A DNA stretch of 64,000 nucleotides from Boletus sp. NGJ (Eukaryota > Basidiomycota > Agaricomycetes > Boletales > Boletaceae), in assembly GCA_019096195.1 (NCBI GenBank), contig JAGTXK010000031.1, positions 1 through 64,000 of the forward strand, given 5' to 3'. Position numbers and translations under genes: made by a program. Shown here piece by piece: positions 1-64,000 of this stretch (position 1 is the stretch's first letter; each line of letters opens with the position of its first letter). The notes beneath the pieces are model-generated. The model was not told the DNA's origin, did no database searches, and worked only from the letters and a program-made list of their open reading frames with translations.

Positions 1-249
1 GTGTCATTGTCATCATTTTCATCCACTGGGTGACCTGCTCCTGTCTGATGTACTTTTTGATGAACATGTGCCCCATGTATGCCATAGAATTGATTGATAA
101 GGTTGGGTGGTGCATTTTGATAGTTATCATCATATACACCATAGCATGCCTGTCTGAGAAATTGAAGATCCTTTAGTAAATCAGTGAGAAAAAATTAACA
201 GCCAGTCACAGATACAGTGGAGCTGATTATGAATGCACTTGTGGACTCC
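1..249. other. Unassigned flank left of solo LTR A1
   Basis: There is no intact gene. Read on the minus strand this stretch gives a loosely coding-like segment (residues such as PPNLINQFYGIHGA) that could be the far C-terminal part of the decayed integrase-core gene at 2101-3236, because the solo LTRs between them are simple insertions. The last five bases (ACTCC, 245-249) are the left target duplication of LTR A1. The assignment to the integrase gene is a guess. Confidence 0.3.
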
Positions 250-1245
250 TAAAATGTTCACACTTGATACCCATTATATATTTCTACCCTCACTACACTT
301 TTGCACTATCTGTAGACAATACTCCCACCTATCACCAACCAAACTCCCTCCTCGCTACACACATGAATATGCAACCTAGTCCCTATATGATACCACACTC
401 ATATCATACACCATCCTATCGTTTCGTATCCTTGCATTCCTCATCATATTCTTTATCATACGATACACCATACCATTGCCCATACCCATGCATGCTTTCA
501 CTAGCCATACTCCCATCATATCTGCCATTACAATACAATACCAAGTACAGGCCCACAAGCCTCTAAACTACACAAAACCCATGGACATACCTGATGCAGT
601 GCTTGGTATCCACACAAGGTTACTAATCAGGAGCTAGCCTCCAGATCACCCAACCGATAGGACTTGCCTCACAGCAGCCCTCCTTTTGATCCCCTGATTC
701 TCAGTTCACACCATAGATCATTGATGCCATCCCACGATGCCATCACAAGGCTATTTATTAGATCCACCATAGATACATTAGACAAGATCTGATCCATCTC
801 CTGATGTGATCTCATCTTGATACCTGATCTCATGATCAATTTATACAATGCCTTAAGCATTTCTTTCTCATTGCTCTTTCATTTCATCTCTGCATTCTAA
901 TCTATTGACTCCTTCTGATATATCACAACATAGCTGCATTTTATCATGTTATGGACTACCTTTCACTTACATACATATCACACATGCATTTCATTCCTGT
1001 TTATGTCTTTTTCGCTATTGGACACTAACACTTTCTTGTTCCTGTGATGTCATACCCAGTACCCATGATGTCATAGCATAGCACAGTCCATGCACTGCTG
1101 CCGGTAGTATATAAGTAGCTGGTAGAATACCATGTTTTTCCTTAGTCTTGATATTGCCTGTTGCTCTCTTGCACATTGTCTTAGTTGGCAACGCTTGAGA
1201 TATCAGGTATAGACTTCAGCCTTTGTTCATTGGTTGTTTCTTTCA
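250..1245 (+). mobile_element. Solo LTR, family A (copy A1)
   Basis: This 996-bp solo LTR is flanked by a perfect 5-bp duplication ACTCC (245-249 and 1246-1250). The right end is TTTCA; the left end has drifted from TG to TA. It aligns along its length with 29537-30624 and, inverted, with 36224-37198. A TATA-like TATATAAG near 1108 gives the sense direction. It has few CpG sites compared with A2, which suggests it is old. No internal region of this family lies in the window, so the superfamily cannot be told. Confidence 0.9.
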
Positions 1246-1585
1246 ACTCCAGTCATTAGTGTCTGGACCCGATATTGGATGGCAGTTCCACTCAAGTTGA
1301 AAATCACTACAGTCTTCATTGACAATGTCAAGGAAAAGTGTATGTAACAACCACAGGTGGATTGGATTGTGAGGATTCAGCATGAAGGATCTTTCAGGTC
1401 ATGTGAAAAACACATGCCAGCGCTGGGCAAATTGTGTTCTGACCTCAACCCACACATGTTCAATGTGTGAGTTGTGTGTTGAGCTAATCAATGGTCCCAG
1501 TCATTAGTAACCAACATGCATTCAGTGGTGGCACTCACAAGCTCCACATGAAAGATGTGCATCAAGTGCCTTTATTCATTATCAT
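1246..1585. other. Unassigned stretch between solo LTRs A1 and C1
   Basis: It begins with the ACTCC duplication of A1 and ends with the ATCAT duplication of C1. Since both LTRs are clean insertions, 1-249, 1251-1585 and 2101-3236 were once contiguous. The minus strand next to 1585 reads MIMNKG, which joins the integrase-like MI at 2101, so at least the right end belongs to that gene. The rest is too decayed to assign. Confidence 0.4.
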
Positions 1586-2095
1586 TGTTATATAGTAATA
1601 TGAACATTTTCAAACTTTTCAATCACAACCTTAGTTGCTTCTTTTCTCTTCATATTATATGATTAGTTATGTGACTACATGTGACCATGGGACTTACCAC
1701 ATGACTTATAGTCTAGACCCATCATGTAACCACCTCATGTATTTAATTACCATCTTGTTCACATTTTATCTATTCCCACAGTAAACACTGTCTTAATATT
1801 TTCACAGATGCTTCTTCACTATATCTACTTATAGTATTTCATCACATGCATAGCTTTGTCTGTGTGCATCCATGTAACATATATAAACTTATACTTAGAT
1901 GACTGGACTTCCCAGTCAAATCCACTTTGTTCACATCCTGATTCCATCATTGCCTTGACCTCTGGTCATTGTAGGTGTAAGGATTTGTTTGGACGAAACC
2001 CCCATACCCTCATTCCCTGAGCTAGGACCAGTGTAGCCTACAAGACTTTCCAAGCCTTGTGGATATTGTTCATTGAGAATAATGGTAATATAACA
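1586..2095 (+). mobile_element. Solo LTR, family C (copy C1, diverged)
   Basis: This 510-bp LTR starts TGTTATATAG, ends TATAACA and is flanked by ATCAT on both sides (1581-1585, 2096-2100). It aligns with the LTRs of element C at 47140 and 53066, sharing the CATTTTCAAACTTTTCAA start, the GTGACCATGGG block, the TATATAAACTTATAC promoter area and the AGGACCAGTGTAGCCTAC end block. It is clearly more diverged than those copies, so it is an older insertion. It interrupts the integrase-core gene. Confidence 0.9.
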
Positions 2096-2100
2096 ATCAT

Positions 2101-3236
2101 AAATGTTGCAACATTAAGGTTTTCACCACCTTGATCACCCCTTACCCTTGATGGCATTCCATATGTGGCAATTGAGTGCTTGAATAGATTTAGAACAGTT
2201 GTTGAACAGTTGTTGTCACTCACATGGAGTGCTGTAATCTGAGGGACAAGGTTAGCTAGCATGAAATATAAAGCAAGAATTATTATGCACTATTCAATAG
2301 AATCCATCAATCATTCCATGGATAACAATACCCCATTGGATTAGTTTATGGTGTCCGTTGACGTGCCAAGAGGCATTTGGATGTTTTACATAGTACTTGC
2401 ACTGCTTTTTTATCTTTTGATTATACAGTATTTGATCCACTCTGTCCAACCAGTGTAGAGAATGGGATACTCTGGAATATTGTATGTGATAGCCATGTTG
2501 TCACAAGAAACTCATGATGCAATGCATATCCATTTCTAGTCATTTGGTCTTGAAATGAGCTATCAATTGATTGAGTTTGCTGTTGCTTAACAAGGAGTAC
2601 TTCCATGTTGCTTCATGTATAGGCAAAGTGTATTTCAATGAACTTCAAAAACATTAGCAAGTTCCATCAACTTGATATGATGGGAATTCAAAGTTGCTTC
2701 ATGAAGAAAAGCCAAGTCAATTTTTTTCGAATAGCCTCATTGCCCAGTGTGAAGATTACTGACAGGCTGTGGGATTATAAAATTAGGGTCAGGTCTATAA
2801 TCAAGGCATCATTAGCTGTTTGTGGCAGCAGATAAAAAACTTATTGGTTTTGTATGCCATCTTGATAACTTGAGAGGCCATAGAACAGGTGGCTGAGCTG
2901 AGTTGCAACTTGTGTGAGCCAACCATTTAGCTCTGATGTAGAGTCTTCAATTGCTTGAAGAACTGGAACAGCACCATTTCTAATGGCATTAAGGTGGAAT
3001 GTGAGCTGAAGGACATCAGCATCCTCTTGGTTGAACAACTGGACAGCATGGCAACAGATATCAGAATATCATGTGTCCTAAGGATGTCAGGTGAATTCTT
3101 GGTAGTTTGTGGAAGTGGTGGTAATATCTGGGCTATTGTAGTTGCCATCAACCTACACAATGGTTGGTTATTGATGAGCCTGATGGCACTTGGGGAGGAA
3201 AATAAAATTACTATTATAATTGGGGAATGCAGTGAT
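2101..3236 (-). pseudogene. Decayed integrase-core (DDE/rve-like) domain gene
   Basis: The minus strand carries recognisable blocks of the basidiomycete integrase-core-domain protein. An N-terminal part near 2930-3160 is followed by a mid part near 2420-2606 and then the core: NASWHVNGHHKLIQWG near 2320-2385 (first catalytic Asp area changed to Asn: the usual form is HxDGHHKL) and IATYGMPSRVRGDQGGENLN near 2110-2190. Proteins of this type occur as single ORFs or transposon-like genes in mushrooms. The frame is broken by several stops and shifts. Solo LTR C1 cuts it just after VATFMI and element B borders its other end. Whether it was a Ginger-like transposon or a domesticated gene cannot be told here. 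Confidence 0.7.
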
Positions 3237-4098
3237 TGTTATGCCTGTGTAACTTGGTGACACGTTTCCAAGTAATTGACCTCCTAGTTGATTACTGGAC
3301 TAGCTGAACTTGAGCAAATAGCTCCCTAGGCCTGAGTTCCCTAGGTATGGGGACTGATAGCTAGCTTTACACAGAGTCTCTCTTGGGGTTGGAGCCTTCT
3401 CTATGATCAATGGCTTAGTCTTGGGCTTGAGTGATAGTGGCACAGTCCTATCAGTGCAGAACCCTCTCTGTGTTGGTGTCACCGCTGGTTAAGCACGCGA
3501 GGGGGTAGTGAGGATACTGCACAAGTGCAAAGTGATTACAAGGAGTATCACAAGCACAAGTGTGATCACTTCCAGAGTGGGTGCAGATGTCTGAAGTGAT
3601 GTGGAACGTGAGTTGGGTAGATTACACGGGATGTGGTGTAGATCAAGGTTGGGAGATATAGGGGAATCAGCTAACTATATATAGGGCTTTCCCCCTTTAG
3701 GGCAGGCATAAGTGGAGTTATTATAAATAGGAAAGAGAATCAAATCAGAAATGAGGCTGGAAGTGATGGGATATAGGCTATGTATAAGAGAGCATAGTCA
3801 AGGAGGCCGTGTTTGATATGAAGCATAGGTTTAAAAGTAAAATGGGAAATGAAAGAGACACAGGATGGAGAGGATAGCCATCAGAGAGATCTGGGATCTC
3901 GCAGATGGCTGTTCACCACCTTAGAAGGCAGTGTCATCGAGGGAAGTACTGAGTGCCAGGTGTTCTCCCATAAGAAAGCTTTTCCATGTTGTCTTCAAGG
4001 AGTTGAATGAGAGGTCTCCCCACAAGTCATTGATGACTGGGAATGGAGGGAGTATGAAAGGGAGGGAAAAAGGTGTACCCCCTTCATTATCCATAACA
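3237..4098 (-). repeat. 3' LTR of element B
   Basis: 862 bp, TGTTATGCC...CCATAACA. Compared by eye with the 5' LTR, the first ~215 bp are about 87% identical while the remaining ~690 bp are about 97% identical, an uneven pattern. The TATA-like CTATATATAG (near 3673) fits a minus-strand promoter. The extra ORF upstream reads into this LTR as far as 3921. Confidence 0.9.
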
Positions 4099-5344
4099 TT
4101 ACCCTCCTTGTAGTCCTGAAGTTCCATCTCAGGAACTGTTATCTCTGTTGTTGATGAGGTAGTTGGAGAGATCTCAAGAGGAGTCAAGTAGGTGGTCTTG
4201 GGTTCCTGGGGGACAGATGGAGGTCCTGTATCCCATAATCCCATAGCAAGTGCATTGTCATCTGGGGCAACAACATTGCACATGTCCAGGGGCAACCATG
4301 TGACAGAATGGATAGGTGTATTGAGGGCAGTCGGGTTGTAGGTGCAATGTACTTCCACATTTGAAACACCGGGGTCGGTGGAGAAAACTGTTAGGAGGGG
4401 GGCGGTTGGTGAATCCTATGGGATTGGGATGACCATCCACTATGCTGGTATGGTTGGCAAGAGGGGTGTCTCTTGTGGGTTTGGCATGAGAAAGGGCAGG
4501 AGAGAGAGGGCTCCTCATTGTAGTTGTTCCCAGTGGAGGGGGAATACAGGTCATATAGAGATGGGAGAGTCCCAAGGAGAAGAGGACAGTTTTGGCCCAA
4601 TGTAGTTGTCAAGGTGGTTCTGAAATGGCTGGTTCTGGTATGGTGGAGGTGTTTTGCTGGGAGGAATTTGAAGCATCAATGGGGAAGTTGATAAGAGTTT
4701 GTTCTGAATCTCCTATTGTCAATCCAGCTGTTCTTGGAGTCCCCTCATGGTTTCCATTAACGTTTGAATTTCCCAATTGAGTGGGAAAAGGGAATGGAGT
4801 TCTGGCCCTATGACTACATGAGTTGCCTGAGGATGGGTCTGTAGGGGCAAAGAAAACTTCTCTTTGTTCATCGGACAACATGAAGAGAATGGGTTGGAGA
4901 CTTCAAGAGATGAGGGAGAGTGGGAGTAGGGATATGGAAAAATCAATTCCCCCAATATAGAGGAGGTTGAGGAGGAGATCCCAGAGGTAGAGGAGTTCAA
5001 CGGTGGTGGTGAGGGTCTCCTGTGAGGGAGTCTCACTTGTTGAGCTCCAGGCAGTCCCGGCGCGAATGGTGTGAAGGGCCACATAGACTTTGGAAGCATG
5101 GGTCACTTGAATCAATGTATCGTTTGCTGAGAAGAGAGGAAGTCCTTCAAGAGCATGAAGGGTTTCGGTACTTTCAAGAATGATAGCATAGAAAGTTCAT
5201 CGGATGAAGACTGGGAGACATTGGATTCTTTGGGAGAGGGGAATCTGGGCCATCCACTAGTACTCATGGTGATATGGGCAGTAGTTGATGTGGCAAAAGC
5301 ACCTGTGGGTGGAGGTGTGTTGAGGAATATCAAGGTCAGAGTAA
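3921..5344 (-). pseudogene. Extra 3' ORF region of element B (zinc-knuckle protein, runs into LTR)
   Basis: This lies where sequence downstream of integrase is expected in sense order. Minus-strand readings are rich in Pro, Ser and Thr and include a cysteine cluster, CFKCGSTLHLQPDCPQYTYP (about 4300-4400), of zinc-knuckle type, followed by a second Cys/His group. The last readable stretch, starting around EMELQDYKEGNVM (about 4090-4130), crosses the LTR edge and continues inside the LTR to 3921. The same MELQDY-EGNVM junction recurs in the truncated B2 copy at 54577. The protein resembles no family I can name; a nucleic-acid-binding role is inferred from the knuckles only. Fossil with several breaks. 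Confidence 0.6.
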
Positions 5345-5929
5345 TGTTACAACTACCCTGGGTAAGAATAGGCATCAACTTGGATGGTCAAGTAGTGATG
5401 AGCTACTAGGGTTGTAGGAGGTAGCTTGATGAGCTACGAGACAGAGAATCCCTTGATAGGGTCAAGGGTTCTACAACAGAGGGTCTTCCTCGTCGTAGGG
5501 TCAAGGGTTCAATGACAAAGGGTCTTCCTTGTTGTAGTCGAGGGTTCACTCAAGGGAGTGAAGTCGAGACACAGAAGAAGTGTTCACTCAAAGTAGAACA
5601 ATGACTTATAGAGGTCCAGAGGAACAATGATGAAAGTTCACCAAGTAGGTGTAAATTGCAGGATCGACTATGGAGGTAGGGTTTATATACATACTAAGAG
5701 TGGGAAAAGGATGAGTAAGCCACAGCACCGGAGAGATCCTATGGAGTGGGAAATAGAAGGGATCTTCCATATAAAGTCAGCGTAGAAGTACAGGTTGTGC
5801 AAGGGGTGCAAGGGTGGGCCTTGGCTACACGGAGTCCCACTGTGTAGCAAATGGTCCAAGGGAAGTTAGGAGGACGAGGTAAGAACAAGGACGACTAGCA
5901 AGAAGAAAGAAAAGGAGAGAATCGTAACA
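5345..5929 (-). repeat. 3' LTR of D1
   Basis: 585 bp, TGTTACAACTACCC...GAATCGTAACA. It holds two tandem copies of a GGTCAAGGGTTC...GGGTCTTCC motif near 5458-5530. TATATACATAC near 5692 is the likely promoter area. Confidence 0.92.
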
Positions 5930-6293
5930 TTACCCCCTGTTATACACAAAGTACCACTGAGCAATTTTAGTCCAAAGCATGGTAGGACCCACAGGGGGAT
6001 CTGGTCATGTTACTCATAGCGGCACTGTCAAAGATGTCCGGTTCATTGTAAGGGTCCGTCGGTGCGGTAGGATGGTTGTGGTGTGTAACCTCCATGGTAA
6101 GGCAATGGAGGAAGGAGCAGCGGCAGGTGAGATGAGCACTGTGGATGGGGGGTGGAGGAGGTACACGCCAAATTAAATGAGGTGAAGATGAGGTTTGGCT
6201 GGATGATGATGACGAAGTGGACGGAGTCTGTGGGTTCAGACAACGAGGTAGGGGACAGCGTGCTTGTGTGTGACCGGGTTCCCAACGCAAGCA

Positions 6294-7127
6294 TTAGGGG
6301 CATTGATAGACGGGGCAGTGGATGTGCAAGTGACCTAGATGGTGACATTGATAGCAGGCCTCGGAGTAGTGAGGGTGAGAGGGTCCTAAGGGGACCACTC
6401 CGTCACAACCTGTCCAGTAAGCTTCTTCGCGGCAGACGACCGTGAGTTCTTTGTTGCTGAGAGGGGACGATGAGGCGGATGGCGAGGAGGGTGCGGGGAT
6501 CATTACTGGGACGGGACGGTTGGCTAAGTCTCTCATGTATCTGTCGAGGTCATCTAGGAGCTCGACAGCTCTGAGCTGATGGAGGGCGTTAAGGAGCACT
6601 GCCTTGAGTTCACTGGAAATGCCCTGGAGGCGAAGTTGGGTTAGGGAAAGGTGGGCGTTGGCAGTGGTGCGATTGGCGATGGACTCCAGGTTGGCTGCTT
6701 GCAAATACACTTTGTAAAGGGAATATAAGGGGGAGGTATAGTTCAAGTGGGCCCCAAGTCCTAGTGCCATGCGTGGGTCTTCAAGATTCTCTGTGAGGCG
6801 AGTGACCTCAGCTAGGTCTGGGAAGTCATTGCGTAGGCGTGTGGCATAAATGGGGACGTCTACCGACATGATTAGTGTGGGGGTAGAAGCTAGCAAGATC
6901 AGTGTTGGTGGGCGTGGAAGGCAAGATTCGCCGCGGGGAGAAGGTAATAGAGGAGAATTAGGATGAAAGTAGTCATCAAGAGGGGAGCTAGAACGCGAGA
7001 GTGATGAAGGAGAGGAGAGAGTAGGAGATATAGTACGGCTACCAGGTATTGTAGGAAGAATATGTGAGGAGGGAGACATGGTGGCATCAGGGAAGGTCAT
7101 TGTGTTGGTGGTGAGGGGAATGATCAT
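6294..7127 (-). CDS. Extra 3' ORF of D1: Ser/Pro-rich protein with zinc knuckle
   Basis: This 277-codon ORF lies downstream of integrase in sense order, before the 3' LTR. The N-terminal ~70 residues are Ser/Pro/Leu-rich, the middle (~80-200) is helix-rich with a run on Arg and Leu, and the C-terminus carries CYQCHHLGHLHIHCPVYQC, a CCHC-type knuckle with further cysteines. More Cys-rich sequence of the same kind follows at 5967-6290 in another frame. The arrangement parallels the extra ORF of element B. Function is unknown; a second gag-like or nucleic-acid-binding protein is a plausible guess. The start is the ATG at 7127, and no better one is visible. Confidence 0.7.
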   Translation of the reverse strand: MIIPLTTNTMTFPDATMSPSSHILPTIPGSRTISPTLSSPSSLSRSSSPLDDYFHPNSPLLPSPRGESCLPRPPTLILLASTPTLIMSVDVPIYATRLRNDFPDLAEVTRLTENLEDPRMALGLGAHLNYTSPLYSLYKVYLQAANLESIANRTTANAHLSLTQLRLQGISSELKAVLLNALHQLRAVELLDDLDRYMRDLANRPVPVMIPAPSSPSASSSPLSNKELTVVCREEAYWTGCDGVVPLGPSHPHYSEACYQCHHLGHLHIHCPVYQCP

Positions 7128-7504
7128 GGTACAATTTTGAGCACGGTGATGGAGGGGAACGTCCTAGGGTGACATTTCTTATAGTCGAGCAGAGCAGACT
7201 TGGCATGTTTCAGATCCCGTTCGGGGACCCATGAGTCTTCTTCTGCAGAGTACCCTTTTCATCGGATCAGGAAGGAATGGCGAGACAGGGAGCCACGATG
7301 TCATAGGACTTTATCAATTTCATATTCCTCTTCACCGGCTATCAAGTCAGGTGGTGGTTTTATGAAATGTTTGCCGTATGTGGCATTCTCATGACATGGG
7401 GAGAGGAGCGAGGCATGGAAGACTGGGTGGATCTTCCATGTGGTTGGGAGGCAGAGTTTGTAGACGATGGGGGACAGGACATGCGTGATGGTAAATGGAC
7501 CTTC

Positions 7505-8239
7505 TCACTTCGGTGTGAACTTCGGGTCAGCGATGGAGTGTTTCAGGTTTCTGGCTTCTAGCCAGACCTTGTCACCTTTCTTGAACGGGGTGAAGTGATG
7601 GTGAGTGCAAGAGGCCATGACCTGTCGTGTAAGTTTGTGCACTGCTAGGGCTTCGTCCCTGGTGGCGGAAAGTTTCTGGATGCATTCCTCCAGAGCAGGA
7701 ATTGTGGAGTCAGGGACAACCAATGGGAGGGCATGGGGTTCGTAACCCATGAGGAGGAAGAACGGGGATTGCCCGGTGACGGAGTCGGGTTGGTGGTTGT
7801 GGATGAATTCGGTGTGGGAGATCTTCTCGGCCCAAGTAGTGGGTTCGTTGCCGCAGGAGATCTGGAGGTAGGTTTCGATTTCCTGATTGACCCATTCCGT
7901 TTCTCCGTCAGATTGGGGGTGGTAAGCAGTGGAGAGGGAAAGGTCATATTTCAGGAGTTTTCCAAGTTCTTTGGCAAAGGCCGAGGCGAACTGGGGTCCT
8001 TGGTCAGAGATAATTTTGTCGTAGAGGGCAAAGTGGAGGTACACTTTGTGGAAGAAAAGGGTTGCAATCCCTTCCACAGTCACTGATTTCTTCATAGGGC
8101 AAAGAATTACCCCCTTTGTAAGCCCATGGTCAACCACGACCAACAGGGAATCAAAGCCAGAGGACGGGGGCAAGTCGGTGATGAGGTCACAGGATACCTG
8201 GAGAAAGGGAAGTGAGGTGGTGGAGCAGATGGGGTTCAA
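7505..8239 (-). CDS. D1 integrase core
   Basis: This 244-codon open stretch holds the Gypsy integrase core: DLPPSSGFDSLLVVVDH (first Asp region), ISDQGPQFAS (second Asp), AYHPQSDGETEWVNQEIE (Glu region), then the YEPHALP and KKGDKVWLEARNL segments typical of the C-terminal part. The integrase would insert the cDNA copy in the nucleus. No chromodomain is visible after it; instead the extra ORF follows. Fossil, part of a broken polyprotein. Confidence 0.88.
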   Translation of the reverse strand: MNPICSTTSLPFLQVSCDLITDLPPSSGFDSLLVVVDHGLTKGVILCPMKKSVTVEGIATLFFHKVYLHFALYDKIISDQGPQFASAFAKELGKLLKYDLSLSTAYHPQSDGETEWVNQEIETYLQISCGNEPTTWAEKISHTEFIHNHQPDSVTGQSPFFLLMGYEPHALPLVVPDSTIPALEECIQKLSATRDEALAVHKLTRQVMASCTHHHFTPFKKGDKVWLEARNLKHSIADPKFTPK

Positions 8240-8422
8240 GGGGGGGATGGTGGGGTGAGTGTTTGCCTTGTTCTGCTGGCACGAAGGGCAGCCAGATATG
8301 TAAGCGTGAACATAGGAGGCCAGGCCAGGCCACCAGAAGTTGGCGGAGACAAGCTGTTGGGTTTTCTGGTAGCCGAGATGGCCAGCTGACTCATGGTCAT
8401 GGCAGTGTTGGAGAACCGAATG

Positions 8423-9124
8423 TCAGAGGGAATCGTCGGGGGGGATGTAGACGCAGTTGCAATAGGACAGAAGGCTATCTAGGTATGACCAATCAGAGAG
8501 GCGGGCGTGAAGGAATGTAGGTGCAGAGGTGTCTGTCACTTGGAGGTGTTGGAGGACGAGGGGGTCGGACAGGGAGGACTGCTGGATGAGGGAGGCCAAT
8601 GAGGTGTCAATTAGATTGACGAACATGAAAGGGGGAAGGAGGGTAACACCCTCGTTGTCGGCATCGGTCATCGGGATAAGATCGGGACAATGGGAAAGGG
8701 CATCTGGGCTGGTGAGGAGGCGGCCGGGGACGTGGATGATCTTGAGATCAAAATTGGTGAGGTCGAGGAGCCAGCAGGCTTGCTGGCGATTGAGGTTCTG
8801 AGGGGACTTAAAGTACAATAGGTTTTTGTGATCAGTAAAAACCTGTATGGGGAAGGGGGAGCCATATAGGTAGTGGCGCCATGATTTCAGCCCGCAGATG
8901 ATGGCAAGGAGTTCGCAGTCATAAATGTCATAGTTCCACTCAGCGGGAGAGAAGGACTGTGAGAGGTATGAGCAGGGGTGCCAGTCACTGTTGGCATCGG
9001 TCTGTAGGAGGATGGTGCCTGTGGCGTACTTCGAGGTGTCTGTGGCGACGGCGAAGGGGGCGGAGAAGTCTGGCAGGTGAAGGACTGGTTTTGCCAGGAA
9101 GAGACATTTAAGGTGGTTGAACAC
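8423..9124 (-). CDS. D1 RNase H and start of integrase (H2C2 area)
   Basis: 233 codons. The start includes the RT thumb/connection, PFAVATDTSKYATGTILLQTD, then YDIYDCELLAIICGLKSWRHYL, FTDHKNLLYF and HVPGRLLTSPDALSH, which are the RNase H landmarks of Ty3/Gypsy pol. The tail leads toward the integrase zinc-binding area. In life it degrades the RNA template during reverse transcription. Confidence 0.88.
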   Translation of the reverse strand: MFNHLKCLFLAKPVLHLPDFSAPFAVATDTSKYATGTILLQTDANSDWHPCSYLSQSFSPAEWNYDIYDCELLAIICGLKSWRHYLYGSPFPIQVFTDHKNLLYFKSPQNLNRQQACWLLDLTNFDLKIIHVPGRLLTSPDALSHCPDLIPMTDADNEGVTLLPPFMFVNLIDTSLASLIQQSSLSDPLVLQHLQVTDTSAPTFLHARLSDWSYLDSLLSYCNCVYIPPDDSL

Positions 9125-9247
9125 ATCCTGGCATTTGCTCGACCAAGCCCAGGGTTGGTTGAGCTTCGTGAGGTCAATGAGGGGGCGGGTGATTGTGGAG
9201 TAGTCCAGGATGAATCAATGGTAGAAGTTGGTGAAGCTGAGAAATGA

Positions 9248-10477
9248 TCAGACTCCGGTAACTTTGGTGGAGGCAGGCCACTTGGCGATCCTGTCAAGCT
9301 TGACGGGGTCCATAGCCAACTGGTTAGGGCAGACAATCATCCCGAGGTATTCCACCTCGTTGGTGGTGAAGGTACACTTCTCAAGCTTGAGGTGGAGGTC
9401 GAGCTCGGTCATGCGTTGGAGGACGCGTTTGGTTTGTTCGGTGTGCAGGGTATCGTCTGGGGAGAAGATGAGGAGGTCATCCATATAAATGATGAGCCAT
9501 CCTTCAGCGATCATGTCTCGGAAGGAGTCATTCATGAATCATTGGAAAGTCACGGGGGAGTTGCACAGGCCGAAGAACATGACAGTGGGTTCATAGAGGC
9601 CTTGGTGCGTGATGAAAGCGGCTTTCCACTGGTGGCTGTCTTTGATGTGTACATTGTTATACCCCCAGCGGACATCAAATTTAGTGAAGGTTGTCGCCCC
9701 CTTGAGCTTGTCGATGAGATTAGAGACTAAGGGGAGAGGGTAGGCGTCACGAACGGTGTGTCCGTTGATGTACTGGTAGTCTTGGCATGGGCGGAGATCG
9801 CCGTTCTTTTTCTTGCCGAAGAAGAAGGGGGAAGCTTGGGGAGAGGTTGACAGGCGGATTTTTCCCATCTTAAGGTGTTCATCAAGGAACTCTTCGGTCA
9901 CTTTCTGTTCATGGGGGGAGAGAGGGTATACCTTCCCGATCTTTGGGACAAAAGTTTCCTTGACGTTGATTTCATGGTCATACAGGCACGATGGGGGAAC
10001 ATGGTTAGTGGCCTCTTTTGAAAAGACGGAGGCATAGTCAGCATATGCTGCAGGGAGGGTTGGCTTAGGTTTTGCCTTCTCGGCAGCTTCTGCGAGTTCA
10101 GTGGCGACCATGATTTTGGCGACGATGGAGGAGGCAACATATTTGTATTCTCCTCGGATGATCCGGTGCATGACGCGGTTCCAGTTCACGTTTCGTAGGT
10201 ACTCTCGCTCTTTGGTTTCCTTCTGGAGGAAGCTGTGGAGGTGGTGACAGGTCTGAAGGTTTATGTCGACGTGGCCTGGTTGGGACGAGGGTTCATCTGC
10301 TTCGGCGGGGGTGGGTCTGGTCCTCGTGTGATAGAGGTTGGCAGACTGGTCAAGGGTTTCATCAAGGGTGAGGGTGTTAGCTGCCCAGTCAATGGTCGGA
10401 TTACAAGAGTGGAGCCAAGGTTGGCCAAGGATGACGTTCTCTTGTCCACAGGAGATGACATGGAGGGTCGTCCTCAT
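9248..10477 (-). CDS. D1 reverse transcriptase (with protease tail)
   Basis: Ty3/Gypsy RT landmarks are clear. In order: VILGQPWLHSCNPTIDW (end of protease), YDHEINVKETFVPKIGKVYP (linker), ASPFFFGKKKNGDLRPCQDY (fingers), [52 protein letters not shown], and the catalytic YMDDLLIFSPD (around 9470-9500). The order and spacing match chromovirus-type pol. The stretch is fossil and lies in more than one reading frame. Confidence 0.88.
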
Positions 10478-10579
10478 GAAGATGCCCTTGATGTTAACGA
10501 AGAGGTCACAGGTGAACTTGATGTCTCCGTTCTTGTTGAATGAGGTGTCTGCGTTCCGAATGCGGATGGGGGTGTGGAG

Positions 10580-10798
10580 TCATGTAGTTGGGAGTTTATG
10601 TTTTCGCATGAACTGGTAGTCAATGCAGGAGATTTCTGCACCACCGTCCACAAGGGCTCTGGTATCGACGGCTTTCTTAGCGTGTGCAGGGACGAGGAGT
10701 TGAATAGGGATATGAATGCCTTTCAATTTCAACTCTACTGTTACAGCGGCACAACTAAGAGAAGGGGAAACATGCATTGAAGGTGTTTTCCATTTCAA
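10580..10798 (-). CDS. D1 retropepsin-like protease start
   Basis: A short open stretch carrying DTRALVDGGAEISCIDYQF, the aspartic-protease active-site region of Gypsy elements, preceded by IPIQLLVPAHAKKAVDT. It overlaps the end of gag by four bases. The protease would cut the Gag-Pol precursor. Confidence 0.75.
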   Translation of the reverse strand: MKWKTPSMHVSPSLSCAAVTVELKLKGIHIPIQLLVPAHAKKAVDTRALVDGGAEISCIDYQFMRKHKLPTT

Positions 10799-11763
10799 AA
10801 ACCTGAAGAGACTTGTCCGATGGTCTCTCCATCAGAGTCTCCCTCTTCTTGTTCGACAACCCTGACTTTCTTGGCAGGAGAAGTCTTCACCTTCTTGATG
10901 GGAGAGGTGAAGGTGGTACATGCAGTGGTGATGTGACCCGGTTGGTGACAGCGGAAGCAAAGCTTTTGGTCGAAGCAATGTTTCCGTTCTTCAGGGGTCA
11001 ACTTGGGGATGGAGATGGCGTCGACGTCCATGGCATCAGGGTCTCGGGGTTTGGAGGAGATGGGCGAGGAGAAGGAGTGGTAGGTGTGTGTGAACGGTTT
11101 GTTACTCCTTTTGGCGATTTCGTCGGCTCTTTCCCATTGTGTTTGGAAATGGATGGCATGGGAGTACCACTCTTCGATGGTGGTGGGTACTGTGTCCATG
11201 GACATGATCCGTCGCATAAGCCCCGATGGGATCCCGGCGGAGTAGTACCTGATGAGGACATTTGGGTCAATGATCTTAGCAAGGGAAGCGTTGTTCTGGA
11301 ATTCCAATGTGTACTGTGTGAGGGGAGGGGAGTACGAGTTGTCTCGCTTCTCAACCATTCGCTTGGTGGAGAGCCAGGCAATGGCATTACCAGTAGTGTC
11401 TCGGTGTTTGAATGCCTTTTCAAAGGCGGTGATGAAGTCGGCGAATGACCCGAGCGTGATGGTGACACCGTTGATGGCGTTCTGTCGATAGGTGGTAGCC
11501 CAGATGAGGGCTGGTCCTTTGGTCATATAGAACAAGGCGAAGGTGATTTGTTTGGCATTGGTGTCATAGACTTTGGTGTTGACGTAGAGATAGAACTGAA
11601 CAGTGTTCAGCCAAGGTACTGAGGTGTCAAAGGAGCCATCATAGGCTTCAGGAGTATCAATACGGAGTTCGGTGGGTCGAGCTGTCAAAGACATGGGCGA
11701 CAGGGGAGGGGGTGGTGCAGAGAACAAGAGTACTGCTGTCAATGGTGTTGGAGACGGTGGCAT
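10795..11763 (-). CDS. D1 Gag
   Basis: 322 codons. The capsid-like domain begins near residue 45 (TPEAYDGSFDTSVPWLN) and contains WATTYRQNAI, FADFITAFEKAFKH and YSAGIPSGLMRRIM, typical of Ty3/Gypsy Gag (retrotransposon gag family). The nucleocapsid part carries a single CCHC zinc knuckle, CFRCHQPGHITTAC (about residues 270-283), followed by a basic KKVKTSPAKKVR run. It would form the particle in the cytoplasm. A diverged relative lies in D2 at 22540-23400. Confidence 0.9.
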   Translation of the reverse strand: MPPSPTPLTAVLLFSAPPPPLSPMSLTARPTELRIDTPEAYDGSFDTSVPWLNTVQFYLYVNTKVYDTNAKQITFALFYMTKGPALIWATTYRQNAINGVTITLGSFADFITAFEKAFKHRDTTGNAIAWLSTKRMVEKRDNSYSPPLTQYTLEFQNNASLAKIIDPNVLIRYYSAGIPSGLMRRIMSMDTVPTTIEEWYSHAIHFQTQWERADEIAKRSNKPFTHTYHSFSSPISSKPRDPDAMDVDAISIPKLTPEERKHCFDQKLCFRCHQPGHITTACTTFTSPIKKVKTSPAKKVRVVEQEEGDSDGETIGQVSSGF

Positions 11764-12027
11764 GGGGGTTCTTGGTAGATGTAGATGGTCTGAGAGTTGG
11801 TGTGATAAGTCAAGGGCTGCATCTTGTTGTTGTTGGGATGGGAAATCAAGGTCGAGGTCAGTGTCTGGTGATCCCTCTTCATGGTCAGAAGAGTTGTCAT
11901 TGGTGGGGGGTGTCTCGGCATGTGCATGAGGGTTCCACCACGTAGGGTTCAGGGTAGGGCGTTGGTGAGCGATGGTGGATGGAGGACTATAACAGCGATA
12001 GCCTCAGGATAGAGAATTTACACCTTT

Positions 12028-12612
12028 TGTTACGACTACCCCAGGTAAGGATTGGCGTTAACTTGGATGGTTGAGTAGCGACGAGCTACCGGGGTCATAG
12101 GAGGTAGCTTGATGAGCTATGAGACAGAGAATCCCTTGGTAGGGTCAAGGGTTCAACAACAGGGGGTCTTCCTCATCGTAGGGTCAAGGGTTCAACGACA
12201 AAGGGTCTTCCTTGTTGTAGTCGAGGGTTCACTCAGGGGAGTGAAGTCAAGACACAGAAGAAGTGTTCACTCGAAGTAGAACAATGACTTATAGAGGTCT
12301 AGAGGAACGATGATGGAAGTTCACCAAGTAGGTGTAAATTGCAGGATTGACTACAGAGGTAGGGTTTATATACATACTAAGAGTGGGAAAAGGATGAGTA
12401 AGCCACAGCACCGGAGAGATCCTATGGAGTGGGAAATAGAAGGGATCTTCCATATGAAGTCAGCATAGAAGTACAGGTTGTGCAAGGGGTGCAAGGGTGG
12501 GCCTTGACTACATGGAGTCCCACTGTGTAGCAAATGGTCCAAGGGAAGTTAGGAGGACAAGGTAAGAACAAGGATGACTAGCAAGGAGAAAGAAAAGGAG
12601 AGAATCGTAACA
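12028..12612 (-). repeat. 5' LTR of D1
   Basis: 585 bp, TGTTACGACTACCC...GAATCGTAACA, collinear with 5345-5929. It keeps more CpG sites than the partner, and most differences are CG-to-TG/CA type. Confidence 0.92.
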
Positions 12613-14300
12613 GGGGATATCTTCCCAGTTTTGAAATGTTCATTGATGAATTCCTTGCATGCCTGTTGTTCCAGTGGGTTTAAAGGATATGCCTTTGCTC
12701 CTTTCAGAAGAAACAAATCCTTTAACTTGATTGCATGATCATATAATCATGAGGGAGATAGTTTGGTGATAGTCTTCTCCATGAAGATGTCTTTGTATTC
12801 TTTGAACGTGTTATAGTCACAGAAGGGGGTACATCTTTTCCTCTCCCTTCACCCCCTGTAGGACTATGGGATGACTTGTTCTTCAACTTGGATCTGGGAT
12901 TCCTCCATGACACCAACTCAGGCATTGCCCCATCTAGAACTCCCTTTCTAGGAAGTTACCTATTTGGTTTGAACACTGCCTTCCTATTTCATTGATATAT
13001 GCATTTCACCTCTTCTGATCTGATCATAGACATTGCCTCCTTGGCTGTGCTCTCTCACATACAGCCTAGTATTCCAACCTACCATTTGACTGATGCCTTG
13101 ATCCATTATGGTAATCTTCTGTCTATGACTTATGATTACCATATATGTTATGAAGCCTGCCCTAGATGGGTAGGGCCTATATATAGGGACACTGGCTCTT
13201 CATGTAACTCTAACCTAGATCTACACAACTTCCCATATAATCTACCAGCTTCTCCAGCTCTCAGCTCCACTTCACCTCAGAAGCTCGCTTCCACTCTGGA
13301 GGTGATCGCCCTTGTGCTCGTGGTCGTCTTCCTCATCACTGCACACTTGTGTGGCCTTGTTGCCGTCTGAACCCGCTTCTAATGCTTTGGCAACTCCAAC
13401 GACCAACAGAGGTTGGTCTGTGCAAGCCTGGACTCCACCACCGGCACTAGGCCGTGTAAGCCCAGAACACTTAGTCACTGGCCTCCGCATTCCAGTCTGC
13501 CCTTCCTTCTTGGAGGATTGCACCACTGTGGTAAATCCAAGACTTCACCATTGGTCATAGAGGCAACCAGGACACTCTACGTAAAGCTAGCAGCTAGTTC
13601 CCAGTCAGAGGAATCATTGGGCCTCTGGAGGTATTTTCCCCTCAAGTCCTGCTAGTCCAATAATCAAACAGGGTTGATTATTTGGGAACATGTCACATTG
13701 TTACCCAGCATAACAGAATGCATCTGGTAATGTGGTTTTTGCCTTTGGCACCAGTTGGGTGATCTCAGTAGATAGAGTTGTTCTTTTGATAACAAACTCT
13801 GGTATATCCCCATGTGCATTGAAGAATTTGGCCCATTGTAGGGGTGTCCAACAACAGAAGGTTTCATAGAGTCCATCCTACACATACTCCTCTTCATCAT
13901 ATTTCAGATATCGAGAGATCACTATTCTAGGCTTCCTGGTGGATCTCCTTGGGTCCATTGGTAGGAAGACAGCACTATGGTTACCTGTTCTTCTGTCCAG
14001 TTGATTTCAGGGTTCACTGCCCTGAGCCATGGAAGTCCTAAGATGACTTTGTCCTTGCTGCGGTTGAGAACATAGAGATCCTGCCATTCTCATATTCCTC
14101 CATAGTTCAACACAATGTTGGTCTTCTCTTTGATGGTATCTGATTGGTTTTGGGTCCCATTGACATTCCAAGCTTGGACTGGGGTGTCCAGCTTCTGTGT
14201 GGGCAATCTCATCTTCTTGACCGCTTGTCAAGAAATGAAACATCTGGTTACTCCACTGTTGATTAAAGTGTTTGTCCCAGTGATTTTGCCATCCCATTTT
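12613..14300 (-). pseudogene. Element B protease and first part of RT (interrupted)
   Basis: Sense order runs downwards. About 14010-14290 holds a protease remnant with an INSGVTRCFIS active-site-like segment and VILGLPWLRAVNPEINW. About 13716-13900 holds the linker, WCQRQKPHYQMHSV. 12613-12808 holds LYDHAIKLKDLFLLKGAKAYP and EFINEHFKTGKISP, the start of Gypsy RT. The coding run stops at the border of D1, and the rest of RT is not found on the other side. A solo B2 LTR sits in the middle. Fossil with many breaks. Confidence 0.75.
12809..13715 (+). mobile_element. Solo LTR, subfamily B2, in element B pol
   Basis: 907 bp, TGTTATAGTCACAG...CAGCATAACA, flanked by GAACG (12804-12808) and GAATG (13716-13720), one mismatch. 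A TATA-like CTATATATAGG (near 13177) gives plus sense. Its start encodes a diverged form of the GLWDDLF peptide seen in other B2 LTRs. A B-type LTR sitting inside a B element shows continued activity of the group after element B landed. Confidence 0.88.
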
Positions 14301-14387
14301 CAGATCGAGAGAGGAATGTGAATAGAATTACTTCTCGATCCAGACATAAATACAGGGGCAATTGTATAGGAGGAGAGTAACATTGGT

Positions 14388-15820
14388 TCACCTCCTCCAT
14401 CTAAAAAGACACTTTAACAGGAGAAATGGTGGAGATTTGCATAGTGGGTTCAAGGGCAAGAGCATTGACATTCTCTTCCCATTCCATTGCAGCATCTTCC
14501 TCTGCTCGTTCCAGACTGAGGCCTTGCTTGTCAAGCCCCATGTCAAAGGCTGTTTTGAGCATCCTGAGAACTTTGTCTCATTCATTGTTCTTGGAGATCT
14601 CTACCAGATATTTGTGGAGGGGGTCTCATGGTGTTTCTCTGGTAGTGACGACCTGGGCATGCATTTCTTGAGGTTTCCTATAGCCCTCTCTTCTCATTGG
14701 TCTGTATCTGAAATGGTTCTTGATACTGCACCCAACGTTATTGCAGATGAAGCATCTCTGCTCTTTGATTTGTTTGGTGTGTTCAATAGGAGATAGGGTG
14801 ATTCAGTCCATGTCCATAGCATTGGGGTTGTGGTGGTTTCCTCTTCCTCCTCTTCTAAAGGATGCAAAGGGTTCTTTCTGTATCCCTTCAATCCATTGCC
14901 ATGTCCTGTGGATATTTGTAGCTACTTTGTAAACCTTTTCCATTTTCTGGGTTTTTTGGAAGGTTTCACTGTTGACTAGTCACTGGGTGATGTTTGGGTC
15001 AACCCTCCTGAGGAAGAATTCCAAGATGAAGCAGAACTCTTGTAATTTGAAGCAGACCACTAGTAGGGAGAACTGGAAGATGAACTTGTCAAATCCCTTT
15101 GGATCCCTTTTGTCTTGTCGAAGAGATTTGAGTTCTGCCATGGCTAGATTGCTTGTGTTGTGGAGGGTGAAGGTGAGGGCGAAGGCTTTTTTTATTTCAA
15201 GGTAGGATTTGTCTGCATCTGGCATAGTATCGTTGAGTAGCCTGGTTAACCAGGCTTCTGCAAATGCTTTTTCTCTTCCTTTGAACATCCAGTTCAGCAG
15301 GATGAGGCTTTTGACTTCCTCTAAGAATTTATCTGGGCCTTCAAGATGGAACTACCCTTCCATTGCCATGAGTCATCTCTTGGCATTGTTGGTCTCGCCA
15401 GAGAACTCCTCTGGCAGTACAACTTTGATTTCAACCATATCTTCATCATCTGAGTCTTCATCTGGTTGGGAATTTCCTGGAGGATTGGGATCTGGACTAG
15501 ATCTTCCACTTCAATTGAAGCTGAGTGGATCTGGAGAGTCTACTCTGATGGGAACTGATTGGAATGTGGGCAGTGGGATAGGATCTGCTGATGAGGTCGT
15601 GGTTTGAGAGCAGAGACCATCTGGAAAATCTGGTTGTCTGGGCAGATCTGGAATGTGCAGGAAGGAGGGTCATTGTAATGAGATGATGACCCTGGGATCC
15701 TTCTTGTTGAAGACATTTCAGAGGTAGGAGTAGAAGCCCGTGTTGATATGGCTTCTTCTTCTTGATCTTCCCTCTGTAGGAGCTGGAAGAGATTGATTCT
15801 GCACAGTGTATAGAGCAAGG
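14388..15820 (-). pseudogene. Element B Gag remnant
   Basis: Minus-strand readings show the Gypsy Gag core at 14980-15288 (KAFAEAWLTRLLNDTMPDAD, then LKSLRQDKRDPKGFDKFIFQF) and, nearer 14750-14830, a knuckle-like CFICNNVGCSIKNHF. Upstream residues to about 15820 are Ser/Pro-rich. It belongs to the same lineage as D-family Gag but is distinct from it. Fossil with several breaks. Confidence 0.7.
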
Positions 15821-15907
15821 GTCTATCTCCTGATAGGCGGTTCTATTCCTCTGAATAGGTGGGAGTGTTGGACTAGATAGTCGCAACAATTTATAACCTT
15901 GATTTTT

Positions 15908-17319
15908 TGTTACACCTATGTAACTTGGTGACATGTTCCCGAGAAATCAACCTCCTAGTTGATTACCAGACTAGCTGGACTTGAGCAAATGGCTCCCTAG
16001 GCCTAAGTTCCCTAGGTATGGGGACCAACAACTAGCTTTATGTAGAGCCTCTCTTGGGGTTGGAGCCTTCTCTACAACCAATGGCAAAGTCTTGGGCTTA
16101 AATGATAGTGTCAATGGCGGAGTCTTGGGCTTTGATGATAATGTTATGAACCTGATGGAACAAAACCACAAGGCTCGGATACTGTTTGCAGGCTATACAA
16201 GTCCTGGCTCAATGGATGAGGTAGGAAGTCTTAGTCCATACTATCCCAACCCTACAATGACCAGAGTGGTCAAGGCAATGAGCTGGAGGAGGAGAATACA
16301 AGTAGATTAGACTGGGGATTCCAGTCGTTAAAGTACTACTTTATATATGTACAGGATTGATGCATGGACCAAGCAGTGCATGTGATAAATTACTATGTAT
16401 GGTAAGATGGAGATTAAATGGGCTATGTGAGAAGAGCGGAAATTAAAAGGTCATGGATCACATGAGGTATGATGTTATCTAACATCATAGGTTCTAGACC
16501 ATATCATGTGATTGTTCCCATGGTCACATGCACAGTCACGTGACTTGATAAGAAAAGAGTTGATGAAATGAAAAAGTAAGTGTTAATGTGAAAAGTTTTG
16601 AAAATATTTAATATCATAACAGATAATGCCAATGATGGAGTCTTGGGCTTTAGTGATAGTGGCACAGTCCTATCAGTGCAGAACCCTCTCTGTGTTGGTG
16701 TCGCCACTGGTTAAGCACACAAGGGGGTAGTGAGGATACTGCACAAGTGCAAAGTGATTACAAGGAGTATCACAAGCACAAGTGTGATCACTTCCAGAGT
16801 GGGTGCAGATGTCTGAAGTGATGTGGAATGTGAGTTGGGTAGATTACACGGGATGTGGTGTAGATCAAGATTGGGAGATATAGGGGAATCAGCTAACTAT
16901 ATATAGGGCTTTCCCCCTTTAGGGCAGGCATAAGTGGAGTTATTATAAATAGGAAAGAGAATCAAATCAGAAATGAGGCTGGAAGTGATGGGATATAGGC
17001 TATGTACAAGAGAGCATTGCCAAGGAGGCAGTGTTTGATATGAAGCATGGGTTTAAGAGTAAAATGGGAAATGAAAGAGACACAGGATGGAGAGGATAGC
17101 CATCAGAGAGATCTGGGATCTCACAGATGGCTGTTCACCACCTTAGAAGGCAGTGTCATTGAGGGAAGTACTGAGTGCCAGGTGTTCTCCCATAAGAAAG
17201 CTTTTCCATGTTGTCTCCAAGGAGTTGAATGAGAGGTCTCCCCACAAGTCATTGATGACTAGGAATGGAGGGAGTACGAAAGGGAGGGAAAAGGTGTACC
17301 CCCTTCATTATCAATAACA
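15908..17319 (-). repeat. 5' LTR of element B (with nested C LTR)
   Basis: TGTTACACCTATG...CAATAACA. Without the nested insertion (16142-16626) it is about 927 bp. It differs from the 3' LTR in carrying an extra copy of a ~30-bp GCGGAGTCTTGGGCTTTGATGATA unit around the insertion site. The right flank is GTAAT. Confidence 0.88.
16142..16621 (-). mobile_element. Solo LTR, family C (copy C2), inside B 5' LTR
   Basis: 480 bp, reverse complement of family C (TGTTATGAACC...TATCATAACA on the plus strand), with perfect flanks GATAA (16137-16141, 16622-16626). It is moderately diverged from the LTRs of element C and inserted after element B was in place. Confidence 0.93.
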
Positions 17320-17538
17320 GTAATTGTGTGGGAAGCAAACACCACATGGGCCATGTAGTTGATGGACTGTTTCTGCATTCATACCTATAACCCATTTTTC
17401 ATGCCACACCATCATGTCAACTTTTAACCCAATGACAGATGTGTAGCCTCTTCAAATTGTATGCCATGAAAAGTACTACTATCCAAAGGGGACACATATC
17501 TTTTATGTACATGTTTTCACCTGAGATGTTGACTTACC
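17320..17538. other. Unassigned stretch upstream of BTB pseudogene
   Basis: It starts with the GTAAT duplication of element B. Just before 17539 a reading frame TYHDKYLFWPD resembles the N-terminus of basidiomycete BTB proteins in another phase, so the BTB gene probably began here. Nothing else was seen. Confidence 0.35.
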
Positions 17539-18501
17539 ATGACAAGTATTTATTTTGGCCAGATTGAACAAATATTGTATAAACTGCATGACAATATACT
17601 CTCATCCCACTCAGACCTCTTTAAAGATATGTTTGCAACCTGTGATCCATCCACTCATTCTGCTGTCAATGTCAGCCCAAAGAGCCCTAAAAAGAAGGAC
17701 AAAGTGATGTATATCCCATTGTCTTGGAAGGCAAACATTCAGAAGTATTTGACTTATTTCTCAACCACATTTATGCCCAGTAAGTAGCTTGACTTAGTTT
17801 AAACACAAAGTCTGAACAACTGTTGGTAATTCTGTAGTACACACACACGCATGTCACCCTATGCCCATCCAGAACTTCAAAGTTTCCTGCAGTTTACAAA
17901 CAAGTACCACTCCCAGCTACTGTGGGAGTTTCTTGTGGATTCAATCTGGGTAGCACAATATGACTATCACATAGCTGAGCTTATCCAGTTAGACTATGCA
18001 TACAAACTTGAGTGAACATTCACATGGGGTTTCAGAAAGCTTCTTACAACACTGCTCACTGAGATCCATGGCAACCATAGGTCAATGATGGACAATAACA
18101 TCTTTGTCTCATTGGTCTATGCCAAGGCCATTCTTGATCAGAACCACCAACTCATCACTGTGTAGGAGCCAGCTATAACATCTCATGTAGAGGGTTTCCA
18201 AAGTCTGAGAGAGTGTGCAAATAATTGGCATATAGCCTGGTGGAATGATATGAGCCACCTCTTACTCAATGGCAGAAATCCACAGCACTACCATGATGCT
18301 CTCAAGCACTTCAAAGAGATGAAATTTGGACACCTGAGTGATGGTTGCCAAGCATGCATGCTTCAAATCATTGATTGTGGTGCTGGTGGTGCTGGATTCA
18401 AGTATGCCAAAATGTTTATTGTAGATGTCTGCCAAGGCCTTGTAAACAACATGCACATTCATGATGATATAGATAGTTGCACATGTGTAGGCAGTCAATA
18501 G
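17539..18501 (+). pseudogene. Decayed BTB/POZ-domain protein gene
   Basis: The plus strand matches the large basidiomycete BTB family. The BTB core is ILYKLHDNILSSHSDLFKDMF near the start, then after a likely 58-bp intron (GTAAGT at 17780 to TAG at 17837) HPELQSFLQFTNKYHSQLL, followed by the usual C-terminal region with WHIAWWNDMSHLLLNGRNPQ and HFKEMKFGHLSDGC. Such proteins are thought to act in protein-protein contacts, perhaps as ubiquitin-ligase adaptors. It is broken by at least TGA at 18013-18015 and TAG at 18163-18165, both explicable by C-to-T changes (CGA, CAG). The retained intron argues against a retrocopy. The true start is not certain. Confidence 0.8.
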
Positions 18502-19194
18502 TGTTATATATTATGCTTTTTCCCCCCTTGTGCTTCTTCAAGTTCACAATTATTAGCACAAACTAAAAAATCATACCCTTGAAAACACCCAGCTGTATTA
18601 CTTTGGATGTTCCTTCATATGCATCTTTCAATCCCAACAATGCTTCTGACAATCATAATGACTTTGCCAATTAGATGCCTACTCTCTTCTTGGCATTCAA
18701 ACATTCACCAACAAACTTTTCCCACTGACAGAGGATATGTCTCACTTTGTTCCCTCAGTACTGTGCTAAATTTTATCTTTCTTGTCATCTTGTGAAGCTC
18801 TCTTCTCATCCCTTACTCCATTTTCATCATGATAGTATATGCTTCACATAGGACTGAGTCTGCCCTTCTGTCATGTTTGCCACACTTCTTCTCTAGCAAC
18901 TCAAGCATGATTTCCAACCACTTGCTGGGAATCTGGGGAATCTTGAGTCCAAGTCACCACCTAACAGAACAAACTTCTCCCAATGACAGAGAGTACATTT
19001 CATTTCTTTCCCTCAGTATTGTACTGAAATTTCTTTACAGATGCCTTCTGTCACATTTGCTGCTTCTCTTGCTCCAGCAACTCCAGTATAATTTCCAACC
19101 ACTTAGGGATCTAGGAATTGTTGGATCTCTGCCAAATAGGCAGTCCATAGGGATGAGCCTGAAATAGTGGTTCAAGGGCATCACAGACCTTACC
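18502..19194 (+). repeat. Imperfect direct duplication, otherwise unassigned
   Basis: Two word sets occur twice in order: a segment with ACAAACTTYTCCCAMTGACAGAG and TCCCTCAGTAYTGTRCTRAA at about 18708-18778 and 18967-19035, and a segment with CTTCTGTCAYRTTTGC and ATTTCCAACCACTT at about 18863-18930 and 19045-19110. The spacing is unequal (about 255 and 185 bp), so this is a decayed tandem duplication with later indels. No protein family was recognised. Confidence 0.55.
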
Positions 19195-19560
19195 AGCCTC
19201 TGTGACCACTTTATGTTAGACACCATCCACATCAGCATTGGCACCTCCCCCTCATGCTATCAACCCTCACAAATATATTGCTTCAAATGCTAACTCAATT
19301 CTCCAAAAATGCACTGCAGAGTTGACACAGACCAAAGGCACCACCCTGCCTCACATCTTTCAGCTTGCCAATAATGTTCACTACCACATGAGGTGCATTA
19401 AGGTCAGTGCAATTGATTAGTTAGATCATCTGACTTTCACTGTCAACCACTTCAATGGTCCCATGACATATTCCACCGAAGGCTTCCTCAACCACAAATT
19501 TGATTCTCTCATATACAATACTGCTCTTATGCATCATTTAATCTTCCATGCTCAGATACC
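19195..19560 (+). pseudogene. Myosin-motor fragment, probably of a class V/VII chitin synthase
   Basis: The plus strand reads INPHKYIASNANSILQKCTA and LPHIFQLANNVHYHMRCIK (start of the myosin-like motor of fungal chitin synthases, near HPKY/LANNAYYHMRR), then after a stop FTVNHFNGPMTYSTEGFL, a motif from the end of the same motor (usual form FTVNHFNGPVTYSSEGFLERN). The middle of the motor and the catalytic chitin synthase part are missing. An ordinary fungal myosin is the main alternative. This is a decayed remnant with stops, in the same orientation as the neighbouring BTB and kinesin remnants. Confidence 0.6.
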
Positions 19561-20225
19561 TTCTTTAATTTGAGTTACAGACTCAGATCATGTTTTTCAT
19601 GGTGCATACTCTGTGTTTATCTTTAAACTCACACTTCATATTGTTTTTCTATAGTTGTATTGCATGTTTGAATGTCCAGCGACTCCAGCCAAGTAAGTAG
19701 TATTGTGATGCAGAAATAACTTGCTGAGCTTATGCTGCCCTTCAGTCTGGTCTTGAAGGTATTTCATCCATCAAGGTAGGGCATACTTGGGCTACTTTAG
19801 TAGACTCACTTTGACTGAGTGCCCCACGCATCTTGGCCAATTTCCCAGGGTTGATCAAACACAATTCACCTTGCACCAAAACACACTATGAACAAACTTT
19901 GACAGTAACAATGACAATGACGAGAAGGTCACCCCCAATAATACCCACCACCAACACCAATTCGGAGACAAGAGTGAGAACAAAGAGTAGTCATCATCAC
20001 AATGCCAACACCATGTCCACAGAAAACACCCTCCACATCCAAGGTAATCTACCTTACCCTGTTCACACTCAAATAATCCCTCTCTGTTCTTTCTTGTAGT
20101 GATCTCACCACCCTATCCATCCTCAACACTGTGAAAAAATACAAGGTGGTCCTCTCATCATAAAAGATGAGTCATGCCCCACAACATCTTTTATGCCAAG
20201 AGGTGCAAGTCCCATGTGCTGAGGA
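19561..20225. other. Unassigned stretch between motor fragment and kinesin remnant
   Basis: No gene recognised. 19900-20040 is rich in Thr/Asn/Asp codons (NDNDNDEKVT in one plus frame), which may be a decayed linker of the chitin-synthase-like gene. There are intron-like GTAATC...TTGTAG signals near 20042-20099. Confidence 0.3.
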
Positions 20226-21460
20226 TTGTTCATGGGATCTGGCAACATATCCATGAATGTGAGTAGGGTCGACCTGGAAGAGATGCTCATTGACTTTCAA
20301 ATGCTCAAGCTGGAAGATTTGTCAGGGAAGATTGATGAAGGTCAGCTATCCAGTTCTGAATATGGTAAAAATGACAAGATTCTTATTTCTATTTGGTGCG
20401 TTTCTGTTGGTGTTGTGTCCATGGTAAATGGATGCTTAGTCTTTTTTCGTTCTTTCTAGGATCTGTCCAACAGGCATGTAGGATGCTTGGGACATTGCTG
20501 TTCCAAATGCTATTAAACTTTTACCACAATATGCTAAAATGATGCTTACCACTCCCCTAGAATTACACTTTGATGAGATTCTCACAAGGTCTGAAAACAA
20601 ACCAGTATATAATGCCATTGCAAGAAGCCATGTGTGTACTGCAATAGAAGGCTACAATGCTGTCATATTCATATATAGCCAGACTGCAAGCAGGAAGACC
20701 TTTACACTTGTAAGCACTTTCTAAAAAGTCTCTTTCTTGAATACTTAGTGTGTGATGGTCTGGAAGTGATGACCAACCAGATATCATCCCCTAATCTATG
20801 AAAGATGTCTTTTCTCACATAAGGAGAACACTGACATGTGAGTATCTCCTTCATTGCTCCTATCTTGAGATTCACAATAAAATCATTTATGACCTGCTTT
20901 TTCCACCTTTGGTATCAGCAATGCAACCTGTGCAAATTATTGGACAGGGTGTCCTAGCTCCACTTTAAGAAGAGGTCATCACAAGTCTGAAGGTATGAGG
21001 CCACCAACACCAGGAAGGACAAGATTGCAGATGATTAGGGGAAGGAGTGTGCAAATGTCTGTATTGGTGAAGTCATATCTTCTTTGGATATGGATTTGAA
21101 CTAAGAAAATCTGATCCTCAGAGTTTGATCAACATTGCAGAATCTGAAAAGGCAACATCAACAAAGAGAGAATGTAGGAAGAAAAATATATCAATACCGG
21201 GTATATTTCCAACATGCTTTTGCCATTTGTTTGTTGCTGAAATTTTGTCAGTCTTCTTACTCTCAGAAGCATCATTGATATATTGGCAGAGAATGCCACC
21301 AAGAATAAAAGATATGACAGTCTTCTGAAATCCAGATAGAAAATACATCCTTACTGTCACCAGCAACCCTTATCATAACTCCAAGCTCATGTGTCTCCTT
21401 CAACCTTCACTTGCTGGGGATACTCATATCAGTGCTCAATGTGTGGATACAGCAAAAGAC
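20226..21460 (+). pseudogene. Decayed kinesin motor gene (Kip2/CENP-E-like)
   Basis: The plus strand gives kinesin motor pieces in order: KILISIW (start of beta-1), a likely 64-bp intron (GTGCGT at 20396 to TAG at 20459), then IKLLPQYAKMMLTTPLELHFDEILTRSENKPVYNAIARSH, the P-loop area IYSQTASRKTFT, a donor GTAAGC at 20710, and farther on LINIAESEKATSTKRE (switch II/loop 11; usual DLAGSEKATS) and YHNSKLMCLLQPSLAGD (alpha-5). P-loop and switch II residues needed for ATP use are changed (GKT to RKT, DLAG to NIAE), and there are many stops. Kinesins walk on microtubules; this copy cannot. Introns are retained, so it is a decayed DNA duplicate or relic. Confidence 0.78.
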
Positions 21461-21665
21461 AAAGCTCATTTTGATGAGTCAGACTGTGGATAAGACCAAA
21501 GGGGATGGATCTTGTCCAGTGAGTCCATCCGAGGTCAATTTTGATATATTGCCTTACCACTAGGTCAGTATCAATTTGCACATATCTTGTACAGTTTAAT
21601 AACATAGCATGCAGCTCCAACAAGAGCTCCTTGCTGCTTGGTGTCAGTTAGAGTCTCAGAATAAC
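21461..21665. other. Unassigned stretch
   Basis: It may hold the last decayed codons of the kinesin motor (AHFDESDCG reads like a switch toward the neck), but nothing can be supported. Confidence 0.3.
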
Positions 21666-22200
21666 TGTTGCAATTGGTCCTCTATATCTTTTCTTTCTTT
21701 CTTTCACCTTGCTTACCACTCATTTCCCTTTACACCACATAGTTGGACTCTGCATCAGCAATCTACCAGTTTTCAACCCCTTATCATTTGTACTTCTACA
21801 CTACATGAAACTCCTTCCCTTCTGTCTTCCATTTCATAGGATTCCATAGGATTCCATCACTTACTCATCACTTTTCCATCAAGTTCCATGACCTTCCATC
21901 AGTTTTATATATAAACCACACTGTAGATACAAAGTCTGCCAAGTAGTTTCTCCTGAATCTACCCACCTTGTACTGTGGACCTCTATGAGACTTTGTTCTA
22001 CTCTTGACTGGACACTTCATTTCTACCTTTGCTTGTGAGGCTTAGGTTGTCCTCATCTCAAGTCCTTCCAACTCTGTATAGGAAGACCCTATACCTATGT
22101 CACTGGTAACCCCAAATGTTACCTATCCTTTGTCAACATCAACTAGTTGCCTTTGTCACCCTTTATGCTATGACTGTCCCTACCTAAGACAGTCATAATA
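21666..22200 (+). repeat. 5' LTR of D2 (diverged D-family LTR)
   Basis: About 535 bp. It aligns with the reverse complement of the D1 LTRs: TATCTTTTCTTTCTTTCTT block, TTTATATATAAACC promoter area (near 21902), CCTCTATGAGACTTTGTTCTA, GGAAGACCC. The ends have drifted (TGTTG...TAATA). The following leader (CCCTGAACCCTGACTGGTGG, CACATGCTGAGACACCCCC) matches the D1 leader. Confidence 0.8.
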
Positions 22201-22539
22201 AAAGGAACTACTTTTCATCGAGGCTATTGCTGTATAAGCCTATACCATTGCCTGCCAATGTCTAACCCTGAACCCTGACTGGTGGACCTTCCATGCACAT
22301 GCTGAGACACCCCCTACCAATGAAGGGAATATCAAGAACAAAGATAGTTCTTCAGACACTGACCTTAACCTACCATCCCAATGACAAAAGAACACTGCTC
22401 TTGACCTCTTGTGTCAACTCTCTAATGGGCAATGCCTACCCTAGACCCCTTTCCCACAGTCACCAATACTGTTAACTGCAGTACCTTCATTCTTCTTACT
22501 ACCCCCACCACCACCCATTGATAACATGACTACCACCTG

Positions 22540-23400
22540 ACCCACTGAACTTCATATTGGTGTTTCTGATGCCTATGATGGCTTCTTTGACACTGCTGTC
22601 CACTGGCTCAACACAGTCCAGTTCTACCTTCATGTAAATAGTAAGGTATATGACAACAATAATAAGTGAATTGCCTCTGCTTTACCCTACATGACCAAAG
22701 ATTCAGCCCTCACTTGGGCCACCACTTACTAACAGAACACCATCAATGGCACAACCATCACCTTGTTCCTTCTCCAACTTCATTGTGGCTTTTGAGAAAG
22801 CCTTCAAACATTGCGACACCACCAGCAACACCATTGCCTGGCTCTCAACCAAACAGATGGTCAAAAAGGCCAACAGCACCTACTCCCCCTCCCTCATGCA
22901 ATACACTTCTGAATTCCAAAACCACACCTCCCTTGCCAAGATCACTGACCCGAATGTTCTAATTGGATATTTCTCTGCAGGTATACTATACCAGCTGGCC
23001 TTATGAGATGTGTCATGTCTATGAATACTGTGCCGACCACCATCAAAGAATGGTATTCTAAGGCCATTCATTTTCAGACCAATGGAAATGTGCTAACAAA
23101 ATCGCTAAGCACTACCACAAACCCTCTATCCAAGCCTACCACTCATTCTTCTCCCCCACCTCCACCAAGACTTGAGACCCCAACACCATGAACATTGATG
23201 CCATCTCCATTCCAAAGATGACTCCTGCCAAATGAGAATGCTGCTTCAAGCAGAAGCTATGTTTCCACTGCCAACAACCCAGCCACACCTCCACCACTTG
23301 TCCCATTTTCCCAACCACCTGCTCAAAGGAGAAGGAAGTCTGTGTGATGAAAGAGGATGAGAGGGGATCTGATGATGAACTCGTCAGAAATGTCTCATGG
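22540..23400 (+). pseudogene. D2 Gag remnant
   Basis: Plus-strand fragments are collinear with D1 Gag: ELHIGVSDAYDGFFDT, FIVAFEKAFKHCDTTSN, IAWLSTKQMVKKANSTYSP, LAKITDPNVLIGYFSAGI, IKEWYSKAIHFQTNG, and a knuckle area CFHCQQPSHTSTTC. Fossil with several breaks. Confidence 0.82.
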
Positions 23401-24070
23401 GATTTTTAAGAAGGGAAACACTCACAATGCATGTTTTCCCCTCATCTAGCTGTGAAAATGTAACTGTACACTCTATGTCCAAAGGAATTACTATCCCAGT
23501 TTCAGTTTATATCCCTGCACATGTGACCAAAGCTGTGACACTAGTGCCATTATTGACAGTGAAGCTGAGATCTCCTATATCAACTATCAATTTGTACATC
23601 AAAACCACCTCCCTATCACTTGGTTGAAACACCCCATCCATGCCTGCAATGCCAACTCTTCACTAAATCAGAATGATGACATCAAGTTCACCTGTGAACT
23701 TTTTCTGAGTATCAAGGGGGTTCTAGTCTGCACCACCCTCCAGGTCCTCTTGTGCAAGAAACAAAATATTATCCTTGGACAACCCTGGCTTCACATCATC
23801 AATCCAACCATCGACTGGTAAAACAAGACCCTTGACCCTTGATACCTGACTTAACCAATCGAATGATTTCTATCACATGTGCAACCTCCCCCTCCCTTCT
23901 CAGGTTGATGTCTCTGTTGACACCCCAGAAAACTCCTCAACAACCCCTGATCACATTAATATACTGTAAACCTCACCTTCTGCTACCATCTCTGTGGCTT
24001 TCTTCAGAAGGAAACCAACAAGAACCAATACCTCACCACCACAGACTGTAACCATGTTATTCACTGTATC
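23397..24070 (+). pseudogene. D2 protease region
   Basis: It contains TMHVFPSSSCENVTV and IPVSVYIPAHVTKAV, collinear with the start of D1 protease, and NIILGQPWLHIINPTIDW, collinear with its end. Decayed. The following linker is cut by the solo B2 LTR at 24071. Confidence 0.75.
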
Positions 24071-25016
24071 TGTTATGCTGGGTAACAAGTGAGATGTTTC
24101 CAAGTAATCAACCCTGTGTGATTACTGGACTAGCCAGACTTGAGGGAAAAATACCTCCCAAGGCCCAAAGGTTCCTCGGACTGGGGACCAACAGCTAGCT
24201 TTAACGTAGAGCCTCCCTTGGGGTTGGACCTGCTACTCTATGACTGATGTTGGAGTCTCAGACTTTAAGGATGGTGGCATGATCCAAAGAAAGGGCAGAC
24301 CTATCCTATATGGGGGTCAGTGGTGGAGTCCTGACCAATACGGGTGCCAGTGGCAGAGTTCTGGATTTACTGTGCTACCAGTGGCGGAGTTCTGGGCTTA
24401 CATGGGCCAACCTCTGTTGGCGTTGGAGTTGCCATAGGCTAGTGATGCGAGTGGACAGCGACGAGGCCACACAGAGTGCGAAGTGATGAGAAAGACGATC
24501 ACAAGCACTGTGGTGATCACCTCCAGAGTGGGCAAAAGCAGGCTTCTGAGGTGAAGTGGAACCGAGAGCTGGGAGAGCTGGTAGATTACACGGGAAGTTG
24601 TGTAGATCTAGGTTGGGATTTACATGAAGGGTGGATGCACTTGTATAAATAGGCCTTCCCTATTCAGGGCAGGCTTCGTATTGTATATGGTAATCGTAAG
24701 TATTACCAGAACGGATCATGTCATGGGTCAAATGAGGAAGGTGGAATACTGGGCTGTGTGCAAGAGAGCACAGCCAAGGAGGCAATGTCTATGATCGTAT
24801 CAGAGGTGAAATACATAGGAGGTGAAATAAAGAGGGCTGTGTCACAGCCATAGCGGTGCATCACTCAGAAAGGAGAGTTCCGGATGGGGTGATGCTTGTG
24901 TGGGCATTATGCAGGGGAATCCCGGGTAGTCGGAGGCATCAAAGAACAGGTCATCCCAGAGTCCAGGAGGAGGTGAAGGGAGAGAAAAAGATGTACCCCC
25001 TTCTGTAACCATAACA
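24071..25016 (-). mobile_element. Solo LTR, subfamily B2, inside D2
   Basis: 946 bp, plus-strand ends TGTTATGCTGGGTAACA...CCATAACA, flanked by GTATC (24066-24070) and GTATT (25017-25021), one mismatch. Minus sense. The start of the LTR in sense direction encodes GGTSFSLPSPPPGLWDDLFF, continuing open for about 50 codons. Confidence 0.9.
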
Positions 25017-25079
25017 GTATTATTGGAGGGGGCTACTGCCATGTTGCCCAACCAGTCATCATCAAAGTAACTCTCACCA

Positions 25080-25497
25080 CTGAACTTGCACAACCTGCTG
25101 AAGCTGCTAAGCCCAAATGAACACTTCCTCCCAAGTATGCCACCTTCTCTACTGTCTCCTCAAAGGAGGCAACCAACTGCATACCCCCCTCTTGTCCCTA
25201 TGACCATGCTATCAACCTCAAAGACTCCTTCATGCCAAAGATTGGCAAAGTCTACCTGTTATCCCCACTGGAAGTACAAGCCACTAATGCCTTTATTGAA
25301 GAAAATCTGGCTAGTGGAAAAATATGTCCCTCCAACTCTTCCCACACCTCCCCCTTCTTCTTTATCAAAAAGAAGAATGGTGATCTTTATCCCTGTCAAG
25401 ATTATTGTTACATCAATGAATATACTGTCTGCAATACCTACATTTGTCCTTTCCCCTATCAGGCTTTGATCTCTCAACTAACCATGGCAAGAAGTTA
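25080..25497 (+). pseudogene. D2 reverse transcriptase start
   Basis: Plus-strand pieces are collinear with D1 RT: MPKIGKVYLLSPLEVQATNA, FIEENLASGKICPSN, PFFFIKKKNGDLYPCQDYCY, INEYTVCNTYICPF. The stretch stops where element D2 is truncated. Confidence 0.8.
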
Positions 25498-25840
25498 AAG
25501 TCCATGAAGCTAGTAAATAGATTGACAATGAAGCCAATCCTGAAAGAGAAATCTTGGCATCCTGCAACCATCTGCCAATTGCACAGATTGTTTCCTCAAT
25601 TACTGCTTCTCTGCAGTTTAACACAGCTAGTCATTTATCACCTTTTATGTCAGTCCAATGTCTCCCATCCTTATATCTCATACCCCAAATCTCCAGTGAG
25701 TCCTTCCACTTTCATTTTATGATCATAAGCAGACATCAAAATTATGTGGCAAATTCATCACACATCTGTTTGCCTGCCCTCTAAAAAAATTGAGTACTTT
25801 GAACCAGAATACAGATTGGATTCAGAAGATCAAGAACGAC
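25498..25840. other. Unassigned stretch at D2/SF3B1 junction
   Basis: Plus-strand ORFs (for example SWHPATICQLHRLFPQ, FMSVQCLPSLY) have no family that I recognise. The D2 truncation point and the start of the SF3B1-like sequence leave about 340 bp of unknown origin. Confidence 0.35.
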
Positions 25841-26118
25841 ATCTGATCTTGCCCACATAATCTCCACCATATGTCCTGATATTGATCATGTTGATGAATA
25901 TGTTCACAATACAACTGTCCATGCATTCTCCATCATCACATCTGCCCTTAATATCCCTTTACTACTTCCCTTCCTCAAGGCCATCTATCATAGCAAAAAG
26001 CCATGGCAGGTACATCACACCAGCATTCAACTCATTCAACAGATTGCCATCATGATGGGCTGTGCCATGTTTTCTCACTTGCAAAACCTCGTGAACTATA
26101 TCATCCATGGTGACAGAA

Positions 26119-26577
26119 TCTAAGAAAGGGCAGGAATGCCCAAGACTACAGTATATTAGCTACAGGTAAATGATAAGTAAAAAGAGAATCACCTTAGCTG
26201 CTGCCTAAAAGGGCAAAAACGATTGAGGTGTGTGTTAGTGAGTGGAAACTATATATACTATGGGTGGAGGTATGCTCATATTATGTTATATGTGATATTA
26301 TGTGAACAGGCCCAAAAGAAGCATAATATGTATAAATATCAGCTAAGAAATAATGGGAAGTCTAACTATAATAAAAGCTCATTCTGAGTTTGGAATGAGC
26401 ACAGGAAAGTTTCGGAAACAGTTCTAGAGCAGTTCCAAGATGACCATCTCAGAAGCAACCCTCAGAACTGGAGATTCCGGGATGTGGTTTCGAAATGGTA
26501 CTTCCAGGATCAGAAGTGATGGAATCAGAATGGTTCAGGACTTGATTATGGATGAATATTGTCATATGGACTCATAG
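26119..26577. other. Unidentified ~0.46-kb insert in the SF3B1 remnant
   Basis: SF3B1-like coding stops after IIHGDRI (about 26118) and resumes at DKQQKV (about 26578), where the normal protein has no such gap. The insert contains CTAAGAAAGGGCAGGAATGCC, TATATATACTATGGG and TATAAATATCAGC, with an AT-rich left half and a more GC-balanced right half. Flank words GACAG/GACAA might be remnants of a target duplication. It could be a small LTR, a non-autonomous DNA element or an over-long intron. No other copy is in this window. Confidence 0.5.
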
Positions 26578-27169
26578 ACAAGCAGCAGAAAGTGTGAACT
26601 ATGATGGCCCTTGATCTCACTGCCTTGGCCAAAGCTGCAGCACCTTATGATATTGAGTCATTTGACAAGATGCTCAAACCCCTTTAACTCAGTATCCATC
26701 TACACCATGGCAAGGGTCTTGCCACCTTAAAAGTGATCAGCTTCATTATTCCCCTCACAGACCCTGAATATGCCTCTTACTATACTGAAGAAGTCACTAT
26801 TATCCTCATCTGTGAATTCCAGATGTCTAACAAGATGATGATGATGATTGTACTCAAAGTGGACAAGCAATGCACTGCTATGGAGGGTGTCACAGTACAG
26901 TACATTAAACAAGATAATCTCTCCAACTTTTTCAAATTGTTCTGAATTCATCATATGGCATTGAATAGCTGCAACTATTGCCAAGTCATAAAGACCATTG
27001 TGAAACTCATACAAAAATTGGACATTTCAGAGATAGTTGGAAGGATAGTGAACAAGCTGAAGAACAAGGCAAAACCATACCAGAAGATGATTATAGAGAC
27101 TATCACCAAGGTCATCACCACTCTCAGTGCTTCAGACATTAATGAACATCTTGAGGTTTGCCTTGTAAA

Positions 27170-27737
27170 TGTTAAGAACGGACAACTCCAATGCAACTCC
27201 AAAGGACCAGAGTTACTTGAGGGTGTCAGGACTTGGCTTCACCTTATGTGGTGCGCCCTCGCTCAAGTCCGATGTCCTGGATTTTGAGGACGTAGTAAGA
27301 TCAAAGGTTTTAGACTCAATGTGGTTGAATGTCAAGTCAAGCAGAGGATCGGAGTGAGTTGTCAAGACTTGGACAGAGGACAGGAGTGGTGTTCAGAGTT
27401 GATATTCGAACTAACTTTACAAGAGTAGTAGTGAAGGTTTATATACAATCAGAAACAAGATTACTAACGGAGTTTGTAAGGTATAATGAGTAAGTAGTAG
27501 CTGAGTAATTAGGAATAGAGATGGGACCTCACTGGAGCGGTGCTCCTAAGTGAGACAGACACTGGATCAGAGACAGCTATGAAGCGGGACTAAGACAGAT
27601 GAGTAGGACATAGCTTTATGTATGAATGAGAAAGTAGGAATACTATATGGGGTGAGTTACAAGTCCGAGGGTATGAGAGTGTACTCCAAGGGGGAACGCA
27701 CCAGAGTTGGACTTGTCGAGTTGCATGGGATATGACA
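27170..27737 (-). repeat. 3' LTR of element E
   Basis: 568 bp, plus-strand TGTTAAGAACGG...GATATGACA. TTATATACAATC near 27438 is the probable promoter area for minus-strand transcription. Confidence 0.93.
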
Positions 27738-27784
27738 GTATCCCCCTCTTAGGCCTGAACCCCTGAAGGCCTAGGCAAGAGACA

Positions 27785-28682
27785 ATGCAGAGTGGGGAAA
27801 ATTGGAGTGGAGGAAAAAATCGGAGTCTGAAAAAAGGATATAAAGGGCGAGGGTGTGCCCTGGTCAATTCCACATCACCCTTATTCCCTACCATGTCTGA
27901 TCTTGACAACATCAAGGAGTGGTCCGACAAGCGCATCGCGGAGAACGAGGACGAGGACGAGGAAGTCAGCACAGCCAAGTATGCCAAATGGCGGAGATGA
28001 GTGGGGGCCGGCCTGGAAAGAGGAGGTGGAGAGGAGGGCATATGAGGAGGCTGAGTGGAAGGTGTGCAAGGAGGAAGAGAAGGTGCGCTGTGAGGCTGAG
28101 GAGGAGGCCGTATACAGGGTGAGTCATTTTAACCAGAGTTTGACAAAACTAACCAGACTTCACAGGCAGAGGAGGTTAGGGCGCGTCAAAGTGTCAACCA
28201 GGGGAAGAAGAGGGAGGCAGTCATGCATCTGCCGCGACAACTGGGGCCTTGAGTGCATGCTCAGCCCCAGGAAGTCTAAGTTGTGCATTGAGTGTTGCGA
28301 TGTGAAAGCAAAGTGTGAGCAGACCGGCGAGGAGCAGCTGGAGAAGTGGAAAAAGAAGTGGAGGGTGGAGATCAGCGAGGCAGGGCCTAGCAGCTCCAAT
28401 GGAGGGGAGTCGGGGTCCAGGGGGATAGAGGGGCTTTCAGAGATCCTTTGGGAGATCCGAGAGGCCCTCAAGATCCAAAACAGGTGTCTGGAGTGGCAGA
28501 ACATGCTGCTCAGGTACCTGGTGGATCTAAAGGTGAAGAAGGTGTATGGGAGCAAGGAGTTGGAGGAGATAGAGGATGGGGAGGAGTTGGAAGCAGAAGC
28601 GGAGTTGGCCAGATTGGCCATGGAGGTAATTGAGAAGAACAGAGAGGAGAGCGAAGAGGAGGGAGTAGAGGAAGAATTCTAG
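27785..28682 (+). CDS. Antisense ORF of element E: Glu-rich coiled-coil with Cys cluster
   Basis: Opposite to pol, between the chromodomain end and the 3' LTR, the plus strand is open over most of 0.9 kb. One frame starts with ATG at 27893 (MSDLDNIKEWSDKRIAEN); a second is open from 27855 to 28682 (up to 275 codons). The latter has a charged, Glu/Arg/Lys-rich helical part (EEVERRAYEEAEWKV), a cysteine cluster (CICRDNWGLEC, then CIECCDVKAKCE, about residues 130-165) resembling fungal Zn-cluster or zinc-binding motifs, and an acidic helical tail. An intron-like GTGAGT...CACAG stretch lies at 28119-28165. Similar proteins are known from mushroom genomes as hypothetical proteins near Gypsy elements (recollection, not searched). 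Function unknown. Confidence 0.6.
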
Positions 28683-28697
28683 TAGTAGTTTTTAGAT

Positions 28698-29536
28698 TTA
28701 CTTGTCTTTTTTCTTTATCCAATGGAGTTTGTGTCCAGGTTTGTCCAGGTAGTGAGTGTGATAGTCATGGACAAGTTCGGAAGCATGACCAAGTTTGGTG
28801 GCTAGAAGCCATGAGGTTTCTTCATCTGTTCCTTCATATCCTGACCAATGGACGAGGTACAGGAGTTTGCAGTTCCGGTGACATTGGTCTATCTTTGAGT
28901 CAAGGATCTCTGAAACTTTGTACTCTGGTTCTCTGTCTACTTCAACCGGAGGTGGCAGAGATTGTACCCAGTTAGATATGGTGTTGGGTATGGAGGGTTC
29001 TAATTGTGAGACATGAAAGACCAGATGAACAGACTTCATTGACTCAGGGAGTCGGAATGTGAAGGAGTGAGAGCCTGCCTATGTGATGATTGGATAGGGC
29101 TCTAGGTTCTTCTCAGAGAGTTTCTTCAAAGGCCTAGTGGAGTGGAAGTACTTGGCTTTTATGAAGACCGGGTCACCGACTTTGAAGTCCGGTGCCAGAG
29201 ATTGCCTAGCATCTGTGGGTCCTTGGTAATGCTTTTGGGTGGCAGCCATTTCTTCATGGAGGTAGTCATGGAGGGAATTGAGGTCTATGGAATATTCGCA
29301 GGCTTTAGCGGAGGTGAGGTTGCACTCGGGATGTATGGTAACATTGGGATGGTAGCCTTTATTGGTGAAGAACGGGGAGACACCAGTAGTAGCACTTGGA
29401 GCATTGTTGTATGCGAACTTTGCTAACGGAAGGAGTTCGGACCAGTTGTCTTGCTGGTAGTTGCAATACATGTGGAGGTACTGTTCAAGCATCTGGTTCA
29501 TCCATTCTGTCTGACTGTCTCCTTTGGGATGGTAAC
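28698..29536 (-). pseudogene. Element E integrase C-terminal part and chromodomain
   Basis: 29079-29501 holds YCNYQQDNWSELLPLAKFAY, KGYHPNVTIHPE and FKVGDPVFIKAKYF (C-terminal half of the integrase core and following domain). 28698-29039 holds the chromodomain CKLLYLVHWSGYEGTDEETSW, which in chromoviruses guides integration to marked chromatin. The LTR A2 insertion at 29537 separates it from the rest of integrase. Fossil. Confidence 0.88.
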
Positions 29537-30624
29537 TGAAACGATCACGGACAATATCACCTATTTATTAGCACCCCCACCCACACTTCCGCACTACCTA
29601 CAGACGATACACTCGCCTACCACCACCAAACTCCACCCTAGCCTTACCTACGCATACACCTAGAGCAGCCACTCATCATATCCTCCCTCATACGATACAC
29701 CACATACCATCGACTACACCCATGTACGCTTTTACCAGTCGTACCCTCGTCGTACCCGTTACACTACGACACCAAGTAGCCCCACAGCTAAACCCCCGGC
29801 CCCACAGCCACAAGCAAGGCCTGCACGCCTACAAACTACGCCACCCCCCTGTGGACCTACCTGATGCAGCGCTCGGTAGCCACACCCCGTGACATAACAC
29901 TGTACAATGACAAGAACCCCTCTGTCACATATGCGCTCGTTATGCGCACGTCACCCATAGACCGTACCTGATGCAGAGCTCGGTACGCTACACAAGTACT
30001 AATCAGGAGCCCGCCTCCAGATCCTTGATCCCCGCTCGCCCCGATCTCCAGCTCACGCCATAGATCGCACCCAACACTATCCCACGATACCGCCCCCAAG
30101 TACTAATCAAGCCCCTGCTAGATTAACCCAAGTACTGATCAGGCCAACGTCAGATCACAACACCTAGACAAGACCCGATCTATCACCCGATACGATCCTG
30201 TCTTGATACCTGACTCACCGGTCACCCTATGTGATGCCTTACGCATCAGTCTTTCATTTCACTCTCGCTTCCATCCCTATATGTTAGTTCCCCCTTTAGA
30301 TACATCACACGTAGCCATGCCTAGAGCACTCCGGACTACCTTTCACTCACATGCGTATACCACACGCATCTCATTCCACCATTTCCCCTTTTGCCATTGG
30401 ACACTAACATTCCCCGTTCCTGTGATGTCATACCCAGTACCCTATGACGTCATAGCATAGCACGGTCTGTGCACCACTATCGGTAGTATATAAGTAGCCG
30501 GTAGAGTACCATGTTTCCCCTAACCTTGAAATTGCCTTTCTCTCTGTCGCATATTGCTTTAGTTAGCAATGCTTCAGATATTAGGTTTAGGTTTCTTTCT
30601 TTTGTCCATTGATAGTTCCTTTCA
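29537..30624 (+). mobile_element. Solo LTR, family A (copy A2), in element E integrase
   Basis: 1088 bp, TGAAACGATC...TCCTTTCA, with perfect flanks GTAAC (29532-29536, 30625-30629). It is rich in CpG sites that are TG or CA in copies A1 and A3, so it is the youngest A copy here and postdates element E. TATATAAG (near 30487) gives plus sense. It holds several near-repeats of a GATGCAG-GCTCGGTA motif around 29870 and 29970. Confidence 0.95.
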
Positions 30625-31218
30625 GTAACCAGAGGTGAAGTGGAGGCAGATGTTGAGAGCTTTCCCAAGCGAGTGGAAGAAATGAGAGACGAATTTCAAA
30701 CCTTGATTGGAGGTGATGTGAGAGGGAACTCTATGCTTAGAAAAGATGTGGAGTAGGAATAGTTTTGCCAAGTCCAGGGATGTTACTGTGTTATACGTCA
30801 GGATGAAGATGCACTGTTTGGATAATTGGTCCACAACGATGAGGATAGTGGTAAATCTGGAGGACGAGGGGAGTTTCTCAATGAAATCCATAGAGATGGA
30901 ATTCCATGGCTTCTCTGGGATGGGGAGTTGTTTCAACAACCTGTAGGGTTGGTGTCTTGGAACCTTTGTGTGGGCACAAGTGGTACAGGAGGAGATGTAT
31001 TCTTTTATGAATGTTCTTATCCTTGGCCAGGTGTATTCGCAGTGTACAAGTTCCAATGTCCAATTTTGGCTGAAATGTCCGGAGAGGAGATGGTCATGTT
31101 TGTATTGGAGGACTTGGAGTTGGAGGTCATTGGCATTGGGGACATAGATGCGCTTGTCGAGACGGAGAAAGCTGTCTTCATCAACTGACCAGCGTGAGTC
31201 TGGATCAGGAGAGGACAT
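30625..31218 (-). pseudogene. Element E integrase N-terminal part
   Basis: The zinc-binding HHCC area is readable (HDHLLSGHFSQNW, then CTTCAHTKVPRH), followed by the start of the catalytic core (PWNSISMDFIEKLPSSSRFT, LIVVDQLSKQCIFI, HRVPSHITSNQGLKFVS). Fossil, separated from the C-terminal part by LTR A2. Confidence 0.88.
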
Positions 31219-31463
31219 ATGTAGTTCGGTGAGTGGGTCAGAAGGGAGTGTGGATAGGATGTCACTGTGGGGTTGCTCTATATCAAACAGGTGCTAGCCT
31301 GGAGTACTGGAGCTGCAAGATAAGTAGTGCAGAGGGAAGAAGAGAGCTGTTCCTGTGTAAAAATGGGGCAGAAATTATGTGGATTGACATGAGTGTAGTC
31401 CTTATCCCCCTCTTTGGGATAGATGTCCCAGCATCTAGTAAGGGCATCAGGTTTCGCGCCAAG

Positions 31464-32872
31464 TCATTCAGGGCAAAAGCAGATGATCATGTGGAATTGG
31501 GAGGGGAACTCCGACCACTGGGCTTGCCAGCGGGTCAGGAGTTTTGAGGTGGTGAAGTATTCCAGGTTCTTGTGGTCAGTGACGATGTTGATCAGGGTGC
31601 CAGAGCCTTCGAGATAGTGCTGCCAAGCCCTGAAAGACTCATGGATGGCAAGGAGCTCCTTATCATGAGTGTTGTAGTTGAGCTCTGGAGCGGTGAGCAT
31701 CCATGAAAAGAAGGCAACAGGCTGGAGTGCTTCATCTGGACAATGAATGGAAAGAATCCCGGCGATCACATAGTCGGAGGCGTCAGTTTCTATGACCATC
31801 AGAGCATCGGGAGTTCAATGAGTGAGAATGGGAGTGGTAGTGAAGGCTTCCTTTAGTGAAAGGAAGGCGGATCAGCAGTCATCTCCAAAGACCCAAGGAA
31901 TACCCTTGCAGGTCAACCGGGTTAGCAGAATGACAATGTCGGAGTAATTGGCGATGAAGTGCTGGTAGAAGTTGGCAAATATGAGGAAGAATTGGATGTC
32001 CTTGACTTTATAAGGTTCTGGCCAGTCCTGCATGGCTTTGACTTTGTCCGAAGACATCATAAGGCTGGAGGGCGTGATGATGTAGCCGAGGTACTCTGTA
32101 GTGTCAGTGGACCATTCACATTTCTCAGGTTTGCATATAGGTCATGTTTGTGGAGTTGTTGGAGGACTTCCCAGACATGTTCTCTGTGAGCGGTTTTATC
32201 CACGGAGAAGATCAGGATGTCGTCCAGGTAGATAATCATGCTAACATTGAGAAGATCTGCAAAAACAGTGTTGACGAACCGTTGGAAAGCTGCGGGGGCG
32301 TTGGTAAGGCTGAAAGGCATTACCAGCCACTCGTAAGAGCCATAGTGTGTTCAGAAAGATGTTTTCCATTCGTCTCCGTCAGCAATGTGAACCAAATGGT
32401 AGGCATGCCAGAGATCGATCTTGGTGTAAATCTTTGCGCGGCTCAGAGCATCTAGGAGGTCAGAGATACGGAGAAGTGGGTAGTGGTCTTTCTTTGTGAT
32501 CTTATTGAGCCCTCAGAAGTCGACACAAAGGTGGAGTGAACCATCCTTCTTGCGGATGAAGAGGACTGGGGTGGCATGGGTGGAGGAAGATGGTCTGATG
32601 AGGCCCATGGCTAAGTGCTCATTGAGGAAAGCACAGAGAGAGCCGAGTTCGGAGGTGGAAAGGAAGTAGATAGTTTCCAAGGGAGGAGAAGCTCCATCCT
32701 CCCGGTCGATCTTCAGATCATGTTCCCAGTGTGGAGCAAGCTGGGAGGCTTTGCTCTTGCTAAAGACATCGGAGAAATCATGGTATTCCAGAGGAACACT
32801 AGAAAGGTCGACTGGTTCTGGGGGAGTGATGGAAGTGGAGTGGAGATCGCTCTCCTGGGGATGGAGTTGCAA
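31464..32872 (-). pseudogene. Element E reverse transcriptase and RNase H
   Basis: In sense order: PEYHDFSDVFSKSKASQLAPH linker, ATPVLFIRKKDGSLHLCVDF (fingers), [17 protein letters not shown] and [12 protein letters not shown] (palm with catalytic Asp pair), KVKDIQFFLIFANFYQHFI, then RNase H with VIETDASDYVIAGILS, YNTHDKELLAIHESFRAWQ and [10 protein letters not shown]. Classic Ty3/Gypsy pol order. Fossil with several breaks. The protease should lie at about 32880-33480 but is poorly readable. Confidence 0.88.
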
Positions 32873-33501
32873 GCTGAATCAAATAGAGCCCTCAAGGCAA
32901 CAGGCTAGTGCAAATGCTGGTGCACTAACGAGTGCTATGGGCGGAGCTTTGTGGTCAGAGAAATATGGTGAATCAGGTGGGGTGTCAGCCGGAGGAAGGG
33001 ATTCTGGAGGCTGCAGAGGGGAGCTCAGGGTTGCTGGCAAACACTGCTTGGATGAACAGAGCATGATACTGCTCATGACCCAATCAATCAACGGATTGTG
33101 GCGGGTGAGCCAGTTGTGTTCTAGAACAATGGAGCAGGTGGAATCCAGTGGAGTGACATAGAAAGTTGTCGGGGTGATGTCACTGGTTGCAAAGTGGACT
33201 GAGAGGTTGATGGCTTAGGTGATTGTGCTATTGGTAGTTCTGTTGGAGAGATGGAGTTGGAGCGGAGGGATGGGGTAGGTTGAAAGTTCATTTTTATTTA
33301 CAAAGGAAGTATCTATGAAGCAATTGGAGGAGCCTGAATCTACAAGTGCGGAGAAGGGCAGAATTGGGTAGGAGACTAAGGAGATGGAGGGCATGAGGGA
33401 TTTGGGATTGAAAAGAGCAGATGCATTGAGGCGAATCTCCTTAGCTGCACATGTGGGTTCAACGCAACCTCCAGTCTGTGCAGAGTCATGGAGGTCGTGG
33501 A

Positions 33502-34677
33502 TTATTTTTTTGCCTCCAAGGTGAAGACCTCCGGTTTGGTTTCCGGAGTTATGGTCATGCCACGACCCTTGGATGCGCTGGAGGTCGACTTCAGACAGTC
33601 CTTTGCCATGTGACTGGCTTGGCCACAGAACATGCAGAGCTTGTTGTTGAACCTGCGCTTTCTCTCATCTGCAGTGAGCTTGCCATCTTTCCCTAATTTG
33701 GACAACAAGTCCAGCTTTGAATGGGTGGAGGTGGTAGCTCCTTTGCCTTTGGAGTCCTTGGAGTCCTTGGTGCTACCGGAGGGGCACAGAGAGGATGATG
33801 TGGCGGGGGTGGATGGTTTTGGAGCAGAGAATGGGGTCAACGCTTTAATCTGCCTGCTGACTTCTGACTTGCACTCCCAATAGCATGCATCAATAGTGTG
33901 TGCGAGGCTTCAGAGTTCAGAGAGTGTTGGGGGTTTTCCAACCCGCAATATCTCATCCTTGATGCGGTCCGGCAGACCATTGTAGAAGTGGTGTCAGAGG
34001 GCACCTTCTCCGTAACCACAGACTTGCAAAGTGATCCAGTTGAACTCGACCACATACTTGTTGATGTATTGAGTATCCTTCATCGACAAGTGGGTGAGCT
34101 GGTGCTCTGCATCTCCGACGGGGTCATGTGGACCGAAGTTGGTCTAGAGTTCTAGAATGAACTCTTTGAAGTTGTCCATCCAGAGTGGACAGAAAGTGGG
34201 ATCTTCCATCTGGAGGAGGTCCGGTTCAAACCACTCCAGAGCCATGCCCTTTAGGTAGGACTGCGCAAAGGTGACTTTGGCACGGTCTGTCCTGAAAGCC
34301 TTCAGATGGTCTTGGAAGTTGAGTTCACACTGAACTAGGAAGACCTGGAGTTTGCAGGGCTCAGTCCCGTCAAACTGGTCCAGTTCCTGGATCTTAGTGC
34401 ATGGGGTGTGGTTGAAGGGATGACACGTGGAGCGAGCAAGGCCTTTGATGGCATCAGTGAGCAGTGCGAGAGTGTCTTGCAGGATGTGCTTGCTGTTGGA
34501 GTTAGAGGGAGCATTATCATTGGGGAAGTCAGGATCATCATCTGATGGGTCATCTCCAGGGAAGTCCAGGATGTCGTCGTTTGGGAAGAGGGCAGCCTGC
34601 ACTCTTTGATTTGAGTGCCAGCTTGAGAGCTGGGAGGTGGTGGAGTTATCATCAGTAGGTAGCTCGACAATGCACAC
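33502..34677 (-). pseudogene. Element E Gag
   Basis: 34144-34677 gives the N-terminal and capsid-like part (acidic LDFPGDDPSDDDPDFP, then TKIQELDQFDGTEPCKLQVF, AQSYLKGMALEWFEPDL). 33502-33840 gives the nucleocapsid end with a CCHC knuckle CMFCGQASHMAKDC. The 33840-34144 stretch links them. Fossil with several breaks. Confidence 0.85.
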
Positions 34678-34917
34678 TCCTGGAGTCTCCTACTCTAGGA
34701 GAGGTCGCGACTGTGAGGCAAAGGTGGGGGTTTGTCAAGCAGAGAAGCTTCGGAACTGGTCGACAAGTTCTGGGCCTCACCGACTGCTACTGAATGTACT
34801 CAACAGGTTGTAATGTGGAGATGTGGAGGGGTTTACGCCGATGGCACGAGTCTGGGATCTAGTGGTGCATATAGCTATAATGTAAGAGACTCGTTGCAAG
34901 TGGGAGTTCAAATATAC

Positions 34918-35505
34918 TGTTAAGAACAGACAACTCCGATGCAACTCCAAAGGACCAGAGTTACTTGAGGGTGTCAGGACTTGGCTTCACCTTATGTGGT
35001 GTGCCCTCGCTCAAGTCCGATGTCCTGGATTTTGAGGACGTAGTAAGATCAAAGGTTTTAGACTCAATGTGGTTGAATGTCAAGTCAAGCAGAGGATCGG
35101 AGTGAGTTGTCAAGACTTGGACAGAGGACAGGAGTGGTGTTCAGAGTTGATATTCGAACTAACTTTACAAGAGTAGTAGTGAAGGTTTATATACAATCAG
35201 AAACAAGATTACTAACGGAGTTTGTAAGGTATAATGAGTAAGTAGTAGCTGAGTAATTAGGAATAGAGATGGGACCTCACTGGAGCGGTGCTCCTAAGTG
35301 AGACAGACACTGGATCAGAGACAGCTATGAAGCGGGACTAAGACAGATGAGTAGGACATAGCTTTATGTACGAATGAGGAAGTAGGAATACTATATGGGG
35401 TGAGTTACAAGTCCGAGGGTATGAGAGCATACACCAAGGGGGAACGCACCTGAGTTATGGACGGAGGTCCAGAGTTGGACTTGTCGAGTTGCACAGGATA
35501 TGACA
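34918..35505 (-). repeat. 5' LTR of element E
   Basis: 588 bp, TGTTAAGAACAG...GATATGACA. It carries about 20 bp near 35450 that the 3' LTR lacks. Internal sequence begins at 34917 going down. Confidence 0.93.
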
Positions 35506-36223
35506 GTAAATGATATCATCTATTCCTTTCAGAAGCAGACTATGGAAGACCAATTTATGCTGGATGGTTTCAGTACCATTATCAACACTCTTGGCATCTA
35601 TGTCAAGCCATATCTCACTCAGATTGTCTCTATGATTTTCTGACATCTTAACAACAAAAGCGCTAAAGTCTGTCAGCAAGTAGCCAATTTGACTACATAA
35701 CTTGCATGATCATCAAGCAATGTGATGAAGACCAGCTTTTAAGCAAGCTCAGTCTTATCTTGTTTGGGCAGCTGGGCAAAGAATACCCTGACACATTTGG
35801 TAGTATCATCACTGCTAAGGGTGTGATCACTAATGTCATTGATATGACCCAGATGAACCCCCTGGTCAAAGATCTATATATGTATTCAAATGCATCATCT
35901 GATATTCCATAGCTGATCTTATCCTGTACAGTACCCTGAATGATGCCAATTCTCCATAACTAACATAAAAAGGTGCAAGAAGTATTGATCAACTTGATTG
36001 GTTGTATTGTTTGTCTTCCTGTTGATATCTCAGTGTTGATGAATATTTTCAGCTGATTGTGGGGCTGAATTCATCCTAGCATAAGAGTGGATGCATATTT
36101 GCTTCAAGCATCTGGACCTCTTAAAGGCACATAATTTAAAGAAGGATATTTGACAATAAGCCATTGTCAACTTGTTTAGTTACATTGTGAATAGTTTGGT
36201 CCTCAAGATGTCCTTTTGGTTCT

Positions 36224-37198
36224 TGAAAGAAACAACCAACAAAGGAAGGATGAAGTCTATACCTAATATCTCAAGCAATGCTAACTAAAGCAATATGCAG
36301 GAGAGTGAGAGGCAATATTAAGACTAAGTGAAACATGGTACTCTACTGGCTACTTATATACTACTGGCAGTGGTGCACAGACTGTGCTATGCTATGATAT
36401 CATAGGTACTGGGTATGACATCACAGGAATGAGGGAATGTTAGTGTCCAATAGCAAAAGAGACAAAAGCAGGAATGAGATGTGTGTGGTATGCGCATGTA
36501 AGTGAAAGGTAGTCCATGGCATTCTGGAACATGGCTATGTTGTGATATATCAAAGGAATCAATAGATAGTAATGCATAGATGAAATGAAAGAAGAAATGA
36601 AAAGGTAACACTTAAGGCATTGCATAGGTTGATTGTTGGATCTGGTATTGAGATGGATCGGATCTTGTCTAGTATCTATGGTGGATCTGATAAATAGCCT
36701 TGTGACAGTATCATGGGATAGCATTGATGATCTATGATATGGGCCAAGGATTGGGAATCGAAAGGAGGGTCACTATGAAGCAAGTCCTATCAGTTGGGAA
36801 TCTGGAGGTGAGCTTCTGATTAGTAACCTTTTGTGGATACCAAGCACTGCATCAGGTATATCCATGGGGGGTGTAGTGTACCGAGTACTGCATCAGGTAC
36901 AATCTACGGGATGGTATAGTTTAGAGGCATGTGGGCCTGTACTTGTGGTGGTGAACACTGTGGTTAGCTGTGAGGCTACTTGGTATTGTATGGGGTAGCA
37001 GATACGATGAGGGTACAACTAGTGGAAGTGTATGTAGGTATGAGTGATGGTGTGATGTATCATATGGTGAAGGATATGATGAGGAACTACTCTAGATGTA
37101 TGCAAGGTAAGGCAAGGATGGAGTTTGGTGAATGGTAGGTAGTGCAAGAGTGTAGAGAGGGTAGCGATAAATAATAGATATCACATGTGAACATTTCA
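36224..37198 (-). mobile_element. Solo LTR, family A (copy A3), in SF3B1 remnant
   Basis: 975 bp, TGAAAGAAACAACC...GTGAACATTTCA on the plus strand, with perfect flanks GTTCT (36219-36223, 37199-37203). Inverted relative to A1 and A2. CpG-poor, hence old. Confidence 0.95.
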
Positions 37199-37680
37199 GT
37201 TCTCTTCACCAATTTATATGTACAAGAACATCAAAGTTGTGTCTGTAGTACCATTACAATCACCATTATAGCCAAGACTTACAAACGTAAGTGATTCGAC
37301 CTCTTGATGGTTTATAAGCTGATGTTGCTTTCTAGCTTTTATGTGTATCCCTGCAATCCTTAATGAGTACTGTACTGATGTATGGACTGGCTATCTCAAA
37401 ACATTTAAATTGACCTTTCAATTGTGTTCAAATATGTTGGCCCACAATTTGCCTACTACATCAACTTGGTAGTTACCATGCTCAAAAACACACTCATAGA
37501 CTGTGACTTCATCTGCCATCAAATGGCAAGTGTTATTGTAAAGCATTTGGCACTTGGCATAGTGGGTTGTAGCCTCATTGATGATGAATATTGTATTCAT
37601 GTATTACCATTATCATGTTGGGTAATCACTAGAATGACTAATAATGCCATCTTAAATGCAGCTAAATTTGCTGAGCTTTA

Positions 37681-37876
37681 AATTTTTTTCTCATTTAAAT
37701 TTTAAAGTTTCTATTGGTCTCTGGCTCTCCCCCCCTCTGAATCCCTCTGATCTCACTCAGCACTCCTTGAACTAGGTTGCCCATCATCCACACTGCACAC
37801 AGATTCTTTGGTGCATCTCCCATTAAAGAAATACCATGTCATCAAGGTCTAGATACAATATGTCTCTTCCTCCCAG
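37681..37876. other. Unassigned stretch right of SF3B1 remnant
   Basis: A plus-strand frame reads FFGASPIKEIPCHQGLDTIC just before the inverted-end element. It looks coding but I do not recognise it, and it is not an obvious part of SF3B1. Confidence 0.3.
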
Positions 37877-38629
37877 CATCAGTAAATACAGAATTTCATC
37901 ATAGCGCTCATAGTGCCATAGTAGTTTCATAGTAGTCATAGTAGTTTCATAGATAACTCATAGTGTCCATAGTGTTCATAGTGTCATAGTATTGAAAGTG
38001 TATTCATAGTATCCATAGTATACTGTATTCTCAAAAGTGTAGTCAAATGTTGTACAAAAAGTGTAGGAAAGAGTGTAGTATAGTGTAACAAAAATGCGCA
38101 CCAAATGTAGCAAAAGTGTAGCAAATAAAGTGTAGTAAAAAAAAGCAAACAAAAGTGTAGCAGAATGTAGTACAGTGCAGCAAACAAAGTGTACCAAAAG
38201 TGTATCAAAAACATGCACCAAAGTGTAGTAAAAGTTATATAAACAAGCCAGACTTCAAAAATTTTCCTATACCCTCTTGTTTCTCAATTTTATCCTTCTC
38301 TACTTATTACATGAAGTCAACACTTCACTTTGTAAATCATTAGGATTAGGATATTGAGATTGGGATTGGGATTGGGACTGGCACTGGGATTAGAATTAGG
38401 ATTAGGATTGCTAAGCCACTATGACCACTATGGAAGTACTACTGTATGAGAACACTATGAGACACTATGAGAATACTATGACAGACTGTGGCCACACTAC
38501 TATATGAACAGACTAAGAGACACTGTCATAGTACTATCAAACCACTATCCAGTTGAACCCTCACTATGAGCACTATGTCACTGTCTAGTACTATCCAGCA
38601 TGAGACAGTTTGTCCTGTTTTTACTGATG
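37877..38629. mobile_element. Short element with inverted ends, copy 1 (MITE-like)
   Basis: 753 bp beginning CATCAGTAAATACAG and ending CTGTTTTTACTGATG, a 15-bp inverted pair with one mismatch. The interior is low-complexity: CATAGTAGT-type repeats on the left, TAGCAAAAGTGTAG-type repeats in the middle, degenerate TTAGGA/TTGGGA units (about 38338-38412), then ACTATGAGAA-type repeats on the right. No convincing target duplication (AG/TG). Copy 2 is at 55867. The open frames inside are by-products of the simple repeats. Confidence 0.82.
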
Positions 38630-39155
38630 TGAATGACAATGCCAATTGTATATAATTTAGAACTCCTCCCATGGCAATGCATTATCATGCACTAGGTGAA
38701 AACACCCCATTACAATTACATACAATGGTGTTTAATGGTGCCTAGATTTTTCCAACAGTCTGACATGGTAGGTCATGTGGTATGGCATATCCTTGGTAAC
38801 GATAAGGTGAGGTGGTCTCAGATGGACAATCTGCACTAGCATCCTTGCACCTGGTTCATTTCTCACAGCAATGCTGCAAATCCAGCTTTCAAATATGTGC
38901 GGGGACACACACATCAATATTGTGTCTAAGCACAATGGACCCTCGAGTGTCGAGTACAAGCACCACATACTTTGCACAATCACATCCTATGTGTGTACTG
39001 TATATATGGGGTGTCACATTCAGGGTGGATGGATAGAGGTAGAATACAAGCAGGGATATGTAGATGTATAATAGTGTGCATTGTAGACAGACAGTGAGTA
39101 AAGTAATGAGCTAGCAGGACAGCGAAAGACAGCGAAACGAGGATATAAGATGTAA
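38630..39155. other. Unassigned stretch between MITE-like element and CHAT gene
   Basis: A minus-strand ORF at 38732-38983 (83 codons, with DMPYHMTYHVRLLEKS) may be a decayed gene piece. I recognise no family. No repeat was seen. Confidence 0.3.
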
Positions 39156-41488
39156 CTAGGCACCGAGATGTACATACAAGATCTGTTGATCAAATGGTAC
39201 ATCCGCTAATTTTTTCATCATCATTGTCCTATTTAGCGCCAATGCTGCATGGGTATAATCCAGATGACCATGCTCGTCTATCATGTTGTCGTAGAACACT
39301 GATGTGATCTTGTTTGTCTGGGCATTGTCCACTGCCCACATTGTTCCAATCACAGAACAGAACCCGGCAAACTGCATTGCTGATGCGAGATGCATCACCT
39401 TGTCTAGACTGTTCTTATCCCCGACAGTCGTATGACATGCCGAGAGATATGCAAACTTGGGGTTCTCTAGTTCACACCGACTGATCCGTTCAATCGTGAA
39501 GTGTCCATCATGGAGAGCGAACATGGATTTGAATGGCTAGTTGCGATTTGGGATACCATGACACACAAGGTGTACCCATTCGTTCTTCCCAAGTTCCTCT
39601 GTGACCCAGGCGACGCAGGACTCTTAACCCTCAATGTGCGTGATTGTGGCGAGCCCATTGACGCACTGCTCAATGCTGGCCAGTTCGGCGCCGACCAAAA
39701 CAAGTTCATTCTGGCCCATGGCTTTCGCTTGACCTATACCAATGAAGAGTTTCCTACTGGATGCAGAATGTGTGGGAGCATGACGTCTAGCACGAATGAG
39801 GGTATGAGGGTTGGGGTATAAGATGAAATGTAGAGATTGGCGAGGTTCCGTTGGCCCTTCCTATGTGGACCGGTGGCATGGAGGGGAAGAAGAGTGAACT
39901 TGGCAGTGGGGCACCACCAGATGTGTGATTGAGGTGGAAGTACTGTCAGAAGGAAGTTCACAATTGATGAAACAACATCATGCCAGAGTTCCTGTAGAAA
40001 GATGCCGAGATCTCTTGTCATATCCATCAACTTTGCATGCACAGTCAACGTACCAAGCTTTGATGACAGTTCTTGGACACCTTCCTTTGTGATTGATAAT
40101 GGAATGTGGACAGGATTTGGTTGTTCAACTAGGACGATGAGTGCATCACAGCCATACTCGCTCGCATTCACAATGATGACAGGGCCCTCACAGGCTGCCT
40201 GTTGGAGATTGCGGAAGAGTGGGGGGAGAAGGAAACGGGAGAGACCAGGCAACTTACGGATTCTGTCGACGAGTGTTTGCAATTCAATGTTGAGATGGCA
40301 CACCCGGTCATGCTGATCTGCATCAGGTGAATCAAGGGCATTTTGAATGAGCAAGGTCTGCTGTGTGAACTCGTTTGCCAACATCTTTCCTCGCGGGTCA
40401 GATGTAATGACATCATCAAGTGGGGAACGGAGGCAGGTGAGCTGGCTCCAAAAGACACCCTGACCTTGTTCTAGAAGCACCACTGCATCTCTGGGAGAGT
40501 GATTGCAAAGACACACTGAGAATGTGTCGACTGCAAGCGACGATGTGATGTCCCTCAGAACAGTGTGGTGCTGAGGTAAAGGTGGCAGAGTGGCGACATG
40601 ATGAATGAGTAAGCAAAGAGATGTTTGATAAGCTAGGAGGATGGTGGGATGGTGGAAATGTTCGGCTACACGGATCCATGATCTAGCGGCAGACAGATCG
40701 GTGGAAGACATCATCAAAGGTAGATGTGCCAGCTGAGCATAGAGATTGAATAGCTCCTCCTTATCCTTTAACTGACTCGATCTCGTGAACCGAGTGCACA
40801 GGTTGTCTGCGAGGTTGTTCAAAGACGTTGACCAATCTGGGTGCCCCAGTGGGCGAAGCACCAGTGCGTCTCGGTCGAGGACAATTGCCTCGTTGAGGTC
40901 CTCTATTGCCCCGAGCTGCTTGTACCAATTGGAGAGACCAACTGTGAGGCTGTTCAAAGACATTGGCCGATCTGGGTGCCCCAGTGGGCGAAGCACCAAT
41001 GCGCCTCGGTTGAGGACAATTGCCTTGTTGAGGTCCATCATCACCCTGAGCTGGTCATAACGATCGCTTAGGTGAATTCCGAGCAGATCCAAGGAGAGAT
41101 GTCACTTGGGATGACTGGGTGGGCAAAGTTCTAGTACTTCGTGATCGAGGACAATCACCTCATCAATATAATTGGTCCCACCTCCTTGCCCAAACTTGGC
41201 AGCGAGGGAATTTGCCCGTGAATGCAACCGAACAACTAGCAGGTATGTTATTTCACTGCTGTCCGCACAGGTAGAAAGAGCCAAGTACCTTTGTAAGTCA
41301 TTAGAGCTGACCGAATATAACTGAACATGGTGGTTTGGGAAAACACTGGGATGTTGTGTGAGTGGGCCAGGTCCAAAAAGGCAACGATGCACAGGTTCTT
41401 TGTCGGGCGAATCCGGCTCTCTAACGGCCGACTGCATCCTCTGAATGAACCACTTGTTCACTCTATGGAAACCTCCTTGCAGTCTCAT
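39156..41488 (-). pseudogene. Decayed TPR-CHAT protein gene
   Basis: The minus strand encodes a fungal TPR-CHAT protein. An N-terminal part (41102-41488) is followed by TPR repeats with the mushroom signature LRPLGHPDWSTSLNNLADNL (about 40800-41060), a helical linker, and a C-terminal CHAT (caspase-like) domain with HLVCHGIPN (catalytic His) and YLSACHTTVGD (catalytic Cys), ending DQQILYVHLGA. CHAT peptidases with TPR/NLR partners act in bacterial and probably fungal stress or self-recognition systems. Breaks: TGA at 41102-41104 (minus), a frame change near 39730, TAA at 39624-39626 and TAG at 39537-39539 (minus). Three stops fit C-to-T changes or single substitutions. About 770 codons survive, close to usual length. 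Lightly decayed, so a recent loss. Confidence 0.85.
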
Positions 41489-42133
41489 CCTTATTCACCA
41501 CATTGGATTGCAGGATGTTGTGGATAAGTTTAGTGTCTGGGACGGGGTGTGTGGGAAAAGGTATGCACAACTAATATAGCATACCTGCCTTGAAAACGTA
41601 TACATCCCCATCCTTGACCGTCCATCGTCCCATCGTCCACATCATTGTTGGTCTGTCTCCATGACCTGGGTGATAGAAAGAGGGTTTGTATGTTGAGATG
41701 GACTGCATGGAGGACTGGAAGTAGGGGAGGATGTCCTGGGTGGTGGGAGTGTGAATAGGGTTCACCACGGGTGCAGGTTACACTGCGGTGTTCAGCCACA
41801 GGTTTGGCAGGTACAGGTGACGGTGTGGAATGTTGGCACCCATGCCAACACCAAGCACCGTACCTGCGGGTACAGTGTTTCCACGGGTGTGTAGCCCAAA
41901 ATAGAAGACTTGGTTTGGTGCTTCGTTGCGGATCGAAATGTGAGTATGAAGGTAAAGTGATTTGCACATTAAGATGGCAGAACTGCAATGATTCATGGCT
42001 TGCTTCACTGTGACCAGGTGCTAGTATGACAGCAGTGGAAGAGCTCACCCTTGGGATACAAAGGACAGGTGGGACAGCATAATGTCAGTCGACTCATCAA
42101 CTCATTTTTCATTGGTCTTACTCAGTGCCTTCC
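41489..42133. other. Left flank of hAT gene, probably including its 5' end
   Basis: 41780-41900 is GC-rich and full of inverted words (GTTGGCACCCATGCCAAC, CACGGGTG), similar to a stretch on the other side of the hAT gene (about 45190-45300: CCCATACCCTCCACGGGTATGG, GGTGTTGGCGGG). These look like hAT subterminal repeats, but I could not fix the terminal inverted repeats or the 8-bp duplication. The minus-strand ORF here is most likely not a gene. Confidence 0.4.
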
Positions 42134-45103
42134 ATGCCGCCTCTGTCTTCTATTCATGTACCAGGTGCTGTGTCATGGTCTGCCAAGGCCATGCCAATAA
42201 GAAGCTCTGCACCAGCAACCGTTCTCACTAATGGCAAACGTGGCGTGACCATTGTCATCCCGCCAGTCAAAACAGCAGAGTCCTCCCAGTTGCAGTTGGC
42301 TAAGGACAATGCACAACAATCCACTGCTACCTCTTCTAGTTCTCCAATCACCCTTGACTCAGATACCAACGAGGTCACTGGCGGCAATGCTGACTTGGGA
42401 CCTGACACTGCTGGTCATGCCGCCACTGACATTGACTATGAAAATGACCTCAGTGAGTCCTTCAATGTTTCTGATATGTTTTTTGCTTATTAGTCATACC
42501 AGTCACTCTAAAAAAACAATGGCGCTCGCCATTATACTCATTTTTCAAGGTTGATGCTGTTACCATCCAGTTTGTCAATAGATGCCTAGTACACTTCTTT
42601 CCCTGTGGGGCGAAGAAGTGTAAAAGCCCAGTTGGCGGTGTTCGTCGATACCAGGACTCCAAGGATAAGTCATTGACAGCCAATCTGAGGTCTCACGCAA
42701 TCACATGTTTTGGTAAGGAGGCTGTTAACAGTGCGTGCGGTGGCAATGCTGTCAACAAACCCAGTGGTTCGATCCATGCAGCCTTTGCTCATCAGGGGCA
42801 GTGGCCTGTTAATCCTTCATACCATATGTACACCAACGACAAGGTGCGGTATGTACTCTCCACTGGCTGGTGGTAAAATTTAGTGCCTGATGGTGCAAAT
42901 ATAGGGCACAACTTGTGTGCTGGATTGCTGAGAACAACCGGCCCATCAATATCATCAATGATTGATTCCTTCGTGACCTACTGACTGCTGGGTGGCCAAA
43001 TCTGGTCCTACCTTCAGCCTTGACCATCTCTAGTGATTTACAAGCTTCCTTCCAGGCTTTCCAGCAGCAGATTGGTGAATTATTGCAGGTAGACAGGTTT
43101 GTTACATGATCCAATTGTATCTGATGGTCATTTAGGCTCATCCTGGGCGCCTTCACTTTACCATAGATGCCTGGACATCTCCAAATCACCGCATGTTTGT
43201 AGCCTGGACAGTGCACTTTGAACAAAAAGACAAGACATTGAGTTTCTTACTTGACGTCATTGAGCTCACAGAGGTAACAAGATGAGCTTTCACCATGACA
43301 GTTACTCAAGGATATTTATTTCCAGTCACATACAGGCATCACTATGGCAAGGGCCTTTCAGGACATGTTGGGGTGCTTTGGTGTCAACCAAAAAGTTTGT
43401 CATTCCAATCATAATCTCAATTAGTCTAATGATGGAGTAACAACTGTAGATCTTGGCTATCAATGTTGATAATGCATCTGCAAATGACACACAAGGGTCC
43501 AGGCTTGTGAAGTTGGATAACTCGTTTGAATTGACAGGTCGTGTTTGCTGTTTCAATCATACAATTCAGCTGGCAGTGAAAGCATTGCTCAAACCTTTTG
43601 ACGCACGTTTATCAGGTGATGATGACAATGATCTCAGTGATGACAACAGTGACTGTCCCTTACTTGATGACAATGATGACAATGAAGACCTTAAGTGTGA
43701 TGATGTCGTGATAGATGAATCCATTGATGACCCAGATGATGGAATAGATGAGCTCAAACAGTTGGAAGGTGCTGAAAAGAGACGCATAATTGTGGAGACA
43801 TCATCAGCTCGAGATGCCATCACAAAGGTTTGTCGTCACTGAGACTCTGGATTGTAATTGCTGAGGTAGCCAATGAAAGATCCAGCAACTCTCCTTTGCA
43901 CTTGTTCGCTCATCAACCAAGGGATTATCTGCATGGCAGAAACACTGTGAACATGCCAAGCTTAAGTGCAAGCTGGTTCCACGTGATGTCATTACACGTT
44001 GGAACTCAATCTATGATATGCTTCATTTCGTGTTGAAGTATTGCCAGGTTGTTGACCAGGTCATAGTCGATAAGAAGCTTCCACAGTTCCGCAAATATGA
44101 ACTTAATGATTTGGAGTGGAAGACAGTAGAGGATCTCGTTTCAGTGCTAGAGGTACACCCATAGTTTGCACAAATGTGGAGACTCAAACTTATGACTCAG
44201 ATTTTGTCTTCATTATCCAGCGATACAAGCAAGCAATTTTATTTTTCTCACAAGACTCCACATCTGTGGCAGCTGTGGTACCGGCCATGGACAAACTAGA
44301 CAGTCATCTAGATGCAAAAACCAAGGAGGAATTCAATCCAGTGATTCTTTCAGCAATGAAACTTGCTCGAAACAAGATGGACCGCTATTGGAAAGCCACA
44401 GACAATTCACACATCTATCGGATTGCCATTGGTATGCAGAAACAACTTTTTTGCTTTTGCAACTCATATTCTCTATCTAGTTCTCCACCTAGGCCTAAAG
44501 CTTGAGTATTTTCATGCACACAAATGGGAAGAGGAATGGGTCAAGATTGTAGAGAATTTAGTTCAGGAGGAGTGGATTGACCACTATCGCGACCAAGGAA
44601 AAGATGGGTCCACTAGAACCAGCTTCAGGATTAAAGTTCTTGAATCTGAGCGGTCCAAAGAGTTTGATGATTTTAGTGACATTTCTCTCGTGCAGATGGC
44701 CTGGATTGATGAGCTCGATGGGTACCTACAAAAGCCTATAGAATCTGTCAAAGATCCCCTTCAGTGGTGGGTCAATAACCAGTCGAGTTACCTAACTCTT
44801 TCTCGCATGGCACTGGACTACCTAAGTATTCCTGGTAAGCCTACTAGAGTCATTTCAAATTTTGGGCATTGATTGACGCTGTGACCCTGGGTTGCAACAG
44901 CGACTTCAACTGCTGTTGAGCAAGTATTTTCACAAGGTTGACAACTCCTCAGTTTTACATGCAATAGGCTATCAGGCCATTCAATCTGGGCTCTCCTATG
45001 CCTCGGCACTTGGAGCCGTCATGACCTCATCTCTCTGAATGACTTTACAACAGTCCTTCGTTGTGGTGCACATAAGAGAAAGCATGCCACTTCAACTGAT
45101 TGA
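42134..45103 (+). pseudogene. hAT-family transposase, ten exons, nearly whole
   Basis: Reading through nine short introns (42453-42493, 42849-42904, 43089-43135, 43274-43325, 43395-43449, 43828-43879, 44153-44220, 44432-44480, 44835-44900; all GT-AG, 41-68 bp) gives one hAT transposase. It has a BED-like zinc finger (FFPCGAKKCKSP ... LRSHAITCFG), first catalytic Asp in HFTIDAWTSPNHRMF, second in ILAINVDNASAND, RCCFNHTIQL-type block, an acidic insertion (DDNDDNEDLKCDD), RDVITRWNSIYDML, and the C-terminal dimerisation end TSTAVEQVFSQG with the catalytic Glu, finishing HATSTD. Two in-frame TGA codons (42963-42965, 44939-44941) sit where relatives have Arg, consistent with CGA-to-TGA. Intron borders are inferred from frame and family. 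Confidence 0.85.
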
Positions 45104-46535
45104 ATAGCACTGTGTAGATGTCATTCTAGCCTGTATTATTGCTTTTCAACAAACTCACATGTCCTTTTTGGTACCACCTTGCTTCAAGTTGGATCGGACT
45201 TGACACTGCAGGTGGGACAGGTTGGTGTAGACCCATACCCTCCACGGGTATGGTGTTGGCGGGTATGAGTCGCAGTGTTCACTGCCCGACCCACATTGTC
45301 ACCCATGACGAACCCTAAGTGTGAAAACCGTCAACAAGCACACTTCAAGAGGGGGGACATACCTCGAACACAATGCCAACCTGTACCACCCCATCCGAAG
45401 CAACAGTGGTCCGCATTCCCGTGCTCGTGCCCATCTGGTACAATGCCGCCAATAAAATTTGATGTCCCACCTCCGAAGTCTTCGAGTGCCGAGAGTGGGA
45501 TACAGTGGCATGTAGTGATGATGGGGGAAAAGAGGGGGTGGCCAAGGTGGGATTCAAGTTGGATATTGAGAGTGGGGAAGACGAGGAGAGACTCTTGGGG
45601 ATGAAACTTGGGTGCAGCGGGCCCAGATGAGGCATGTTAGCAGGATCCCCAATGACGAGCATGGGACGGGTAATTAAAAGGACAAGGGACAAGATGGGAA
45701 GTTGGACCTACGCCACCAAAAAAGCTCACCTCCTGACTGTTGAATAAAAAAACAGGTGGAGCACCGACTTGAACTTGAACTTGTATTAGCCCAACTTCTC
45801 GAGCCCATGTGAGACTGGCAGAAGAATTGGTGCAGGGGGGCTCCTTGAACCACAACCACAACCATGGTCGGTTTTCCCACGGCAAAACTTGGGGAAGGAT
45901 GTTCAGTACCCAACTCTGAGCAACAACCAGTCGCCCCCAAAAAATAACATACAGACATCATAGACCCACCAGTCGCACAACCCAAAACCAATAAAATTAT
46001 GCCACACACACCAACCTGACCAAATGACAGCACCACAACGAGGTCAAAACACAACACCCTCAGAGCTGAGTACACCAAAAACCAAACCAAAACACACTAA
46101 CCCCAAACCCCCGCCCACTGCCTGCATCAAAAAGAACAAGACTGGGCTACCACACTACATCTACAAACCGTATAAATGGAGACACCACACAAATAAGCTG
46201 CATAAAACAAAAAGATAGCAAAACACATACTAATCCGCCACCCACAAAATGACAGAATGACAACCAGAATAATCACCCCAAAACCAATCAATTAACACTG
46301 ATGACATGTTACGACCCACCCTGCAGTGATAACCAAACCAACGCCCCACCCCAACCACCAGTCACACATATAGCATAACCCACCACCCTGACTCACAACA
46401 CTGAAAAGCCAAAGTCATAATGACACTGATACCCCCATCAGATAATGCCATACCTATGCCAGCACACCCAGACACCAGAGAAACAACCAACGCATACCAA
46501 TGCCACCCCCAAATAACCAAAAACCAAACCATGTA
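45104..46535. other. Right flank of hAT gene and A/C-rich stretch
   Basis: 45190-45300 holds GC-rich inverted words, the probable right end of the hAT element. 45300-45700 is CpG-rich for this window with a 115-codon minus ORF of unknown nature (45345-45692). From about 45860 to 46530 the plus strand is strikingly rich in A and C and poor in G and T (CCAAAACCAA-type words). No gene was recognised. Confidence 0.5.
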
Positions 46536-47139
46536 CAGTCGACTCCCTTATAACCAATACCCCACATAACCAATACTCTCTGATAATTGATACCTTTTCA
46601 GATTTCCCAAGTCGGTTTGCGGTAAATTTGGAGTATAGCCGATAACTGATAACCCATACCATTTTTCGAGGTGGAAAACTGATAGATCACATGACTTTAC
46701 CTCCAAATTAGGTAGTTTAATTATATAACCATGGTTACTGACCATTCCAACATGGCAACTATGATCCAAACCATCAGTTTGACTGTCTTCTCCATCATTA
46801 TGCAATCTCTTGACACTCTAAAACAGGAGTTAAAGAAGCTGTGAGACCAAACATGTGTCTGCAAATCAGCACTCGAGGCCACTTTAAAGGCTAGCCAACC
46901 AATCTCAGAGGCCAATGAAGAATGGCTAGACAATGCTGGGAATCTGGTGGATAAAGAGCATGTGGTTGACCAATTGGAAGAGGCAGCAGATTTTGAAGGT
47001 GCCCTTGAAAGGTTGGATGAATTGGACCAGTCCATTGTGCAGAAGTTGACAGACCTTGCTGCAAATGATGGGAAGTCTGTTTCCATGAGAAAGTGCAAAT
47101 GTAGGATTTTTAATTAATTAATCTCTAATGATCAGATGT

Positions 47140-47622
47140 TGTAATAATATAGGAAATTTTCAAACTTTTCAAACGCTTATTTACTTCTCATTTTCTTTAA
47201 CTCTTTTCTTCATAAGTCACATGACTGTGCACGTGACCATGGGAGAACATCACATGATAGGTCTAGAACCTATGATGTCATATGACATCATACCTCATGT
47301 GATCCACGCCTCTTTAATTTTCGCTCTTCTCACACAGCCCTATTAATCTCTGCCTTACTATATATAGTAGTTTAGCACATGCACTGCTTGGTCCATGCAC
47401 ACTCTTCTCATGTATATAAGCTAGCACTTTGACAACTGGTACCCCCAGTCTAATCCATTTGTCTCTTCCTCCAATAACCTATTAGCTTCGGCCATCGGTC
47501 ATCGTAGGGTTAGGAATAGTCAGGCCTAAGACTCCCCACCTGATTCGCTCAGCCAGGACCTGTGTAGCCTGCGAAGCACGTTCCGAGCCTTATGGATTGT
47601 TTTCCGAAAGGGATTCATAACA
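47140..47622 (+). repeat. 5' LTR of element C
   Basis: 483 bp, TGTAATAATATAGG...GATTCATAACA. It contains CACATGACTGTGCACGTGAC, a TATATATAG near 47358 and TGTATATAAGC near 47409 as promoter signals. Solo relatives are at 1586-2095 and 16142-16621. Confidence 0.94.
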
Positions 47623-48232
47623 CTTGGATTAGACTGCTATACACAACGCTTGGACTCCAGAGCTAAGGAGATATATGCAGGCCCAGCATTTAAGGGACAT
47701 CTCTAGTATTCACCACTTGACGGTGACGAGAAAAGCACTCGCCAAAACGCTTGAATATATGCTCATCTGGCATCATAAATAAGAATAACGTTGCTGCCGG
47801 GCATAGTGCACTAGCCCCACTTCTCAGGTGGTTGCCGACTTGAGTGTACGCTGGTTCTACAATAGTGAACCCAGGTTCTCGTGATTACCTGTGACATCAC
47901 GAAGTAACGATACGGAGATTTATCTCGCCTTTCTCCTGTGTTATACCTGCTCGTAGTAAAGCAGTCATCCTCTGGTCCCCCATCACCATTGCCCATCATT
48001 TTCAACAACTTGTATTTCAACTCTTACAAAGGAGTAGGGACCCCAGAACTGGATTGTAAGATATCTGGTAGTAAGGTCCTGAAAGAAGACCAACACAGGA
48101 AAAGGAAAACCTACATCAGAAACCCCAACAAAATCAGACCTCTCTGCCCCTCCTCTGCATTTGCACTTTATCGCATTGCCTACTTCCACTCCTACCTTCA
48201 CCCCACATCACTCTTAAAACTGAACCCCAAAT

Positions 48233-49393
48233 ATGTCTAGAGTCGACATTGACGAACTCGTCCAAAAGCTCGCCGACCTTACCCAGGAACACGATAAAGA
48301 AAACATCACTAAGAAAATCACTGATCCTGGAAAATGGGACGGCACAAGGTCAACCTTCTGCCCTTCGTGGATTAAGCTCCATCTCTGGGTCAACGCCCAG
48401 AAATGGAAAAACAATAAAATCATGGACATTGCAGTTCTCTCACGCCTTGAGAGAAAGGCAGAAGCTTTTGCTCAGCTGATAATGGAGCATTATCTTGATG
48501 AAGAGGCGACCATTGAGACAGACGCAAATGGAATTATGCTACCGGCAAAAGGAGTTGATGCATGGCCCACCTGGAATAGGTTACAGGAGCAGATCAAAAC
48601 TCATGTCTGTATCGACACCTTGGCCCACGAGTCATTAAGGAAACTCGAGGCCTTGAAACAAAACAGTCATCCTATTGACCTGTTCCTCCAAAAATTCAAG
48701 ATCCTGAGAAAAGAGTCATATATTGACGACCATCACGCAGAAGTTCTACTGAAGAAGGTAGTAGACTTTAAAATATACGAAAGGTCACGATTAAACTCTC
48801 CGGCTCGAAACTTTGACTATGAGGATCTGGTTATCAATTACAGGGTAATCGGATGAGTGTTCGAACAGATAGCAAACAAACGCGGACCCCCTATATGATC
48901 TCAACCTCCTCGCTCGTCATTCCCTCCTCCCCATGGGCAGCCCCCACACAATTCATATCGCCCCACCTACACGGCAGTAGGTACACAACCGGGTCACGGT
49001 GCACCCATGAAAATAGGAGTCCAGCAGGCTGGACCTTCTAAGGAAACTAGAACCTGTTTCCACTGTGGCAAACCCAGCCACATAAAACCGAACTGCCCCA
49101 CGAACCCTTTCAAACAGACTGGTCGTCCAATGCAACACCAGATATGGGATTGGAATCAAGGCTCGTATGTCAAGCAATCACAGGGAGAAAAAGAGTATCC
49201 CTCTTTTTTTAATGAAACCCAATCCCGCGCATACGCATCTCGACCACTCCTGCAACCTCCTGCAGCTACAGTGGCACCAAGTGTAGCATCAAGGGCATAC
49301 GTTTCCGATGAGGCGGAAGCGTATTACAGAGATAAATTTGAAGTGGAAGCCAAAGCCAGAGCTGCACAGGCTTTAAATGGACAGCGCCAATGA
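48233..49393 (+). CDS. Element C Gag with zinc knuckle
   Basis: ATG at 48233 opens 207 codons of Tf1/chromovirus-type Gag (MSRVDIDELVQKLADLTQEH, KLHLWVNAQKWKNNKIMDIA, LRKLEALKQNSHPIDLFLQK). The nucleocapsid part (49007-49393) has a CCHC knuckle CFHCGKPSHIKPNC and ends in an Ala/Glu-rich helix (EAEAYYRDKFEVEAKARAAQ). Structural protein of the particle. Fossil. Confidence 0.88.
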
Positions 49394-50187
49394 GTGAAGA
49401 GGGAACTCAGTGGCACAAACATTCTTCTTTTTCATCTACTCTTACAACATGTACAAGTACCGATTTTCCTATCTCCGATCTTTCTTCTGTTTTACGTAAT
49501 CTATCAATGAAATCTGCGAGGGCATCTCAATTGAGCGCGGCACCAGAATTAAGTGTACTTAATTCCCTCGTGAAACAACAAAAAATATCGAATATCTATA
49601 AACCCACGAAGGTCACGTTAAACCAAGCATCTACGCTTTCCTATGATGGAGAATTTTCCCTCAAAACCATAGTATCATGCAACGTTGATGGCCAGTGGTT
49701 GTGTTGCCGTTTCCAGTCCCTCCTGGATTCAGGAGCATCACACACCTTCATAGATCAGGACTATGTAAAACGTCACGGAATACCTTTTTATACCATAGAT
49801 AACCCCATTAAGATATATAACGCTGATGGTTCAGTAGGAGCTATCGGACCGATCCGTCATGCAGTAACACTGATGGTGGAAATTGAAGGACACTACGAAG
49901 TTATAGACACTTACATATCTAAATTAGGAACTCATCATATGATCATTGGGTATGATTGGCTATATCGTCACAACCCTGACATTGATTGGGTAAAGCAGAC
50001 AATTACCTTTCCCCACTGTACCTCGTACTGTAAAATTATGGGCTTAGGACCTACTTCCTCTTACAAACCAGCTCAAATACGTACAATAGAAGAAGGACTC
50101 AAAGAAAAAGTCCCTTTAGCTTATCACGAGTTTTTAGACATTTTCTCGGAGAAAGAATCTCAAAGGATGCCTTTACGAAAACATTGA
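49390..50187 (+). CDS. Element C protease region
   Basis: 265 codons, the start overlapping the Gag end by four bases (ATGA). The active site is SLLDSGASHTFIDQDYV, the hydrophobic partner segment is MIIGYDWLYRHNPDIDW, and the tail LAYHEFLDIFSEKESQRMP leads into RT. Aspartic protease of Gag-Pol. Confidence 0.9.
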   Translation: MSEEGTQWHKHSSFSSTLTTCTSTDFPISDLSSVLRNLSMKSARASQLSAAPELSVLNSLVKQQKISNIYKPTKVTLNQASTLSYDGEFSLKTIVSCNVDGQWLCCRFQSLLDSGASHTFIDQDYVKRHGIPFYTIDNPIKIYNADGSVGAIGPIRHAVTLMVEIEGHYEVIDTYISKLGTHHMIIGYDWLYRHNPDIDWVKQTITFPHCTSYCKIMGLGPTSSYKPAQIRTIEEGLKEKVPLAYHEFLDIFSEKESQRMPLRKH

Positions 50188-50376
50188 GATCACGCAATCG
50201 ATCTCAAAGAAGACTTCATCCCAAAGAAAGAATGTGTTATTCCCCTTTCGGACATCGAGATGGAAGAAGTCAGAACATTCATCAAAAAGGAAGTCAAAAA
50301 GGGTTACGTCAAACCCTCTAAATCTCCGCAAATGTCCCCTGTCTTCTTTATTCCAAAAAAGGACAGCAAAAAATGA

Positions 50377-51477
50377 ATGGTTATGGACTACCGATATTTA
50401 AATAAAGGAACCATTAAAAACTCCTATCCGCTCCCTCTTATCCCGCAGTTAATTGATCGACTCAAAAACACGGACCTATTCACGGCTATGGATCTTCGAT
50501 GGGGATATAACAATGTCCATATCAAAGAAGGCAATGAATGGAAAGCAGCTTTCATCACCCCTATCAGAGCATACGAGCCTACTGTTATGTATTTCAGTCT
50601 CACAAACTCTCCTCCCACATTCCAAACCATGATGAATGACATATTTAATGACATGTATGCTGTCGTCGTCATTTACATCGACAACATTATGATATTTACA
50701 TCAAAAAAGACAAAAAAACAACACGAAGAAGTTGTGAAGGAAGTTCTACGCCGCTTACACAAGAATGACCTTTACATAAAACCAGAAAAGTGTACCTTCT
50801 CGGCAGAAAAAGTGGACTTTTTGAGAATGGTTGTATCTAAAGAGGGGGTAGAGATGCAGTTGAAAAAAGTAGCTGGGGTCATGGATTGGCCAATTCCTAC
50901 TTGATTAAAGCAACTCCAAGGTTTCCTCGGACTTTGTAATTATTATAGACGATTCATAGAAGGCTTCGTGCAAATCGCTCGACCCTTGAACGATCTTACC
51001 AAGAAAGACGTTCCATTCAAATGGGGTCCAGATCAACAAGAAGCATTCACAAACTTAAAAAGAAAATTTACGAAAGCACCGCTTCTCACGTATCCCAATT
51101 GCGATCAAGAAATGCGCGTAGAAACCAATGCCTCGGACATCGCCATGGGAGCAGTGCTCTCTACTTTGTGTAATGATGGAAATTTGCGACCTGTAGCCTT
51201 TATCTCTCATTCTTTTGACAGCACAGAGCACAACTATCCAATCTACAACAAGGAACTGCTTGCAGTAATATGTGCCCTTGAAGAATGGCGTCACTATTTA
51301 ATTGGTCACGAAAGGTTTGAAATCTGGACTGACCATAAAAATCTAGAGTATTGGAAGAAGCCTCAAACACTCAGTGGACGTCAAGCACGTTGGCACGCAC
51401 TTCTCCAAGAATTTAATTATTCCTTCATATACAAACCTGGATCATCTAATGGAAGAGCTGATGCTTTATCCCGATGA
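50377..51477 (+). CDS. Element C reverse transcriptase and RNase H
   Basis: RT palm landmarks: [53 protein letters not shown], the catalytic strand in [12 protein letters not shown], then [20 protein letters not shown]. RNase H follows: [51 protein letters not shown], ending [14 protein letters not shown]. Standard Ty3/Gypsy order. Fossil, more than one open piece. Confidence 0.9.
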
Positions 51478-51573
51478 CCAGATCACGGTGACGCAGTTGT
51501 AGATCATAATCAAAATGTCACCGTTCTTCCCCCTTCTATTTTTATAAATCACGTTTCTCTCTCTTCAGACCTT

Positions 51574-53070
51574 ATGACAAAAATACAAAAAGAATCCAAA
51601 AAATATGACGTAGACGCCATAAACAACTTTCTTTTCTATTCTGAACTTAATCTATTCAAAAACGAAAAAGATCAAATATATGTTCCAGAACCATTACGTA
51701 CCGAAATCATTACTTTATGTCACGACTCGCCCATTGCAGGACATGGCGGTCATTCCAAAACTATACACACTCTTTCTCAATATTTCTTGTGGCCAGGAGT
51801 CACAAAGGATGTAAAAAATTACATAGATCACTGCCAAGTGTGCGCCCTCACGAAGGGTAAGCAAAATGCACCGGCAGGAAAAGTTATTCCTCTACTCGCA
51901 GCAAAAAGACCATGGGAAGATTTATCAGTGGACTTTATCACAGGTCTACCTCCATCACAATCCTTTACCACAATCTGCATTGTTGTGGACAGATTCTCTA
52001 AAGAAGTCATTTTCATACCTACGTATGATACATGTTCCTCAAAAGACCTTGCTATTTTATTTAGAGACCATGTCTGGTCTACACACGGACTCTCTTCTAC
52101 CCTCATTTCAGATCGAGGACCACAGTTCGTTTCTGCATTCACACAAGAGCTTTGCAAGCTTCTTGGAATAAAACAGAAAATCTCTACGGCATATCATCCG
52201 CAAACAGATGGACAAACAGAGTGCGTTAACCGAGATCTCGAGCAATATCTTCGCGCATATGCTGGAAAGAAACAAAACGACTGGGTCGAATGGCTGAAGT
52301 TAGCCCAATTCTCTCACAATAATACCGTCACAACGGCTACCGGAGAAATTCCCTTTAAAGTAACAAGAAACTACGTACCACGTATGGGTTTCAAAGGGCA
52401 TCTCACGGGTTTTGCAGACAAAATTGGGCATAACCATAAGGATATTGAAAAAGTGCTGGAAGCTACACGTGAGAGGATGATCACCTCTTCCAATAAAAAA
52501 CAATCTATGGCACCAGATTATTCTATTGGTCAGCAAGTCTGGCTATCAACAGATAAATTAAAACTTCCTTATATGGCTAAAAAACTCACACAAAAATGGA
52601 TTGGCCCCTACGTGATCACTAGGGTGCCTCCTAATGCCATAACACTCAAGCTCCCAAATTCTGTTCACATCCATCCAACTGTGAACATCTCTCACATCAA
52701 ACCATATAAAGAAATGCTGCCTGGACAGCCTAAATCTCGACCTGATGCAATAGAGATTGACAAAGAGGGAGAAGAGCAGTTCGAAGTTGATTTTATTGCC
52801 GCTTCCAGGATGAAGAAAGGTAAACTAGAATATCTGGTCCATTGGAAAGGTTACGATGAAACTGATCGTACATGGGAATCTGAAGAAATTCACATCATGG
52901 CACCAGATGCAGTCAAAGATTTCCATCGTCTTAACCCTTCCACACCATGCAAGCTTCATGGTTTATCTCTATCAGCTTTCACTTCTTTATTTTCACCTTA
53001 TGAAAACTTCACCGAAAACGAAAAACAACGACTCGCCTGGAATTCAAGTCTTAAGGAGGGGGTAGTGTAA
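51574..53070 (+). CDS. Element C integrase with chromodomain
   Basis: 498 codons, the longest ORF in the window. HHCC zinc domain (HDSPIAGHGGHSKTI, HCQVCALTKGKQN), catalytic core with DLSVDFITGLPPSQ (Asp), LISDRGPQFVSAFT (Asp) and AYHPQTDGQTECVNRDLEQ (Glu), a GPYVITRV/HPTVNISHIKPY C-terminal domain, and a chromodomain KKGKLEYLVHWKGYDETDRT around residue 415-440. The ORF runs a few bases into the 3' LTR. Confidence 0.93.
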   Translation: MTKIQKESKKYDVDAINNFLFYSELNLFKNEKDQIYVPEPLRTEIITLCHDSPIAGHGGHSKTIHTLSQYFLWPGVTKDVKNYIDHCQVCALTKGKQNAPAGKVIPLLAAKRPWEDLSVDFITGLPPSQSFTTICIVVDRFSKEVIFIPTYDTCSSKDLAILFRDHVWSTHGLSSTLISDRGPQFVSAFTQELCKLLGIKQKISTAYHPQTDGQTECVNRDLEQYLRAYAGKKQNDWVEWLKLAQFSHNNTVTTATGEIPFKVTRNYVPRMGFKGHLTGFADKIGHNHKDIEKVLEATRERMITSSNKKQSMAPDYSIGQQVWLSTDKLKLPYMAKKLTQKWIGPYVITRVPPNAITLKLPNSVHIHPTVNISHIKPYKEMLPGQPKSRPDAIEIDKEGEEQFEVDFIAASRMKKGKLEYLVHWKGYDETDRTWESEEIHIMAPDAVKDFHRLNPSTPCKLHGLSLSAFTSLFSPYENFTENEKQRLAWNSSLKEGVV

Positions 53071-53548
53071 TAACATAGGAAATTTTCAAACTTTTCAAAC
53101 ACTCATTTACTTCTCATTTTCTTTAACTCTTTTCTTCATAAGTCACATGACTGTGCACGTGACCATGGGAACACATCACATGATAGGTCTAGAACCTATG
53201 ATGTCATATGACATCATACCTCATGTGATCCACGCCTCTTTAATTTTCGCTCTTCTCATATAGCCCTATTAATCTCTGCCTTACTATATATAGTAGTTTA
53301 GCACATGCACTGCTTGGTCCGTGCGCACTCTTCTCATATATATAAGCTAGCACTTTGACAACTGGTACCCCCAGTCTAATCCATTTGTCTCTTCCTCCAA
53401 TAACCTATTAGCTTCGGCCATCGGTCATCGTAGGGTTAGGAATAGTCAGGCCTAAGACTCTCCACCTGATTCGCTCAGCCAGGACCTGCGTAGCCTGCGA
53501 AGCACGTTCCGAGCCTTGTGGATTGTTTTCTGAAAGAGATTCATAACA
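53066..53548 (+). repeat. 3' LTR of element C
   Basis: 483 bp, TGTAATAACATAGG...GATTCATAACA. About a dozen differences from the 5' LTR, mainly transitions. Confidence 0.94.
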
Positions 53549-54390
53549 GATGTAAGGATATTGAGCTTGTGTTGCAGATCCATGTCCCACACAGCCTATG
53601 AGCATGTCTATGAAAGAGAAAAAACCTGCACAGCTAGTCAGGTGGACAGAGAATGCCTCACTTGAGCAATGGATTGAAATTCTAAACTGGCATTATGCCA
53701 ATGGCAAGAATCAGACAAGGACAGCAGGCCATTTTAATAAACTGTATCCCACCCTCCACCTTACCCAGCCACAGATTTCTGAATGGATCAAATGTGAAGT
53801 GAAATGGTGGACAGAGTATAACAGCAGTGGAGGCTTGTCTCGCTCTGTAAAGCAAGTATGTCAGACATAGCACCTGGAGGTGACAAAGATGCTGGATCTC
53901 TGGGTTTTAAAGGCATGGCAGACAAGATTCTATTGACTGGCAATGTTCTCCGCCAAAAGTGGAAGGAATTTGCTAACCTTGCTGCCATATCAGAGGATGA
54001 GTAGCTTTGTCTCAGTGAAGGGTGGTTAATCCAATACAAGGAACGAAACAGCCTGAAACAGATGAAACATCATGGTGAAGCTGCATTTGCAGCATCCAAC
54101 ACAATTGACAAGGAATGGCTTTGAATTAGGGGGGTTATCAAAGAAGGTGGTTACAAGTAGTATGGTGTTTTTAATGGCGATGAAACAGAGTTAAATTATG
54201 CATGTGTATTTCTGTTCTAATGTCAGGTTCTAAATCTCAAGTTAGTTTGCACAGTATGGCACCTGATCTTGGACTCTTTGACACACAAAACTCTGGCATG
54301 AAGGGGAACAAAAATAGATTAACATATTTTTTCACAGTGAACACTGAGGGCTTAATAAAGTTAACTCCACTTATCATTGGAAAGGCATAC

Positions 54391-55517
54391 TACCGGTGCC
54401 CCTACTGTTGGGTGGTTGCCCCCAACCATCCACAGTATGCTTGCCCATGAAGAGCTTGCACCTACTGTGGTGGAAGAGGACATGGTTATCAGACCTGTTC
54501 CAGCCAGGGAGTCTTTGATGACTCCTGGGACCTTACCAATTACGAGGAGAACAAGGGGAATAGAGAAGTTCTTGAGATGGAACTTCAAGACTATGAAGAG
54601 GGTAATGTTATGGTTAGGGAAGAGGGTACATCCTTTTCTCTCCCTTCACCCCCTCCAGGACTATGGGACAACCTCTTCCTCAACTCTGACCAGGGATTCC
54701 CCTGCAACACTAACACAGGCATCACCTCATCCAGAGCTCCCTTTCTAGGCGATGCCTATTTTGACCATGACACTGCCTCTTTTTCATTTCATTGATATAT
54801 GCATTTCACCTCTGATTCAATCAATAGACATTGCCTCCTTGGCTGTGCTCTCTTGTATACAGCCTAGTATTCCAAATCCTCCATTTGACTGATGCCTTGG
54901 TCTCATATGGTAATATTCTGTCTGCAACTCATTATTACCATATACAATATGAAGCCTGCCCTAGATGGGAAAGGCCTATATATATGGGCATTCGCCCTCC
55001 ATGTAACTCTAACCTAGATCTACACAACTTCCCATGTAATCTACCAGCTCTCCCAGCTCTCAGTTCCACTTCACCTCAGAAGCCTACTCCTGCTCTGGAG
55101 GTGATCACCACAGTGCTTGTGATCGTCTTCTTCATCACTTCGCACTTGTGTGGCCTTGTTGCTGTTTGCTCGCATCGCTAGATGGCAACTCCAACGCCAA
55201 TAGAGGTTGGCCCGTGTAAGCCCAGGACTCCACCACTGACAGCACAATAAATCCAGGACTCCGCCACTGGTACCATATTGGTCAGGACTCTACCATTCCT
55301 TTGGATTGTGCCACCATCCTCAAAGTCCGAGACTCCAACATCAGTCACAGAGTAGCAGCTCCAACCCCAAGGGAGGCTCTACATTAAAGCTAGCCATTGA
55401 TCCCTAGTCCAAGGAATCTTTGGGCCTCAGGAGGTATTTTCCCCTCAAGTCTGGCTAGTCCAGTAATCACACAGGGTTGATTACTTGGGAATGTATTACT
55501 TGTTACCCAGCGTAACA
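54391..55517 (+). mobile_element. Truncated B2 element: 3' ORF end plus LTR
   Basis: Plus sense. 54391-54605 is the end of the internal region and encodes Cys-rich CPYCWVVAPNHPQYACP and CTYCGGRGHGYQTC (two zinc-knuckle-like groups) followed by EMELQDYEEGNVMV. The LTR is 54606-55517 (912 bp, TGTTATGGTTAGG...CCAGCGTAACA). All sequence 5' of 54391 is lost. The flanks CATAC (54386-54390) and TATAC (55518-55522) nearly match. The ORF from MELQDYEEG runs on into the LTR to about 54795 (72 codons). Confidence 0.82.
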
Positions 55518-55866
55518 TATACCTGATACAATGAATTATGTCTGACAACTTGAAGTGACAAAGCAAGGTTATGCAGAATGACCTTGAACTGAATTATGGA
55601 CTAATCAAACATGTGAGATGCTAAGCTACACCCCATGACTAACCATAACTGCATGCCCAAATTTACTGACTGTACATGGGACAGGAAAGCACTCAGAGCT
55701 CAAAAACAAATGGTGGCCTATTTAGGTCCAGGACTTCCATGTCAATATGATGAAGTGAGCTGAAGCAGTCTGCAAGCAATTTGCATTGTCCAAACTGTAC
55801 ACACTCACATAAATCCCCTGTGAGAAATCAGGACATGTCCTCCTCCCCCATTTAGCAATCAGGCAA
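55518..55866. other. Unassigned stretch
   Basis: CpG-poor sequence without recognisable gene or repeat. It does not continue the pogo-type transposase. Confidence 0.4.
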
Positions 55867-56964
55867 CATCAGTAAATACAGGATTTCATCATAGTGCCCA
55901 TAGTGCCATAGTAGTTTCATAGTAGTCATAGTAGTCCCATAGATAATTCATAGTGTTCATAGTGTTCATAGTATCATAGTATTGAAAGTGTATTCATAGT
56001 ATTTTATAGTATATTTATAGTGTTTATAGTATCATAGTATCATAGTACCATAGCATTTCATAGCATTCATAGTATATTCATAGTAGTCATAGTCATAGTA
56101 GTAATTTAAGCTAATCCTAATCTTAATCCTAATCCTAATCTGAAATTGAAAGTATACAAAGAGTGTAGTCAAAAAGTATACAAAAAGTATAGTCAAAGGT
56201 GTAGTCAAATGTTGTACAAAAAGTATAGTATAGTGTAGCAAAAATGTGCACCAAATGTAGCAAAAGTGTAGCAAACAAAGTGTAGTAAAAAAAAGCAAAC
56301 AAAAGTGTAGCAGGGTGTAGTACAGTGTAGCAAACAAAGTGTACCAAAAGTGTACCAAAAGTGTAGACTTACACTCAAAAAAAATATCCAAGTCCATTTT
56401 CTCACACTCAGTGTTAAAAAAGCGGACATTGTTTGCCAATGTTTGTGCCACCATTCTTATATAAACAAGCCAGACTTCAAAAACATTCCCACACCCTCTT
56501 GTTTCTCAATTTTATTCTGCTCTACTCATTACATGAAGTCAACACTTCACTTTGTAAATCATTAGGATTAGGATTAGGACTAGGATTGGAATTGGGATTG
56601 GGATTGTAATCAGAATTAGAATTAGAATTAGAATTAGAATTAATAGAATTAATATTTGATTGAAATTGGAATTAGAATTGGCTTGAAATTGGATTAGAAT
56701 TAGCATTGCTATGTGCTATGGAAGCACTATGTATACTATGGCATCACTATGACCACTATGGAAGTACTATGAGAATACTATGAGACACTATGGACCACTA
56801 TGGAAGTACTATGAGAATACTATGGCCACACTATGAACAGACTAGGAGAGACACTGTCATAGTACTATAAAAACCACTATCCAGTTGGACCCTCACTATG
56901 AGCACTATGTTACTGTCCAGTACTGTCCAGTACTGGACAGTTACAGTTCTGTTTTTTACTGATG
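55867..56964. mobile_element. Short element with inverted ends, copy 2 (MITE-like)
   Basis: 1098 bp with the same CATCAGTAAATACAG start and TTTTTACTGATG end as copy 1, flanked by AA on both sides. Longer than copy 1 because the CATAGTA, GAATTAGAATTA and ACTATGAGAATACTATG simple-repeat tracts are expanded and an extra ~100 bp (about 56370-56460) is present. Same block order as copy 1. Low-complexity frames inside (LLHFCYTLFATL-type) are not genes. Confidence 0.82.
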
Positions 56965-57290
56965 AATGGGAGCAAGTAGAAACTGATCACCAACTCCACT
57001 CAAACTTCATACACAACAAGCTCAGATCACATTCATAATTATGGTTCAAGGCTTTCCAAGGCCAGAGGGGAAGTCCAATCAGCCACTGAGGACTCCCCTG
57101 AAGAGCCCATGTGGTCACAATCTCCTGTAGCATACGGAGAGCCTGCTTGCAAAAGGCCCGATATGTACGGATGAGCCCATGGTGGGCCTGAGATATATGA
57201 GGCTCATGAGACACGGTCAGGCCTGGCTGAGATGAGCATGTGTAGAATATGGAGGGGCCTGGACATAGTGAATGAATGAGGTGTGGATAG
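56965..57290. other. Unassigned stretch before the minisatellite
   Basis: A minus-strand frame is open here (ends at 56987; contains TYRAFCKQALRMLQEIV and LIGLPLWPWKALNH) and runs on into the minisatellite. It may be a decayed coding fragment, but no family was recognised. Confidence 0.35.
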
Positions 57291-57970
57291 AAATGGAAGG
57301 GCCCTGAGCAGGGTGGGCAGGGCTGAATACCAATGGATATGGGGGCACTGGAAAGGGTAGATAATCCTGACATCAATGTATGCAGGAGGACTGAGCAGGG
57401 TGGGTGTTATCAAGAACCAAATGATATGGGAGGATTGAGGAGGGTGGGAGTGGCTGAATGCCGATGTATACAGGGAGACTGAGCAGAATGGGAGTGACCA
57501 ATACCTGAATGATATGGCGGGACCAAGCAAGGTAGGTATTCCTGACATTGATCGATATGGGGGGACTGAGCAGGGTGGGAGTGATTGACATCTGAATGAT
57601 ACAGTGGGACCCAGCAGGGTAGGGGTGACCAACAACCAAGTGAGATGGGGGCACCAAGCAGGGTAGGTATTCCTGACATTGGGGGACCGAGCAGGGTGGG
57701 AGTGGCTGAGTACTGATGAATATGGGGGCACTGAGCAGGGTAGGGCTGATCAACACCTGAAGGATATGGGGGGACCAAGCAGGGTGGGAGTGGCTGATTA
57801 CTGATGGATATGGGGGCACCAAGCAGAGTAGGTATTCCTGCCATTCATGGATACAGGGGGACCGAGTAGGGTACGAGTGACCAACACCTGAATGATACAG
57901 GGGACCATATAGGATGGGAGTGGCTGATTGCCCATGGATATGGGGCCACTGAACAGGGTAGCTATCTACA
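57291..57970. repeat. Minisatellite, ~44-bp unit, about 15 copies
   Basis: Imperfect tandem units of 42-45 bp, each beginning near RAGCAGGGTRGG and ending GATATGGGGGGACC or similar. Three unit types alternate (with GTGGCTGATTACTGATGGATA, GTATTCCTGACATTGAT, GTGACCAACACCTGAATGATA), hinting at a higher-order period of about 130 bp. One unit near 57680 is shortened. Because 44 is not a multiple of 3 and the minus strand lacks stops, all three minus frames stay open (57204-57844). No evidence for a real protein. Confidence 0.9.
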
Positions 57971-58841
57971 TGGATCCTGGCTGCTCACATGGGTCCACAC
58001 CAGATTAAGACATGAAACATCTGTTTCCATAGGAACAATCTGCCCTCTCATATAACTCAGATAGGAAAACCTGCAATGCCTTCTCATGGTAGGATGGCAT
58101 GTCATCCATCCACCATGGACACTGGAATCCATAGGTGGGCATACATGCAGTTGGCTGCCAGTTTGGTAGAAGCTCCAGCATTTGAGTGATGCCATTGATG
58201 GATATGCCTTGAATTCTGTGGATAATGTCCAATTTCAGATTTTCTGGGCTGGCCCCGACTTTGATAATTCGGATGCAGGATGGGGTTGGTGGGGGTAATG
58301 TTTGCATAGGCACATACAGTACTAAGAAAAAGCTTAAGGTATTCTGCAATTGGACATGGTCAGGACACCAATTAGTGATGTGTAAGGTGGGAAGCATACC
58401 GATTCCATGGACAAGTTATCATACCAAGTTGCCAGCCATTTGTCTGCTGGAAGTTGAGCAAGATAGGCCACAGCAACTTCGATCTGGCACTTCTGATACC
58501 AGAGCATCATGTGGAGAGTGGTGATGGGCATGTTGTTAGGAAAGGTCTCCATGGCAGAGGGTTAAGGGAGGGGGGTAAAAATGAATATCAGCTTGTGGAG
58601 GTATCCAGTTATTTGTATTCAGTCCACACAGAGCCTGGAATATCCCAGATTCACCAACAATGGTGGACACTTTTGGACAAGCCACCCATATTTGTCATAA
58701 CATGACATCGGCTTAAGCAACTGGGTTACTATCAAACATCTCCAAACATTGTGATGCTCAGCAGGTTTCCCAATCTGCACAACACTGCTCCTGAAGGTGT
58801 GCATAGATGGCCTGCTGGTGGGCAGCATAGCATATGTGTCC
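57971..58841 (-). other. Unassigned stretch with minus-strand open pieces
   Basis: Minus ORFs at 58005-58397 (130 codons; FQCPWWMDDMPSYHEKALQV, LSELYERADCSYG) and 58334-58552 (72 codons) look coding-like but match no family I know. The part next to 58841 (CYAAHQQAIYAHLQEQC) continues the end of the KDZ transposase, probably to about 58740. Confidence 0.4.
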
Positions 58842-59684
58842 TCAGTCATCATTTTTCTGACTGTGGACTGCCTGCTCTTCCCATTGATGAGATTTGTGAT
58901 CAAAGTAATTGATGGCCCATTCAAACTCAGTCATCAGCAGCTCTTCCTCCTCTTTCCACCTATTTATTGTGGCCTTTGCATGTAACCAATGTACCCGGTA
59001 AACTGCAGATACTATAAGATCAGTAGGAAGATTCAGCCAGATGTGGAGCTTACATTCAGACATCCAGTCATTCATCTCAGTGTCTCTTGGTATATCCATT
59101 GACCAAAACCAGGCCAGCTTGTTTGAGTTCTGGTTGTGGGAATTGGGCTCAGTCACTGTAGTGCTAACCTTAGGATCCTTGTCCTCCAGCACCTGATATC
59201 TAGCCATCATGTCATCATCAGCCGAAAGCTGTACCATGGCAGATCTGCATCTCTGATATATGGCAACATGCCAGCGGACAACTGCTTTCACAGAATTCAC
59301 CTTTCCCCATACTCGAGTGGTCTTTGCATGACTCACAGCATGCTCAACTTCCATGTGGAACAACACCACCTTGTCTGCCAACCCCAGCCATATCTCATGT
59401 AAGGCATCATTTGCTTGCCCAGCACGAAGTTTCAGCTCCTGTTGAATAAGGTGGCCAGCCCCTAGTGTCATACATTTATCCAGACCCAAGTTAGATGGTA
59501 ATGGCAGCTTTGCCTCATCGGGCCATTTATCACCGAGGTTGTCAGCTTCATCCCTGCCATTACTCTCCCCATCTGATATATCTGATGGCACTCTGTTGTC
59601 ATCTTCATAGCAGATGAAGGTGGATGCTTCAGTGAAAAAGTGTGAAAGTTCAGTCACCAACTGATCAGCTCAGCGAGCAAGCAC

Positions 59685-60662
59685 TGTTACGCTGGGTAAC
59701 AATGTGATACATTCCCGTATAATCCCCTGTTGGATTATAGGACTAGCAGGACTTGAGGGAAATATCTACCTCCAGAGGCCCAAGGTTTCCTCTGACTGGG
59801 GACCAACTGCTAGCTTTACGTAGAGTCCTCTCGTTACCTCTACAACCAATGGCGGAGTCTTGTATTTACCACGGTGGTGTGATCCTTCGTGAAGGATGGG
59901 CAGACCAGATGCGGAGGCCAGAGACAGTTGCCTTCCGTCAGCTAGTTCTCTGGGCTTACTCAGCCTAGTGCCGGTGGCAGAGTCCCAGGCTTGCTGGGTC
60001 AGTGGCAGAGTCCTGACTGATGATGACCAACCTCTGTTGGTCATTGGAGTTGCTGAAGCTTTAGAAGCCTGTAACAGCAACGACGGTGCACAAGTGCGAA
60101 GTGATGAGAAGGATGATCACAAGTGTGAGGGCAATCACCTCCAGAGCATGGAAGGATGGCTTCTGAGGTGAAGTGGAACCTCAGCAGGAGAAGCAGTAGA
60201 TTACACAGGAAGGAGTATAGATCTAGGTTAGAGTTACATGAAGGGCCTGCATCTCCATTTATAGGCCTTACCCTTCTAGAGCAGGCTCCGTAACGAATAT
60301 AGTAATCATTAGTTGCAGATGAAAGATTACTATAAATGGATCAAGGCATGAGTTAAAATGGGAAGGTAGGAATACTAGGCTATGCACAAGAGAGCACAGC
60401 CAAGGAGGCAATGTCTATGATCAGGTCAAGAAGGAAGAAGGCATATATCAGATGAAATAAGGGAGGCAATGTCCATATCAAATGGGTAGGTTCCTGAAAA
60501 GGGAGTTATGAATAACTTCCTAGAAAGGAGGTTCCAAATGGGGCAATGCCTGAGTTGGTGTCATGGGGGAATCCCTGGTCCGAGTTGAAGAATAGGTCGT
60601 CCCATAGTCCTATGGGAGGTGAAGGAAGGGGAAAAGATGTACCCCCTTCGATAACCATAACA
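59685..60662 (-). mobile_element. Solo LTR, subfamily B2, in KDZ gene
   Basis: 978 bp, TGTTACGCTGGG...ATAACCATAACA, with perfect flanks AGCAC (59680-59684, 60663-60667). Minus sense. It encodes the conserved EGGTSFPLPSPPIGLWDDLF at its sense start, open for about 50 codons. It separates KDZ coding sequence that would otherwise be continuous. Confidence 0.93.
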
Positions 60663-61354
60663 AGCACCAACTGTTGAAGATCTGTAGCTCTTGATTCCGT
60701 CCGCCTCATGTCTTTTCAAAGTGAGAGCTGAGCCTCCTCAAGTTTTAGTCCCTTGGATAGCCATGTTGCTGCTCCATGGTGCATGCCAGGTGTCTTTGCA
60801 ACAGCCTCAAGCATTTCAATTTCTACAGCCTTTATGGTGGGTGCTATACTTGTGGAAATATCAATAAGAGTTCCCTGTGAGTGCATCTCCTCTTCCAACA
60901 TACCTTTATCTAGCCATACCTCAAATATATCCATTGCCAATGGATCACTGAGTTGTCTCTGCATCGCCATCTGCTCCTGGCTCAGCCACTATTGTCTTTA
61001 AGTGCCTGGAATACCTACATTGAGGTCGTTGAATGTCTTCTGGGCTGATGCCAAGGATTTCCGAGTGGCCTTCAGCTTTCTGGCCAGACTTCCAGCTGGC
61101 AAAGATGAGTATAGGAAGCTTCCATCAATGAATACATCAATGTAGGAACATACACATTCAGATCATTTTGATGAAATTGGAATCATTTATCTGGAAATCA
61201 AGCAGCTCCTGCTGATAGAGGGAGGACATTCCTCACATAGATCCCGACATGATGTTCAAATTAGACCACAATGTCTTGATAATCTTGCCATTGACCCTTC
61301 CCACCCCAGGAATAAACAAGAGGGCATACCGAGCAAAACATGAGGACTGATGGC

Positions 61355-62175
61355 TGTTACACTGTGTAACAAGTAACATGTTCCCAAGTAATCAACCTGT
61401 TTGATTACTGGACTAGCTGGACTTGAAGTGAGAATTCCTTCCAAGACCCTACTTCCTTGGACTGGGAACCAACGGCTAGCTTTAATGTAGAGCCTCCCTT
61501 GGGGTTGGAGCCTGTCTGTACGACTGATGGCAAAGTCTCAGACTTTGAGGATGGTGGCACAGTCCGGTGCAGGTGCAGACCTATCCTATACTGGGGTCAG
61601 TGGCGGAGTCCTGGATTTACTATGCTGCCAGTGGTGGAGTCCTGGGCTTAGGTGAACAGACCTCTGTCTGTGTTGGTGTTGCTGTTGGCTAGAGGCATGA
61701 GTGAATGGTGGCAAGGCCACACAAGTGTGAAGTGATGAGAAGGATGATCACAAGCACTATGGTGATCACTTCCAGAGTGGGCACAGGCTTCTAAAGTGAA
61801 GTGGAACTGGGGAGTTGGTAGATTACATGGGAAATTGTATAGATCTAGGTTGGGTTACATGAAGGGCAAACACCTGTATAAATAGGCCTTCCCCATTCAG
61901 GGCAGGCTTTGTAATATATATGGTAATACTGGAATATTACCATAAGAGATCATATCATCAGTCAAATGGAGAGAGTGGAATACTGGGCTGTATGTGAGAG
62001 AACACAGCTGAGGAGGTAATGTCTATGATCAGATCAGCGGTGAAATGCATGTAATGGTGAAATAGAATAGGCTGTGCCACAGCCATAGTGGTGCATCACT
62101 TAGAAAGGGAGTTTGGGGTGGGGTGATGCTTGTGTGGGTGTTGTGGGGGAATCCTGGGTAGTCAGAGGTGTCGAA
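61355..62175 (-). mobile_element. Truncated solo LTR, subfamily B2, in KDZ gene
   Basis: About 820 bp starting TGTTACACTGTGTAACA. It is collinear with 24071-25016 up to GGTAGTCAGAGGTGTCGAAG (about 62175), then the last ~90 bp, including the conserved peptide region and terminal ...AACA, are missing. The flanking KDZ sequence on that side also has a gap, so one deletion probably removed both. Confidence 0.85.
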
Positions 62176-62735
62176 GTTGAAGATATTCTGGATCTGATCC
62201 AGAGCATGTGCAGTAATTAATGGTCATGAAATGGATACCGGTCACATCAACCATAGTCAGATAATCCAACCTGTTCAGCAGTCGAAGATGGGGTGGAATA
62301 TCTTCCTGGTCAATGTCTTCCCATGCCTCATCATCTAAGGGTACAGGGCCTCCATAATCACTTCAACATTCATGGTCACCACTGGGACAAGGGCCCTCAT
62401 CATGTCCAAGATAGAGCTCAAAGCCAGTCTGCAGTAGCATTGTTGAAACATTGTCAACCAGGAAAATGATTTCCATAACACATCAAGATCAGAGATGAAT
62501 CTTTGAAGAATGTGCCAGTCCATTGCTGGATGTGGTGAAAAGGATGTCTCTGATGCTGATTCTGGCAGCACCTGATATGATACAGGGGTTGACTGAAACA
62601 GTCTGAACACCGATAGATGCCATCCCAGCGGCATATGCCACACTCTCGGGGATCAAATGGAGCTTCCATGTCTAACAAAGCTTGCAAAAATTCTTGTTTG
62701 TGAGCAATCCATTCCTGGAGATAATCATTTGACAT

Positions 62736-63480
62736 CTATGGCCATATAGATTAGCATATTCGCCAAAATAATGGATGGTTACATTTTTCAGAGGTAATTG
62801 GATTGGCTGTATCTCATCAAATTCTACATTAGCTGCACTTTGCCTGCGCCAGATATCACCAGACTAATAACTCCAAATGTGCCAAAGAACATATATGTCA
62901 GTACTGAAGGTAAACTGAGAACCACATGGCCCAGGCTTGCTCGGGGTAGATTAAACTGATTGTGATGGAGTCATGCAAATTGCATCCTTGATAGCATCCA
63001 ATCTGACAAGACTCATCTTGGGCCCTCTTATTGTATTTTTTGTAATCCATGTGGTATGAGTAATTCTTGCAGGATTAATCTTTCATTTGGAGGGATTCTT
63101 CAGCATTCTTAGATGGATGGAAGGCTGGTGGTACAGTAGTATCCAAACATAGATACAGCTCACTTAGCAAGGTGAGCCATAACATACATCAGTCACACCT
63201 CTATTCACCCACATGGTTTTTCAGACACTGTAGTGTTATCTTGCTAGTTCAAGCCAAGCCCATGGATGTCAGATCTCTGACCCTGCATCCGCAGCATTAC
63301 TATGATTAAGTAACCTTGGCTGCCCCATTTGCAAAGGCACAATGTAACATTATTATTTGACCAATCAACCTCTGGCCATTTCAAAGCTGCAATTGGAGGA
63401 CAGGAGGGAGAAATAGAGTAATCAACCCCAGAATGGGGTTGGTCACTGCAGGGAGGCTACCTCCCCCTCACCTAGTTTTT
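62736..63480. other. Upstream of KDZ gene
   Basis: 62740-62870 read on the minus strand (PLKNVTIHYFGEYANLYGHR) still looks like KDZ N-terminal sequence. Beyond that to 63480 I see no gene or repeat. Confidence 0.4.
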
Positions 63481-64000
63481 CTAATCTGGGCATGTTGGAT
63501 AGACTGTATTATGATCCAAGGGCTTCAGCTATATGGGGCCTGAAGTCATTGCCTTCCCTTATGTAGTGATGATAGGCAGAACTCAAAATGGAATATGCAC
63601 AGACACCCCCGCCATCATTGCATGTTGCTTTGGAACTCCATCTGACACCAACTACATATAGAAACGAGTTGAGTCAGCTTACCCAGCATTGCCAGCATTA
63701 TATGACCAAGTTGATTACTCGGTAGCCTGGCATTACATCCTATATGTAAGGCCATCTGTCACTTCAGGGCACTAGGTCAACATATATGCATTTGTTTCTT
63801 TTCTCAGGGGTTTTCTCATTTTGGTGTAACCTTGGCTACTCAGCACATATGACAGTTGTAAACCTAATATCGGATGAAAGGTGAAGGGTCATACTGTACT
63901 CTGAGTCAACCCTCTGCTATGTCTAACTGCTCACAGGTTTGCGCTGAGACTGAGTATCAAGAAACCATCTATAATGTTTCAGAAGATGAGATAGAGAAAG
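63481..64000 (+). pseudogene. Coding-like fragment, family unknown, runs off window
   Basis: The plus strand reads EVIAFPYVVMIGRTQNGICT, PAIIACCFGTPSDTNYI, a TAG at about 63658, then AYPALPALYDQVDYSVAWHY. A GTAAGG donor-like site follows near 63748. After it come FSHFGVTLATQHI and VCAETEYQETIYNVSEDE. The amino-acid texture is that of a real but decayed protein gene. I do not recognise it. Confidence 0.4.

Follow-up and report, generated by a model that had tools for sequence, protein, structure and literature searches.

Signs of a protein-coding frame at the LTR start of two related Ty3/gypsy-type families in Boletus sp. NGJ

In a 64,000-nucleotide stretch of the Boletus sp. NGJ genome (the window), an open reading frame passes from the internal part of a retrotransposon into its long terminal repeat (LTR). 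This raises the question of whether the start of the LTR encodes the end of a protein, as a first-pass annotation had proposed. B and B2 are two related retrotransposon families in this genome, and the following parts of them frame the question (positions preceded by a minus sign lie ahead of the LTR, those preceded by a plus sign within it):

3237-4098, minus strand: B 3' LTR, 862 bp, with TGTTATG...CATAACA ends and TATATAT at +416
4099-4109, minus strand: B polypurine tract AAGGAGGGTAA, abutting the LTR on the internal side
12809-13715, plus strand: B2-type LTR that opens with the conserved frame VIVTEGGTSFPLPSPPVGLWDDLFF
16639-17322, minus strand: partial B-type LTR sharing 96.9% identity with the B 3' LTR, with the frame kept bar one break near the start
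24071-25016, minus strand: B2-type LTR whose start keeps the conserved frame, VMVTEGGTSFSLPSPPPGLWDDLFF
54606-55517, plus strand: B2 LTR, 912 bp, TGTTATGG...GCGTAACA, TATATAT at +372
59685-60662, minus strand: B2-type LTR whose start keeps the conserved frame, VMVIEGGTSFPLPSPPIGLWDDLFF; TATAAAT at +400

The LTR at 12809-13715 was considered as the 5' LTR of B and dropped, since its sense is plus whereas B is minus. In B, the ORF3 region is cut short by element A at 5345. The B2 element C109:651500-659789 is flanked by GCTTG on each side, a short target duplication, and has inverted TGTTA...TAACA ends, and its two LTRs are identical at 866 of 918 sites. A chromodomain was recognised over the cut-off in the L052 translation (Chromo, 1.9e-10), and the integrase core in L044 reached E 0.0026, which is under the curated cut-off. 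On the strength of the B2 LTRs and these integrase and chromodomain matches, B2, and by homology B, would be of the chromodomain Ty3/gypsy type. No env was recognised in the examined parts of B and B2.

The frame that enters the LTR, X, and the frame that it overlaps, Y, were located as follows:

3921-4127, minus strand: B LTR-crossing frame, ATG at 4127, stop at 3923-3921; 68 aa, 58 of them LTR-encoded
3921-4415, minus strand: full open stretch of B frame X, stop to stop
4129-4131, minus strand: frame Y stop TGA, one base ahead of the LTR-crossing ATG
4132-4400, minus strand: end of frame Y (ORF3) in B, with zinc knuckle CFKCGSTLHLQPDC and in-frame stops in this copy
4416-5344, minus strand: more upstream portion of B ORF3, with stops in both frames Y and X
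54577-54795, plus strand: truncated B2 copy, LTR-crossing frame of 72 aa plus stop, entering the LTR at 54606

The passage of a frame from internal sequence into the LTR was confirmed in both families. It runs through the polypurine tract into the presumed U3, with 58 LTR codons in B and 62 in B2; because TATATAT lies at +416 of the B LTR, the coding part is upstream of it. The LTRs at 24071-25016 and 59685-60662, said to keep the frame despite large differences elsewhere, indeed hold the sequences given above in the same frame, as does 12809-13715, and these two are 68% identical overall. Openness also extends beyond the few copies first seen. Among the LTRs within the fetched loci, a subset of those in the genome, 23 of the 26 B LTRs of testable length (28 B LTRs in all) keep the 58-codon frame open, and 32 of 38 B2 LTRs a 32-codon frame. 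The query for the LTR alignments (3236-4101) starts 3 bases early relative to the B LTR. Past about +97, frame and length vary among the B2-type copies listed, even between copies that are ~99% alike, so the conserved LTR-encoded part is ~32 codons in B2 (58 in B), which corrects the first-pass annotation. The motif EGGT.F.LP...LW.DL.F is common to both families, with an in-frame length difference.

Synonymous change had been predicted to exceed non-synonymous change in this part of the LTR, and this was borne out by a third-position excess and low pN/pS over LTR bases 1-97 in B2 and 1-174 in B. With mutation context controlled, change was rarer at codon positions 1 and 2 than at position 3 in the LTRs of B (28) and B2 (38). 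Diversity at positions 1/2/3, scaled to LTR columns of matched context, was 0.62/0.62/1.28 in B and 0.56/0.44/1.23 in B2. This contrast was matched by 4.3% of 1095 control windows in the rest of the LTR in B and by 0 of 2076 in B2; these windows, like those for pN/pS, overlap one another. Permutation within context classes gave p = 0.0013 for LTR 1-97 in B2 (29 copies) and p = 0.006 for LTR 1-174 in B (8 copies). The in-frame pN/pS was 0.33 in B and 0.27 in B2, compared with 0.85-0.98 and 0.82-1.13 in the other two frames. It lay under every control window (0.43-0.92, n = 23, in B; 0.42-1.2, n = 34, in B2), the windows being computed on the top 20 alignment rows in each case and the frame itself on all rows.

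The indel-scrambled copy L068 was excluded from the B2 alignments (29 copies) and included in counts out of 30. L014 and L018 were excluded from the B distances and permutation (8 copies), yet kept in counts out of 10. For B-vs-B2 distances, L063 and L068 were excluded (28 B2 copies). One of the B2 analyses comprised L039-L058 (20 copies). Five B2 copies are 98.9-99.9% identical and hence not independent. Alignment columns filled in <60-70% of copies were ignored.

Differences between both LTRs of one element are transitions in 51 of 52 cases, so transversions mostly record older change. In the B2 LTR frame they occurred at 0.017/0.013/0.082 at positions 1/2/3 versus 0.064/0.070/0.058 in the rest (p = 0.0028). 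No phase effect was found for B LTR transversions (0.0155/0.0169/0.0201, p = 0.34). CpG columns are hypervariable (0.42-0.54 vs 0.12-0.21). CpG decay as the source of the third-position excess was rejected, with the signal kept by the context-matched test in B and B2 and by the transversion test in B2 only. An asymmetry of CGA decay in X, with two usable sites, was dropped as evidence. Distances between B and B2 within the LTR are weakly ordered by codon position (0.252/0.352/0.402). In the family A control (22 of 44 matches examined), 20 of 22 LTR starts had a stop in frame, with ratios of 0.59/1.06/0.57, so that A does not share the pattern. On these results the coding reading of the LTR start is largely supported in B and B2, and the interpretation in the first-pass annotation partly so.

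Conservation of the LTR start as a cis element (polypurine tract, att end or regulatory sequence), with no protein and the open frame as a by-product, seems quite improbable. It would explain why positions -29 to -1 are conserved at all three codon positions, as expected close to the polypurine tract, and why B LTR transversions are cut at every position relative to the rest of the LTR (0.0378). However, constraint inside the LTR has a three-base period, in frame, in two lineages. Position 3 is close to matched LTR columns when all substitutions are counted (1.28 in B; 1.23 and 1.02 in B2), the in-frame pN/pS is low, and the B2 transversions are in phase. Since -29 to -1 is conserved at every codon position, the junction peptide MELQDY-EGNVM, part of the original case for a protein, is not protein evidence by itself; the MELQDY-EGNV junction is conserved partly for DNA reasons.

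The LTR-crossing frame had also been taken for the main extra ORF, which it is not. The main 3' ORF (ORF3) is frame Y with its zinc knuckles, and X, in frame Y+1, overlaps it. In B2 (29 copies), selection on Y was matched by 0 of 4000 permutations in the N-terminal part, with p = 0.0005 for the knuckles and p = 0.0008 for the tail. The corresponding values in B (8 copies) were p = 0.004, 0.093 and 0.091. Transversions do not favour Y in its N-terminal part. In B2 the constraint on X and that on Y fall mostly in different segments, and each frame appears to have been selected for its own protein. Given X, the chance of Y being open was 0/3000, 0.005 and 0.007 in 3 of 6 copies. Given the Y protein, the chance of X being open was P = 0.15, 0.05 and 0.27 in the 3 copies of 6 whose Y block sufficed for the test; the X frame of L052 has 3 stops in the tested block. 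Openness of X, nothing unusual once Y is given, was dropped as evidence for coding.

In 39 of 40 copies the Y stop, 33 nt ahead of the LTR, is followed after one base by the LTR-crossing ATG, 29 nt ahead of it (stop-G-ATG). The B2 junction reads TGAGATG in 30 of 30 copies; the 10 B copies have TGAGATG (6), TAAGATG (3) or TGAGGTG (1). In L017 a one-base insertion within the polypurine tract shifts the anchor by one. The pattern suggests stop-restart translation. Its conservation need not serve translation, because the surrounding DNA is conserved at all codon positions.

The LTR stretch might, tentatively, form the C-terminal end of a long protein X of ~400 codons, overprinted on Y, and not a separate small protein. 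Its start would then be, just as tentatively, at a conserved ATG, ~1127 or ~960 nt ahead of the LTR, used via leaky scanning or frameshift; an ATG is found at -1127 in 25 of 29 copies and at -959 in 27 of 29. Constraint in frame X is marked at -440 to -271, where diversity is 0.50/0.64/1.73 (0 of 4000 permutations, 29 B2 copies) and transversions in at least 2 copies number 0/0/15 at X positions 1/2/3. It recurs at -720 to -541 in the 29 B2 copies (p = 0.0022), at -400 to -271 in 8 B copies (p = 0.012) and in the B-vs-B2 distances at -440 to -300 (0.349/0.268/0.568). However, -125 to -34 constrains Y alone (X positions 0.32/1.13/0.41), so that the constraint on X is broken off before the LTR. 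Between -270 and +90, 26 of 30 B2 copies but only 3 of 10 B copies keep frame X open, and between -440 and +90 the counts are 15 of 30 and 2 of 10; as noted, such openness is not unusual given Y.

Among the copies listed, L059-L062 (4 of 8 matches that span query residues 67-139 and have frames of 447-478) have the upstream X and the LTR part in differing frames, which also counts against a long X. In these copies it is the knuckle frame that is continuous with the LTR frame, as expected if the LTR tail were the end of zinc-knuckle protein Y, reached by a fixed 1-base difference in some lineages and possibly by a programmed +1 frameshift in others. The truncated copy of the window likewise joins its knuckle-tail frame to MELQDY, at another point of the sequence, and has a stop within its knuckles. 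Such a fusion is nevertheless unlikely: all 29 of the 29 aligned B2 copies have a TGA at -33, which terminates Y wherever the 1-base difference is absent.

Our preferred reading is that the LTR-encoded stretch was probably translated and kept under purifying selection during element activity, with 3' coding running past the polypurine tract. Integrase and chromodomain would be followed downstream by the zinc-knuckle ORF Y. Frame X would start inside Y, or else with the conserved ATG that lies 29 nt ahead of the LTR, and end within the LTR, upstream of the TATA-like box, so that 58 codons in B and ~32 conserved codons in B2 would be translated. If the coding part is U3, it would be read solely from the 3' end of the RNA. 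We put at about even the chances that stop-restart at stop-G-ATG after Y yields a small protein of 68 aa (B copy) or 72 aa (B2 copy); by the alternative route the stretch would end a longer X protein that overlaps Y. By analogy, our guess is that the product might be an accessory protein of the element. It is possible, although we lean somewhat against it, that the 3' end forms a chain of coupled or overlapping genes: the pol stop, a 55-codon ORF 9 nt on, a TAG abutting the Y ATG, X inside Y, stop-G-ATG and the small U3-ending gene. If true, a fungal-type Ty3/gypsy element without a recognised env would carry a set of accessory genes resembling that of retroviruses.

Pfam includes Nef- and Sag-type models. 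Three stretches of X matched no Pfam family at E<=1, and no homology to Nef or Sag was found in this search. The best match of the B stretch of X in a PDB search had E 0.85. The predicted structure of the 68-aa B peptide was poor (pLDDT 57.6) and was not used, likewise that of the A extra ORF (6297-7094; pLDDT 37.2).

The HIV-1 U3 holds part of nef, and that of MMTV the entire sag ORF (PMC12789967). Like these retroviral genes in the U3 of the 3' LTR, X reaches the presumed U3. Unlike them, X has no Pfam match, and B and B2 have no recognised env in the parts examined and belong to another element class. In our verdict, B and B2 look like chromodomain Ty3/gypsy-type elements with a layout resembling that of nef and sag. 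A sense ORF between pol and the 3' LTR, as in B and B2, also occurs in plant elements (reviewed in PMC7264820) and in fungal Gypsy elements, where a figure legend gives an 'add. ORF' of undefined function (PMC2864245). The excerpts of these two sources describe neither an ORF entering the LTR nor an overlapping second frame, whereas B and B2 have both. Termination-reinitiation at overlapping or adjacent stop and start is known from SART1 and victoriviruses (PMC5972666). SART1 is a non-LTR element, whereas B and B2 are LTR elements in which the stop-start coupling is a sequence pattern with one base between. A literature search covering the openings of abstracts returned no description of an ORF entering the LTR of a fungal element, and the excerpts of PMC3248453 name no LTR-entering ORF.

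Coding in U3 is known in some retroviruses. Its presence, with marks of protein-level selection, in a non-retroviral LTR element such as B/B2 would imply that genes of this kind may emerge wherever an element ORF sits near the polypurine tract. The overlap of X and Y would be a case of overprinting that is traceable across many copies in a single genome. It would likewise mean that LTRs, which are normally annotated as non-coding, could carry protein ends, and that gene and repeat annotation may mis-cut them.

The assembly searched comprised 32.8 Mb in 141 contigs, with the window at C37:1-64000. The element types suggest a fungal host. The following features belong to the related LTR retrotransposon families B and B2 and to a separate LTR element family, A:

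3237-4098, minus strand: B LTR
5345-12612, minus strand: element A, with LTRs at 5345-5929 and 12028-12612 (93.7% identical)
6294-7163, minus strand: zinc-knuckle ORF of element A, downstream of integrase, with the knuckle CYQCHHLGHLHIHC
12809-13715, plus strand: B2-type LTR with the LTR-crossing frame
24071-25016, minus strand: B2-type LTR with the LTR-crossing frame
54606-55517, plus strand: B2-type LTR with the LTR-crossing frame
59685-60662, minus strand: B2-type LTR with the LTR-crossing frame

The B 3' region is cut off at 5345 by element A. Another LTR element, on the plus strand at 47140-53548, has repeats at 47140-47622 and 53066-53548 (96.9% identical); its 530-residue ORF ends at 53070, so the stop codon lies just within the 3' repeat. 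A further repeat pair (27170-27740 and 34918-35508, 94.9% identical) bounds 27170-35508 and encloses minus-strand ORFs judged pol-like by eye. At 57306-57965 lies a diverged, tandem-like repeat; its minus strand has several open frames that overlap one another and are rich in P, S and T.

The first-pass annotation had described a frame with the junction MELQDY-EGNVM that passes from internal sequence into the LTR, and had suggested that the protein end is LTR-encoded. This frame was confirmed in both families. In B it runs from an ATG at 4127 to 3921 and reads MELQDYKEGNVMDNEGG...DDTAF*; in B2 it runs from 54577 to 54795 and reads MELQDYEEGNVMVREEGTSF...FSFH*. The residues KEGN are encoded by the polypurine tract AAGGAGGGTAA; since the first LTR base is the third base of the N codon, every residue from V onward comes from the LTR. 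Searching the genome with the 164 residues of the B frame yielded 142 matches, and the frame is open in many of them. Among fetched LTRs long enough to test, the frame is open over 58 codons in 23 of 26 B LTRs and over 32 codons in 32 of 38 B2 LTRs, well beyond a few copies.

The frame at the LTR start is probably protein-coding in B and B2. Across the aligned LTRs (28 from B, 38 from B2), diversity in the coding part was, for codon positions 1/2/3, 0.125/0.106/0.227 in B (rest of the LTR, 0.164/0.144/0.198) and 0.114/0.080/0.250 in B2 (rest, 0.204/0.190/0.174). Because CpG columns were hypervariable, expectations were drawn from rest-of-LTR columns matched for base and CpG class; observed/expected ratios were 0.62/0.62/1.28 for B and 0.56/0.44/1.23 for B2. 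Elsewhere in the LTR, 4.3% of 1095 windows reached this contrast in B, and none of 2076 did in B2. As a negative control, family A LTR starts gave ratios of 0.59/1.06/0.57, and 20 of 22 had a stop in the LTR-crossing frame. Family A also encodes a zinc knuckle downstream of integrase, in an ORF of its own, yet lacks an LTR-crossing frame: the ORF's frame does not continue through the LTR. That ORF matched no Pfam family at E<=1, and its predicted fold was of low confidence.

In the element at C109:651500-659789 (GCTTG target duplication), the two LTRs show 52 differences over 918 aligned sites, of which 51 are transitions; transversions therefore mostly record older change. The transition excess and the hypervariable CpG columns we take to be methylation- or RIP-like decay of copies. 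The expected synonymous excess was borne out in both families by pN/pS (B, 0.33, below 23 control windows; B2, 0.27, below 34), and in B2 also by transversions, concentrated at position 3 (0.082 versus 0.017 and 0.013, p=0.0028). It did not extend to B transversions (0.0155/0.0169/0.0201, p=0.34).

Two long open frames occupy the 3' internal region of B2 copies: Y, the zinc-knuckle frame of ORF3 (CYECGRQGHLRPAC ... CTYCGGRGHGYQTC), and X (Y+1), which continues into the LTR. Y matched zf-CCHC in Pfam at E 0.0096, below the family cut-off, and its best PDB match was AIR2 (E 0.0013). By permutation in 29 B2 copies, the codon-position patterns of X and Y alternate along this region. The Y pattern held over three segments reaching from the pol end across the N-terminal part of ORF3 (0/4000 permutations each), at -540..-441 (p=0.0037; offsets from the LTR start), in the knuckles (p=0.0005) and in the tail (p=0.0008); at -899..-721 it was weak (p=0.02). 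The X pattern held at -720..-541 (p=0.0022), at -440..-271 (0/4000) and in LTR 1-97 (p=0.0013). No pattern reached significance at -37..-1, and neither X nor Y was seen at +98..+199. In eight B copies, the X pattern appeared in the LTR (p=0.006) and upstream of it at -400..-271 (p=0.012). The Y pattern held there for the N-terminal part (p=0.004) and was not significant in knuckles (0.093) or tail (0.091); two middle segments had neither pattern. Between B and B2 (8 and 28 copies), X appeared at -440..-300 (0.349/0.268/0.568) and Y in the knuckles (0.356/0.482/0.359) and tail (0.244/0.546/0.362), with weak order among positions in the LTR. Counted alone, transversions gave Y in the tail and, strongly, X at -440..-271; in the ORF3 N-terminal part they leaned to X position 3, not Y (0.0473/0.0605/0.0751). 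From these comparisons, X and Y both appear to code for protein, the signal of each being strongest in segments of its own.

The LTR part may be the end of a long X protein. The openness of X given the Y protein is not unusual, which counts against both frames being coding; that of Y given X is unusual. Y constraint reaches -34, and X is free at -125..-34 (0.32/1.13/0.41). Alternatively, the LTR part may end a Y-X fusion. Such a fusion is a plain open frame in copies L059-L062; the truncated window copy, which has a stop inside its knuckles, has one as well, with the join at another position. L059-L062 form one group with L052 (98.9-99.9% identical). In L059-L062, which are near-identical and young, the knuckle frame continues into the LTR-crossing tail, and there are more small frame switches upstream.

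Y ends in a TGA at -33 in 29/29 aligned B2 copies, and the ATG of the LTR-crossing frame lies one base past it. The site reads TGAGATG in 30/30 B2 copies; ten B copies have TGAGATG (6), TAAGATG (3) or TGAGGTG (1). This junction sits within DNA conserved at every codon position. Upstream of Y in B2, a 55-codon ORF begins 9 nt past the pol stop. In 29 aligned copies it spans -1359 to -1194 and shares the reading frame of Y; the codon-position signal of this stretch is strong. Its TAG (27/29) abuts the Y ATG (28/29) with no base between. A limited search of the open-access literature turned up no paper describing an ORF that ends in the LTR of a fungal Ty3/gypsy element. Coding within U3 has precedents in nef and sag (PMC12789967), and stop-restart translation in SART1 and victoriviruses (PMC5972666). 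Judged by its sequence alone, the series of junctions linking the pol stop, the 55-codon ORF, Y and the LTR-crossing frame looks like a stop-restart chain.
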